From Fomitopsis serialis (Eukaryota; Basidiomycota; Agaricomycetes; Polyporales; Fomitopsidaceae): a stretch of 64,000 nucleotides of DNA. Location of the stretch: the NCBI RefSeq assembly GCF_022376445.1, contig NW_025955159.1, positions 1 to 64,000 of the forward strand, given 5' to 3'. How positions within the stretch are numbered: position 1 is the first letter of the stretch; each line of letters starts with the position of its first letter. Below, piece after piece: positions 1-64,000 of this stretch. Position numbers and translations under genes: made by a program. The notes beneath the pieces were generated by a model. The model saw only the letters and a list, made by a program, of their open reading frames with translations, searched no databases and was not told the origin of the DNA.

Positions 1-1227
1 TAACATGGAGTATTGCCTGATGAGTAAGGTGTTCACGACCCCGAGACGGTCGTTGACGTTCAGGTCGCACGACAAGCCCGTCACTGTATCCTTGAACTTC
101 ACTGCCCGACGAAACATTAGTCGACCCGGGTACAGGTGACGGAATATATTGGCAACTGACCAATCGGGACGAGAGCCCTAGGTATGGCCTCCACGTTGAT
201 GAACATGGGTTCTGAACTACGCTTCAATGATTTGACGGTCTTAAGTGCAGCCGCGACAGCCCTGATGGTCTTGAGTCTCTCGGTGAGGGAGTTCATTCAA
301 GCCACTCACTCAACATCGTACGGCCCTGTGTTATAGTCAATACCTCCCTCACACGGACGAACAAAGAAGTAATGACCGACCAAACAGATCTACGTCATCG
401 TCTGGCAAAGTGCCGTTGGGTTTCTTATGGTCCTATTCAATCAACATATGAAGGTCGAAGGCACTCACAAAGGACGGACACTGCCTACCAGCATACATAG
501 GTCAAGGTCACTGTCTGCGCTATCCGTGCCGTAGCAAGTACTCCCGAAAACCACTACTTCGAACCGTCTCCCAAATGTTGCTTGCATAATCGAATTGATT
601 CTTCGTATCACATCCGCACGCGCCTTCAGGACTCTCGTAGGAACCCTAGGGATCTTCACACTCGTCAGTACTCCGTGTCTGACCAATGGAATACACTGAC
701 AGTAAAATCATCTCCACTTCTATCTGGTAGTGCTCGCGTAGAGTAAGAACGACGGCTGGCTTTAGTCAGATGCGTGCGCCGGGAAGAACTGCCAGCTAAT
801 ATCGCCAGTGGGAGACTTCTGGTGGACCACGCGACGTGACAGGGTGTCCCGGATGAGTGTTGGTACAAGCCATGGGCTCTCGGGCATTGTTGCGTATGTA
901 CTGGGCGGTTCGAGCCGGCGAAGTCGCGTTCGTGAAGAACAGCTGATCGCCAATTCAGCAGGGATTTGCCCCGTTCCTGCGAGGATTCGTACGCTGGAAC
1001 AGCCGACTCTGATTCAATTAGGCACATACCTCCAGCGACAATCCCCTCTCCTTCGTCGCAACCTCTGCAGAGGGCGTACAGGCTACAACAGTTACGCTGC
1101 TGTCCCCTCGATTAGTGAGCTTGCCCATGTTCTTCGCTTCCAGGCGCATGCCAGCCATCTGCGGGTGCCGCCGTTGAAGACGCGTCTTGGGAAGTGCACG
1201 AGCATGCCGCATGCACGATGAGCTCAA
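1..1227 (-). CDS. Cid1/Trf4-type non-canonical poly(A) polymerase, partial (cut by left edge)
   Basis: Terminal nucleotidyltransferase of the Cid1/GLD2/Trf4 class, which adds A or U to RNA 3' ends. The exon at about 465-686 encodes the signature G-S-T-C-Y-G followed by A-D-S-D-L-D-L-C, which supplies two catalytic aspartates. The next exons read on through an E-R-L-K-T-I-R helix and F-I-N-V-E-A-I-P-R-A. After an intron (gtcagt...gggcag, about 115-170) comes V-K-F-K-D...G-L-S-C-D-L-N-V-N-D, where C-D-L-N holds the third aspartate. The PAP-associated domain lies beyond base 1. The 5' end is uncertain: a plausible exon ends in a good donor near 1025 and opens with ATG near 1227, and another stretch at 760-960 may be coding, but I could not join them with confidence. 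The family assignment is firm, the gene model is partial. Confidence 0.75.
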
Positions 1228-1515
1228 TCAGGAGTCGAGTAGAGTGTATGTTCGAGAGAAGGATCCGACCTCGTAAAGGTGGGACGAGATGCACGGAACA
1301 ACGCTGCGACACGGAGGCGATTAGCAAGTTTCGTTAGTAAGTAAGATCTCTCTATACGTTTGTTGCCACAGTATACGATCGTCACCCAGTTTTGTATGCG
1401 CCACTTATAGCCTCGCTTATTGAGGATACATTTTCATCACCGATCATTTTTGCCATACACCGTGCACGCTACGCCTCCAGCCTCCTTCCTCCACCGTCCC
1501 TCTCAGTCTCCGACG
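1228..1515. promoter_or_regulatory. Intergenic space between two divergent genes
   Basis: About 290 bp separate the presumed 5' end of the minus-strand nucleotidyltransferase from the eIF3l start codon. It probably serves as a shared promoter region. A pyrimidine-rich stretch precedes the eIF3l ATG, as is common for basidiomycete housekeeping genes. No clear TATA box is visible. Confidence 0.35.
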
Positions 1516-3771
1516 ATGTCTCAACAACGCACTGCGCTCTGGGAAGCAGAGCTCGAGGAGGACCTGCAGGATGTTGACGTGAACCTTGCCATCGGAAACT
1601 ATGGTCAGAACGGAATGTACGAAGACGGTGAGCATAGTGGTCGCATCGGAATGAGAGCGATACTCATTCTCCTGCAGCACAGCCTCGGATAGACGAGACT
1701 ACGCTCGTGGCTGTTCAACAGCAGATGGCGCAACAAGCAGCCTTCTCTCAGGTGCCAGACGTCGTCAAGCGGGTGAGTGCATGCGCTGCGTCTTCGGTTC
1801 GCATGGTCCAACATTGCGCAGTTCATTGTGCATTTCCACAAAGCCGTGCTAGACAACAACCTCGCCGAAATCACGGTGGCCTACGAGAGCGGGTGGAATA
1901 GACTGACGGAGAAGTTCTACGCGAAGACGGAATGGCCAGAGGCGGAGGTGATCGCACCCTTAGTGAATGATGGTGAGCCTACTTGCGTTCAACGAGAACT
2001 GACTCCGCAACTTCTACGTAGACCAGATTTTCCTTATCCTCTACCGCGAACTCTACTACCGCCACGTCTACTCGCGGCTTCAGCCCGACATCGACGACCG
2101 CTTCCACTCGTACGAGAACAGCTGCGAGCTGTTCAATTACCTGCTGAGTGAGTGGCGAATGCTCATTGGTTCTCCGCCAGTCTGATCGGCCCTTCAGACT
2201 CGGACGGCCCCGTAGCTCTGGAGCTCCCTGAGCAGTGGCTCTGGGACATCATTGACGAGTTCATCTACCAGTACCAGTCGTTCTGCGTCTGGCGATCAAA
2301 GGTCAAGTCGAAGACAGACGAAGAGATCGTTCTGCTCTCCGAGGAGAGCCAGGTGTGGAGCTCATACAGCGTCCTGAATGTTTTGTACTCGCTCATACAA
2401 AAGTCGAAAATCCATGAGCACATCATTGCGCTACAGGAGGGCAAATCTGCGGAGGAGATCGCGTACGTCATTTGACTACAACGGCAGGAAGTCACTCATG
2501 TTTGTGCAGAGAGATTGTTGGCGAATATGGTGTCCGTCCATTGTACCGTATGCTTGGCTACTTCAGCATCATCGGTCTTCTGCGGGTGCACACGCTCCTC
2601 GGCGACTTCACTCTTGCTCTTAAGATAATGGAAAACGTCGAACTGAGCCAAAAAGTACGTGTCTCATCACTCCCGGAGGTCGTATGTTGACCCTTTCGCA
2701 GTCTCCGTTCATGCGTGTCACAGCCTGCCATGTCACCACCTTCTACTACGTCGGCTTCTGCTACATCATGCTCCGGCGGTATCCCGACGCTATCCGGACC
2801 TTCGTTAACATTTTGAACTTCATCTTACGGATGCGGCAGTACCACACGCGCAGTTACCAGTATGACCAAGTATGCCATCCGCTCGTCTTTCTCAACGTGC
2901 ACCTTACGTTGTGCTGCAGATCAACAAAACCGCCGACCGAATGTACGCGCTTCTGGCGATATGCAGCGCCCTCTCCCCGATGCGCGTCGATGACAACATC
3001 TCCAACATCGTCAAGGAGCGATATGGAGATCAGTTCACCAAGATGTCGCGAGGGTGAGTCGTCACCTATCCTCTCTATCCGTGACCTCACGAATTCACCA
3101 GCGAGGAGGGCCTCCCCGCCGTCGAGGAGCTCTTCCTGTACGCCTGCCCCAAGTTTATCGCGGCCAACCCGCCACCCTACGAGGAGGGTGACCAGCTCGC
3201 GTTGTACATGGAGGACCCGCCGGTCGAGCCCGCACAACGGCACCTCGCCCTGTTTCTCTCCGAGGTGCGCGCACAGGCGCCGGTGCCGACATTGCGCAGC
3301 TTCCTGAAACTGTACGCGTCGCTCGACGCGGCGAAGCTCGCGAACTTCCTCGATGCGGACGAGGAGGAGATGGTTCAGCAGCTGATGGTCATGAAGCAAG
3401 CGAGCAGGAGCGTGAGTAGGGTTGACACAGAGAACGAGAAGGGCCTGTTGGACGGTCAAACGGCGTCGACAAGTGATCTAGACTTCGTGATTGACGAGGT
3501 TGGTTTCCCCCCTTCACACGCGGATGCCTTTGAAGTACTCACATGGTCCTCGTAGAACATGGTGCACATGGCCGAGTCGACGCTCGGCAGAAAATACGCA
3601 GGATGGTTCATCCGGAACACGGAGCACGCACAGCGTGTCTTCGATGCCCTCCGGAACAGCCCCCTTCCACCAAAAGCGAAGGCACCTGCGGGTATCGCGC
3701 CAGAGTTGCCGGCAGCTGCGCCTCGTACGGCCGGGCGTAGTGTCGCCTGGGGTGGTGTCAAGACAGCTTGA
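1516..3771 (+). CDS. Eukaryotic translation initiation factor 3 subunit L
   Basis: Subunit l of the eIF3 complex, which scaffolds the 43S pre-initiation complex in the cytosol. Spliced exons give about 600 residues, close to the usual length of the PAF67/eIF3l family. Recognisable blocks in order: acidic N-terminus ([10 protein letters not shown]), [58 protein letters not shown], and [20 protein letters not shown]. Introns are short and GT-AG, for example 1628-1692, 1773-1821, 1973-2021 and 2147-2197; more follow near 2465-2510, 2655-2700, 2870-2921, 3054-3102 and 3500-3558. The start is the first ATG of the conserved N-terminus; the stop TGA is at 3769-3771. No disruption was seen. Confidence 0.93.
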
Positions 3772-3922
3772 GTGCACTGGGAATGTAGAGTGTAAATACT
3801 GATCCATGTATTTCTTGCCCGCTGATGCTGTAGCCTTGTCCCGTCAACATTGTTTTGCATAATGCTTGCCACAGACATATCACATCATATAGAAAGCAAG
3901 ACAAGTATGGATGACACGGTCC

Positions 3923-5121
3923 TCAATCATCTCCCATGAGCGGCTTCGTCAAAAGCCTGAGAATCCACTCCTCCAATCTCCCCTCGTTTGCCTTCAGCTC
4001 ATCGAATTTATCGTCGAGTTTCTCCGCCGTGCAGTGCACCACGTCCTGGATCGACCCATCGTTGCGCAAGGCGTCCAAGAATGCCTCCGCCGCGGGGTCG
4101 TCCCCGATCTGGCTGACGCAAAACATGACCGACGTGGGGTAGAACTTGTTACTGTCGAGCGTCGCCCGACACTCGACAATCGCGTCCTTGAACGTCGACT
4201 GCGGCTCGCTCGTCGGCTCGCCGTCCGTGATGACGCACACGAGGTACGGCCGCTTGAACGGGTTCGTGGTATCCGCGAGCCTGTCGTACACGAACGGCTT
4301 CAGGATGTCGTTCTTGAGCGTCGTCCCAATCCTTGTCCCGCCACTCGGCGAGACCGATGAGATCGTCTGATCAATCTCCTCCGTCGTCATGTTCGATTTC
4401 GTGATGCGCGAGTTGATGAAACGCAGCTCGACGCCGAAGTCGTCGGGCACGATCTTCGTCGCGACGCGGGCGATCCGCGAGACGAGCTCGCGCTGCTTGA
4501 TGTACCGATTGTCGGCAGCCATGGAACCGCTGTCGTCGCAGTAGATGATCGGGTGGTACAGCGAGAGGGTGATGAGGTTCTTCAGGTTCTCCGGCTTCCC
4601 GAGCGGGTCGGACTTGTTCTCCCGTAACGCCGCTGCGCGGCCAGCGAGCTTCTGGATGAAAGGATCGTCGCGCGGGAAGAACTTGCTGAGACCGGACTCG
4701 GTGACATAGTCGGTGAGTACGTTCTGGAAGTCCTTGACGGTGCGAGGCTGCGAGAAGCAGCAGTCAGTATCTCGTGGGCACATGGAAGTAGCACTGGTGG
4801 GCATCACCTCTGCGGTAGGGGCGTCGGGACCGGCGGGGGATCAGGGCCCTTCTGTGGCTGCTCATGACATCAAGACGAGGCCAAACTACCCATGCATCGG
4901 TGCACATACCTGATTGGTGGACTGGTCGAACTTATCATTGAACTCTTTCGCAACTTTGGGCGATAGGATGTCCTGAAAACCGATCAGCTGAGAATTTCAA
5001 GCTATGTGACCACGCGCATGAGCCCCGTACCTTCGCTACTTCCTGAAGAGATGAAACAGATCAGCGATTCGTGCATGTTCCGAAGCGTTATGCACAGTAC
5101 CTTCACTCCAGTCGCGTCCCC
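3923..5121 (-). CDS. vWA-domain half of an ankyrin-vWA gene (C-terminal part)
   Basis: The large exon encodes a von Willebrand factor A domain: C-D-D-S-G-S-M (MIDAS metal-binding motif) after a hydrophobic strand, G-G-T-R-I-G-T and I-T-D-G-E-P, ending P-L-M-G-D-D. A better splice model than the uninterrupted ORF starts this exon at P-R-T-V-K-D-F after acceptor ctgcttctcgcag near 4751. An upstream exon encodes D-I-L-S-P-K-V-A-K-E-F-N-D-K-F-D (about 4912-4971). I found no convincing start codon of its own. In related fungal proteins as I recall them, this vWA module follows ankyrin repeats in one chain, and such an ankyrin module lies 2.7 kb upstream on the same strand at 7842-8492. I infer this is the 3' half of one gene interrupted by the element at 5122-7841. 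Confidence 0.75.
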
Positions 5122-5146
5122 ATCAGCAAATGTGCACGTTGCTTAT
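5122..5146 (+). repeat. Left terminal inverted repeat of the 2.7-kb element
   Basis: A 25-bp sequence matching the reverse complement of 7817-7841 at 24 of 25 positions; the only difference is at 5142. CTTA/TAAG-rich DNA follows up to about 5300. Confidence 0.85.
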
Positions 5147-5514
5147 TCTGGGCTTAAACACCTTAATAAGTCGATCAAGGGCATTCAGTGAATAAGTGAT
5201 CGTGCTTAATTAACGAGGTACCATTTCTTATTAAGGGGCGTGCTACTTGAACTGTCTTAATCAAGCTCGACTAAGTCGTGTGCTAAGCTGACATTAAGAC
5301 TTGTAATCGTGGATCAAGTGGCCTTCAAGAACATCGATCTATCCATTCAAAACGTTCCATGGGACACAAATATATTCCGGAAATATGCCAATTCATTCTA
5401 CAGTGTACAGGTCTGTTGTATGGAATTACAATATACTACTGTATTCACTGGCGTACACGAGCTGGGCATGGGCACCAATGACCATACAGAGAGCCGATCC
5501 GCGGGCAAGTAGGT

Positions 5515-6065
5515 AGGTCCATGGGCAATTGCGTGGACAGTTGCGTGCGTGGGCGGCTGGCTGGCCGAACAGGTGCACGGGAGCGCGGGCGAGAGGCGGT
5601 GCATGCTAAAAGGGTTGTGGGTGAGAGTGAGTACAGGTATGTGGACAGGCAAACGGGTGGGTAGGCAGGCAGAAAAGCGGGCAGGCGGGTAAGAGGGCGA
5701 TGACGAGAGCGTGAGGGAGAGCGGGCGAGAAGGCGACGGCAATGGGCCATTGAGTGCGTGGGCGAGCGAGCAGGCAGGCGAGCGAGCTAAGCCAACGAGA
5801 AAGCAAGGGTGAGTTGCGGCGCGGGCGACATAGCAAGGAGGGCGAGGGCGGGTAGAGGGCAAACGAGTGAGTGAGCTAGCGATTGAGCGAAGGTGGGCAG
5901 GCAAGAGCAGGCAGGCGGGTGCAAGCTAGTGAGAGAGCGAGGTGACGAGAAGGCGAGGGCAGAGAGCTATCGAGAAGGCGAGCGCGGTGAGCTAGTGAGA
6001 AGGCGAGCGCGCGGATAGGCAAGAATGTACAGATCGATGGACAAGAGGGCGAGCGAGCGGGCAGG
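5515..6065. repeat. Low-complexity G/A-rich tract (degenerate GCGA/GGCA units)
   Basis: About 550 bp dominated by short degenerate units such as GAGCGAGC, GGCAGGC and GGGCGAG. ORFs here are compositional artefacts (Ser/Pro/Arg-rich). Its complement-type counterpart lies at 7285-7440 in the same element. Confidence 0.8.
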
Positions 6066-7284
6066 CAAGCACAGGCTCCTCCGAGTCAGGCGTTGTGCGC
6101 GCGCGCAGCATTATCTGGTGCTCGGTGTTCTCTAGCGACAGGTTCGGCAGGAGACTTGAAGCTTGAAGGGCTGTACTCACCTTTGTATCTCGAGCCGTGC
6201 AATGACTCGAGGCTGCGGCGCCGCTGCGCGCCATGCCGCTCCATATCTGTGCATTTAATGAGGAACCGTGACTTGGGATGCATATGCCATGCACCAGAAC
6301 GTTGGACGTTGTGATTGGACTTGCGCGTTGGACGTTGGACGGGTCAAATGTTGGGTTGGAGGACGTTGACGTTGACGTTGAGCGCTTGAGCATTGCGGGC
6401 GACGTGTCATCGGAGTCTGATTGGATTTCCGTTTAGGGCAAGCCGCTGTGGCACTTAGCACGGAAACGACTGCGCCATTTTTCAACCTTCATCATCAAGC
6501 GTACGTCGTCCAGCTTCGTCCATGAACTGCTCGGAAACATAACTACGAGGCCGCTAAGTATTAGCCCTCGCTCCTGCCCACTGTCCCAGACTCTTGACTT
6601 GCCTTGCCGCGCTTTCACCCGTTACGCCGTTCACCTGGGTCTCCACTCGCCACTTCCCACCTCTTCTCACTTCTCGCGGCTCTGGCGACCCGCAATCTGG
6701 CCGTGCCGACTCGCACGATTGGGAATACAGGAGAGCATTGAGAAGTAAGGGTGTAGCGAGTACAGAAAGCGAGCAGAAGGCTCGAGATCTGCAGGTATGT
6801 CCTCTTGAATTGAAATGCTCATCTTGTCTCCGAGTCTTCTTCCAGACCCCACATTCCAGTACCTGAGCTGCCAGCGACGTAACGAGAAGAACGCTGTGCA
6901 CGCTGCCAGCAGTGGACATGGGGCATTCGTTCTACGGTTCAGACATTGCATGCGATTCAGACGTGTAGCTGCACGTCCGAACACTCATCTACGGCCGCAT
7001 GTCACGCAGCGGACACGCTGAGCTGATTTCCAGGTGAGGATGTTGCCGACGAGCGTCCCCGGCGTGTCTAACATCGTCACAACTTGCGAATGACGAGACC
7101 GCGGTGCGGTCTACGGGGTATAAGGCAGCACAGTGATCCGAGTCATCGTGCTTGTCGTGCGCTCTTCGAACAACCATAACGGGGCATCGCGCCTAGGTCG
7201 CGGTACGTCTTATGTGCCTGCGACTGCTACCTTGCGTGACGAAATTCACAGAGCGCGCCACGAACTGAATTAGATCAGTACCTC
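6066..7284. other. Interior of the inserted element, no recognised gene
   Basis: About 1.2 kb between the two low-complexity tracts. Short open frames on both strands show no recognisable motif. A cluster of GGACGTTG/GACGTTGA repeats lies near 6300-6390. I see nothing that encodes a transposase. Confidence 0.5.
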
Positions 7285-7440
7285 AGGTCTCGCCCACTTG
7301 GTCGCTTGCTCGCCGTTCGCTCACACACTCGCCCGCCCATCCGCTTGCTCATTCACGCACGATCGCCCGTGTACTTGCCCCACACGTTCGCGAATCGCAC
7401 GTTCGGTGGCTCGCCCGTCAACTCGCTCGCTCTCCTCGGG
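7285..7440. repeat. Low-complexity C/T-rich tract complementary to 5515-6065
   Basis: Units such as CGCTTGCTCGC, CACTCGCCCGCC and ACTCGCTCGCTC are the complement of the GCGAGC-type tract at the other end. The element therefore contains a loose internal inverted repeat able to fold back. Confidence 0.65.
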
Positions 7441-7816
7441 TGACGATGACTCTACAGCAATCAGTATTAGCACAGAATGTGCTCACAAGGTGGGCTTTTC
7501 GTATTATACGACGAGACAATGGTAGCATATTAGTAGAGGGACTGGCCAGATGTAATGTACCCTCCTCGACGAATCTATATACTATTCGGTGGTCCGTGTC
7601 TCAGCTGCCTCGATAATCATTATGCAGACTTCGAGGATTGCATTCGCCAGAATGTACTTACATACTTGATTGTACGATGTTCCTTACTCATGCTTAATAT
7701 CTGCTTACTTCTATCCTTACTATTTCGCGCTCGTTTGATCAAGTACGCAAGGAGAGTAAGTGATTTTAAAGCAAGAATCTAAGACGTGAAGGCTCGTAAG
7801 GTTCGTCAAGACGTGC

Positions 7817-7841
7817 TAAGTAACGTGCACATTTGCTGATG
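7817..7841 (-). repeat. Right terminal inverted repeat of the 2.7-kb element
   Basis: Inverted copy of 5122-5146 (24 of 25). The outer bases read as His-Gln-Gln-Met in the host ankyrin frame before the ORF runs into a stop inside the element. Confidence 0.85.
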
Positions 7842-8492
7842 CCGTTTTCCCGATAGCTTGAATATCTTCCCGATGACACCCGTCACAGCGTCCTTGATCA
7901 TCCCAAGGTTGATGTACGACACCACGAACAGCACGGTCGAAACGATGTAGTCGATGAAGCTGTTCCTGTTCGCCTTCCTCTGGTCCGCCGACAACAGCTC
8001 CTGCTCCATACCGACCTCCTTAGCTATCGTGCGCGCTGTTTGGCGCTTACTGTTCGCCAAGTCTAGCGACGCGTTGCGGTCAACAAGCAGATGGACGAGA
8101 TCCTTGTCACGGAGTTGCTTCAAGGCGACCATGATCGCCGTGCTGTTGTCGTCCTGCGGGAACTGCGCGTCAACGTTCGCGCTCACGTCCAGGAGTGCCT
8201 CGACGATCTGGACTCTATCCTTGGACGGTGAGCGGGAACATGCGAAGAAGAGCGCGGTGCGTCCGTTTGGGTCGACGAAGTTGACGTCCACTTTGGGAGA
8301 CGTGTTCTTCAGGAGTAGCTGGACGACGGCAAGGCGACCGCCCCAGCATGCTGCGGCGAGCGGAGTGACCTTCTTCGTTCCCCCGGGAGAGTTGATCAAG
8401 GTGGAGGCGGAGGGACCAGCATCCTTGAGGTACTTCTCAAGCAGAGTGCTGGTGAGATCTCCGCTGAAAGCGTCATCGTGAAGGTTCGGCAT
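7842..8492 (-). CDS. Ankyrin-repeat half of an ankyrin-vWA gene (N-terminal part)
   Basis: Starts at ATG 8490-8492 (M-P-N-L-H-D-D-A-F) after a CT-rich leader. It encodes ankyrin repeats: T-P-L-A-A-A-C-W-G-G-R-L-A-V-V-Q-L-L-L, then G-R-T-A-L-F-F-A-C-S, then a third repeat ending L-V-H-L-L-V-D-R-N-A-S-L-D-L-A-N. A hydrophobic stretch (Y-I-V-S-T-V-L-F-V-V-S-Y-I) and a K-D-A-V-T-G-V-I-G-K-I-F segment follow. The frame then enters the terminal repeat of the inserted element and stops after about 20 codons. Joining the left flank (K-R-H) to the right flank (G-D-A-T-G-V-K) gives an in-frame link to D-I-L-S-P-K of the vWA half. As it stands the gene is probably inactivated, unless the 2.7-kb element is spliced out. 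Confidence 0.8.
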
Positions 8493-10186
8493 GATGGTGA
8501 AGAGTTAGGCAGGGAGGGATGGCAATGATGAGACAGCGACCGTCCATATACCTCTGTGGCCTTGCTGAGACTGCCACACGGCGGTGTTTGCGCAAATAAG
8601 GCAATCCCGCGGGCCTGCACCCGAGTTCGGCGTCGGGGTCGCACGAAGACAGGCCCGTTGCTCAAGTGGACGACGTTTACTGCCCAGAACAAGACCGCCG
8701 GGTGATGTGATCGGCGTTTCCCTGAGTGCCCTGAAGGGCCCACCCTTGAGCATCGCATTCCGCCGTTTGAGTCGTCCGACCACAAATATTGAGCAGAAGA
8801 GGCTTGCTGACTGCATTTGACCAACAACGGAAGCGAGGGCCGCGGCACGTCCTAAAGGTTTCCCGAGGCCGTCAGTCCCCGAGAGGGCAATAACTGACAA
8901 TAGCTAGCATCAGTCTCACCCTTCTCTTCGACATTTCGCCGTTCAACGGGCGACCTGGCCAAACGCCAGCTTGGCTGCGGAACGTAATGTGACCGGTCGC
9001 TTTGATTTCGAATGATAATCAACGATGTAGCCTGAATGGAAGCTCGCTAACGCGACACAATCTGCGGAGGCAGGATCCGGCTGGGCCATCATTCAGTCGA
9101 AAGTACTCACCAAGCAGTGCCACGGAAGTTATAGGGAAATTATAGGTTGAGCCTCTCGCGCCGAGTCCATATTTCCGCACATACTTCCTGTTGTACACCG
9201 GATACATGGCGATAGTTTCGCAGTGTACAGTCTGTTGCGAAACGGAGCTTGAAACGATGGGGCGAGTGCTTGCGTGAGCGCTGTGGAGGTGAGGTACGAG
9301 CTGCATGGTAAAGTCGCATGTGTCGCACGTTGCGGACCCGGGCCTGTCTGCTGACCTTGATTCTCTGTCATTTTTGTCTTGAACATCTTCCCTGCCGACC
9401 TCGACGGACGCCGTTCATTAAGTGGTGAGAAAACCCGCTTCTCCAGATCTCGATCACTTTTCACCGGAGAGGCATGCTATCCAATCCAGGGCGCTTCTGA
9501 GGATCTCTGCAGAGCGGAGGACAAAAGATTGATGGCAGGCACCGACGACAGGCTGTTAAGCGGCGGTTCCCGACTGGTGTACTGGTAGCGCCTAGTAGCG
9601 TGCGTTGTTGTGGACGTCGTTGGTAATCCCTTCGGACGAAACTGGTTATGAAGACATTGACAGCCTCTTGTGAATGAGCTTTCAAGTTGTCAACCGACTA
9701 TGCAGAACTTACATTGGCCCGACCCAAGGAACCTGGAGGTCTTCTACTCGAATGCGGGCATATAGTGCAGTGGACGCACTTGACGTGACACCTCATGGGC
9801 CATTGCTGCAGCGCTTTACGGAAAAGTCGCTCTTGGCGTCTTAAAATGGACAGAGGGTTGTCAGCAAGGGGCCTCGGTAGGAGTTCCGCCGTAGAACATA
9901 CGTGGGCAAGGGATCCAGTGTTGACTCGATTTCCCAGAGTTCGATTGTCCTTGCAGTCGACCGGACCCCGCGGAGGCGCGATATGAACATGCCCGCCGAC
10001 TGTCACAAAGTCATGGAAGACCAGCACGCGGTCATGCCACTGCACACGCATCCGTACCAGGCTGCATACGATGATGTGAATACGTACAGGCGTACTTGGT
10101 CATTTCGGGGAGGACGCACCGTCGAGGCCTGCAAGGCGATTCACCAAAGTTAATCGGAGTAGCCGCTAGGCTGACGGAGGCAGCTG
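8493..10186. other. Intergenic region without recognised genes
   Basis: About 1.7 kb. Open frames exist on both strands but none shows a recognisable domain. The only notable item is a ~25-bp sequence near 9438 that recurs near 12201. Confidence 0.5.
9438..9461 (+). repeat. Short dispersed repeat, copy 1
   Basis: CTTCTCCAGATCTCGATCAC plus the next few bases recurs in the same orientation at 12201-12224. Weaker similarity extends on both sides (an AAGT...TG...GAAA context upstream, CCGG downstream), so both may be remnants of one degenerate repeat. Confidence 0.6.
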
Positions 10187-10194
10187 TATAAAAG
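10187..10194 (+). promoter_or_regulatory. TATA box of the lectin-like gene
   Basis: TATAAAAG lies about 100 bp upstream of the ATG at 10294, with a CT-rich stretch (CTCGCTCTTCGCACCGC) between. This is a strong RNA polymerase II core promoter pattern. Confidence 0.7.
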
Positions 10195-10293
10195 ACCATC
10201 CGCGCGGCAGGCTCACCATACAGCAATTCGCTCGCTCTTCGCACCGCACCCCAGATCATCTTCTCTGCACTCTATCAGCACTCACCAGTCGTC

Positions 10294-11088
10294 ATGTCCC
10301 AAGTGAAGGATATCGCTCGCGGCCTCTCCGCCAACGGCGCAGGGCCGACCCCCGCTAACAACGGAAACTACCTCCTCTACACCGACAGCGGCAAGCTCGT
10401 CGTCAAGCTCTGGACCGGGGAGGCGTTCGGCGACGAGCAGCTCGTGTCCAGCTCCGTTCGCGCCGGCTCCACCGCCGCCTACGTCGCCACCACCACTAAG
10501 TCCTACGTTGTCGGCATCACCTCCGGCTCGAAGCTCGTCGTCTTTTCGTACGACGAGGAAGAGGAGGAGTGGGCCGAAGACAAGACGCTCCCCGCGCTCG
10601 CCGTGCACCCCTCCGGCAAGCTCGCCGCCACCCTCTGGCAGGACACCGTCCGCGTCGTCTTCCAAGGCGCCGGGGGCGAGCTCACCTACCTCTCGAAGCC
10701 CGCCGCGGGCGGGGCGTGGGCGACCACCCAGCTCGCCAAGGCGGCGCAGCCCCTCGCCGGCACCGCGCTCAGTTTCTCTCACCCCGGCGGCGACGTCTTC
10801 TACGTTTCCGCCGCCGACCAGTACATCCACGGCCTCTACGAGGCGGAGAAGTGGGCGGACAGCGTCGCGGCGCCCACGCCGGTCGGCGTGCTCAAGCAGA
10901 TGTTCGTCTCGACCGGCGGCACGAAGGAGACGGTCGAGGCGTTCGGGTTGACGGAGGAGAGCGCGGTGCTCCAGGTCCCCGCTGTCGGAGAGAAGGTCGT
11001 CCTTGGCGACGTCAAGGCGGACGGCACCTTTGTGTCCAAGGTGAAGGCGGAGTGTGTCAACCAGAACCAGAACTGCGTGATCGCGTGA
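10294..11088 (+). CDS. Probable beta-propeller lectin-like protein
   Basis: An intronless 264-residue protein without a signal peptide or membrane segment, so probably cytosolic. Repeating strands with Trp/Tyr and Gly turns (K-L-V-V-K-L-W-T-G-E-A-F, K-L-A-A-T-L-W-Q-D-T-V-R-V-V-F-Q, D-V-F-Y-V-S-A-A-D-Q-Y-I-H-G-L-Y) resemble blades of fungal fucose-specific lectin propellers. The family call is tentative and no sugar-binding set of residues was verified. Codon use is strongly GC3-biased and the promoter has a good TATA box, suggesting high expression. A decayed paralogue lies head-on at 11387-11554. Confidence 0.7.
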   Translation: MSQVKDIARGLSANGAGPTPANNGNYLLYTDSGKLVVKLWTGEAFGDEQLVSSSVRAGSTAAYVATTTKSYVVGITSGSKLVVFSYDEEEEEWAEDKTLPALAVHPSGKLAATLWQDTVRVVFQGAGGELTYLSKPAAGGAWATTQLAKAAQPLAGTALSFSHPGGDVFYVSAADQYIHGLYEAEKWADSVAAPTPVGVLKQMFVSTGGTKETVEAFGLTEESAVLQVPAVGEKVVLGDVKADGTFVSKVKAECVNQNQNCVIA

Positions 11089-11386
11089 TGATACTGCGCG
11101 CACGTTGTGGATGTGTTGCGATCTGGATTCAAGTTCTGGAGACAATGTATGTCATGCACCACTTTTCTTCCGAACTCAGAGAACAACTCACTGACCCGAT
11201 GTGTTTGCTAACAGTGTACAATCACTTCACGGCAGCACGGGCTTCGTTACGCCGGATTTCTTCATGTTGTCTAGCTATCTCGTTGTCTGAAACACCTCAA
11301 TGATATCTCGTCTGTGCTCCTACTTAGAAATGTGCATGCAGTGGTCAGCATAGACTCGTTGAAACCTGGAATCGACTTACGGGTAT

Positions 11387-11554
11387 TCAACACGTAGCTG
11401 CCATCCCGCTAAATGCTTCGCCAATCCAACGCTTGGCAACCAGTTTACCGTTGTCGGTGAAGAGCAGGTTAAAGCCTAAGCAGCCACCATAGTCAGCGCG
11501 AGTCGCTGCGCCGTTAGCGGCGAGACCGCGAGCAATGTCCTTCGTTTTGGACAT
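11387..11554 (-). pseudogene. Truncated inverted paralogue of the lectin-like gene
   Basis: A 55-codon frame opposite to the intact gene. It starts M-S-K-T-K-D-I-A-R-G-L-A-A-N-G-A and contains L-F-T-D-N-G-K-L-V-A-K-R-W-I-G-E-A-F, clearly homologous to the first 50 residues of the intact protein. A stop follows right after the first blade (TGA at 11387-11389). I found no downstream blades on this strand, so it is a 5' fragment left by an inverted duplication. Confidence 0.8.
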
Positions 11555-12873
11555 GTCGGGAATATTTGGCTGAGTTGCCTCCTTCGTAGTAATGGCTGTC
11601 GCATTCTCGCTGTGGCAGCAGCCTTTACGAATCAGTGCAACTTGAATGTGCCTCCGACGGAGACAGTAAGTACTGGTATCCAGCGGTATGTCACCATGAC
11701 ATTCGTGACTAGGACAGCCAGCGTGTTGACTATCGCGTATACGAACCCGACCAGTACTTGACGCGCCGAAGATACTTAAATTCCGTTCAAGCTTCCTTGG
11801 GCCACGCTGGTCATGTTGATGGCGCAGCTTACTGGCAAATCCTCTACGCTAGCCCCAGGTAACACCTCAACTTCAACGTACACGCTGTAAGATGTTGCGC
11901 AGATGACAACTGGTCTGGTCTGACACTCACCGTTGCATTCAAAGACCGTTAGCTATGCCTTCGCCAATACCTGCAGGCATCTCCTGTCCCGCGCGAATGC
12001 ATCCAAGATTTCGATAGTTCCAGCACTTCCTCTGATTCGGAGTCATCGATGTGCATATGCGCGGCCTGGTGTTGGATGTATGGGATTGATTGACAGCCTT
12101 TGTACAGCCTGAACCTTGCCACGGCGGAGTATGTCGAACTTGAATGCGCCCTCATCACTGACACGCCGTGTATTACATAAGTTCTTGTGGGAAAGCGCTG
12201 CTTCTCCAGATCTCGATCACTTTCCGCCGGAAAAGCGAAACCGGGAACTTCCGAGAAAGATACCGATCTGTTGTGCCTGGTTGATCAAGCCGTTCTATCC
12301 CAATCCGTACTATGTACCAGGACGCCTCGAACATCCGCGGCTCAAAACGCAAAAACGTCTGAGAAGGCGAGCGGGAATGCTTGAATCCATGTGCTGGCAG
12401 CTGGTGCAGAGGCACGCTGTGCATTTGACGTAAGTGTATCCTTCCATTCTCGATGAACACAATGACACGATACCGGGCCCAGCAGGAGAGCTCAGCTGAT
12501 TTCAATACGCCGGATGGCAGCTTGAATGGAATAGTAGGCCATGCCTGAACTGCGCGGTGCTCATAAGACAGCCCTACATAGGCCACTCCGTCAAAGAAGA
12601 CTAGTGCGAACTACATACTTACTAGCTCCTACACGGAAACCCGCGGTACTTTGTACGGAACCATTGCTGCCGTTATATTTCCCCAAGGAGGACTCGGAGC
12701 CGCGGGAGTCTGATCTCTTGTTCCACTACCTAAGGGCCGTTCACTGACTGCGAGTTCGGGACTCCCACGGCGTGCAGTAACTCTCCTCGCCGCTGGCAGT
12801 CTCAATAACTTACTCTGAACGTCTCTCTTCAGCTGCTACGTGTCCGTTGCATCGACACGCCTTTCAGTCAACC
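11555..12873. other. Intergenic region, no recognised gene
   Basis: About 1.3 kb with no recognisable coding sequence apart from the short dispersed repeat at 12201. A few phrases on the minus strand near 11960 weakly resemble lectin-gene sequence but not enough to annotate. Confidence 0.45.
12201..12224 (+). repeat. Short dispersed repeat, copy 2
   Basis: Same-orientation copy of 9438-9461. No coding role is visible. Confidence 0.6.
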
Positions 12874-14279
12874 ATGGTCAGGAAATTCTACGTCCCCGAC
12901 GACTTGCAGCACCCCTCCTGGACAGGCGAGCAGCCGGATAGAGTCAAACCCACCGGCCTCACATTCGCAACCCTACCTACCGAATGGGTCGTGCAGATGG
13001 CATTCAAGAGGGGCACCGATACATTCCTCGGCAACGGTTTCTTCGTGAACATTCCTGGCGTACCCGACTACCACGTCATCCTCACCGCCGGTCACAATCT
13101 CATCGGACCTGACAAGGAGGAGTCGCGGGACATCACCGTCCGTGCGCTCAACGCTGCCGACGACTACGTCGTCCCCGCGGACAAGTACTATATCTGCAAG
13201 TCGTTCAAGGCCAAACCCGTAGAGAACGATCCGAATGACTGGGGTTTGGTCCTCTACCCGCGTGGTCTGCCCAATCTCTTCCCCGCGCGCTACCGCGACC
13301 CAAGCACGACGCAGGCGCAGAAGGACATGATGGAGGCTAGCTTTGGCTTCCGCTTCAGCCTGCGCCTTGGCCACGCGGACTCGCTGCAAGGCCAGGCGAG
13401 CATCAGCGGCTATCGCGACGTGTCCCCGCGCGGCGAGCCGAGGGTCTCCACCGGCACCATCATCGCGGCGTACCCAACGCAGGTCGAGTACAAAGCCACG
13501 ACGGAGAGAGGCATAAGCGGGAGCGTCGTATGGATCGCGTACCGCACCTTCCCCACCGCGATCGCTATACAGTGCGTGCATCGATCCTTCGTCGCGCTTT
13601 CTGGAGCTCGTGCTCACGTTGCCTCGTCACTCACACACACAGTAACTACGGCCCGAAATACAAGGGTGCGGGCAGCCGTGGCTCGCGCATCACCGCCGAC
13701 CTCATGCGCGAAGTGTACGGCTTCACGAAGGGGGCCTCCCTCGGAATGCAGCTCCGCGCGCACGGGACGCCGCGGCAGGTCCGCGAGCTCCCCCCGGGCG
13801 GGCTCTTCTTGAGCTTCCCCTCCACCCTCCCCTTCGCGCGCGTGCACCTCCGCTCCGGGACGCCAGTCGACCTCCTGCCCGCGCAGTCCGGCGGCGTCCC
13901 GATGCACGTCATGGCCGTCAGCACGCCCTCTGGTACGCGGTACGCGGCGTTCAACATCGGAAAGCGCGAGATACTGCTCAGGGAGAAGATCCGGGACGAC
14001 TGTTTGTTCGAGCTCGTCAGCGGAAAGCAGTCGAAGCAGGGCGAGGAGACGATCCAGATCAAGATCCCGAAAGACTACGCTGACGTGGAGGGCAAGGAGA
14101 AGTTCCAGCTGCGCGTGCAGGGCACGGCCATCAGGCAGTTCGATGGCGACGATGCGGAGAGCTCGGAGGTGTCGTTCGTGGACGCGCCGACGTCGGATGC
14201 GGTGAGTCGTCATTTGTGTTCGTGCAGGAGTGAGCGCTCAATCGCGTTTCAGTGGACGGCCTTCGCGCTTCAGCGGTGA
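12874..14279 (+). CDS. Trypsin/V8-like serine protease (S1 fold), apparently intracellular
   Basis: The ATG at 12874 sits in a good context (accATGg). The catalytic triad is visible: L-T-A-G-H-N (His), N-D-W-G-L-V-L (Asp) and E-R-G-I-S-G-S-V-V (Ser), matching glutamyl-endopeptidase/V8-type proteases. An intron with donor GTGCGT near 13570 and acceptor cacacacacag at 13641 joins to give A-I-H-N-Y-G-P-K-Y. A 51-bp intron at 14202-14252 is a multiple of three without a stop, so its retention would keep the frame. After the protease domain, about 140 residues form an extra C-terminal region, E-I-L-L-R-E-K...V-E-G-K-E-K-F-Q-L-R. There is no signal peptide (M-V-R-K-F-Y-V-P-D-D), unusual for a fungal S1-type protease. 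Confidence 0.8.
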
Positions 14280-14305
14280 AGTCGGCTGAATCTGAACTTG
14301 ATGCC

Positions 14306-14600
14306 CTAGATGCGTGTGTGTCGGTTCTTGGGTTCGTAGATGTTACACCGCTTCATTGAATGAGGAGCATCGCTCTCGAGATAACATGATACCCAGTGCT
14401 CGCTCCGTGTGCCATACGCAACATGCTGGGTATATTTGCTGCCCTTGTTCTCGATCAATGCACCGCCGACTCGGAACGGGAAGTCACTATCAAACGACAA
14501 CATGTTTTACACTGGACGCAAATACGGGTGATACAGTGCCAGCCACTCCTCATACCCGCCGTGATCAGTCTCGTCAAGGGCTTCAAGACTCGCTATCCCT
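14306..14600 (-). pseudogene. Possible gene remnant, unrecognised
   Basis: One minus-strand frame reads S-L-E-A-L-D-E-T-D-H-G-G-Y-E-E-W-L-A-L-Y-H, a TAA stop, then M-L-S-F-D-S-D-F-P-F-R-V-G-G-A-L-I-E-N-K in the same frame. The composition looks protein-like, but there is an internal stop and no start. It could equally be chance. Confidence 0.25.
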
Positions 14601-14898
14601 CCACTCTTGCCTCATACTAGTACTAACTTACTAGGATATACACCGCATTGTCGTTCCTTCACACTCGCGAACTTTATTTTTATTTTTGAATGCACCCGTT
14701 TAACGATACTAACCTCCATATGCGTCGAGAGCGACCTAATCAATTGGACCATGTAGGCTGGTCGGACCAGCTGCACGGTTATATACGAGATTTGCCACAG
14801 TCCACTGAGTCTGCACGACGCAGCCGCAGCGGCGGTCTGGCGCCTAAGCACTACACTCCCTCGGTGCTTTCCACTCATCTTGCGCTCACCTCGCTGTA

Positions 14899-16406
14899 AT
14901 GAACGCGATCCAAAGAACCTCTCAAGAGCTATCCGTTGTCGCAAAATTGCAGACACTGGAACAGACCGGGTTGTGCGGTAGCTGCCACTGTGGCGCGCTC
15001 ACCTACACCGCTACGTCTAGCCCAACATTCACCGGCTATTGTCACTGTACGAAGTGCCAACGGTTAACAGGTGTGTGTCCCAATCATCTTCTATGATAAT
15101 CCGCCTCTAACCACGTGCTTTCATGTCATAGGCGGACCATTCGTACCGACCATCCATTTCCCGCTAGAATCCGTCGCTTTCTCCGCTGCTCCGGACTCTG
15201 CATTGCACACGTATACGCCAGCATCGCACCCACACGAGACTCGCTACAGATGCAACCTCTGCGGCGTCGGGGTCGGATCCGTGAACAAGAAAGAGGGACA
15301 TACTGCTGTGTGGGGCGGAACCTTGACGCGGATACCAGTCGCGGGTGAAGAGAGCGCGGGGAGGATAGCGATGTGGGAGAAGATAAGTCCAGTCTTGCAC
15401 TACCACTACGGAGAACGGATGCTGGACATCAGGGACGGACTGAGGAAGTACCGCGACAGGGTCCCAGAGGACGTCGGTGCACCCGGCTCGTGGAGCGTGC
15501 AGGGAGGAGACGCGGGTGAGACCAGCGACCCCGCGAGCAAAGAAGTGTTGGACGAAGCAGCTGGGCAACAGCTGAGTGGTGGTTGCTTCTGCGGGCAGGC
15601 CTCTTATACATTCTCTGCGACCGATGTCCTCAGGACGGCGTACTGTCACTGTACACAATGCCAAAAGCTTACTGGTGAGTGCCGATCGAGTACACCGTAT
15701 CGGTTCCTGCCGTGGAGGCCGTGTACCATCTCTGCGCCTCTCTGAGATATCGCTAACGAGTTCTTGACAGGCTGCCCATTCATCCATACCATCCATCTCC
15801 GTTCTTCTGCCGTCTCATTCGCACTGCCGTCATCCGCCGCGACCGCTCCTACTTTGTCTTCGACCATCTGCGCTTCGGAAATCGAACTCAACTCGCTGCC
15901 GCACGTACTGCGCGCATACAACACACCATTGAAACCGCACAAGACACGCCTACGCTGCACGACGTGCGGGACGTGTGTGGCATCAATGAACAGCCTGACG
16001 GGGACGACGTCCGTTTGGGGTGCGTAAAACAGTTCCTGTGTGGCTTTTGCGCCCGCGCCGCTGTTCTGCACGCCTTCGCTCAAGCGCGAGTGTCGTGCTG
16101 AGTCCTCGCATGCCCGCCGCACATTTGTAACAGGTACTCACGAGCGAGCTGACTGATCAATGTCTTTGACTAGGTGTCCACCTCGCACGTTCGCCCAGCG
16201 GACGGATTTGCGAATGGGATAAGGTGCGTCTGACCCGTCGCTACGTACAGAGCATTGCACGATTGCATTGAAACACTGAGGCGTACCATTACTCCTAGGT
16301 CAAGCCGACTGCCCATATATTCTATGGTACACAGTTGGTCGATATCAAGGATGTATTGGGCAAATGGTCAGGATATGAGAACAACAGTGACAGACTGGAT
16401 GTGTAG
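14899..16406 (+). CDS. Protein with two tandem GFA (CENP-V-type) zinc domains
   Basis: Domain 1: C-G-S-C-H-C-G-A, Y-C-H-C-T-K-C-Q-R-L-T-G and C-N-L-C. Domain 2: G-G-C-F-C-G-Q, Y-C-H-C-T-Q-C-Q-K-L-T-G and C-T-T-C-G. These are the zinc ligand sets of the glutathione-dependent formaldehyde-activating (GFA) fold; in fungi the enzymatic role is mostly unproven. Introns follow each C-Q-x-L-T-G motif at the same place in both domains, pointing to internal duplication including an intron. Two more introns precede G-V-H-L-A-R-S-P-S-G-R-I and V-K-P-T-A-H-I-F-Y-G. The end is TAG at 16404-16406. A TATATA box lies near 14781. Location is probably cytosolic. Confidence 0.87.
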
Positions 16407-16539
16407 ACTTCTGTCTGTAGGTCCGTGATGGCGAAGCACACGATTATGTTCTGATTGAAAATGCAAGAAACATCGATTCAGTGGGTGAATGCTCGTATTT
16501 GAATCTTACCTGACGAAAGTAGTAGTCGCTTACTGCTCA

Positions 16540-17490
16540 TACAATGCCGAGGTCGTTATGGTCCAGGCGACCCCAGATTGATACGGAGATCCTGCCAGAA
16601 TTGCACGTCATCCGAGCCTCCCGTTGAAATCGTACGGCACATACCTGTATGTGTTGACAGAGTGGGCAACAAGTGCACGGATTGTTGAAACTCGGTCCAC
16701 GGACAGCATGCGTGCGCGAACGTACATAATATTGCCGCGTGAAAACATTGCAGGAAGGCTCGCGAAGAGCATGGTGAGGAAAAAATAGGGTAAAACCCGA
16801 CAGCGCAAGAGTAGTCTGAATCGAGTTTCGCAGGAGCAGAGCTCCGCGAGCCGCGAAGTGAACTAACGGACACCATCCGCATGCACGCACCATTTGACCA
16901 CGACAGTCTTCCTGAAATGCAGTGATATGCAGTGAATGCTTTTCGAGGACAATTAAAGAACTCGCCACATCCTCCTGCCGCTGATTGCATCCTCGAGCAA
17001 GTGTCGAACAATGCGAAGACGATAGCGATCGGCGCGTGAAAGCGTGAAGCTTGCCCTGTCCCCGCGACGTGTCCCAAAGCTGCATCCGTCCCTCCGCTTC
17101 ACATAACAAGACCGCTGCGGCCAAATTGGACCTCGCCCACAAGCAGCCCTGCCGCCGCGATCCTTCGGCACTTGGACGTGAACCATGCTATCACTTCTCC
17201 GGGCTTGCAGGATGCAGCTGTGTTTCTGATACGTCGCGCCAGCCTGTGAGGCTGGGACCCTGCTAGAGTCGATCAAGGGGGACTGGAGTACTCAGACCTT
17301 AGCCCGCTCACGAATGCAGACGCGTGACGCGTCCTGTACGCTGTGAGCCTCGCGGCTTTTGCGCTGTCGGGGGGAGAGCGGGCACCCGTCGTGGGCGGAC
17401 GGGAGAGACCGTCTCGAGGAAGACAATGTGGCGGCCCGTGGTTGTTATATATAGCGGAGTGCGCATCTCAGATCCAGGTGTGGCTGAGAC
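16540..17490 (-). repeat. Left arm of an inverted repeat flanking the hydantoinase-B gene
   Basis: Read on the minus strand from about 17490 downward, this matches 20862-21730 on the plus strand: the CAGATC...TATATA start, CCCCCCGACAGCGCAAA, GTGAGCGGGCTAAGGTCTGA, GGGTCCCAGC and the stretch encoding R-G-A-L-L-x-R-N-S-I-Q-T-T-L-A-L. Identity is high in blocks with gaps between. A TATATATA element near its upstream end suggests the repeat carries its own promoter. No protein family was recognised. Confidence 0.75.
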
Positions 17491-17786
17491 GGTCTGGACA
17501 GTCGACACTCCGGCGGGAGCGGAGCAACCATCCATACTGCCTACATCAATCTTTATAGCAAAGACAGACCTCCACCACCTTCAGCTTCCTTCAAATCCGA
17601 AGGTGCCCTATCATGTCCCCGCACGTCCCTCACCGCAAACATCGACTTGAACTTTGGAAAGACGCGCTGGTTAATCGCCGCCTGAATGGCTAATCTGGTA
17701 ATCTCTGCGCGCCGGTGGCTAATCTGCAATTCCTTGTCGATAACTGAAGGTCTGACTCGGACGATTGCCCCTCTTTTAGGGCGCGA

Positions 17787-17793
17787 TATATAG
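17787..17793 (+). promoter_or_regulatory. TATA box of the hydantoinase-B gene
   Basis: TATATAG about 60 bp upstream of the ATG at 17849. It supports transcription starting here, and so a protein made without a HyuA half. Confidence 0.55.
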
Positions 17794-17848
17794 CACTGGA
17801 GAGGCAGCTTGGGTTCATCGTGCTCGCTCTACGCGCTTACTCTCCGCT

Positions 17849-20618
17849 ATGTCTCAGCCCAACTACAAGGCCGCCGATCCGATCCTCCTCACGCTCTTCG
17901 CCAACCGCTTCATGAGCGTGGCGGAGGCGATGGGCCGTTCGCTGCAGCAAACAGCGATCAGTACGAACATCAAGGAGCGTCTGGACTTCTCTTGCGCGCT
18001 GTTCGCACCTGACGGAGACCTGGTGGCGAACGCGCCGTTCATTCCCATTCACTTGGGTTCGATGAGTTTGTGAGTACACGAACTCGTTGGGAGTATGATT
18101 GGTCTGGCTTGTATATCCAGAAATTGGCAGTCGAGCGAGGCTAGACGTGCTACTCTCCCGAAGTCAGAGATGCGCCTGGGGGAGCGGAGAGTGGAATGTC
18201 CGTTCTCTCGCTTTACAGAGCTTCTTTATGCTGGTATCTGGATTGAGTGTTATAGAATGCACCCTCGCAGATCGTGGCTAGCTGCGACCCTCCCATGCCG
18301 CGTATCCGTGGTCGACAATTGTCCGGTGGGGAACTGGTATGGAATGACCAAGGACGCTGGCCGCAGCGAGAGGGCAGGCGCGCGCTGGCCGCCAAGACTC
18401 CTTGCAAATGCGAATCACGCTTTCGTGAATCCAGCATCTGGAATGGATGCAGTCGCTGTACGAGTACGCATCATGAAGTCATGCTTGGCTTCGGACTGCG
18501 GGATACCGCCGGGGTCCCGTAAATGGTGCCCCGGCCCTCTCACAGACATGCGCTCTCAATTGAGAGAGCGTAGGAGTCCGTCCGAGCACCTTCCCCTTGA
18601 CCTAGTACCGAACACCGATGATGCAGTCTTGACAACGTGAAGGGTGGTATTCGTTGAGGCACGACGGTATCCTGAACAGTCTTACCTAACATTCCACATA
18701 GCCTTGTACGCTAAGTATGAGATGCTCATCACGTCCTACAGTGCGGTGCGCTACCAGATGAAGCTCCATGGCAAGTCGCTCAAGCCCGGCGACGTGCTCA
18801 TGACGAACTCGCCTTGGGCGGGCGGCTCACACCTGCCCGACATCACCATCATCTCGCCCGTCTTCGACACCAAGACGAACGAGATCATCTTCTTCACCGC
18901 GTCGCGCGGGCATCACGCCGACATCGGCGGTATTCTCCCGGGGTCAATGCCGCCGACGTCTACGAACATCTTCGAGGAGGGCGCGCAGATCGAGAGCTTC
19001 AAGGTCGTGGACGGGGGAGTGTACAATCATGACGAGCTCGTCGAGTATATGGTCAACAAGCCGGCGCAGTACCCTGGGAGCTCAGGGTGCAGGAACATTA
19101 AGGACGTGGAGAGCGATCTGAAGGCCGTATGTGGTCCTCCTACAAAGGTTGAGCTCCTGTCACTGACCATCATCTGCTATCTAGCAAATTGCGGCCAACC
19201 ACAAGGGCATTCAACTTATTCAAGCGAGTAAGTGGCTCTGATCCGGTGGACGCGCTGTCACACTGACGGTCTGATAGTCGTGGATGACTATGGGCTCGAG
19301 ACCGTCCAGGAGTACATGTTCCACATCCGGTCCAACGCGGAGCAGTCCGTTAGGAACGTCCTCCGGGACGCCGCCAAGCGCGCAGGCACGAATGTGCTCG
19401 AGGCGATCGACTACCTCGACGACGGTTCTCCGGTGCGCTACCATCTCCTTCGTCATCTTACCACCATCCCTCAACCTTTCTACAGATCAAACTGAAGGTG
19501 ACGATCGACGAAGCAGAGGGATCCGCCGTGTGCGACTTCACGGGCACGGGCTGCGAGGTGCGCGGGAACCTAAACGCGCCGATCAGCGTCGTGCACTCCG
19601 CGGTGATCTACTGCATGCGCGCGATGCTCGACATGGACATTCCACTCAACGCGGGCTGTCTCGTGCCCATCACCGTCGTCATCCCGGAGGGCAGCCTCCT
19701 TAGCCCGAGTCGGAGCGCGGCGGTGTGCGGCGGCAACGTTCTCACGAGCCAGCGCATGGTTGATGTGGTGCTGAAGGCGTTCAGGGCGTGTGCAGCGAGC
19801 CAGGGATGTACCAAGTGCGTGTGTCCATGGTTCATTTTTCCTTGATTGCTGACGTGGCTGTCAGCAACTTGACATTTGGCGCGGGCGGCAAGGACAAGGA
19901 CGGCAACAACATCACTGGCTGGGGCTACTACGAGGTCGGTATCCCATACTCCATTACGTCCTGCATGTCTCTGAAATCCGCCACAGACTATCGCAGGTGG
20001 CTCCGGCGCTGGCCCCGGTTGGCACGGCACGTCGGGCGTGCACACGCACATCACGAACACGCGCATCGGCGACGTCGAGATCCTCGAGCGGCGCTACCCC
20101 GTGCTCGTGCACCAGTTCGGCCTGCGCCCCGGCAGCGGCGGGAAGGGGAAATGGCGCGGGGGCGACGGCGTCGTGCGCGAGATTGAGTTCACGGAGGGTC
20201 TCCAGGTGTCTATCCTCTCCGAGGTGCGTCCTTCCGTAGCAGCGTGCGTCCGCCTCAGCGGAGACTAACGTGTCCCGGGCAGCGTCGCACGCGCCAGCCG
20301 TACGGGATGGAAGGCGGCGAGCCCGGCGTGATGGGCCGCAACACCTGGGTGAAGCAGGCGCGTAAGGAGGACGGCGACTTCCCCGAGGACACCGGGGATA
20401 GCAAGCCCGCACCACTTCAGCCGCGCAAAATCAACATCGGCGGGAAGGCGACGGTCTGGATGGGCAAGGGCGACCGGCTACTGATCGAGACGCCAGGTGC
20501 GGGTGCGTGGGGCGCTGTCGAGCATGGCGAAGGACCCGAGGCGGACCATGGCCATGTCAAGGCGTGGGCGCCGAGGGGAAGTTTGGCAGAGAGGGAGGCG
20601 GCGCAGGCTGGATTCTGA
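17849..20618 (+). CDS. Hydantoinase B / 5-oxoprolinase-type protein lacking the HyuA half
   Basis: Hydantoinase-B domain with [63 protein letters not shown] and [11 protein letters not shown]. Fungal 5-oxoprolinases are usually ~1300-residue HyuA-HyuB fusions that hydrolyse 5-oxoproline with ATP; here only the HyuB half is present and the sequence opens with its own TATA box and ATG. An unusually long first intron (18070-18741, 672 bp) interrupts G-S-M-S-F/A-V-R-Y-Q; the other introns are about 50-65 bp. The stop is at 20616-20618. Inverted repeats flank the gene. Alone it may be inactive or may pair with a separate HyuA protein. Confidence 0.85.
18070..18741 (+). other. Oversized intron of the hydantoinase-B gene
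   Basis: The donor GTGAGT at 18070 and acceptor cctacag at 18741 restore the conserved F-A-V-R-Y-Q reading. The 672-bp length is about tenfold that of neighbouring introns, so an insertion is likely. A GTATGA hexamer occurs near both ends (about 18091 and 18716) and could be a target duplication, but no convincing terminal repeats follow it. Confidence 0.6.
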
Positions 20619-20861
20619 GAGGGTGTCACAACTGAGTTGTAGCAATAGGTCGCTTGACAGATAAGTAACAAATCCGTCATGTAGCGCTGATATATGTATT
20701 CTGTAGTGCTTAGGTACCGCGCTCGTTCTGATTCTCGGTGCTCAAGTTGGTTCAAGCCTACCTTCCAGTCATAAGGACTAAGTCATTGGGTAACCCTTTT
20801 TGGTCAGCAACCGTGACGGAGAAGACTAGTAGTAAGTCATTGGATCTATCACGTTTCCAGC

Positions 20862-21730
20862 CACACCCGATCTGAGATACGCCGTCCGCCGTATATAAGG
20901 CAGCAGCCACGACTGTCTTGTCCTCGAGACGGCTCCTCCTGTCAGCCCACGACAGGAGTCCCTCTCCCCCCGACAGCGCAAAGGCCGCGACGCTCACAAC
21001 GTACAGGACGCTACACGCGTCTGTATTCGTGAGCGGGCTAAGGTCTGAGAGGTCCCCCTCGATTGGCCCCAGCCGGGTCCCAGCTTCACAGGCTGGCGCG
21101 ACGTACCAGAAACGCAGCTGCATCCCGCATACCCAGAGAAGGCGTAGCATGGCCCTCCATCTACTTATGGGAGGGTCTCGGCCTCGTTTTGCTTGTGGGT
21201 GGGCCATGACATTGCCTGTACCGGTCGGCCATGTGAAGGCGGAGGGTCGGGGTGCAGCTTTGGAACACGTCGCGGGGACAGGGCGGTCATCTTGCTCGTA
21301 CGTGCCCACCTCTGTCGTCTTCGCAGTGCTCGACTCTTGTTCGAGGACACCGGTAGCGTCACCAGGCGGATGTGGCGGGGTTCTGCCTCGAAAAGCATCT
21401 GACCTGTAGGAAGACGAGAGTGGTTCTATGGCGCGTACGCGCGGATGGCTGTCCCTTAGTTCACTTCGCGGCTCGCGGAGCTCTGCTCATGCGAAACTCG
21501 ATTCAGACTACTCTTGCGCTGTCGGATCACAGCCAATTTTTTCCTCACCGTGCTCTTCGCGAGCATCTGTGGTTTCTACCTGTGTCGGCTCGGTGTCACT
21601 CCAAGTTATGGCTTGCGCCATCGATTTCTTTGCACGTATGCTTCAACTGTACTGTTGTACGCCTTTTGATATGCGTTCACCGCGCTTTCTGTCTGTCTAC
21701 GCAGGTATGTATGTGTAGACCAACTTTTAC
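20862..21730 (+). repeat. Right arm of the inverted repeat flanking the hydantoinase-B gene
   Basis: Inverted counterpart of 16540-17490. It begins near CCAGCCACACC, has a TATATAAGG box at about 20891 and runs into TTTTTTCCTCACCGTGCTCTTCGCGAGC near 21540 before similarity fades. Open frames here are not conserved between arms over their full length, so I do not call a protein. Confidence 0.75.
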
Positions 21731-21857
21731 GGTGCCTAGATTCAAAAGAACTTATCCAGTCCAAGTTACATATACAGGATTACATGCAGCCGATATATCG
21801 GGTCTGCCAAGGTTTTGCGTACACTACCGTTCCCGGCTTATCCATGCGATTGCAGTA

Positions 21858-22346
21858 TCATACCACGATGCAGCTGACGGAGATGAGGCTGCCCTAGAAA
21901 GTCGGGAAGGTCAAACCGGCATGCAAGCCACCCCGCGAAGACGGGCACTTACTATCCCATTCTCTTCGCAGCACACAGGTGTTTTGCTACAGACTTCGGC
22001 GACAACAACGGGGTTGCAGCTGATGCCGACGAGGCCGTCAAGCCCCTGCACCATGACACCCAGAGCTCCAAGAATCGAGGAAACCCGCTGGACCCAGCCT
22101 GTCGCAGCCATAGTGTGCGAGCGTGAGTCCACCGGGTCGACGGGGAGAAAAAGGAAGCGCGCGTACGTCGCCGACTTGTTCGCAGCGCTGAGCCCCGCAG
22201 CCCGTGTTGCAGCTGCTGACGGAAGTGGCTGTAGGTGTAGCGGTGACGGTCACCGTCTGCGTGGGCTCGCTGCCCAACCCTCCGGGGACCGCGGCGACGG
22301 CCAGTGCGAGGGACGCGGCGATAAGGATGCGGGTGATTGAGAACAT
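21858..22346 (-). CDS. Class I hydrophobin-like protein with an altered cysteine pattern
   Basis: Secreted amphipathic surface protein. Exons 22346-22167, 22087-21953 and 21893-21858 give 116 residues in frame. A signal peptide is clear (M-F-S-I-T-R-I-L-I-A-A-S-L-A-L-A-V-A-A). The C-terminal half is typical: G-L-V-G-I-S-C-N-P-V, V-C-S-K-T-P-V-C-C-E-E-N and V-S-C-I-V-V. The N-terminal half is odd: the usual C-N-T-G-x-x-x-C-C reads C-N-T-G-C-G-A-Q-R-C, so the first CC doublet is R-C and a cysteine appears four residues earlier. CGC versus TGC is a single C/T change. Disulphide pairing may be altered or the gene may be on the way to loss. A CATAAAG element lies about 100 bp upstream. Confidence 0.85.
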
Positions 22347-22419
22347 GGCAGTGTTGGTGAGTCTGGACGAGCAGATGGATCACTGAGACGTTTCAGTAGA
22401 GCTGCGCCCTGGGGAATAG

Positions 22420-23231
22420 ATATTGAACAGCGGAGGGGCCTTTATGTAAACGACGGGATGGCGAGCGTTTCCTTCGCGCGATTCTCGGGGACGAATCATG
22501 CGTGCATGGCGGTCGAGTTGTCGGCTCTTGGATGTTGGGATCTTCCCAGTCACGCAAGCCCGGGACATTGACATGGATTGAGGCAAGAGCCGGTTCCACA
22601 CACTCCGTACGTCCTGCCAAAGTTACTATTGAGTAGACTGAAGACCTCACTGCAGTGGAAGCTCGGCGCGAAGGGGCACGCGTCGTCACAATTGGGGAAC
22701 AATCCTATGCTCCTTGTCGAAAGACGGACCTCCAGAAGGGTATACTGAGTCGGAGCTTCGGAATCAGATGCTCGAGCTCGTGTTGATTGGATTCCATCAT
22801 TGGGGGACTCTGGCTTGCCAGGCAATTTGATCTAGTAAGAGACTAACTTTCACGCCGCGTCTCTTATGGCAAGACCTTGAGCTTCACCAAGACATGTACT
22901 TACTGCCGATGATGCTCTAGTTGGTCGGTCTGACCACCGGGTTGGCAAGCGTTCGACCTCGAGAAACGAGCTCCGTCGCGACACCTGTTAATTGTACCTC
23001 GCTTTCCGTTGCGTCGCCGCATCCCCAGGATCATGTCTATTGGACTGACGCTGCGAGTACAGCGCTGACGGTGCGCGAAGGCAGAAAACTCAGCTTGTCA
23101 GGAGAAGCCATTTTCTCCTTGCTCCAAGTCTTCGTGGACGCCGATAAGAGAAGCCCATCACCATCTTGTAAACTTCTCTCGCATGTGTGGCGCGCATCTA
23201 ACAATGAACTAATGACTAGTCACCATCAGCG
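22420..23231. other. Intergenic region without recognised genes
   Basis: About 0.8 kb. No motif-bearing ORF, RNA gene or clear repeat was seen. Confidence 0.45.
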
Positions 23232-23960
23232 AATTATATGACGGTCGTTATCGCGGAAAAATGCTTACACTTACGCCTTAGTTATCGCGTAAGATTTGCT
23301 ACTTAGTTGACACGTGACCCGTCCACCTCGGACTTAGATTCGCTCCGTTTCGTACACTTGGTCTCTACAATAAGTAATGGATATTTCTGGCCTTGTCAAC
23401 ACTGTATATAGATTACAGTGAGTCACAGATCCGTTGTCTGCTCATGCTAGATCACTTGATTCTGCTTCGAGGGCTGGTGAATTGCCTAATGCGGAATCAT
23501 TAGCCAATTGTGGCAACTCTGTCTGCGGGCCTTTACGCGCGCTGCTGCTCATTGCACGGCGAATCCGGAAGCCCACAAATAATTCTATAGAAGGGAGTCT
23601 GTGAAATTCCTCTCAGCATATCATCCTCATGACCCTCATCATCGACGAGACGTATGGCCCGGGATGCTTCAGTAGAATCTCCGATGAGAGCCATAGCATG
23701 AGCCTGTGGTTCTCACTATATCGAAGAGAACAGGTGATGCAACACAAAAAAAAGGCGTATGAAATTTATGAAGAGACATCATACATGAAAGAGAATAAGG
23801 GGAAAACGCCTGGCGCAGCGGCCCTGGCAGGCGCGATGTTCATCCCGATTAGGCAAGTACCGCATCGGCGCTGGACGGGCGCCAATCACACTAAATTCTA
23901 AGTCGGGAAAGTAAGACTTGCCGGTAAGTATTTTTCCACGAAAACGTCACTCATAGAATT
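23232..23960. mobile_element. 729-bp MITE-like element with 37-bp terminal inverted repeats
   Basis: 23232-23268 and 23924-23960 are inverted copies matching at 30 of 37 positions, sharing the core GGAAAAATRCTTAC. The inner flanks are rich in CTTA/TAAG as in the larger element at 5122-7841, although the terminal sequences differ. The 90-codon ORF inside (23629-23901) has no recognisable domain. No certain target duplication was found. Confidence 0.65.
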
Positions 23961-24940
23961 ACCACCGCATGGCGTAAACTTACAAAACTAGACTGCCACA
24001 TAGTCGAACTGCAATTTATTGTATTGTTCTCTAGACTAGGAATGTGCTATGAAGCCGCGAGCACGCAGTCCATATCGGCGGTCGTGTATATCGACGAAAA
24101 GGAGCGGGTCTGAGTCGGATGTGGTGCGTCTGTAGCATTACTAGGGTGCCAGTGATCGACAGGTAATGCATGATGTATGCGCATGAACGGCAGTCCGTGG
24201 TGTGGTACGTCATGCGAGGGCTGGTACTTCGATTGGCTCAGTGCCCGGCCGTGTCTCACAATAGCTCTCACAATGCGGCTGGGAATATACATTCGTAGCT
24301 CTCTGAGTAATGCAGCAGCGTTCCGCCAAGATCGCTTCACTCAGCGTCTCCGCAGCTTGGATAATGATCTACGAGTCTACCGTAGGCGTATATAAACATG
24401 GTGTTCATCGAAGGACTGCGACCAAAGTTCAAACGTACCCGGGGGATGTCGAAGCGACATCCAAAACCACTCGCAACGCACTTCAGCTGCATGAGGTTCG
24501 AAGGTCACCGACCCGGGCGGCGCCATGTGCGACCCGTTAAGCAGCGCAAGATCCACAGGAGGCCGAGGCTGTCCGGTGTGGCTATTCAACGCGTGAAGTC
24601 AGGGGAGGTCGCTGGCTTCGGAGTCGCCACTGGCATATCCGATGCGCCCAAATCCTCAGGCTGTGCCAACATGCTGGCGATGAGTAAAGCTAACAGTATC
24701 GACAACTAGCTGTCATCAATTCATTGTCAAGGCTCACAAAAGAATGAAGAGGGACGTCTGCTTGCGTCGTCGCGGCAGCGTCTGTCAAGTTGGATTCAAC
24801 ACTGGTCGCCAGACGCGATCACGTGAGCCGGTGTGCGCGCGCTCGGCGCTGGCAGCAGCTGGCAGCTGGCTCGTACTGTCGTCTCCCTACATCCCGGACG
24901 GTAGGATAACGCGCTGTAGACTTCTCAGCACCAAGTTGGC
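23961..24940. other. Intergenic region without recognised genes
   Basis: About 1 kb upstream of family copy A. Short open frames only, with no motif recognised and no tRNA-like unit. Confidence 0.4.
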
Positions 24941-27326
24941 ATGTATCACTACACCTTGGACATCAGTTACTGCGGAGAGAAGGCGAGACAGGCTGCCTTG
25001 CACAAGTCCGCGAACAGCGTTGAACGGTTTGTCGACCGCGACCTGCGTGCCTCACAAGGTTGGCGTGGTAAGCTTTTGGCGAGGAAGAATACCGGTAGCG
25101 AGATGCACATAGGATACCGTGAATCGTAGTCATGACGATCTCATGGTATGTCCTGTTTCTCCAAGCGAGGTTGCCAGGGCCCTCACTAAATTATGTGTAG
25201 CGGCGAGCCGTCGAACCGTTTCTGCCAAACATATGGCGTACATGGGAAGAGCACGGGGAAACAGATCGCAGGCTGCGCGAGCTAGACATGTGAGTGCAGC
25301 CAGCGTATCGGCCGTGAGCACGTCCTCAGGCGAATCATGCAGCGCGGAGGCTACCGCTCATATACAGTGTGTTCCTTTGCTTGATTTTGCTACACTTCCT
25401 GACATGCAGCGTAGGGAAGGGGTGGACCTAATTTTAGGGTTCCTGAAGCTGCCGTGAGTCCTCTCGCGCGTGCGCCGTCCCCGCCTCCGTCGCCGGTCCT
25501 CTAAGCGGCCCCGTTCGCCTGACTGCCGACCCGCCGACTGTCAGCAGAAGCGGTCTCGCCCGCAAGCACCTGTCTCCGTGAGAGGATCTATGCCTGTGAC
25601 TGAAAATGATCCTCCGATTGCTGGGCCGTCAAGGATCGTCGCGCAGGGACACAGGGATGATCGTCGAAGTAACGGAGCATCCGATCCTCGAGTGCGTTTC
25701 CTGGCTCCGTAGCCTCGCCTTCATGCGTCTGACTTGGCGTGCGTCGCTCGCGCTGCAATAGGCTCCCGGGTCCGTCCTATCTGCGATTGTGAACATCGCT
25801 CTCGTCACCATCAAGGAGGAACCCACGGACAATGATGCTCAAGTTCTCCTGAACGCAGACTCTACGTACCCGGAGGAGAACGACCAGGGGGCCCAGGGAG
25901 ATACGGCGGCATCTCAGACACACGTGGAAGGCAGTACGGCTGGCAAACGGCGTCGGCGCGAAGCCCGTGCTGGTGGACACGCTCAGGAGTGCCCTCACCG
26001 CGGCGGTCACCGTGCAGGCGCGGGAGGCGCAACTTGAGGCGGACGTCGCATTGTACAGAAGCCAAGCGGAGCGGTTGGCGACCCGCGAACGTGAGTTCTG
26101 TGAGAAGGAGAGCGCGTTCAGCGAGCGGGAGAACGGTGGGGCCCTGTCTCGGTTGCCTTCGCGAACAAGTGCTGTTTTGCTGATCTCCGTCGCTGAGCAG
26201 GCTTCCAAGTACAGGCGGCGCGGAAGGACGCGGAGCTGGCGGAAGCGCGGTATCAATGGGCGCAGGAGCGTATCCGGGTACTCGAGACGAACACAGAGAA
26301 GGAACGGGTCGCGCGTGAGATGCGCGAGGTGCAGGCACTGCTCGAGCAGGAGAAGATGGAGCGAGCGCAGGGCGAGGATGCAGGGCGGGCTGCACAGGAA
26401 ACCATTGCTTGTGAGTGGGTATGCGACAGTGGAGCTGAGTGCCAGCTGACGGGTACCTGGACAAGCCCTGCGAGCAGAACGAGATCGGCTTCAGACAGAG
26501 TTGCAGACGGCTCGCGATGCTGTTGCCTGTACGCGCTATCCGTCTTTCAACGCTCTATCGCGGACTCACTCGCCCCTTTCATAGCGGTGCAGGCACAATG
26601 GCATTCGGCGCATGAGCGAGAGCTCAAGGCCGAAATCGACAAGCGAGAGCGTGCAGAGCGAGTGGCGCTGGGTGAGTACCAATAATCATATTTGACTGCA
26701 CCCCGCATATGCTAATTGCACAACGCATTCTGACAGAGCTCGGCAAGAAGCTAGTAAGGCTGCAAGTGGACATGCGGAGTCAAAACACTGGTGCGGCACT
26801 CGCGTCCGCGTATCCTCTATTCGTCCACTGACGATACACCCGATAGCCCTCCGTGAGCAGGTTGAGACGCTGACGAAGGAACTGGAGGGCGAGCGCGCTG
26901 AGTGCTCAGCTAGGCGAGAACAGCTGGTGATGGAGGTTTCATGTGGGTATCAGTCGTCACTGCGTATCTTACGGCAGACTATACTAACATAATATCCACT
27001 GGCATAAGCGTTGCGAGTGCAGTTGAAAGCTGCCAATGAGGATAAGACTATGGGTGCGCACTGTGCTGTCATATGCTGCGGAGCTGTATCAACGAGTCGC
27101 GTCCCCTTCCACATAGCTCCGAGAGATTTCCGCGGAGGTGAAAACACCCCAGGCAAAGACACTTGGTGAGTAGCAATCACTTCTCGTAAGTACGATGCTC
27201 GGAGGCTTACCGACCTTTCGAACTGAAGGTCTCGAGACGCAGCTGCGCGTCGAGCGGACTGCACCCGGGGAAGCGGAAGGATGGTGTATCGACGCGATGA
27301 CCGCCGAGGCTGAGGCTGAGCGCTGA
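24941..27326 (+). pseudogene. Family copy A: divergent, disrupted coiled-coil gene
   Basis: Starts M-Y-H-Y-T-L-D-I-S-Y-C-G-E-K-A, matching the family N-terminus. After D-L-R-A the conserved S-F-W-R-G-R-I-P-V-A-R-C continues in another frame, and a TAG follows shortly after. Downstream exons keep family features: R-R-A-V-E-P-F...L-R-E-L-D-M before a GTGAGT donor, a basic stretch (S-S-K-R-P-R-S-P), a sumoylation-type I-K-E-E-P-T-D motif, a second basic cluster G-K-R-R-R-R-E and several coiled-coil exons (L-A-T-R-E-R-E-F, R-I-R-V-L-E-T-N, L-R-E-Q-V-E-T-L-T-K-E-L). The last frame ends with TGA at 27324-27326. It is the most diverged copy and lies outside the inverted array. Confidence 0.65.
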
Positions 27327-28087
27327 GCGCGTGCGTCGTGAGCGAGTTGGGCGCTGTCGGGTTGGACCAGTGTCCCGGTGACGGTTGAGGTACATGCCAG
27401 TGCTGCTATTGCCGTGACAATATACACGTTGTGTTGTTTTGGGCCTGAGGTTGCGACACTTGCACTCGTGAAATTGCAGATACCCGCTGGGATGTCAATG
27501 GTGGTCACCCACTGCACGTCCAGGTTGTACTTCAGTGGTGATTACTGAGTTTGGTTGCCTCATCATCGGCATAACCTTCTAGCGGCTTAGCCAAGGGCTC
27601 CAGAGTTCGAGCGACCAAGCCTTACGCGCATGGATTTGCACAAGATGTGCATTGCAATAGTATCATGGGCGTAGTACAAGACAGAGAGAACCTAGTAGAG
27701 TCAGATGAGTGGGCAACGCGTAGCCATCTGAATCTGAGGTACAAGTGCCAGTATAAAGGGGGAGTGTCTATCTGTGGGTCACCTTCCTATCGCCTACGGC
27801 CACGATGCGGTCATTCAAGACCTCCCAATACGATTTCTGAAATCATGAATAGAGACTGTCCCTATACGCGGACACGACGACTTCTCTCGGGGTATCTTGG
27901 ACGCATGGACGCCTGTCGTGATGGAGCTGCGAGCCCGTGCGAGGAGCCCGGGGCGAGGTTTGGGTGAGGTCTCGCAGTCTCGCGCCCACAATACAGTGTC
28001 TTGCTCTGCGCCGTTGAACGTAGATTCGGCTATAGCTAAGTGAGACGGGCAATCGGTGCTTCGGATAAGCTGACGACTCACGCCTTG
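27327..28087. other. Intergenic region, no supported gene
   Basis: A minus-strand open frame overlaps copy A's tail (27089-27517) and includes a hydrophobic stretch (V-Y-I-V-T-A-I-A-A-L-A-C). I cannot link it to a family. Nothing else was seen. Confidence 0.35.
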
Positions 28088-29934
28088 TCAGATATAAATA
28101 TCTTTATAAGAAACGCGGAGTAGACCACGGTCGGCCCACGGGCTGAGGAGGGTGTTGAACGAAGCAGAGAGATTGTTGATAATGCCATCCTTCTCCTCCC
28201 GGTCACAACCCTTTGGGGGGTTGAGAGTCAATTGCACCTCGACTTCAAGTAGCGCCTCAAAACAGGGGCGACGCATGACGTCGTGCAGACCCTTCAACTT
28301 CAAGTTTGCCCTAGGCCTGTCTAGAGATCTGTAGAGGCCCGGCGTCCCGGCGGCGATTAAACTGATCGTGATCTGCTTCAGCTGATGGGACTGCGCAGTG
28401 GAGAGCGTGGGGTGTAATGCTTCTGCGATTGTAGGCAGGAAGCCATATGACTGGTACTTCTCGTCGCGGAAACCTATCTTGAAGTGCAAGAATTCCAATG
28501 CAGTGTTGTGCTCTAGATTATTCGTTACTACGACATGCATGATCGTCAGATACGTGATGCAACGCAGAGGAAATATGTGACAGACCAAGGCTTGATATAC
28601 AGACACGAGTGAGGAATTGTCCAGCTGCTCTGAGGAGTCCGTCTATGTCAACGTTGTTCTTAACCAGTGAGGACTCTTCGCAATCCAGCTCGTGACGCTT
28701 GAGGCTATTGTCCGGTCTGCTGAAGGGTTTACCGCAGTACTTGCACTGGACAGGGCCACCAGTATGCTTAAAGTGGACCTTTGAGATGTGCCGCGCCAAT
28801 TGGTAGGCGGATAGGGTCAGGCCACACTTGACTATGCCATCATTCCAGTGGCACCGAAAGAGATCTCGGCCGTCAGACTGACGCAGGGCCACACCATGAT
28901 GCTTCTGGAGATGATGCATGACGACAAAACTGCTAGTGTCGTCGAGGGAAGTCCTGCAGTTCATGTACCGGCAAAAAGTTGAAAGCGGGCTAGAATCACG
29001 ATCGTCATTTCTTACACTACAGTAGCATACACGAGTTGAAGGAAAAGACATACTGAGAGCCTGAGGATCTTCGAGCGCTAGGGTCAGGGAGAGACTCGAA
29101 GTGACGTAGGCTTGCACAGATGCCTGAGCGTTCGAGCCAGTCAATGATGACATCGAATGTAGACTTCGAGCGATGGTCGTCAAAATCGATGCCGAGCCGT
29201 TGAAGCTGAACTCGAGTGTGTGACCTGGACTGAAATCGTCGAACATCCGCGTCGCTCGCAGATTTCAGCAGAACGAATTCGCCGCCACGCAATGTGATGT
29301 CTTCGAGGTTGGGGGAAGCGGAGATAAGCCGCTGTAGCTCGGAGATGCTGTGAAATTGGAACCTGGACAAATGCAGCGTCTTCAAGGCCTTGAACCTGGA
29401 CAAAGTACTGAAGAACGATGTCGGCATGGCAGCATGTACTAAGCCCCCATCGATCCGCAGGCTCTGCATGCCAGGCATTGCAGCGCAGAAAACGGGCGGT
29501 AGTGCATGGAGGAAGCGGTCACGGCCATATGGGTGCCCCGCCAAGGGGCCGGCGGGAAAGTAGCCGTCGGAGATGACGAGACAACGCGTGGCCGCGAGCC
29601 ATCCTTTGACGCGTGCAGATGTGCGTAACTGCTCCGTCAACATAGTGAAGCTCTTTCGGCTGCGAAGTTCGACAGTGGAATAAAGGAGTTTGGTGGCGAG
29701 TTTGTGCCATGTCCAGCAGACCAACGCAGTGGTAGGCAGCGCGAGATATGTCGTCCAAGCGATAATTTCACTGACAGTTTCGACTGGGATGCGACGAGCG
29801 AGTGCGAGTGGCAGGGCGCTAGTCAACAGGAGGTGACCACTCGCATGTAGAGTCTGGGGGACCTAGTATGCGCACGCGTCAGACGGTGTCAGGCAATATG
29901 TACATCAGACACGCACCTGCGAGGAATCTTCCAT
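28088..29934 (-). CDS. F-box-like protein with leucine-rich-type repeats
   Basis: Probable substrate receptor of an SCF ubiquitin ligase. A tiny first exon (29934-29917, M-E-D-S-S-Q) splices to 29862-29054, which encodes the F-box-like segment R-R-I-P-V-E-T-V-S-E-I-I-A-W...A-L-V-C-W-T-W-H-K-L-A and LRR-like strands (F-K-A-L-K-T-L-H-L-S-R-F, N-L-E-D-I-T-L-R). Exons 28629-28554 and 28510-28088 complete it (A-A-G-Q-F-L-T-R, N-T-A-L-E-F-L-H-F-K-I). Phases match at each junction. The TTG-initiated reading at 29826 is not needed, because the upstream ATG exon gives an in-frame start. The 424-bp intron 28630-29053 contains a separate zinc-finger ORF. Confidence 0.75.
28518..29051 (-). CDS. C2H2 zinc-finger ORF nested in the F-box gene's long intron
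   Basis: A 177-codon frame whose ATG lies 2 bp inside the intron donor. Three finger-like units: C-R-Y-M-N-C...H-L-Q-K-H-H; C-H-W-N-D-G-I-V-K-C...R-H-I-S-K-V-H; and C-K-Y-C-G-K-P-F-S-R-P-D-N-S-L-K-R-H...C (C2HC ending). Variable-spacing fingers of this kind occur in basidiomycete transcription-factor-like proteins. The frame runs on past the F-box acceptor in another phase, so the natural 3' end is unclear. It may be an inserted gene fragment, a nested gene, or an alternative F-box isoform. Confidence 0.6.
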   Translation of the reverse strand: MSFPSTRVCYCSVRNDDRDSSPLSTFCRYMNCRTSLDDTSSFVVMHHLQKHHGVALRQSDGRDLFRCHWNDGIVKCGLTLSAYQLARHISKVHFKHTGGPVQCKYCGKPFSRPDNSLKRHELDCEESSLVKNNVDIDGLLRAAGQFLTRVCISSLGLSHISSALHHVSDDHACRSNE

Positions 29935-30059
29935 CACCGTCAGTCGGGGATAGACTATGTGAAGGCGGTTAGACGAAACAGTATGAGGAACGGACAGGAC
30001 AAGGACGACGGGGAGCGGAGGAACAGGACGATGTCAGGATAGAGGAGGACAGGAGGCTA

Positions 30060-30115
30060 GATAAGGACGGGAAGAAGATAAGGACGGGAAGAAGATAAGG
30101 ATGGGAGGAAGGTCC
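30060..30115 (+). repeat. Tandem purine-rich minisatellite
   Basis: About three copies of a ~17-bp unit (GATAAGGACGGGAAGAA) within a longer G/A-rich stretch from ~29970, just upstream of the F-box gene. The open frame across it is compositional. Confidence 0.75.
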
Positions 30116-30608
30116 CGCACGAGGCAGACGCATGTCAAGAGACAGGTTCATTAGTGCAATAATGCACAGCCAGCCTGGATCTAGCCGCATGCTCACCACC
30201 AGCTGCAGCGTCGGACAAGCTCAAGCTATTCACTGCAAACAGGTATGGGCCCTGTCTATGTCATCGGCCACACGCCGGAACTACTCACCTACACGTTTCC
30301 AAGTTCAAGTTTGCGCCCATCTCTCCAACGGCAAGAGAGAGAGCCTGGAATCCTTCACCCGTCCTCCAAAGCTTCACTCGCCGTCAATACCGTGACGGGT
30401 AAAGTCATACAGTTAGTGTACATGCGTATCACGAGTAACCGAATACCTGTGCGACGTAGTTTCTGTCAAGCCTCTCCGCAACCTACCCTCGAGCTAGTCT
30501 CCCCGGGCCCTAAACACGACCTTGAGTGGGGAGGGCGGTCGTGTATGGCCCTCGAGCTCTTTCCGCCGAAGGCCAAAATATGAATTATGAGCACTGGTGT
30601 CGTTGCGA

Positions 30609-30673
30609 TGGGCGACTCCCCACTAGTGGCGACGCACCTTGGGCGACCTCTGTTAACTCTGCACGACGCCCAG
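30609..30673 (+). repeat. Left arm of the outer inverted repeat of the array
   Basis: A 65-bp segment (begins GGGCGACTCCCCACTAGTGG) repeated in inverted orientation at 62425-62489 with a single difference. Together they bracket the 32-kb array. No coding or RNA function was recognised. Confidence 0.85.
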
Positions 30674-31464
30674 TCCCAGCGCGAGATATGTGTCTACGTC
30701 AAGGCGCGCCGAACGACACGGCGTGACGGCGAGCAGGGACACGCGTCGGTGTGCAGAGCACGAAATACCACGTGAGGAGGCGGCTTGTTCCGAACCTAAG
30801 TAAGGCAGTCAGAAATTTGAAAGTCGAAGTCCGAATCCTCCTCCTCCTCCTCGTCGCGCAGTCCGATGTGTTTTCTCGATGATGACAGGGCATCTTGGCC
30901 ACACCGCCCGTAAGTCAACTTATCTCTGCACCAGGCTCTTCGACCTGGTGGCCGGATTTCGACGTTTTGGACCATTCTCTTTTCTTTCGCTGCGGCAGGG
31001 GATGAGACCTTGCGATCTGGTGGCTCTCCGCGCCGGTTTGGACACTTTGTGCATTACATGCAAGATGAACCTTACGGGCTTTTCTTTCACGGCAGCAGAG
31101 GATGAGCGAAGCCTGTGGTCCAAGTAACAGATGTCACGCTCTCGTCGTCCCATTAATTGTCGACAAGAGAGCCGTCCGAGTCGGTTGCAGTTGCGCACGT
31201 CCATCACGTAGCCGACGGAGTCAGGACTTGTGAGTTTCTGCACCATCGAAGCTGCCGGCGGCAGATTGACAGCAGCGTTCCGTCTTCACAGGAAATTGAA
31301 GTATCGCACGCTCGTGACGATCGTGCTGCTCACGTTCACTCCCCCCGAAGATCGGGATCCTTCACAGTGTGACAGATCCCTCTCGGTGTCACCAATCCCT
31401 CCAAGTAAGTCCTCCAGAACGCGAACATGGTCGCAATACGCGCCTCCGTGCTGCATCCGACGGA

Positions 31465-31580
31465 TAGCGTGCGCAACCGTACGGATCGCGCAACGGTGTG
31501 TACAGCGGCACGCTTGGGCAGCACAGTGAGGCCTGGGGAGGTGCTCCCCTGGAGTACTACAGAGGATCGACTCCCTGCTA
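31465..31580 (+). ncRNA. tRNA-like sequence 1 (box A disturbed, no T-run)
   Basis: Box B GATCGACTC at 31565-31573 preceded by the conserved CAGTGAGGCCTGGGGAG arm. Box A is disturbed by a two-base difference from its inverted partner at 61353-61479. No downstream T-run, so probably inactive. Confidence 0.5.
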
Positions 31581-32119
31581 CGAGCACTAATCGATAATCT
31601 TCGGTTTACCGTGTGCGGCTGCCAGTGCTCCGCCGGGGTCGACCGGATGTCGTTGCAACTTGGTGACGTACACGCCGCTTCCCCGCGGAATGTCACGGCC
31701 AGCGTCAACTGGCTCGGGGCCTGCCGCAAAGGCGGAGTCAAGTTCGCGGCGGCAGGGAATAAACGAAGCCGAATCGTGACAGGTTCAAGTTCTCGTTGCG
31801 TTCTGCGGACGGTGGTTCGGAGCGGTGTCGACGTCACCGATTGTGGTGCGTATGGCTCTCAAGCTGTTCAAAACCTCTCCCCCCGTCGATCTGGGTCCTG
31901 GCTTCGCCGCTTCGGTCTCTCGCAGACCGAGAGTGGTGCTCTGCACCCACAGAGGCTCAGCTGTCGCTCCGAGCTGGCCGCGCCGCGTTGGGATTCTCCC
32001 CATCATTCCAACGTCCACGCGCACGTCCCACCACAACCCCCGGTGTCATCCTCCCTTCCGGTGGGTCCCTGAGAACGCGGACATGTTCGCGGTGCGTGGC
32101 TCCAAACGCAGATGCTACA

Positions 32120-32252
32120 TGGCAGAGTGGTCAGTGAAACGGTGTACCTACTGCGGCGCCTGGGCAAAGAGTGATGCCTGGAGAGTTGTTCCCCTCGGTG
32201 ACGCGCGCCGGGGGATCGACTCTCCGCCGATCGAAGCACCCGGTCAATTTTT
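32120..32252 (+). ncRNA. tRNA-like Pol III unit 2
   Basis: Box A TGGCAGAGTGG (32120-32130), box B GATCGACTC (32214-32222), TTTTT at 32248-32252. The box A resembles tRNA-Leu/Ser, but no acceptor-stem pairing is visible, so it is tRNA-derived rather than a working tRNA. Confidence 0.6.
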
Positions 32253-32389
32253 GCGTTGCTTGCGTCGACGCCGAGGATGGCGATTCCACGACTTGTGCGT
32301 TTCCCCGTAGGCTGCGGCTGTGACGTTGCATGAATCCTTTTTTCTGTGATCGGGGTGTGCGCGTTGACGACAGAATGTGATGATGGCCA

Positions 32390-33060
32390 GTGCGCTGGGT
32401 GCGGGCACGTCGCTGGCCCTGTTACAGACCGTGTCCGGAGTTGAAGTGCTGCCACGCTCGATTTGGTCCGTAGTCGATTTCTGATCACGACGTATGTGGT
32501 GGTGCGCATGGGCTGGATTTACAAGCTGGCCTTCTGTCTTGACAGTTTGACAACTTGAGCACGTCCATGCCCACTAATCACGTGTTGCTAGGTTCGACTC
32601 GGACACGCGCAGTGCGCACTGCGGTCAACCTCCCGCGTGTGCGGCTCACGGCCTGTCACTTCCCCCCTTCTTGACAGCATGTGGCGATGGCGGTAACTCA
32701 CAGCTTGAATCTCGATAGGCGTCAGGCTTTCGTTGCGCCGCGCGACGCCCGAAGCGCCCTCATCGAGGCTTGCTCTGTGGTACCCTGGCGTCGTATCCCG
32801 CCGCCGCGCGTGATGATCGTGGTCGCCCCGAACACCAGTTCTCCTAGCCATTCCTGGTAATGCGAACACCTTCGCGGTGCGTGGACTTCCTCCCGTCGAC
32901 TGCTTAACGAAGCGGTCGTAGTCTCCGAACGTGATTGCGGCATGCCCGGGCAACATGGTGCCTGGGGAGTCGCGCCTTCGAAGCGCACCGGGGGATCGAT
33001 TCTCCGCCACGAGCAGGCAATTTTCCTTTTTGCTGGCTGGGACGAACGTCGAATCTGACG
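32390..33060 (+). repeat. Repeat R4, copy 1
   Basis: Highly similar in inverted orientation to 50745-51440, including the tRNA-like unit at its 3' end; about 130 bp around the unit look nearly identical. High similarity between distant copies implies recent duplication or gene conversion. Confidence 0.75.
32905..33031 (+). ncRNA. tRNA-like Pol III unit 3
   Basis: Box A-like TAACGAAGCGG with one consensus mismatch, box B GATCGATTC (32994-33002), T-runs at 33021-33031. Nearly identical to unit 10 on the other strand. Confidence 0.5.
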
Positions 33061-33089
33061 TTGGTTGAGGCGCAGAGGATCGTGTCAGG

Positions 33090-33590
33090 CCTGCATGTGG
33101 TTCTTCTCTGGGATGACGGCGGTTGGGCTCGGACGCCGATTCGCATTCTGAGGCTCCGTCGGCGTACGCGTGAGGCATCCTGGTTGTCGGTCCCGCGTCA
33201 CCCTCCGACTCGTCACCGAAGAAGCGAACATGGTTGTGGTGCGCGGTGTTATTCCGGCAGATTCAATCACGTCTGCAAGTGTCTCTTCACGGCCCGTTCC
33301 ATTCCAAGGCATCTGGGGCTCCTCTTGCGTCACAAATCCTCGACCTGTCTGTCGCCCGAGTGGACAAACTCTGCGTCCCCTACTACCGCACCCCCTCTCT
33401 GTCTGCATCAGGCCCAGAAATCGTGAATATGTCCGCGGCGCGCATCTGCCTGCGAAAACGGCAGATAGTCAAACGGTCTGTCGTCAGCGGCGTGTACGAT
33501 GGCGCGTTGGGCAGCGAGTGCAGCCTGGGGACACCCTCCCGGAGCGCTACGGGATCGACTCCCCGCCATTGAGCGGACGATTTTTGCCAG
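33090..33590 (+). repeat. Repeat R3, copy 1
   Basis: Shares blocks with 36370-36820, 39600-40080 and (inverted) 54310-54780, ending in a tRNA-like unit with box A TAGTCAAAYGG. Frames are not conserved between copies, so it is non-coding. Confidence 0.65.
33466..33585 (+). ncRNA. tRNA-like Pol III unit 4, upstream of copy B
   Basis: Box A TAGTCAAACGG (33466-33476), box B GATCGACTC (33553-33561), TTTTT at 33581-33585. About 390 bp upstream of the copy B leader. Confidence 0.65.
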
Positions 33591-33973
33591 GCAGATCTAC
33601 AGCACGACGTCTCGATCGTCACTGGCACGGACCGTCTTGTGTGTCTCCCTGCGGCTTGGCATTGGCTCTGGAAGCTCTCGCGGTTGATTTGCTCTGACGG
33701 ACTCGGACGCCGAGGTGCGTATCGATGTGGGGGAGGCGGCGGAGTTGCGCGGACACGTCGTGAACTCCGCGGCAGGTCGCTTCCGTAGCTCGTGCTCCAT
33801 TGGCTCCGCGCATATGCACGTGAGCTGCCACGACGGCCTTGCGAACATGTCTGAGGACTCGGACTGTCACGACACGCGTGGGCCATTCAAGGCCTGCGGA
33901 CACCGAGCGTGTGTCCCCAAGTTGAATCCACTCTCCCGTTCTTCGAGACCCGCTCTGCCCCCTTCCTCTCCAC

Positions 33974-34400
33974 AGCGAGCTGTCGCACACTTATTGAAGC
34001 CTCCCCGTCAGGCCCAGCTGTCTGAGACGACGACGGCGCTCACTGGTATGCATACTCCCGGCCGGCTGCATCACCGCCCCTCTTTGAACCGTGTTTGTGT
34101 GTCCGCCAGCAGCTGGCGGACGCGCAGACTCAGTTCAAAAGGGGGAGTCTAGCGCTGCCGGCCGAGGTGATCGCAGAGCGGGATCGGCTCCAAGTCGCGC
34201 AGGAGGCAGCGGCGCTTTGGACGGAAGTTGTGCAGGAGAGGATGGGAGGGGATGGATGGCGGGCTTGGCGTAGCGCGATTGTTTGTGAGTTGATGCACAA
34301 AAGCAGTTTGGGGTTCTGTCTGACTTCGTCCAGCGCTGCGGACGGGATTGGAAAGACTGCGACAGGAAGTCCGCGCAGCGGAAGCGGCCGCTGTTGGTAA
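33974..34400 (+). pseudogene. Family copy B: fragment of coiled-coil exons 4-5
   Basis: The family leader motif GCTGTCGCACAC is present at ~33980, but exons 1-3 are missing. What remains matches exon 4 (Q-Q-L-A-D-A-Q-T-Q-F-K-R-G, I-A-E-R-D-R-L-Q, L-W-T-E-V-V-Q-E-R-M) and exon 5 (G-L-E-R-L-R-Q-E-V-R-A-A-E-A-A-A-V-G before a GTAAAT donor). No start codon or C-terminal exons. Confidence 0.7.
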
Positions 34401-34639
34401 ATCTGTTGGCATGGTTCGCTGGAACGGGTCTTTACGCAGCCCACTGGTGTGTACAGTAAACCGGATTGAGATACGTTGTAGTGCACGATGCGGCCACACA
34501 CACAGACTATACTCCGAGCCATACGTCGTTCTGTATTGATCCCTTCAAGCGCTGATCCGCCCTCAGAACGTGACTGTGCGCAGTGCGTGCACACGTCCAC
34601 TGACGGAAACGAAAAGTCCTTGGAGTCGCCTGGAGTCGC

Positions 34640-35600
34640 CCATTAACTCGCTCTTTGATCATTTTTGTCGGGTGTCTGGTAAAGATCTGATCTCAGCGCC
34701 TGACTTTTGACTCCGCGATGCCGGTTCGCGATCTCCGAGATCTTAAATCGGATGTCATTATGCTTCCGCCCCTTTCGCGAGCTGCCAGCACCGCTCCTCT
34801 CCGTGTGTTTCTGAGTCGTCTAAGCTGCGCTCGGTCTGTGATTCTAGGTATATCGATTGGGCATCGGAAAATATGACTGCGGCGCCCGCAATTCCTTGGA
34901 GGACGAATCGATGATGCGATTGAAGGCGACGTCACCAAGGTCGCAGGTGAGTCGCAGTGATACGTAGTCGTCTGCCTGCAGAGGGTCACCAACATGGTGC
35001 GAGGGCGTCGTCTAGCACGTCAGCAGCTTTGGCTCAAGATGTGTCACGTCGAAGGCGAGCGAGTCTTCTCGGGTGCCGGTTCGCAGTGGCACGGAATATC
35101 TGAGCGATGTCGTGCGGGGTGTGTCTCTCGCTTCGTTACGAATTGTCTCCGGGATCGATATCAAGTGGTGACGCGGTGTCCGAATCCGGAGTCCACACGT
35201 ACTTACTCTACCCTCGATTACGGCGTATGTGACGGTGCTAATAGCGTCCAATTTAGGTTGGCGGCTTCCCAAGGAAGGTCCAGGAGCGTCCGAGTCGTCG
35301 ACCGCTAATCACGTGTCGCGAGATTCAATACGGACACGCACGCTGCGGTCAACCTCTTGTGCGTGCAGCTTCCAGCTTGGACGTCGCCCTCTCCCCTTCG
35401 TGTATGGCATGTAGCGACGGCAGCAACGGAGCTCCAGCGCCGACAGGTGTCAGGATCTCATTGCATCGCGCGGTGCCCATTGCAGCGACGTCGCAGTCGT
35501 CTGACTGCCGGGTGCGCCGCGTTGTAAACACGTCAGCAGCTCTGGCTCAAAATACGTCCCGAAAGCGAGCGAGTCCTCTCAGATGCCTTTCCGCGGCAGA
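34640..35600 (+). repeat. Repeat R1, copy 1
   Basis: Marked by GGTTCGCGATCTCCGAGAT. Related copies lie at 38690-39420, 44190-44790 and, inverted, 51960-52540 and 55330-55880. It usually lies directly downstream of one gene copy and upstream of the next tRNA-like unit. No conserved reading frame. Confidence 0.7.
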
Positions 35601-36130
35601 TGCCCGGGGGATGACAGGCTGTCGTTGCGTCGCCACAGGTGACAGACGGCTGTTCCGGGAAGCGTCGACGTCAATTACGCTTCACCAAGCCGTTCAAGGC
35701 CTCTGGACCTGTCGATTCGGCTTCCGCTGTCTCTGTGTCACTGGCAGAAATCGTGTTCCAGCCCAGCTGTCCCTCCGAGTCGTCCGCGTCCCGTTGGGCT
35801 CCTCCCCTCGTCCTTGCACGCTCGGCGACATCTTCCTGGGGATACCGATATATTCATGGTACGTGTTCTGCTGGATCATGCGACGTAGCGTAGTGGTCAG
35901 CGAAGGGCGGCTCCTGGGCACCGAGTGAGGCCTGGAGAGTTGGTCTTCTGAAGTGCGCCAGGGGATCGATTCTCCGCTGCCCCATGACCAGACCTCACTT
36001 TTTTTTCTGCTTGTGTCTCCGCCCAGAACGGTGATTCGCATCGCAGTTCCACGACTTGTCGCGCTTCCCCGCACGTTGGCACGGTCAACTTGAATCGACG
36101 CGCAGAACGATGATGACCGGTCCGGGCGCG
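35600..36130 (+). repeat. Repeat R2, copy 1
   Basis: Contains tRNA-like unit 5 and the flanking block CATGACCAGACCTCAC. Inverted copies at 43270-43780, 51460-52000 and 54860-55400. Confidence 0.7.
35886..36006 (+). ncRNA. tRNA-like Pol III unit 5
   Basis: Box A TAGCGTAGTGG (35886-35896) fits TRGYNNARNNG exactly, box B GATCGATTC (35964-35972) fits GWTCRANNC, and an eight-T run at 35999-36006 ends the unit. This is one of the clearest predicted Pol III transcription units in the window. The ends do not pair as an acceptor stem. Confidence 0.7.
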
Positions 36131-36369
36131 GGCATGTCGCTGGCTTCATTACACGCCACGGTGTTTTGTTTGTGATCCCTTTATTGTCACTGAGGGCGAA
36201 GCCCTCTGTAGACAGTACGTGCTAATTCTAATCAATCGAGTCTCGTGTCCGTTTGTCGCTTAGCATCACCGTCCGCCGGAGCTTCAGGCATGTGTGTAAA
36301 ACACCACGGTGTTCGGAGTGCAAGTGCTGTCACGTTCAATTCCGTCATGAGACGACCGTGAGATCTGAC

Positions 36370-36820
36370 GTTGGTTGAGGCGCAGGTGACCGTGTCAGAC
36401 GTACGGCGCTCTCTGTTACGACAGGAATTGGGCTCGGCTGCCCCGACACGATTCGCATCCTGGCTGGCAGTAGTACTTGTCACCCTCCGACTCGTCACCG
36501 AAGACGCGAACACGGTCGTTGTATGCGCGATGTCTTTCCGGCAGTGCGGGTGACGTCTACATGTGTCTCTTCTCGACTCACCTCGTTCCAACGCATTTGG
36601 GACTTGACTCGCGTCACAGAATGTCGAGCTGCTCGCCGACCGAGTGCACAAAACATGCGGATACGTTCGCGGTGCATACCTCCCTGACAAGTCGGCAGAT
36701 AGTCAAATGGTCTGCTGCGGCCGTGTACGGTGGAACGCTTGGGCAGCTAGTGGACGCCTGGGAACTCTCCTGTAGCGCTGCGGGATCGACTCCCCTCCAT
36801 CGAGCGGTTACTTTTGACTC
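36370..36820 (+). repeat. Repeat R3, copy 2
   Basis: Second direct R3 copy, immediately upstream of the copy C leader, ending with tRNA-like unit 6. Confidence 0.65.
36700..36815 (+). ncRNA. tRNA-like Pol III unit 6, upstream of copy C
   Basis: Box A TAGTCAAATGG (36700-36710), box B GATCGACTC (36784-36792), TTTT at 36812-36815. About 460 bp upstream of the copy C leader ATG. Confidence 0.65.
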
Positions 36821-37272
36821 TCCGCGACACGACTTGTCGATCGTCACTGGACCGTCTTGCCATATACTCCCTGCCACTGGTCACCAGTTCCGACAGATCT
36901 CACATTTGAGTTGAGCTATTGTGATGGAGTCGGCGCGTATCGATGCGGGGGAGGCGGTGGAGTTGCGCGGACACGTCGTGAACTGCGTGGCAGATCGCTT
37001 CCGTAGTTCGCGCCTGTTCGCGCTCCATTGATTCCGTGCACACGCGCATGGGCTGTCATTCATGCCACTGCGGGCTTGCGAACATTTCGGAGGACTCGAC
37101 CTGTCACGACGCGAGTGGTCGGCTTAAGGCTTGCGGACTTCGAGCGCGTGCGTCCACAGGTTGTGATCACTCTCCCACTTTCCGAGCCGGCACTCGCTCG
37201 ACAGGCTGCGTACCCCGTCCTCCCTTCGACAGCGGGCTGTCGCACACTAATTGAACACTCACGACGGCAACC

Positions 37273-38523
37273 ATGCACTCCGGGGAGTCTTCTAGCACGA
37301 CGCTCACTGCCGAGTACCCGTAGGCCTTTCTCCTGCATTAATCACACCGCTCGCGCAGCCTAAATTAACCCACAGGAGCGAACAACCAGCCCCCACGTCT
37401 CCGGTTCAACAGCCCGCACCGTCAAAGCGCCCGCGCCCGCCTGTCGCGGGCGATCGTACCGAGCCTGAGAGCAAGCGTCTCGGGCCCTCGTCCGGCGCAC
37501 GAGCCAATCCAGGTGACCGCAGCGCGGTCAAGGCCGTCACTCGGGGCGCTGCACTCGCTGCGAGACGCGCGCATCTGGTGGCCCTCGGGCGCGACCTGGA
37601 GGCCTGCCAGGAAGACATCGCGCAGACGAACGAGCGGCTCGCTCGGTGCGAGGTCCAGCTGTCTGAGACGGTGACGCCGCGCGGGGACGCAGACGCCGAG
37701 CTGGCGGACGTGCGGGCTCTGATCGGCGAGGGGCAGGTGCTCCTGGCCGATATGACCGCGGAGCGAGACAAGCTCGCGCAGGAGGCAGCGACGGTTTGAG
37801 CGGAGCTTGTGCAGGAGAGGATGTGATACAGGCCCTGCATGACAAAATCGCTTGTGAGTTAATGCACAAAGGCAGGTTTGGGTCTGTCTAACTTCGTCCA
37901 GCGCTGCCGGCGTAAGTGGAGAGGTTACGACAAGTCCGGGCAGCGCAAGCGGTCACTGTTGGTAAGCATATTGGGGTGCTTCTCTGGAGCGGGTGCTCAC
38001 AAAGCCTGTTAGTTCCCCTCCACGACCGGCCGCCTATCGACTTCAATCGGCTTGCGTCGACGCAAGCCGAGGTCGATAGGCGGCCGGTCGCGGAGCGGAA
38101 CATCCAGAGTGAGCACGATCAAGGATGCGTGCTCATGAATGCTGACCACGAGCGACGAGCAGTCATGTGCGAGAGGTTCGCCCGGGAAATGTGGGATCTG
38201 ATGGATGAGAGGCTTGATGAGCTGCCGTAGGCGATGTGGTGTTTCTCAGTGATGATGCGCTGACAACACACGGATGTATAGCCCTTTGCCGGCGGCTGGA
38301 GGCGCTCACGCTGCACTAGCAGCCGGAGGATGAGCGCGCTGTTCGCAAGCGCAAGGCAAGCTCTGCCCCACCTTGTTGTCTGCCTGGGAGAGGCCTTCGG
38401 TGCGTCATTCAAGTTACTTCAGGATGTTCGCGGGCGTGATGATCGGCATCCCAAACGCAGCTGGGAGTCGAGGAGCATCCTCACGCGGCAGGATGGGGTG
38501 AGCGCGACGATTGCTCACCTATA
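37273..38523 (+). pseudogene. Family copy C: 5'-deleted coiled-coil gene with a premature stop
   Basis: The family leader and ATG (37273) are fused directly to sequence belonging to intron 2 of the intact copies, so exons 1 and 2 are gone. The NLS-like segment P-S-K-R-P-R-P-P-V-A-G follows, then L-G-R-D-L-E-A-C-Q-E-D-I and L-I-G-E-G-Q-V-L-L-A-D-M-T-A-E-R-D-K. A TGA interrupts A-A-T-V / A-E-L-V-Q-E-R-M. The VKQE segment and intron 3 are missing. Exon 6 contains a long perfect hairpin at 38023-38090. Copy G on the other strand has the same 5' deletion without the stop. Confidence 0.75.
38023..38090. repeat. 68-bp perfect hairpin inside copy C exon 6
   Basis: 38023-38041 is the exact reverse complement of 38072-38090 (19 bp), and 38048-38069 is a 22-bp perfect palindrome centred on TCGA. 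Compared with copies E, F and G the downstream arm is the normal exon 6 sequence (Q-A-E-V-D-R-R); the upstream arm is an inverted copy of it replacing the expected bases. This is the footprint of a local inverted duplication, such as template switching. Confidence 0.85.
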
Positions 38524-38689
38524 GCGTCGGTGTGGATGTTTTCATCCAGCTCGCCGTCGGTGTGTTCAGTGCCCGATTGATATACGTTGTAGTCACGCAC
38601 GATGCAGCCACACGCAATCTATTCTCAGTTCCTTATACACTGACTATCATTCAGAGTCGGATTAGACACGACATCCTATACTATTGGTT

Positions 38690-39420
38690 CTTTCAACCGT
38701 GACCAGACCTCCGAACTTGTTGTACGCAGCGTGAACACACGACCACTGACGGAAATGTTCCTCAATACGCCCAATAACTCTCTTTTGGTCAGTTTTGTCA
38801 GTCTGCGAACCAGTGAAACGGGTGTCTTGGATAGATCTAATCTCAGCGCCTGATTTTGACTCCGCGATGTCGGTTCGTGATCTCCGAGATCAGAAAGCGG
38901 ATGCAATCTACTGTACCGAAGCCTCAGCCTGTCGTGAGCTGCTACTTAGCACCGCTCGTCCCCGTGTCTCTCTGGGATATGATCCACGCCGCAGCTCTGT
39001 CCGTGATTCTGGGCATATCTGGGGCACTGGGAAATATGACTACGGCGCCCGCACCTCCGGGGACTAGGAGTCGATGACACGCAAGGCAGGACGGCTGTCA
39101 AGGCCGCAGGTGCGTCGTAGTCGTCTGCCTGCCGAAGGTCAACCGGTCACCGACGTGTTGCAAGAGCGTCGTCAGTACGTCAACAGCTTGGGCTCAAGAT
39201 ATGTCATGAAGGCGAGTGAGTCCGACTCCTCTCGGGTGCCGGCGGTTCACAAGCTACCGTCCTCTATTAGTGCAGAGCCACAAGGAAGGAGCATCCGAGT
39301 CGTCGACCGCCAATCACGTGTTGCGAGAATCCACTGGGATGTGCACGCGCTCTCCGGTTGACTCCCGTGCGTGCAGCTTTCAGTGGACGTCTCCCCTCCC
39401 TGTGGCGACGGCAGTAACGC
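38690..39420 (+). repeat. Repeat R1, copy 2
   Basis: Direct copy of 34640-35600 with indels, located between gene copies C and D. Confidence 0.7.
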
Positions 39421-39599
39421 AGCTCCAGTGCCGACAGATGTCAGGTTCTCATTGCATCGCGCAGCGTCGATTGCGACATCTGCCCGCTGTCTGTCAGGCC
39501 ATCATCGAGGCCTTGCCAGCCATCCGCCGAGTTCACCGCCCAGGTGGTACCGTCACTCCACCGACTTGGTCTCACCGATTTTGTGCCAATACCGGCGGC

Positions 39600-40080
39600 T
39601 CTTTTCTGTTGTGACAGGAGTTGGGCTCGGCTGTCCCGACACGGTTCACATTCCGAGGCACCGTCGGCGTGTGCGTGGAGCATCCTGACTGCCACCCTCC
39701 AATCCGTCACCGAAGAAGAGAACATAGTCGCGGCGGTGCGCGGTGTCCTTTCGGCGCTGTCAATCGCGTCGAATTTCACGCGTCTCTCTTGGTTCGTTTC
39801 GCTCCACAGCATCTGGGGCTTCTCTTGCGTCACAAAAAGTCGAGCTATCAGTCGCCCGAGTGGCCAGAGCCTGCGTTCCCTACTGCTGTGCCCCGTCCCC
39901 AGAAATCGTGGATGTGTTCGTGGTGCATACCCCCCAGGAAAGTCGGCAGATAGTCAAATGGTCTGCTGCGGCCGTGTCCGATGGAACGCTTGGGCAGCTA
40001 GTGACGCCTGGGGAACTCTCCTGGAGCGCTACGGGATCGACTCCCCCCCATTGAGCGGTTACTTTTTGCATAATCACGAC
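39600..40080 (+). repeat. Repeat R3, copy 3
   Basis: Very similar to the inverted 54310-54780. Both end with a tRNA-like unit carrying box A TAGTCAAATGG. Confidence 0.7.
39951..40067 (+). ncRNA. tRNA-like Pol III unit 7, upstream of copy D
   Basis: Box A TAGTCAAATGG (39951-39961) and box B GATCGACTC (40035-40043) both fit consensus; TTTTT at 40063-40067. About 660 bp upstream of the copy D ATG. Confidence 0.7.
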
Positions 40081-40725
40081 ACGACTTCCCGATCATCACT
40101 GGACCGTCCGCGTCACTACCAAGGTAATATCATTTCCTCACGCAGAAAAGGCTTCGAAAGTGAAAAAGATCGCTCATGTTTTTCTGATGACATAGACAAT
40201 GACACCTGGGAAACGCGTCGAAACACGCTTTTCCTAGACCGAGAATGGTGGCTTGTGGTCCGCTTCCCCTGCCCGCGAAGGGATGTGAAAGTGCATTCAT
40301 TTCGCTGCAACCCTTGTACGTGGAGGAAACGATGATTCTTCTCGGGCGTGTCGATATCTGAGTGAGTCCGTGCATGCTGATTGGTGTGCGCAGTGTGATG
40401 GCATTGGCGGGTGAGACGACAGAATTGTGCGGGCACGTCGTGCACTCCGCGACAGATCACTTCCGTATCGCACACTCCATTGGCTCGGTACGCACGCATG
40501 AGCTGTCGCAACGGTCGTGCGCACATTTTAAAGTTTACACCCGTCACAACACCAGTGGGCAGGTCATAACCTACCAGTGACAGCGATCACGTGCGTCAAT
40601 AGGTTGAGTTCGCTCTCCCCGCGTCCGAGCCTGCACCAACTTGACCGCGTACCCCATTCTGACCCTTTTCTCTCGGCAGCAGGCTGTCGCACATTATCGT
40701 TTGAACACACACGCCGGCGACTACA

Positions 40726-42797
40726 ATGCAACACTATATCTTAGAGATCCACTACCACGGGCGGAAGGCAGAGCTGGCCCTTTTGCATAGAAACAACCCC
40801 CGGTATATCGAAATCTTTCTCCAGGGCGACCTGTGCAGCCTCGAAATCCCGCGCGAGCCTGCGGCCACCGTCGCGAGTTTCTGGCAAGGCGACGTGCCGG
40901 TGGTGCGATGCTCGTGGAACGCCGAACATTCCACCGACGACTTGGAGGCTCTCGTGCGTCTCTTCCTCATCTCAGGGAGACCTCCCGCTTACTCCTCGTC
41001 CACGCTTTGCAGTATCAGGTGCTAGAAGAGTTTACGCCGACGATGCTGGCAACATGCACGAGGCGGCAGCAAAAAGCGCTCAACGCCACACTGCGGGACC
41101 TAAACATGTGAGCGCCATGACCTTGAACACTTCCGGTCTTCGCTAACTTCGGTAGTGCGACGCTTACTGTCGAGTTCAAGTGGGTTCTTCTGCTACATTC
41201 GGTGCACCCCTCACGCAGCCTGACGTGACCTACAGGAACGTGTCTCCGGCCCCGGAAGCGCCTGCGGCCCCAGCTCGACAACCTGCACCGCCAAAGCGCC
41301 CACGTTCACCTGTCGATGGCGGTCATGCCGAGCCTCAGAACAAGCGTCCTCGACAGGAAGCCTCCGGGGCACAACCCTCCGCTCCCGGAACGCGCCCGAC
41401 GGCTATGAACACGGCAAGGACTCGTCCCGAGGGTGACAACGCTCCTGCGACAGGCTCTAGGTCTGCTCCTGCTGATGCTGCTCAACCTGCCGGACCTGCT
41501 CGCGCTGCTGAGGCTTCTGAGTCTGGGGTGACTAGATCTGCTGCTCGCACTGTGCCCTTGGATACCTTGAACGCTGCTTCTTCGCGGGCTGTTGCGGACG
41601 ATGTAGTGGTGAAACAAGAAGACGCGGACGACGCCCATGCACTCGGGGGCGCCGCGAAGGAGAACGCACCGCCAGGTCCTCAGGACGCGCCGGGCGATCA
41701 GGGCGAGCGCAACAGGGGCGCGACTAGTATCGTCGGCACGCTCAAGACTGCGCTCGACGCTGCGGTCGCTGCAGCAGACGCACACCTGAATGGACTCAGA
41801 AGCAACGTGGAAACTCGCGAGCTTGAGACGGCACGACTAAGCAAGCGGTTAGCCCGGCAATCAGCCAAGCTTCGAGCGACGGAGCAGGCGCTCCAGCAGC
41901 GGGAGAAGGGTGAGTCTCTCCCTTGTGCAAACCAGGTAGTACTGACAGTGTCGCTTGGTCGCAACGATCTGCAGATGTGGAGGCCGCTGGCGCGCGGAAT
42001 GACGCGGCGTTGGCACGTGCTGCGAGCGAGGTGTCTGAGGCGAGGGCAAGCGAGAGCGCGACGGCCGCCCAGTTGGCCGAAGCACGGGGCCAGCTGGCCG
42101 AAGCGCGGTCCCAGTTCGTGCGTGGGCGTTTGCGGCTGGCGGAGGTGACCGCCGAGCGGGATCGCCTCGCGCAGCTAGTCGCTACGCTCCAGGCAGACAT
42201 TGCGCGGGATGAAGCGAAGCACGAGGCTGAACTGAAGGCTACGCAGGACATGAATGCTCGTGAGTTGTCGTACGGAGCGGTGTTGGGTTCCGTCTGACTC
42301 CTTCCAGTGCTGCGAGCACAAGTAGGCACGCTGCAGTCGGAGGCGCAGGCAGCTCGAACTGGTCAGTATGTTTTCGTGGTTCCTGGGAGCGGGTGTTGAC
42401 ACAGCCCACTAGTGGCTTCGGAGGAACTCCGCCAATCAGAGCTCAGGGTACAAGCTGAGATAGATAAACGACAAGCCGCGGAGCTCAAGATACAAACCGA
42501 AGTCGAGAGACGACAAGTCGCAGAGCTTAGCGCTCAGGGTGAGTGGGTTTGCGATCCGTCGTGCCTCCGTGTATGCTGACCACAAGTGACGGGTAGACCT
42601 GAGTAAGAAATACGTCCGGACGCAATTGGATCTGCTGGGCGAAATCAATTGTAAGCCGTACTGAGCGTCCATGCATTACTTTTGTCGTGCTGACGATGGA
42701 CGGATGTACTGTAGTTCTTCGCGAGCAGGCCTATTCATCATCTGCTGCCTATATGGCTATGAGTCAAAGGATGTCCTTGTACGGCTGGAGAGGCTGA
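40726..42797 (+). CDS. Family copy D: intact 532-aa nuclear-type coiled-coil protein (novel family)
   Basis: Eight exons: 40726-40953, 41013-41107, 41236-41909, 41975-42259, 42308-42361, 42413-42538, 42597-42650, 42715-42797. All introns are GT-AG and the frame is unbroken (phases 0,2,1,1,1,1,1). Exons 1-2 encode the conserved N-terminal domain: M-Q-H-Y-I-L-E-I-H-Y-H-G-R-K-A, I-P-R-E-P-A-A, S-F-W-Q-G-D-V-P-V-V-R-C-S-W-N. Exon 3 is Pro/Ala-rich with basic clusters P-K-R-P-R-S-P and N-K-R-P-R, then V-V-K-Q-E-D-A-D-D and A-A-K-E-N-A-P-P-G, then the start of a coiled coil that continues to the end. I know no named family with this layout. Nuclear location and sumoylation are inferences from motifs. 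The last exon is shorter than in E and F. Confidence 0.8.
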
Positions 42798-43269
42798 GCA
42801 CAGCGACTGTTGAACTGGAACGGCGGGCCGTTCGTGCGTTCAGAACGCCGTATGTATTCCTATGGTGACGTGCCGTATTGTACGATGCAACCCAACAGAC
42901 TACTCCCACCGTCATTTATACGTCTCACATCGATTTTGTGTCTCGAATCATCATGTATTCCATATTGTATTGTATTCACAGTGTATTGGCGACATGCGTT
43001 GGTCATACTTATCATTAGTCGTCGAGGAACAGTGCAAGGGTACTACGTTTTTGTCAGCTACTTGAGACGACAAGTTCCGGGTCAACGACCGTATGCGTGA
43101 CGCGACGTGCGTGGTAGCTCAATCGCAGTGACGCAGTGAACGCGAGATGCTCAGTGCACAACGAACATTCGTGTCTCCCGCCGTGTACAATACCCTCTGA
43201 TTCAAACATGAATCAAGCCACCACGAGGGGGAATCATCGCTGTTACACAGGAAGGTATTAAATCAAGGG
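42798..43269. other. 3' flank of copy D, conserved with the flanks of other copies
   Basis: The stretch ending near 43000 (CTACTCCCACCGTCATTTAT, then CTCACATCGATTTTGTGT) resembles the minus strand downstream of copy F near 48010-48110. Probably 3' UTR and terminator region duplicated with the genes. Confidence 0.5.
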
Positions 43270-43780
43270 ACCATACAGGACAACACGTCTCGTGCGGGGA
43301 AGCGCAACAGGTCGTGGAGCTGCAACGCGAATCGCCCGCCATCCTGGGCGGAGAGGCAAGCAGAAAAAAAGTGAAGTGAGGTCATGGGGTGGCGGAGAGT
43401 CGATCCCCTGGTGCACATCAGGCGACAACTCTCCAGGCTCACTCATTGCCCAGGAGCCACCCATCGCTAACCACTACGCTACGCAGCATGATTCACCACG
43501 ACACGTACCACAAGTATTCCAGCGTCGGGCCTAGGAAGGATGCGGTCGACTCGGAGGGATAACTGGGCAAGGCTGGACAAAGGCTAGAGCACCATTTCTG
43601 CCGGTGTCATCTAAAAGACGGAGGCATCCAAATCGACGGGTCCAGATGCTTTGAACGGCTCGGCGGATCCATACAGTAAGTGTCATAATCGACGTGGACG
43701 CTTACCGGAACAGCCGTCTGCGGCGACGCAACGACAGCCTGTCATCCCAGGGCATCCACAAGTTGAGGTTATGTGATTCA
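43270..43780 (-). repeat. Repeat R2, inverted copy between D and E
   Basis: Minus-strand copy of 35600-36130, ending near 43770 at the block CATCCCAGGGCATCC. It is the only R2 copy in the left arm that points left. Confidence 0.7.
43364..43491 (-). ncRNA. tRNA-like Pol III unit 8 (minus strand)
   Basis: On the minus strand: box A TAGCGTAGTGG (43491-43481), box B GATCGACTC (43405-43397), seven-T run (43370-43364). Nearly the same as units 5, 11 and 13. It is not positioned upstream of any gene copy. Confidence 0.65.
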
Positions 43781-44189
43781 AATGACCCACCCGGTTTGCA
43801 GGGTCGAACCCCGCTGTGGCCGCTGTGGCGTGACCGCCCCGGGCATGCCTAAGTCGCGTCGCGCACCGTTGTACTATTAGTAGTAGCCCTACTTACTGTA
43901 CAATCGTGGTATATACTATGTACATCACAGATCCATCAATAGATGCGATCACAAATCATTGTATTGCACTAGCGCATCATTACAATGTACTTATATTAAA
44001 TCGACTCGGACATCACGAATGTTAGTAACTCGTGTGAGCAAGCTGCAATACAAGTTACTTTGGGGTGTGCACCATCGCGCGACTCCCGGCCCAGTCCTCG
44101 CACTCAGCCTGTTAACATCGCGTCCTGGCATTTGTCCCACATCGGCGACTGGTTGCCGATTCTTTAGACACTATCATTTAGACATCCTG

Positions 44190-44790
44190 TACCGTTGGCC
44201 CCTTCTGGCAACCCTGATCAGACCTCAGAACCATACTGTGCGTAGTGCGGGTACACGTCCACTGACGGAAACGGGAACATTCTTCGAGTCTCCCAGTAAC
44301 TCGGCTTTGATCAGCTATGTAGGTCTGCGAACCAGAGAACAGCGGGTGTCTTGTAAAGATCTGATCTCGGCGCCCGAAAGTGAATTTCCCTGGGCGCCTG
44401 ACATTTGACTCCGCGACGCCGGTTCGCGATCTCCGAGATGGGCCCTATTCGATTCGAAGATGTGCTTCCGCCCCTGTCGCGAGCTGCCAGCACCCAAATG
44501 CAAACTTCTCCCCGTCTCTCAGTCATCCGCACTGCAGCTCAGTAATCTGTGATTCTGGGTATATATAGGCACTGGAAAACTACGACACCTGCGATTCTAG
44601 TAGGAGGACGAATCGATGACACGCAAGGCAGGACGGCTGTCAAGTCCGCAGGTGTGTCGTAGTGGTCGTCTACCTGCCGGGGTCACCGACGTGTTGCGAG
44701 GGCGTCGTCGATACGTCAGCAGCTCTGGCTCAAGATATATCACGAAGGCCAGCGAGTCCTCTCCGGTGCCGGTTCACAAGCTTGAAACCT
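44190..44790 (+). repeat. Repeat R1, copy 3
   Basis: Carries GGTTCGCGATCTCCGAGAT and the block following it, as in 34640-35600. Lies just upstream of tRNA-like unit 9. Confidence 0.65.
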
Positions 44791-44910
44791 CGAGTTGTCG
44801 GTCGCCCGAGTGGACGAAGTCTGCGTTCACTACTGCCGTGGCCCCTCTCTATCAGTCCCCAAAACTCGTGGATATGTTCGTTGTACGTATCTATCTGTAA
44901 ACCCGACAGA

Positions 44911-45039
44911 TAGTCAAACGGTCCGTCGGGTTGAGAGGCGTGTACGGTGGCCCGCGTTGGGCAGCAAGTGAAGCCTGGGGACACTCTCCTGGAGCGCTAC
45001 AGGATCGACTCCCCGCCACGGATCGAGCAGTCACTTTTT
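44911..45039 (+). ncRNA. tRNA-like Pol III unit 9, upstream of copy E
   Basis: Box A TAGTCAAACGG (44911-44921), box B GATCGACTC (45003-45011), TTTTT at 45035-45039. About 510 bp upstream of the copy E ATG. Confidence 0.7.
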
Positions 45040-45234
45040 GCATATTCACAGCACGACCTTCAGATCGTCACTTGGCCGTCTTGTATGTCTCCCTGAGACT
45101 TGTCGTCGACGCTGGCAGATCTGACAACTAATTTTTGTGGCAGGAGACCACGGCGTCAGTACGTACTATCGGTACACCCATTCCGTGCTGCTGATTGGTG
45201 TGGGCGGTGTGATGGCAAGCGAGGCGACGGAGTC

Positions 45235-45549
45235 GCGCGAGCACGTCGTGAACTCCGCGGCAGACCGCTTCTGTGGTCCGCGCCGCACTCGCTGCGTGCA
45301 CACGCATATCAAAGTAATGTCTGTGTCACGACGGCCTTGTGAGCGTGTCTGAGGATATGGACCTCCACGGAACGAATGAGGACGGACGGTCCATTGCCTA
45401 CCAGTGCCATCGATCACGTGTGTCATCAGGTTGAATTCGCTCTCCCGTCCCCCGAGTCGACACCAGCTTCACTGCGCACCCCATTCTAACCCCTTCCTCT
45501 CGGCAGCGGGCTGTCGCACATTCTTTCATCATACTCTGCAGCGGCCACC
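45235..45549 (+). promoter_or_regulatory. Conserved leader/promoter block of copy E
   Basis: CACGTCGTGAACTCCGCGGC here recurs upstream of B, C, D and G. Closer to the ATG, CGGGCTGTCGCACA (about 45509) recurs before B, C, D and G, with close variants before F, H and I, 20-60 bp upstream of the start. The preceding CCTCTCGGCAG resembles a splice acceptor, so a 5' UTR intron is possible. Confidence 0.6.
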
Positions 45550-47324
45550 ATGGTATACTACGTCTTGGAGGTTCACTACTGCGGAAGGAAGGCAGAGTTG
45601 GCCCTTCTGCATAGACGCACCGCCGCTGGGTACGTCGAAACCTTTCTCCAGGACGACCTGCAAAGCCTCGACATCCCGCGCGAACCTGCGGCCATCGTCA
45701 CGAGTTTCTGGAGAGACGACGTGCCAGTGGTGCGATGCTCGTGGAATGCCGAACATCCCACCGACGACTTGGACGCTCTCGTGTGTCTCTTCCTCGGTCC
45801 AGGGAGACTTACCGCTCACTCCCGGTCTACCCTTTGCAGCATCAGGCACTAGTAGTGTTCACGCCAACGGCGCGAGCAATACGCACAACGCGGATGCGTA
45901 AAGTACTCAATGACAAACTGCGCGAGTTGCAAATGTGAGTGCAACCACGGTGTATAGTCTGGGTTATGGTTCAAATCGGAGTGTCTTCTAGTACGGTGCT
46001 CACTGCCGAGTTCCGGTTGGTTCTATTACTACGTTGATGACATCCCCCACGCAGCCTAACGCGACCCACAGGACTGAACCTGTAGCGGTGAAGCAAGAAG
46101 TGGCAGACGACGGCATCGCACTCTGGGGCGCCGCGAAGGAGAACGCACCGCCAGGCCATCAGGACGCGCCGGCCAATCCAGGACATCGCAGCAGAGTCAA
46201 GCCCGGCGCTCTGAAGACGGCTCTGGACACTGCAATCGCTGCAGCGGGCGCGCGCCTGGAGGCACTCGGGCGCGACGTGGAGGCCCGCCAGGATGACATA
46301 GTCCAGACGGGAGAGTGGCTCGATCAGTATGAGGCACAGCTGCAGGCGAGACAGATGGCGCTTCGCGAGCGTGGGATGGGTCAGTCTCATATTCAGCGCG
46401 CCTCGCGAGTGCTAACACTCATTCGCAATGACTCCCAGACTCGGAGACGGCTAACGCGCGGAAGGAGGAGGCGTTGACCCGAGTCGAGGCCCACTTGTCT
46501 GAGACGCTGACGGCGCTCAAGCACAGGGACACCCAGATTGCTGACGCACGAACCCAGCGGGCGAAAGTATGGGCCCAGCTGGCAGATAAACAGACCAACT
46601 TCGTCAAGGGGCGCATGCAGCTGACCCAAGTGACCGCAGAGCGAGATCTACTCGCGCAGAAGAAAGCGACGCTTCAGGCGGACCTTGTGCAGGCGAGGAT
46701 GACAGAGGATGAACAACAGGCTCGGCATGACACGATTGCTTGTGAGTTGATTACAAAAGGCAGTTTGGGGTCTGTCTGACCTCATTCAGCGCTGCGGGCG
46801 GAATTGGGGACACTGGGACCGGAAGTGCAGGCAGTACGAGCGGCTATTGCTGGTAAACATGTTGGCATGGTTCTCTGGAGTGGGTACTCACAAAACCTAC
46901 TAGTGACGGAAGAGGAACTTCGCCAGTTGGAGCTCAGCACACAAGCTGAGATCGAAAGGCAAATGATCGTGGAGCGAAACACCCAGAGTGAGTACGACCA
47001 ATCATGCATGTTCTTGTGTGTACTGATCATGAGCAACGAGCAGTCTTGAGCGAGAAGTTCGTCCAGACACAGTTGGATCTGATGGGCGAGGCTCTTGGTA
47101 AGCTGTCCTAGGCGATGCAGTGTTCTCAGTGATTTGACAACACACGGATTTTAGCCCTTCGCCAGCATCTAGACACGCTCATGCAGCAGCTAGAGGATGA
47201 ACGCGCTGTACGCAGGCGCAATGCGGAAGAGCTATTCTCCACCGGCCACACGGAGGCCTTCGGTGTGTTATCTCCTCATGACGTTCGCGAGCGTGCCCTA
47301 TTCACGAGTGTCTTCCACATGTAG
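45550..47324 (+). CDS. Family copy E: intact 435-aa coiled-coil protein without the NLS-like segment
   Basis: Eight exons: 45550-45780, 45840-45934, 46072-46379, 46439-46741, 46790-46852, 46904-46987, 47044-47097, 47155-47324. They total 1308 bases with phases identical to D and F. The N-terminal domain is close to D (M-V-Y-Y-V-L-E-V-H-Y-C-G-R-K-A, I-P-R-E-P-A-A-I-V). Exon 3 is 308 bases instead of 674-770: the Pro/Ala-rich stretch with the basic clusters is missing, but it re-enters in frame at V-A-V-K-Q-E-V-A-D-D...L-W-G-A-A-K-E-N-A-P-P-G. The coiled coil continues through exons 4-8 and ends F-T-S-V-F-H-M. It may be a variant that stays in the cytosol or acts as a partner of longer copies (inference). 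Confidence 0.8.
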
Positions 47325-48188
47325 TGGGGTGTTCTCGCATGGCGGGAGGATGGGCTGCTAGTGCAACGAGTGTTGAGCTGGAACGACGCTATTGACGCTA
47401 TCAGCCGGTTGGCCGTCAGTGTGTCAAGTAAGCCATGCCCCTACTGTGTTACGTCGTAATACAAACTACAGTCAAACACGGACTACTCTCACCATCCTTC
47501 AGGCGTTCATGATCCTTTGAATACCCCTCGAATGTGTATCATCTCGTATTGTAATTTTCCTTTCATGCGATGTAATACCTTTGGTTGGGCTTGATTCGAA
47601 CAACGTAGTGCGCAGGAGCAGAAGATGCTGGCCCGGGCCAGTGCAATACCCGAGGCTGACACTTCAGATAATTGAGTGGGTATCTTCAACAGTTGACTGT
47701 ACTAGTAACCAGAGGGACGAGCAGCATTTGAAAGCGATATCCAATATATCACGGCACACACAAGTCATGATCTAAAGCATCTTGCGACCGATTGAGCTAC
47801 CGTGCGCATATGGTTGCTCGAAGGTCACCTGCCGGTGAGGCCTGAGGTACCCTTCATTGACAGTGCAGCGACGACTGGTGGCGTCGTCCGGTAGCCTCAG
47901 GGCAAGACATCCGACAGCACCCAAGGCTTGATCGAGACTGCGAAATGTCCGGAGTGTCTGACAATAGCATACCCATGAACCCTTCTCCGATGGGTATATT
48001 TAAATGACAAATAACGCCACGGGCAATACACTATAGTAAGGAAGACATGATGATACGATACACATAATCGATGTGAGATATATAAAGACGGTGAGAGTAC
48101 TCTGTGTCGGGCTGCGATGTGCACCACGGCGTGGCAACAGCTTACGGGTAGATCTTCATCCTCCTGCCCATAGAGGATGTCCCTCAAC
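47325..48188. other. Centre of the inverted array, between the 3' ends of copies E and F
   Basis: 864 bp between two tail-to-tail genes; the axis of symmetry is near 47.8 kb. Short 3'-flank-like sequences of the family occur at both sides (about 47440-47560 and, inverted, 48010-48110). No tRNA-like unit or ORF of note. Confidence 0.5.
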
Positions 48189-50299
48189 TCACCGCTGCAT
48201 AGGGAACATAGTGGTAAGTAGGCCATCGCGGCCGCGACCGTCGTACAGTAACGACGGACCAGAGGATTCCCTGTGCGCAGCGCGCTCGCCCTCTAGCTGC
48301 TGCGTGAACATCTCGACCCGCTCGCGAAGCACTGGATGTCCGTCCGTCGTCAGCGCCATGAGAACGCATCTATCTCCCAGGACAGCTTACCAGAAATGTC
48401 GCCTAGCAGATCCAGCTGTGTCCGGACAACCTTCTTGCCAAAGTCTGGCCGTCACTCGTCATCAGCATACACAAGGGCATGACTGATCGTACGCAGACGC
48501 ACTCTGAGCTTTCAACTCCACGGCCTGTCGTCTGTCGACCACGGCTTGCCGCTTGAGCGTTGAGCGGCGGCGGCCCTCTTCAGTCACTAGGAGGGGTGTG
48601 AGTACCAGCTCCGAAACGCCATGACAACATGCTTACGAATAGCGACTGCGTGTATCGCCTCCGCCTCCGGTCGCAGCGCGTCCAATTCAACTCGCAACGC
48701 TGGAGGAATTCAGACGGGATCCAACGCTACCCATGCCCATGGACTCACAAGTAATCGTGTCCTGCGTAACTTGCTGTTCGGCTTCGCTCGGCTTCCTCTC
48801 CTGCACAGCTTGAAGGTCCGCCTGAAGGGCCGCCACCTCCTGCGCGAGCCGATCCCTCGCTGTGGTCACCTCGGCCAGCCGCATCTGCCCCCTGACGGCC
48901 TGGGTCTCGGCGTGGGCCAGCTTCGCCTCCGCCTCCGCTACCTGGGTGGCTGTCTCCGCCAGCTGGGTATCCGGGGCACTCAGCCTTGTCCTCGCCTCGT
49001 ACAACTGGCCCTCAGCGCGTGTCAGCGCCGCGTCCGTCCGCGCCGCATCTGCCGCCATCTCTGCGGATCGACATCAGCACTGGCCGCAGCGCACGGGAGG
49101 AGACTTACCCCTCTCTTGCTCGCGGAGCGCCGCCTCGCTCGCTCGCAGCCGGGCTTCGCGCTGAGTGAGCCGGTCACTCACCCACGCCGTCTCATCCCGG
49201 CGGTCCTCGAGATCGCGCTGGAGTTCCTCCAGGCGCGCGTCTGCTGCAGCGGCCGCCTCGTCCAGAGCCGGCTTCAGACTGCCCACAATACTGCCCACAA
49301 TACTGGGCTCGACTCCGTTGCGATCGCCGGGCGGGACGTTCACGTTCGCGGTGCCGGCGTCGGCACCCCAGAGAGCCTCGGCGTCATCCGGGACTTCTTG
49401 CTTCACCGCTACTTCATCCACGTCGGCCCCGTTCGAGATGTCCAGGAGCACAGCGCGAGCAGCAGTTCCAGCCGTCCCAGTGTCAGAAGCCCCAGCAGCG
49501 CAAGCAGGTCCGGCAACACCAGTTACATTCTGCGAGGACCCAGTGTCAGGACGAGTGTTCGTGTCAGTAGAGCCTCTTGCAGGAGGATTGACGTCGAGAC
49601 GAGTCCCAGCATCTGCAGTCGGTTGCGTAGCCGGTGCGGATGTTTGTGTGCTGGACGTGGAAGCTTGCTGCCGTAGTCGTTTCGCCTGGTTCGCAGTGCC
49701 ACCGCCATTAGTGGGCGAGCGAGCGCGCTTCGACGCTCCAGAGGGCTGAGCTGGGGTTGGAACGGCTTGCGACGCCGGCTCTGTGTCACTGCAAGGTCCA
49801 TCAGTCTCGCCGACCACCGGTGCTGAGCCGAACGTACGTGATCTCGGCGACAATCTGGGAGCTAGACGTTTCGGCGAGCTGAGCGAGAGTACAGGTCCTT
49901 GGGCGGGCGGTGGACTCACATGTTCATTTCGAGCAGTTGGCGTTTGAACGCCTTGCGTTCGTTCTTCGTCTGCGCGTTGACGCGAGCGGGCAAGAGCGCG
50001 TCGATCGCCGCGCGCTGAAACGAGGAGTGAGCGATGTGTTCGCCGGCGGTGTAGAGACGGGAGCCTACCAGAGCGTCCGAGGCGTCTCCGCGATGCTCGA
50101 TATTCCATGCGCACCGTATCGCTGGGACAGAGCCTAGCCAGGAACTGGTGGTGCGAGCCCCAGGTTCGCGAGGGATGCCGAGCTTTACAAGGTCTTCCCT
50201 GACGAACCGTTCGATATACTTTGGAGACCGCCGCCTATGGGAAACGGCCAGTTGAGCTTTCACCCCAGAGTACTGGAAGTCCAAGACGTAGTGCTGCAT
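48189..50299 (-). CDS. Family copy F: intact 583-aa coiled-coil protein
   Basis: Eight exons read leftwards: 50299-50069, 50014-49920, 49878-49109, 49060-48749, 48699-48637, 48586-48503, 48444-48391, 48331-48189; 1752 bases, same phases as D and E. The N-terminal domain opens M-Q-H-Y-V-L-D-F-Q-Y-S-G-V-K-A and contains L-G-I-P-R-E-P-G-A and V-P-A-I-R-C-A-W-N. Exon 3 has the basic clusters S-K-R-A-R-S-P and A-K-R-L-R-Q, then V-A-V-K-Q-E-V-P-D-D-A-E-A-L-W-G; the usual A-A-K-E-N is replaced by A-N-V-N-V-P-P-G. The coiled coil runs through exons 3-8 (V-V-R-T-Q-L-D-L-L-G-D-I, L-R-E-R-V-E-M-F-T-Q-Q-L). It is the longest intact copy. Confidence 0.8.
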
Positions 50300-50744
50300 G
50301 TTGTTAGTCTGGAAAGTCGTGCACGACAGCCCGCTGCCGAGAGAAGGGGATAGTCTGAGTATGTCGGTAGTGATGATATGTTGCGGACACGACTCACAAC
50401 GGGTGCGGCAGTGGAACCAAGTAACACACGTGATTGGACTCGCGGACCCAGATCGGCGTCGCTGTCCCTCCTCGCGCGACGGCCCCACGTCACTTCAGAT
50501 ATCTCCCGCATAATCCTTCGCCAGGACGTCCGCATCGTCCACAAGACCTGCGGGCGGCGTGCTGCCATGCGCACGTATCTTGTACCAGCCAGTCACAGCA
50601 TGAACAAGTTCACAAGCAAAGGCTGCAGCGGGAATCTCGACGTGCTCGTCCTCTGTTGTCGCCGACCATTACATAGTGTACGCCAATCAGCACACCTGCA
50701 TTACCGACAGCGACGCAAAATGAGGGATCAATATAGCTAAGAAG

Positions 50745-51440
50745 ATGTCGGTCACTACTCAGCGCTCAGCAGCGCCGACTATGCGTCCCATTCACCAAAA
50801 GGAAAATTGCCTGCTCGTGGCGGAGAATCGATCCCCCGGTGCGCTTCGAAGGCGCGACTCCCCAGGCACCATGTTGCCCGGGCATGCCGCAATCACGTTC
50901 GGAGACTACGACCGCTTCGTTAAACAGTCGACGTGCGGAGTCCACGCACCACGAATGTGTTCGCACTTTCGAGGGCGATATTGACCAGTAAGACTGACAT
51001 TTTAGACCGCCGCGGTCACGCGTAGCAGCGAGATACGATGCCAGGGTACCACAAGACAAACCTCGACGAGGGCGCCGTCACTGACAGACACAGGACACTG
51101 CAGCTGGCAGGCGTCGCGCGAGGCGACGAAAGGCTGACGCCTGTCGAGACTCGAATTTGGTTGCCGTCATCGCCACGCGCTGTCAGGAAAAGGGGCCCGC
51201 GGAAGACATCTGGTGTGACAGGCTGAGAGCTGCACATGCGGGAGGTTGACTGCAGCGCGCCCGACAACATGTGACGAGTGGTTATGGACTCCCCTCTCCA
51301 AGCCGTCGAGCTGTCAAGACAGAAGGCCAGCCCGTAAATCCAGCCCATGCACCATCACATGCATCGTGATCAGAAGTCGACCATGGACCAAATCGAGTGT
51401 GGCACCACTTCAACTCCGGACACGGCCTGTAACGGAGCCA
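50745..51440 (-). repeat. Repeat R4, copy 2
   Basis: Inverted and very similar to 32390-33060. It lies immediately upstream of copy F, with tRNA-like unit 10 at its downstream end. Confidence 0.75.
50797..50922 (-). ncRNA. tRNA-like Pol III unit 10, upstream of copy F
   Basis: Minus strand: box A-like TAACGAAGCGG (50922-50912, one mismatch), box B GATCGATTC (50833-50825), then a TTTT run. About 500 bp upstream of the copy F ATG. Confidence 0.5.
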
Positions 51441-51459
51441 ACAATGTGCCCGCGCCCGG

Positions 51460-52000
51460 ACTAGGTCAATTAAAAGTGACCGTGTCAGCGTGCGGGGAAG
51501 CGCGGCAAGCCGTGGAGCTGCGATGCGAATCGCCGTCCTGAGGGGAGACGCAGGCAGGAAAAAAAGTGAGGTCTGGTCATGGGGCAGCGGAGAATCGATC
51601 CCCTGGCGCACTTCAGGAGACCAACTCTCCAGGCCTCACTCGGTGCCCAGGAGCCGCCCATCGCTAACCGCTACGCTACGCAGCGTACGTCAACAGAACA
51701 CGCACCACGAGTATCTCGGCGTCGAAGGGATGCCGCTCGAGCATTGAAAGTCGAACGATGAGGGGATCCCAACGGGACGCGGCCGACTCGTAGGTACAGG
51801 TGGAGCACCATTTCTGCCAGTGGCATCGAGAAGACGGAGGAAGTACTCTGAATTGACGGGTCCAGATGCTCTGAACGGCTTGGTGGAGCTATACAGTACA
51901 TACCATAATCGACGTCGACGCTTCCCGGAACAGCCGTCTGCGGCGACGCAACGACAGCCTGTCATCCCCGGGCATCCTCCGCGGAGATTGGCACCCGAGA
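51460..52000 (-). repeat. Repeat R2, copy 3
   Basis: Minus-strand R2 copy with tRNA-like unit 11. Together with 50745-51440 it gives two different tRNA-like units upstream of copy F. Confidence 0.7.
51559..51678 (-). ncRNA. tRNA-like Pol III unit 11
   Basis: Minus strand: box A TAGCGTAGCGG (51678-51668), box B GATCGATTC (51600-51592), seven-T run (51565-51559). All three elements fit consensus. Confidence 0.7.
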
Positions 52001-52540
52001 GGACTCGCTCGCCTTCGTGACATATCTTGAGCCACAGATTCTCCGTCCCGACGACTCGGACGCCCTCACAACACGTCGGCGAGTCGTGACCTGTGACCCC
52101 GGCAGGCATTGGCAGACGACTGAGGCTACGACGCACCTGCGGACGTCACAGCCGTCCCGCCTTGCGTGTCATCGATTCATTTTCCTAGGAATCGCAGGTG
52201 TCGTATGTTTCCAGTGCCCATAAATACCCAGCATCACCGATAAAGCTGCAGTGGGGACGACTCGGACACACGGAGAGGAGTGCAGGGGGTTGGGAAGCGG
52301 ATGAATCCGCGTTGGAGGATCTCGGAGATCGCGAACCGGCCTCGCGGAGTCAAAATTAGGCTCTGCCGGTTCAACTCAGCAAGCCGAGATTGGATCTTTA
52401 CAAGACACCCGTTTCGCAGACTAACAAAACTGGATAAATGGGAGCTATCGGGTAACTCGAAGAACGTGTCCGTTTCCGTCAGTGGGCGTGTGCCCGCACC
52501 GTGATGCGCACAGCAAGAAGTTCTGAGGTCTGATCAGGCT
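51960..52540 (-). repeat. Repeat R1, copy 4 (inverted)
   Basis: Carries the reverse complement of the R1 marker near 52320. Situated directly downstream of copy G on the minus strand, as R1 follows copies B and C on the plus strand. Confidence 0.65.
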
Positions 52541-52584
52541 TGAAGGGACCAATAGTACAGGACAACGTGTCTAATCCGACTCTA

Positions 52585-53967
52585 CTAGTAAATGATAGTC
52601 AGGTGTCTAAAGGACTGTGAGATTAGTCTGTGTGTGGCTGCATCGTGCATTACAACGTATATCAATCGGGCACTGAACACATCGACGACCCACTGGCTGA
52701 CAACGTCCACAGCGATGCTACAGGTCAGCAACCGTCGCGCTAACACCCTGGCATCCTGCCGCGTGACTCGGAGGACGCCCCTTGACTCCCAGCTGCAAAG
52801 GGGACACGTAATGAATAGATCGTCACGCCCGCGAAGGAACCTGAATGACGCACCGAAGGCCTCTCCCCGGGCATCTGCCAAGGTGGGGCATTGCTCCTGT
52901 GCCTTCGCAGCGCGCTCGTCCTCCCGCTTCCGCTTAAGCTCCTCCAGCTGCCGTTGAAGGGCTAGACACCGCTACGTTGTCAGCACATCGCTGAGAAACA
53001 CCGCGTCGCCTAGGGAAGCTTACCAAGCCTAACATCCATCAGATCCCATATTTCCTGGGCGAACTTCTCGCTCATGACTGCTCATCGCTCGTGGTCAGCA
53101 TATGTGAGTATGGATGATTGATCGTGCTCACTCTGGATGTTCCGCTCCACGACCAGTCGCCGGTCGATCTCAGCTTGAGTTTTGAGCTCCAACTGGTGCA
53201 GTTCCTCCTCCGCCACTAGGAGGCTTTATGAGTACCCGCTCCAGAGATCCATGCCGATATGCTTACCAACAGCGGCCGCCTGCGCTGCCCGGACTTGTCG
53301 TAACCTCTCCAATTCCACCCGCAGCGCTGGACGAAGTCAGACAAAACCCACGCTGCCTTCGTGCATCAACTCACAAGCGTTCTTGTCATGCAGGGCCTGT
53401 ATTTTATCCTCTCTCGTCCTCTCCTGCACAAGCTCCGCCCAAACCGTCGCTGCCTCCTGCGCGAGCCGGTCCCGCTCCGCGGTCATACCGGCCAGCAGCA
53501 CCTGCCCCTCCCCGATCAGAGCCCGCACGTCCGCCAGCAGTGCGCATGCCTCCGCCAGCTCGGTGTCTGCGTCCCCGCGCGGCGTCACCGTCTCAGATAA
53601 CTGGGCCTCGCACCGAGCGAGCCGCTCGTTCGTCTGCGTGATGTCTTCCTGGCAGGCCTCCAGCTCGCGCCCGAGCTCCACCAGCCGCGCGTGTCTTGCA
53701 GCGAGTGCAGCGCAGCGAGTGCCGGCCTTGACCACGCTGCGGTCACCTGCATTGGCTCGTGCGCCGGACGAGGGGCGGAGACGCTTGCTCTCAGGCTCGC
53801 CCGCGACAGGCGAGCGCGGGCGCTTTGGCGTTTGAGCCGGGGTCGTGGGGCTGGTTGTTCGCTCCTGTGGGTTGATTTAGGCTGCGTGAGCGGTGTGATT
53901 AGTGCAGGAGAACGGCCTACGAGGATTCGGCGGTGAGCGTCGTGCTGGAAGACTCTCTGGAATGCAT
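52585..53967 (-). pseudogene. Family copy G: coiled-coil gene lacking exons 1-2, otherwise open
   Basis: The leader and ATG (53967) run directly into sequence that is intron 2 in intact copies, giving a stop after 16 codons; exons 1-2 are deleted as in copy C. From exon 3 on the frame is open: K-R-P-R-S-P-V-A-G, L-G-R-E-L-E-A-C-Q-E-D-I, V-R-A-L-I-G-E-G-Q-V-L-L-A-G, W-A-E-L-V-Q-E-R-T, L-E-R-L-R-Q-V-R-A-A-Q-A, L-H-Q-L-E-L-K-T-Q-A-E-I-D, L-Q-R-Q-L-E-E-L-K-R-K. The VKQE block is missing. An N-terminally truncated coiled-coil protein from another start cannot be excluded. It is the inverted counterpart of copy C. Confidence 0.65.
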
Positions 53968-54309
53968 GGTTGCCGTCGTGAGTGTTCAGTGAGTGAGTGT
54001 GCGACAGCCCGCTGTCGAGAGGAGAATGGGGTGTGCGGTCGACTGAGTGCGGCTCGAAGAGTGGGAGAGTGAATTCAACCAGGTGCAGTGCATGCGCGTG
54101 TGCATGGAACCAATGCCAGCGTGAACAGGCGCGAGCTACAGAAGCGATCTGCCACGGAGTTCACGACGTGTCCGCGCAACTCCACCGCCTCCCCGCCTCG
54201 ATACGCGCCGACGCCGTCACAGCAACTCGATTGTGAGATCTGTCAGAGTTGGAGACCAGCGGCAGGGGGCTATGGCAAGACGGTCCAGTGACGATCGACA
54301 GGTCGTGCC

Positions 54310-54780
54310 GCGGATAGTCAAAAAGTAACCGCTCGATGGGAGGGAGTCGATCCCGCAGCGCTACAGGAGAGTTCCCAGGCTTCCACTAGCTGCCCAAGCG
54401 TACCACCGGGTACGGCCGCAGCAGACCATTTGACTATCTGCCGACTTTCCTGGGGGGTATGCACCACGAACAAATCCACGATTTTTGGAGACGGGGCACG
54501 GCAGTAGTGAACGCAGGCTTTGGCCACTCGGGCGACAGCTCGAGGTTGTGACGCAAGCGAAGTCCCAGATGCGTTGGAGCGAACCGAACCAAGAAGAGAC
54601 GCGTGAACTTCGACGCGATTGACACTGCCGAAAGGACACCGCGCACCGCGACCATGTTCTCTTCTTCGGTGACGGATTGGAGGGTGGCAGTCACGCGCAC
54701 GCCGACGGTGCCTCGGAATGTGAAGCGTGTCGGGACAGCCGAGCCCAACTCCTGTCACAACAGAGGAGAGCGGCGTGACA
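54310..54780 (-). repeat. Repeat R3, inverted copy
   Basis: Inverted counterpart of 39600-40080, located upstream of copy G. Confidence 0.7.
54320..54436 (-). ncRNA. tRNA-like Pol III unit 12, upstream of copy G
   Basis: Minus strand: box A TAGTCAAATGG (54436-54426), box B GATCGACTC (54352-54344), five-T run (54324-54320). About 350 bp upstream of the copy G leader ATG. Confidence 0.7.
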
Positions 54781-54859
54781 GGGACAGTGAGCATATGATG
54801 TCGCTGCAACGGACACCGCGCGATGCAATGAGAACCTGACACCTGTCGGCGCTGGAGCT

Positions 54860-55400
54860 CCGTTGCTGCCGTCGCCGACCGCATCGAGCGTGACAGCACT
54901 TGCACTCCGGATACGCAGGCAGAAAAAAAGTGAGGTCTGGTCATGGGGCAGCGGAGAATCGATCCCCTGGCGCACTTCAGGAGACGCACTCTCCAGGCCG
55001 CACTCGGTGCCCAGGAGCCGCCCTTCGCTGACCACTACGCTACGTCGCATGATCCAGCAGAACACGTACCACGAGTATCTCGGCGTCCCCAGGGAGATGT
55101 CGCCGAGCGTGCAAGTCGGGCGAGGGGAGGAGCCCAACGGGACGCGACCGACTCGGAGGGACAGCCGGGCTGGAGCGCCATTAATTCTGCCAGAGGGATC
55201 GAGGAGGCGGAGGCATCCGGATCGACGCGTCAAGCTGCTTTGAACGGCGTAGTGGCGCCATACAGTGCGTGTCACAATCGACGTCGACGCATCCCGATTT
55301 CCGGAACAGCCGTCTACGGCGACGCAACGAAAGCCTGTCATCCCCCGGGCATCGTCCACTGCATGTCGCGGAAGGGCACCCGAGGACCCGCTCACGCCCT
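54860..55400 (-). repeat. Repeat R2, copy 4
   Basis: Minus-strand R2 copy containing tRNA-like unit 13; close to 51460-52000 and 35600-36130. Confidence 0.7.
54923..55042 (-). ncRNA. tRNA-like Pol III unit 13
   Basis: Minus strand: box A TAGCGTAGTGG (55042-55032), box B GATCGATTC (54964-54956), seven-T run (54929-54923). Confidence 0.7.
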
Positions 55401-55880
55401 TCGTGGCAGTCAAAACTGGCGACGTACTGACGACGCCCTCGCAGCTGATGGTGGCACAGGCAAGCAGACGACGACGACGTACCTGCGAACTTGACTTGAG
55501 TCGACCTGCCTTCGTGTCTTCGATTCATATTCCTGGGAGTTGCGAGTGCCGTAGTCGCATATTGCCCAGATATTCACAGAGTCTCAGACAAAGCCGCAGC
55601 ATGGCTCACTCAGAGAGACACGGAGAGGAGTGCTTTGGGCAGATTTCGGTGCTAGCAGCTCGCGACAGCCGCGGAAGCACATCTTCAAATTGAACCCGCT
55701 TCAGGGGATCTCGGAGATCGCGGACCGGCTCGCGGAGTCAAAGATCAGGCGCCCGGCGGCCCATTTTCGTACATACGCCGAGATTGGATCGTTACAAGAC
55801 TTTAGCTTCTCTGGTTCGCAGACAAAGGCCGGAGTTATTGCAGGCCACTCGAAGACCGTTTCCGTTCCCGTCAGTGGACG
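55330..55880 (-). repeat. Repeat R1, copy 5 (inverted)
   Basis: Reverse complement of the R1 marker near 55710 with similar flanks. No tRNA-like unit of its own. Confidence 0.6.
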
Positions 55881-55899
55881 TGTGCCCGCTTCCCTACGA

Positions 55900-57350
55900 T
55901 GCTGTTGTCGGGCGAACACCTGCAGTCTCACACGGCGCACAACATCGATGACAGACGGTGGACGTCGTGGCGTGCTAGCCTTTCTCGCCGGTCGTCGGAC
56001 AGCTGGGCCTCCTCCCTCCCAACACCTGGGGCCTGGTCGATGCGCAGGAGGGACGTGCGATGGGTTCGGATTGAGGGGAGCATCATGTGCGTCCTGCTCT
56101 ACTATAGCGGAGACTCCTCTTCACTGCTAATGTATATGCGCGCGCCTCTGTTTTGTTGGTCGCTTCCGCAGCAAGCAGTCGCCGCTGAGATTCGGGCCGA
56201 GAGAAAGTGGAACGCGTCACGATGCACGGCACTGCCAGATGCAAGCGCGACGTCCTCGTCGGGGAGAGGCAAAGACCTGGATAGCTTTCAGCGACCACGT
56301 ACGCGGATGTGAGCCGACGTTATTTGGTGATCGCTCACGGAGACTGACAGCATCGCAGAGGCAGAGAGTCCATCTTCCGCTCCATTCCGTTCGAGTCCGC
56401 CCGCACCGTCGGTTCCGTCGGCTTCAGCATTATCTGCTAAAAATCAAAATTTCTTTCATGCGACACGGCACTTGCAAGGGCGAAACACCACCTCACGCTC
56501 ACCAGTGGCACTGCTGACGACGCCGTGTTGGGACGTTACACCCGCCATGCCTTCCGTAGCTCTCAGCTGAACACTAAGCGGTCCGCTCCTGTACTCAATC
56601 GAGGCTGGGGACCATCCCACATCGGAAAGCGCGCTGGATGGGGATCACAAGGAGCTACGCACGAGAGCGATCTCCATGCGGATCCGCGGGACATCGGCGA
56701 CTCGGGGAACGCGGACGCTCCGGACGAGTCGGGGAGCATCCTTGACTCGGGTGACGACTGGGTCAGTCTGCGCTCGGCTAGATCTCCTCTCGTTCATGTC
56801 AGCCCGGGCAGCCAACGTTCCGCTGCGTCCAGCTCGACGCTTGACGAAGCCACTCTGCGGTCGCATGCGCGGCCGTCTGTTGGCGGTGGTAGTTTCTGGC
56901 AGTTCTCCCCTCTGCTTCACGTACCGCCCGGGGATGCCGCACCTCACAGCCGCCCTGCTCCTGCCATCAGAGCCGCCGCTCCCACTTCCGAGGTGAACGT
57001 CGGGATGTCGTTCGACTTCGGATCCGAGACGCGCCGTGCGTCTTACTACACCCGACCTCCGCGCGCTGGGCACGGATGGACGGCAGGCCGACGGAGCTCT
57101 GCGACTCGCGGCCCAGGATGACGCGGTGCCCGTGCGCCCACCCGCCGCGCTGCAGCTTTCGGGCTTCGACGCGGAACCGCGGCTCGACTCGGGGACGCCG
57201 AGCGCGGGATGTCCGTTCTTCGAGCCTCGGTGGCACTACACGCGTCGCGACCGCGACGGCAACACTGTCAGCGTGCGCGCTCAGACCGCCTCCCTCGCTC
57301 CGGTTCTCTCGACGGCGGGCTGTCGCGTGCACCCCTCAAGGCTGAACACC
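55900..57350. other. Region upstream of copy H with one long unassigned open frame
   Basis: A plus-strand open frame (56525-57121) lacks an ATG at its start and encodes an acidic/Ser-rich stretch (D-S-G-D-D-W-V-S-L-R-S-A-R-S-P); it might be an exon but no homology is recognised. Just before copy H the family leader variant CGGGCTGTCGCGTG is present. No tRNA-like unit was found. Confidence 0.35.
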
Positions 57351-57490
57351 ATGAGGCACTGCGTCCTGGACATCCAGTACGCTGGGGTGAAAGCTCAGCT
57401 GGCCGTCTTCTGTAGGCGGCAGGCCGCCACGGACGTTTGAGAGACTCGTCAGGGGCGACCTGCGCACGCGTGACTTTCAGTCTACTGCAT
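57351..57490 (+). pseudogene. Family copy H: frameshifted 5' fragment
   Basis: M-R-H-C-V-L-D-I-Q-Y-A-G-V-K-A-Q-L-A-V is a clear family N-terminus, but the frame ends at TGA after R-R-Q-A-A-T-D-V. The expected F-E-R-L-V-R-G-D-L continues one base out of frame and homology is lost soon after. It lies convergent to the 3' end of copy I. Confidence 0.7.
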
Positions 57491-57900
57491 ACAAGAACGC
57501 AATCTACTGAGGCTCAAGACCAGGAGCCGTATTGCGTCGTATTGTTTCATAGCGAGATTTACTCAGCTGGCTCGCCCCGACAAATGCGGGCGACCAGTGT
57601 CAGTGGTAGTTTGCGGGCCCACCAGAGCGACAACGTCCGGATGGCCCGAGACAGCGGCCGCAACTGGCGATGGGGGAGAGATGTCTCGTCCTGCCCGTGA
57701 TACTAGCTGCACGAGTCTTAAACCTATGCGAAGAAAGGAAGATACGTCCCGGTGGCTCGAGCGCTGCTGCAGAACGTGGCATCTGTATCGGGTCTGACAC
57801 GAACCGAGTCGCTGATGCGCTGGCTACGGATTACAGGAAGACGACGCGGAGTGTCTAAAGGATGGTGAGAGTAGTAGTTTGTGTTTGGCTAGATTGTGCA

Positions 57901-60900
57901 CTATGACTCATGGCCTATGAATCCTATCAACGGCCCACTGCCTGACAGCGTCCACACACGACGCTGCTCAGCAGTGGTCGTAATAGTACCCCATCCATCT
58001 GCCGCGCGAGTGCGCGCCTTGACCCCCGGCTGCGTACAAGGGACAATGATGAGTGGGTCATCACGCCCGCGAACGACATGACGGGATAACGCACCGAGGG
58101 TCTCGTGCGCGCCGGCGGCCAGCGCGGAGCATGGCTCTCCTTCCGTGCGCCCGCCGAGCGCAGCGCGCTTGTCCTCTAGCCGCTGCGTGAGCGCCTCGAC
58201 CTGCTCGCGGAGGGCTATCCGGGTCCGTCCGTCGTCAGCACTCCAGTGGGGCGGCCGCGTCGCCTAGAACGACTTACAAGATCCTTCGGCGAGCAGATCC
58301 AACTTTGTCCGGACGAATGTCTTGCCCAGCGCTACCCGCCAGTCGCCGGGCGCATCAGCATACACGAAAGCACGAGGGATCGTGTGCTCACTCACCCTGC
58401 GCGTTTCTCTCCACGAGCAGTCGTCTGTCGACCTCAAGCTCCAGCTTAAGCTCCACGAGCAGTCGATTATCAACCTCAGCTTGAGCTCCGATTGACGGAG
58501 AGCCTCCGCCGCCAGTAGTACGCCGTATCAGCAGCACCTCTCGGAAACATGAATACGTGCTCACCAGTGGCAGTTTGGGCTGCCTCAAGCTCCAGCCGCG
58601 CTGCATCCGCTCGCAGCACTAACGGAAGTCAGGACAGATCTTCGCCGACTCTGCAGACAAACTCACCAGCAATCGTGTCCTGCGCAACTCGCTGTTCGGC
58701 GTCGTGGTTCTCCCGCTCCCGCGCAAGGTCCGCTCGAAGCGCGGCTACCTCCTGCGCAAGCAGCTCCGTTTCTGTGGTCACCCCGGTAAGGCGCGCCTGC
58801 ACCAGTACATCCTGCGCCTTTACATCTGCGAGCTGGGCCTGTGTGTCAGCCAGCTGTGTCTGCGTATCTGCGAGCTGGGTCCGTGCGTCTGTCAATCGCC
58901 TCCGTTCGTGCGCTAGCTGGGTCAGTGTGCCTGTCAGCCGGGTCCCTGCATCTGTCAGCTGGTCCGTGCGTGAGCCAGGTTGTTCTGCGTCTCCGCCAGA
59001 TGGGCCCGCGTCTCCTCCAGGTCGCTCCGTGAGTCCGTGACCTGCGTCCTCGCGTCCAACAACTGGCCCTGAGCGCGCGTCCACATCGCCTTCATCCGCG
59101 CGAGCTCCGCCGCCATACCTGCGTATCAGAGTCAAGGATCAGCGACAGGACTAGTAGGATCGCCCCAAAGAGAGAAGCCTGACCGTTCTCCCGCTGGAGG
59201 GACGCCGCTTGCCTCGCTGCGAACTCGGCCTCGCGCCGAGCGAGGCGCTCTTCCCGCTCCGTCGTGCGCGCCGCCTCATCCTGGTGGCCCTCCCTTCGAG
59301 TTCGTCTATGCGCGCCTCTGCTGCAGCGACCATGGCGGCCATAGCACTACTGAAAGCATCTCCCAGTCCTGTCGTGACCCCGTTGCGGGCACCCGAGTCG
59401 GCCTCAGTCCCAGAGCGGGGTGGCGGCAGGTTCTCCTTCGCGGCGAGGGCACCGGCGACTCTGAGAGCCCGAGAGTCGTCCGTGGCTTCTTGTTTCACTG
59501 TCACTTCGCTCGCAGCGGCCCGGGAGGATGCAGCGTTAGAGGCCTCCGAGAGTGCAGTACGAGTGGTAGATCGAGCTGCCCCAGATTTAGAATTCCCAGC
59601 AGTACGAGCAGTCTGAGCAGGAGTAGCATTGGCCGTCACAGTCTGAGCAGTCTGAGCAGCACCAGTCTGAGCAGTCGAGGCCCAACCCGATCCCGAGGCA
59701 GCCTGAGCAAAGCGTGGGGGAATCCGCTGGAAGCGAAGCATGTTGGCGACCCTAGGAGCATGTGGAGGTTCAGGTTGAGCGAAGTGCTGACCACCGTTCG
59801 GGTTGAAGCCGGGCGCGACGTTCGGATATGGCGCAGCGACTTCATGAATAGCAGGCAGAGACCCTGAAGCGCCAGCATCGATGCGAAGTCCCCCAGTAGT
59901 ATCGTGTCGAACCGCCCAAGGTGCGTTATTGATGAACCTGGGGCCATTGAATCGGACCCCTCGCGGATGCAGTTGCGGCGGCAAGGCCTGAGTGCGCTTG
60001 CGGTTGTCCCACGAATGGAATCTCGGCGGCATCGGCGGGCGTACGAATTGGCTCGGGGCCTGTTCGGACCACCAGAAGGCTGAGACTGCTGGACTTGCAC
60101 GCCCTGTAGATCCCGCGCGCGGAGTGAAACGGCACCTGGGCACCAGTCGCGGGTGCCTGCTGCCGAGACGCTTGCTGTCAGGACCGGCGTTGCCACCCTC
60201 GGATGGTGAGCGTGCTCGCTTCGTCACTTCAGTAGGACCCGGCGGAGCTGGGACTGAGTGGTCCTGCAGGGCGGAGGCCGGGCGGTTCTGCAGAGCGGAT
60301 GCTCGGTGGTTCTGCGGAGCGGGTTCTGGGCCGTCCTGCAGAGCGGGGACGAGGGGACGGTTCTGCGCCGCTGGGTCGGGGAGATCTCGCGCAGCTGGTT
60401 CCACCTCCCTGCGAGTCCAATGAGTCGACGCGACCACGTTGGGAGCAACGACAGAACGCACCGGATCTCAACATTGACATGTGCGCTGGGCAGTCCCCGA
60501 CAAGCTGAGTCGCACGCAACTTTGTAGGATAGTACTGGGGGCGTACTCACATGTGCATTTCGGTCAGTTTGCGGTTGAACGCCTTGCGCTGTTTCTTCGT
60601 ACGTGCTTGGCTCTTGATGGCAAGGATCTCCTCCACCACTTGGCGCTGCGAGTGCAGACGAAGAATCAGGATCGCCCCAACAGCTCTAGAACACGGTGTC
60701 GTACCGCAGCATCCGGTTCGGCGTCACGACGCTCGACGTTCCACGTGCATCGTACCACCGGTACAGAGCCTTGCCAGAGACTTGTGACGGTGGGCTCGAA
60801 CGTGGCGGGAAACCCAAGGCCCAGAAGGTCGTCCTCGATAAACTGCTCGAGAGATCCGGTAGCCCGTCTGTGCGCAGTAGCCAAGTTCGCCTTCTTCCCG

Positions 60901-60932
60901 GTGTAATGAATGTCTAGAATGTAGTGCTCCAT
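57901..60932 (-). pseudogene. Family copy I: long, frameshifted copy
   Basis: All parts of the family are present. N-terminal domain: M-E-H-Y-I-L-D-I-H-Y-T-G-K-K-A and W-Q-G-S-V-P-V-V-R-C-T-W-N-V-E. Exon 2 ends K-L-T-E-M-H-M before GTGAGT. A very long exon 3 has T-K-R-A-R-S-P-S-E-G-G, an Asn/Pro-rich insert not in D-F, and V-T-V-K-Q-E-A-T-D-D...A-A-K-E-N-L-P-P-P. One frameshift lies after D-E-L-E-G-R (about 59285), where E-E-R-L-A-R-R-E-A-E-F-A-A-R-Q continues in another frame; a second lies in exon 4 after N-N-L-A-H-A-R-T (about 58965). The C-terminal exon is open to TAG at 57901-57903. Either a young pseudogene or sequence errors. Confidence 0.7.
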
Positions 60933-61352
60933 GTTGAAGATGGTCGTTTGTGTATGCTGAAGTAGTAGTATGTGACAGCCTGCTGTCGATAAGGAATTGC
61001 TTGACCTATAACCGCAAGCGGGAGAAGATAGTAGAAGTTGAACTTGCGATGCGAGTGCGTTCGAACCCATACGGAGCGACGCACGTGGTGACTGCGAGTT
61101 ACACGTCCATCAGCGACACCACGATCTGGCACCTGGCGACGATGTGTGATGTGTCCGTGTCGTCGAACTGCATCGATCATTTGTGGCGCCGTACCTTCAC
61201 GAAAGGCAGCACGTCCTGCTGCTTGTCAGTTGATGAACGGGCCAGTACACCCGGATCTTCGATCGAGGACAGTTCGCAGAATCGCAACCCGACGCGCCAC
61301 GCAGCGACGATCATACACAGACGCCCACACCAGTGGGCGCAGACGGAAAATC

Positions 61353-61479
61353 AAAAATTACTGCTCGTAGCAGGGAGTTGATCCTCTGTAGTACTCCAGG
61401 GGAGCGACTCCCCAGGCCTCACTGTGCTGCCCAAGCGTGCCGCTGTACACACCGTTGCGCGATCCGTACAGTTGCGCTA
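61353..61479 (-). ncRNA. tRNA-like Pol III unit 14, upstream of copy I
   Basis: Minus strand: box A TAGCGCAACTG (61479-61469), box B GATCAACTC (61383-61375), five-T run (61357-61353). Inverted partner of unit 1 at 31465, but with intact box A and T-run. About 420 bp upstream of the copy I ATG. Confidence 0.65.
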
Positions 61480-62424
61480 TCCGTCGGATGCAACAGGGAG
61501 GCGTGTATTGCGAACATTTTCGCGTTTTGGAGGCCTGATTTGGAGGGAGGATGACACCTGGCCAAACGACACCGAAATCGGGATGATCCTTCACAGTGAA
61601 TGTGAGTGGTGCCGTCATGGGAGTTGACGTGGACGACAGGTACGTGCACGGACAAGGAGACGTGGGCAGAGTGTGAAGGAGTCGAACATGCACGTGCGAC
61701 GGTTGAAATTTTGAACACGACTCTCGGTCTGCCACCAGCAGCGCCGGCGGTGCAGAAGCAAGGTTTCTGAGTCCGTCGGCTACAAGACGGGCAAGTGCAA
61801 CTGCAGTCGACGTCGTTTGGGACTGCTGTTGACACAATAACAAGACGAAGGCGTGACATCTGCTGTTTGAAGCGCGGGGTTCGCTCGTTTCCTGCCGCCG
61901 CAAAAGTGAAGAGAAGCGTAGTTTCCTATGCCATGTCCAAAGCGTCCAAGGCCGGCGCGGCGAGCCAGCATATCAAGAGGTCTGGTGCAGATATAGCCAC
62001 GCGCACGGTATAACCAAGACGTACGCCCTGTCGCCATCGGAAAACGCCTGGGACTCGGATTGCGCAAAGCCAGAGGTCGCGCCCATTCCCGACGCAAACG
62101 CTATGTTGCTCCCCGACCCACAAATGCCTGACGAAATCTCCGCTCGCTGGTCGCTGGAACAGCACGCACACCGGTGAGAATGAATGTCAGCCCGGAAGGC
62201 CTCTGGACTCACCCCTAAGCACGATGGCAAGAGTGTGCACGCATCACGACTGTGTCTGTGCGACCATCCACCCAACAAACTAGAAGACGCACCTGATGTG
62301 AGAACGAGAGGGGACTCGGGGGCAACTCGGGGGTCACGCATGAATCGGAGTCGATCCTGGTGCGTACTCAGGCTCTCTCGGTGTGTCGTGACATCGTCAT
62401 GCGAACGTCTGGATCTGACCTCCT
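61480..62424. other. Repeat-derived region, no gene
   Basis: The first part (to ~61620) is the inverted partner of ~31340-31465. The rest carries no recognised gene or RNA. Confidence 0.45.
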
Positions 62425-62489
62425 CTGGGCGTCGTGCAGAGCTAACAGAGGTCGCCCAAGGTGCGTCGCCACTAGTGGGGAGTCGCCCG
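62425..62489 (-). repeat. Right arm of the outer inverted repeat of the array
   Basis: Inverted copy of 30609-30673 with one difference. Confidence 0.85.
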
Positions 62490-62836
62490 TGACACGATAC
62501 ATACCGCTTCTGTTCCATACCTGGGCCGTCCGGTGAACGAGCTCGAGGGTCCTGACTCTTGGGTAGTTCGCAGAGCTTGACAGAGGTAGTCTCCCCAGGC
62601 AGACGTAGACAATCCCTTCAACCTTCGTGCACCGTGCCTCCGGATATCGACGACAGAGTATCCGTGGCACGGGCATGCGCATTATTTTATTTCAATCTCG
62701 ATCGCGGGATTTGCCGTGGCCTAATGCGCAACTTACATCCAACTTACATCCTCTTGCAAGGGGTTGTCCTCTTCCTGCTCTTCCCGCTCTTCCTGCTCCT
62801 CCTTCCTCCTCGATTCCACTGATACCTGCACTCGCG

Positions 62837-64000
62837 ATGGCGGTCACGATGCTCATTCAGTATAGAGCGGACAAGGCTCGTCTGTTCAATATATACCAAG
62901 AGGACGCGGAACGGTACCTAGCGGGCTTCTTGGAGACGACTTGCGGACGTTGGGGCTGCCGATGCCACACGAATGTGTCTTCAAGTCGTGGCGCACAGGA
63001 TTTGTCCTGTGCAATTGGGACGCGGCGGATGGCAGCGTGTGTTTGTTTCGCTCTAGGTATGTCTCCGACTCTGATCAGACCCACAGTCGTTGCACCGGCA
63101 GCTCATCGCTGCCTTCCAAGACATTCGCAGATCCACGAGGTCGTTTCCGGATCTGTTCATGTGAGCTGTCGTACGCTACATCACAGCATCCTACGCTTCA
63201 CACCGTCCCCTTCGTCAGTGGGAGGATCGAACTACATGACGGGTGGGTCGGGACGTCGCGTGTACGAGGCGCGTCGCTCATGGCTGGTCTGCTAGCGGAT
63301 CGCGGACGGTCGCCTCCGCGCCCTTCGCTTATAAAAGACAGAAAAAGGCATCTGCGCACACACGCGATGTGCCTGCCCCAGGCCCCGGCAAGGCCCCCAC
63401 CGCGCCCAAGTCGACGCTCCTCGCGAGACATGCGAGTTCGCCGCTGGCGCGACCAATGGCACCGTCACACCAGTGTAGGTTCCGTGCCTATTCTCTGAAT
63501 AGTGTCTGTGCTGAGCACCTAGTCAAGACCACACAAATCACTTCGTTCCCAGGTTCCACGGCGAGGCTGACAGCTCCACAGATGAACGTTCCGCCGCTCC
63601 CAAGGAAACACCTTCGTCGACAGGCCTGCGTCCGGTACCGCAGCGTTCAGTGCCCCAGCATCCGGCGTGGGGTTCGCGTCCCTTCGAAAACTACAGAGTT
63701 GCCTGCGGCCACCGCTAACGGGACAACGTCCGCACGGCCACAAGGCTTCGTAGTCCCCAAGGTCGAGGAGGAGAGCCACGACGCTATCCTGCACAGCAGT
63801 CCTCCAGCCCTGAAGGACCGTCGCAGGAGTCTCCTCGACGCGGCCTCTTCCCTCCTCCCAGCGCCTCGTACGCGTTTGCGAAGAGCTCCCGCTCAAGTCC
63901 GTCGCCCTCGCGCGCGAGCCACGGGTCCTCTGCGTCGTCGATGTTCTCGGCCAGGAGCTCGGCGACGAGCATGTCCAGCATCAGCACGACGGCGTCGGAC
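62837..64000 (+). pseudogene. Family copy J: divergent copy running off the right edge
   Basis: ATG at 62837 after a CT-rich leader. The first exon reads M-A-V-T-M-L-I-Q-Y-R-A-D-K-A-R-L...R-Y-L-A-G-F-L, and the family D-D-L-R-T-L-G-L-P-M-P then continues one frame away, followed by F-K-S-W-R-T-G-F-V-L-C-N-W-D. Exon 2 (S-L-H-R-Q-L-I-A-A-F-Q-D-I...F-P-D-L-F-M) ends in the family-typical AT/GTGAG donor. A later exon has V-V-P-K-V-E-E-E-S-H-D-A-I-L at the VKQE position. The single frameshift may be real or a base error. On the minus strand 63784-63987 is also open with an acidic, codon-biased look (A-E-L-L-A-E-N-I-D-D-A-E-D-P-W); a gene entering from the right on that strand cannot be excluded. 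Confidence 0.5.

Follow-up and report, generated by a model that had tools for sequence, protein, structure and literature searches.

The gene cluster in the window, the whole analysed stretch of 64,000 nucleotides (bases 1-64000 of contig C111, 69,062 bases) of Fomitopsis serialis (Polyporales), belongs to a real, selected and unnamed protein family of mushroom-forming fungi, and a derived branch of this family, partly kept and partly decaying, is present in the window. The species, which we take to be the brown-rot fungus also named Neoantrodia serialis, is represented by an assembly of 66 Mb in 806 contigs. The reading that we favour, with slightly better than even confidence, is a large, clustered and fast-evolving family of nuclear, SUMO-tuned, oligomeric scaffold proteins, with a branch of its own in F. 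serialis. It draws on the sequence architecture, the exon structure, and selection that acts where the N-terminal domain (N-domain) is kept and is not detectable in one domain-less pair. The canonical protein consists of an N-domain of ~105 residues, predicted to be ferredoxin-like (beta-alpha-beta-beta-alpha-beta), a long and disordered linker, in which most members carry a psi-K-x-E motif and the window branch also a bipartite basic cluster, and a predicted coiled coil ending in a conserved PFVVPALMDAF helix. The coil would drive multimerisation and the N-domain would bind a partner; the architecture suggests nuclear, SUMO-tuned scaffold or co-regulator proteins. One branch in F. serialis has lost the PFVVP tail, possesses a longer coil and has multiplied in a direct and inverted array, of which part is kept and part decaying.

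Ten relatives were located in the window by tblastn with five N-domain queries and by tblastx between regions (Table 1), namely eight with a common upstream element, plus those at 24941 and 62837. The gene family claimed in the earlier note was thus found in its place by tblastn, tblastx and the element. Ten copies are present, as the note held, but the shared domain of ~110 residues is whole in only four of them, 40726+, 45550+, 50299- and 60932-. The domain is broken in A, reduced to 29 codons in H and split over two frames in J, and was not found by tblastn or tblastx in B, C and G (33969, 37273 and 53967-), where the upstream element and coil are present. Exon 1 of copy A, which has an NCBI model of 377 aa (P0001, B0H18DRAFT_1108824), contains a frame-shifting deletion and a stop relative to the C401 allele, while in that allele, at C401:267206, exon 1 is open. 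Exon 1 of copy J is split over two frames here, and C794:151309-151521 and C793:159111-159323 read through; the frame break could be an assembly error, since the 99.8% identical C794 stretch reads through.

Table 1. Copies of the gene family in the window and their parts
Feature	Position	Strand	Description
Copy A	24941..27300, end approximate	+	N-domain start MYHYTLDISYCGEKA; broken in this haplotype
Copy B	33969..34660, end approximate	+	diverged upstream element (2 mismatches), coil remnants, N-domain not found
Copy C	37226..38590, end approximate	+	element 37226-37242, ATG 37273; basic cluster and coil kept; no exon 1-2 match
Copy D	40673..42538	+	element 40673-40689, ATG 40726
Copy D, N-domain exons	40726-40953, 41013-41107, 41156-41179	+	
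Copy D, exon	41236-41909	+	basic cluster, VKQE, AAKEN
Copy D, coil exons	41975-42259, 42308-42361, 42413-42538	+	exons beyond uncertain
Copy E	45500..47097	+	element 45500-45516, ATG 45550
Copy E, N-domain exons	45550-45780, 45840-45934, 45992-46015	+	
Copy E, exon	46072-46370	+	VKQE, AAKEN, coil start
Copy E, coil exons	46439-46741, 46790-46852, 46904-46987, 47044-47097	+	exons beyond uncertain
Copy F	48264..50340	-	element 50340-50324, ATG 50299; last two exons, to 48264, placed by hand against relatives
Copy F, N-domain exons	50299-50069, 50014-49920, 49861-49838	-	
Copy F, exon	49788-49109	-	basic cluster, VKQE
Copy F, coil exons	49060-48749, 48699-48637, 48586-48499	-	
Copy G	52600..54018, end approximate	-	element 54018-54002, ATG 53967; inverted-repeat twin of copy C; no exon 1-2 match
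Copy H	57309..57437	+	element 57309-57325, ATG 57351; fragment, exon 1 cut to 29 codons
Copy I	58060..60989, end approximate	-	element 60989-60973, ATG 60932
Copy I, N-domain exons	60932-60705, 60645-60551, 60485-60462	-	
Copy I, exon	60408-59393	-	long linker: basic cluster, VKQE, AAKEN; coil after it
Copy J	62837..64000, runs beyond window end	+	distant member, canonical branch, P0015-like

The 17-bp upstream element, TCGRCRGCRGGCTGTCR, has palindromic arms; its pattern was drawn from seven window copies, where it precedes the start codon by 24-40 nt. Eight window copies carry it, seven exactly and one (copy B) with two mismatches, versus 0.34 occurrences in shuffles of the window. Genome-wide, 22 perfect matches were found, 17 on the cluster contigs and five elsewhere (C1, C40, C101, C390 and C476), and no perfect match to the reversed control. 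The element may act as a promoter site or form a hairpin in the 5' leader; its presence in several copies could also be due to nothing more than common descent.

A simple exon-chain program, for which a few parts of the window served as training data, modelled six of the seven near copies with an exon 1 of 216-231 nt, an exon 2 of 89-95 nt and an exon 3 of 24 nt, in phases 0/2/2. Enumeration of exons 1-3, which required these phases, gave a solution free of stops and with an exon 3 of 24 nt for 13 of the 18 copies tested genome-wide, near and distant, with exons of ~190-231, 59-95 and 24 nt. When eight alternative lengths of exon 3 were tried on these 13 copies, every one gave no solution or a lower splice score. 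No such fit was obtained for the remaining five, C401b, C794_109, C793_31, C793_139 and C794_35. D, E, F and I all accommodate the 24-nt exon 3 with phases 0/2/2. The NCBI model of P0002 agrees with the model built here in the exon 1-3 joins and the first 97 residues, and the fourth exons differ. Later coil exons are mostly of phase 1, and the 3' ends are uncertain. As the earlier note proposed for its copies D, E and F (presumably 40726+, 45550+ and 50299-), eight exons join in frame in the combined models, with the seven phases 0,2,2,1,1,1,1; the program's extra in-frame intron in 45550+ (and once in 40726+) was left unspliced in these models because the frame is open there (ORF 46432-46779 in 45550+). 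The proposed differences in exon 3 length were not recovered: the third exon is constant at 24 nt in the models here, and the variable element is exon 4, with 674 nt in D, 299 in E, 680 in F and 1016 in I.

Protein-level selection is evident from low dN/dS values in both parts of the gene. Over exons 1-3 of six copies (four from the window and two from elsewhere), dN/dS was 0.22-0.57 in 13 of 15 pairs, two being saturated; for the coil exons, all four pairs compared, including a single pair from inside the window, gave 0.36-0.49 (Fisher p 0.04 to 0.0004). This claim therefore holds for copies keeping the N-domain, where the constraint is real but loose (dN/dS of 0.4-0.57 being weak constraint), and not for the single domain-less pair compared, C/G, which looks neutral (dN/dS 0.94, p 0.87); constraint is thus not detectable where the N-domain is lost, as seen in one pair. 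That pair, together with A, B, C, G, H and perhaps J being broken or without the domain, would fit a cluster that is mostly a graveyard of recent duplicates, in which one or two genes work and the shared exon structure is simply inherited. We consider this unlikely, because the N-domain exons of D, E, F and I keep an open frame, with dN/dS of 0.27-0.57 at pairwise dS of 0.38-1.69 in all six pairs. Relative to contig C221, moreover, D shows one coding change in 495 codons, E one in 216, F five in 497 and I 13 in 451; the exons compared (seven, four, seven and four, respectively) contain no gaps except in the linker of I, where the long exon has unequal gaps of 3 and 4 bases.

Both haplotypes are in part present in the assembly. 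C221 and C111 share blocks of 97-99.5% identity over 39.4 to 69 kb, with some stretches lacking a counterpart in place, C401:267064-274500 is 96.8% identical to C111:24803-32241, and C794:149500-157500 is 99.8% identical to C111:64861-56867. A self/non-self recognition or drive locus, in which paralogues differ by haplotype and their products sense mismatched partners, could account for arrays on C793, C794, C111, C221, C401 and C93, for the match of C221:1001-10990 to C111 (at least 250 bases) in its last 455 bases only, for C221:14507-15692, which matches copies C and G at 77-80% and has no such copy in place in C111, and for the divergence of C111 and C401 at copy A. However, aligned alleles are nearly identical, as in copy D, which does not suggest old balanced alleles; the contig differences may be assembly effects; and homeodomain and STE3 genes, none of which were found on the cluster contigs, matched other contigs (C468, C596 and C112 in one search, and C734, C287, C370, C541 and C223 in another). 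Such a locus seems improbable.

The N-terminal motif given in the earlier note is real in the sequence. Profiles of six window-type and 11 canonical N-domains, with the signature Y...K...DL..LG.P...G...C.W, aligned in hhalign with a probability of 98.6 and E 5.8e-16 over 77 columns, corresponding to the exon 1 part. The supposed absence of a named family was confirmed, with no Pfam match above the cut-off (weak ones only) and no convincing PDB sequence match, but the domain is not an orphan: the profile check matched an unnamed family of Polyporales and Agaricales. In the AlphaFold2 model of the canonical relative P0002, the N-domain is predicted as a ferredoxin-like beta-alpha-beta-beta-alpha-beta fold (block pLDDT 78-97), while the window's own N-domain was modelled poorly (mean pLDDT 61.5, ~75 over residues 1-70). 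The best Foldseek rows for the canonical model were NIPSNAP-type dimeric alpha+beta domains (5k9f and 1vqy; E 2.2e-3, prob 0.98), with 14-15% identity and rmsd of 8-11 A (10.8 for the top row), none under E 1e-3. These domains were absent among the 50 matches listed in a second structural comparison, and none of 11 N-domains matched the NIPSNAP Pfam family at E up to 1; the modelled resemblance appears to be one of fold class only. A relationship to RRM domains, such as the Nop6 RBD (2mzj) and the Puf1 RRM (6nww), would make the proteins RNA-binding coiled-coil proteins. All Z scores, however, are <8 and tied with SEA, Mesd and ABCA4 domains, the RNP1-type aromatic (three residues before the strand-3 Trp) is missing by eye in 17 of 17 sequences, and no RRM match of the N-domain was found in Pfam, which makes this relationship very improbable.

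In the linker, a SUMO-type psi-K-x-E motif is present in 19 of the 23 members examined, against a mean of 1.9 and a maximum of 8 in 500 shuffles that ignore shared descent; it is found in D, E, F, I and C401a and missing in four members, including that of Mycena. The VKQE motif reported earlier is real in the sequences. The basic cluster K-R-x-R-S-P...K-R is likewise real, except that 45550+, with its short linker, lacks it, and the AAKEN element is present in 40726+, 45550+ and 60932- but absent from 50299-. Nuclear location is suggested by the basic-cluster motifs only, and possible sumoylation by the short psi-K-x-E motif only. The long coil is confirmed as a long proline-poor stretch with local heptad periodicity; periodicity over the whole sequence was not significant in the two window-type coils tested. 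A coiled coil is predicted, with AF2 helices at residues 281-312 and 328-380 of the canonical P0002. Neither a pattern search nor tblastn over all six reading frames of the window matched the PFVVPALMDAF tail, and D, E, F and I are therefore termed a variant branch related by the N-domain rather than canonical members. That this mushroom-specific family forms a hypervariable supercluster, in which the N-domain would set binding specificity and the coil the multimerisation partners, nuclei of different haplotypes making different nuclear assemblies as a third, SUMO-linked recognition system beside the two mating loci, is very improbable.

The tail of a C793 member was matched by at least 23 proteins at E up to 1 (7993 candidates scored). 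Among the matches listed, at least five belong to F. serialis itself, and others to Rhodofomes, Daedalea (now Fomitopsis quercina according to a taxonomy look-up), Taiwanofungus, Obba, Fibroporia, Fomitopsis schrenkii, Fistulina, Marasmius, Mycena and Dentipellis. On visual inspection, the N-domain is largely retained in 14 of the 23 listed and missing from the models of seven, which include the Dentipellis and Marasmius records as well as P0010, where its last part is still present; P0005 and P0015 are mangled models. From this retention and the taxonomy of the matches, both Polyporales and Agaricales show the N-domain, and only the tail is seen in Russulales. The uncharacterized proteins of Fomitopsis, Rhodofomes, Daedalea, Obba, Fistulina and Mycena (among P0002-P0024), which bear no family name, resemble the window copies in having the N-domain, mostly psi-K-x-E in a disordered linker, and a C-terminal coiled coil. 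Canonical members end in a DVRREC..PFVVPALMDAF-type tail, whereas the branch of D, E, F and I has no tail and a longer coil, and D, F and I, in contrast to canonical members, have a bipartite basic cluster. The layout proposed as private to one ten-copy family is thus not supported: of the ten copies, five and perhaps a sixth are damaged or without the domain, databases already contain the wider family of the N-domain under the label of uncharacterized proteins, and the fold class predicted for the domain is common.

A tree of 24 N-domains, from which the duplicates P0002 and P0006 were omitted and which has long branches and an arbitrary root, places the six window-type copies in a single group (97/97) that is restricted to F. 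serialis and has a long stem; two other groups join Daedalea, Rhodofomes and F. serialis. Among the matches listed, the contigs of three Daedalea members are 456,036 bases long and those of two Rhodofomes members 581,792, and clustering is therefore probably old. The F. serialis assembly contains 45 matching places, 39 at E 0.01 or better; the genes are fewer, because both haplotypes and overlapping contigs are counted.

Scattered 'uncharacterized' entries are thereby turned into a testable protein family of mushroom fungi, which lacks any Pfam match above the cut-off and is defined by a confidently predicted N-domain, a conserved tail and a SUMO-type motif that recurs among its members, and within which a branch with a longer coil in place of the tail is set apart. 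The two mixed groups of the N-domain tree are candidate orthologue groups common to Daedalea, Rhodofomes and Fomitopsis, and the most expanded array seen here offers a natural example of how coiled-coil genes are born and decay.

Several other features were observed in the region. Two stretches of C794, 135500-140856 and 149500-157500, both match the right part of C111 at >99%, and the segment of copy J is accordingly duplicated in C794. The 3' side of copy A matches C401 from 267 kb and the 5' side C401:24-31 kb on the other strand at 80-86%, which points to a rearrangement or recombination breakpoint relative to C401 near copy A, at 24800-24941. Short repeats between gene copies (31471-31605, 32888-33030, 50797-50939, 51558-51723, 54922-55087 and 61343-61477) have by eye a tRNA-like look with A-box and B-box; ARAGORN found no tRNA in them, and they are possibly a SINE. 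A stretch of ~720 bases at 23235-23964, probably a mobile element, matches many other places of the assembly at 66-100% identity, the matches ranging from <100 bases to the full stretch. The opposed reading frames 10192-11088 (+), without a Pfam match at E 0.01, and 11387-11848 (-) have KDIARGL.ANGA near the start in common. Two full-length matches to nuclear RNase P RNA lie in opposite orientation at 16800-17367 (-) and 20973-21522 (+), with 74 and 80.4 bits, and six such matches are present assembly-wide, including an opposed pair on C401.
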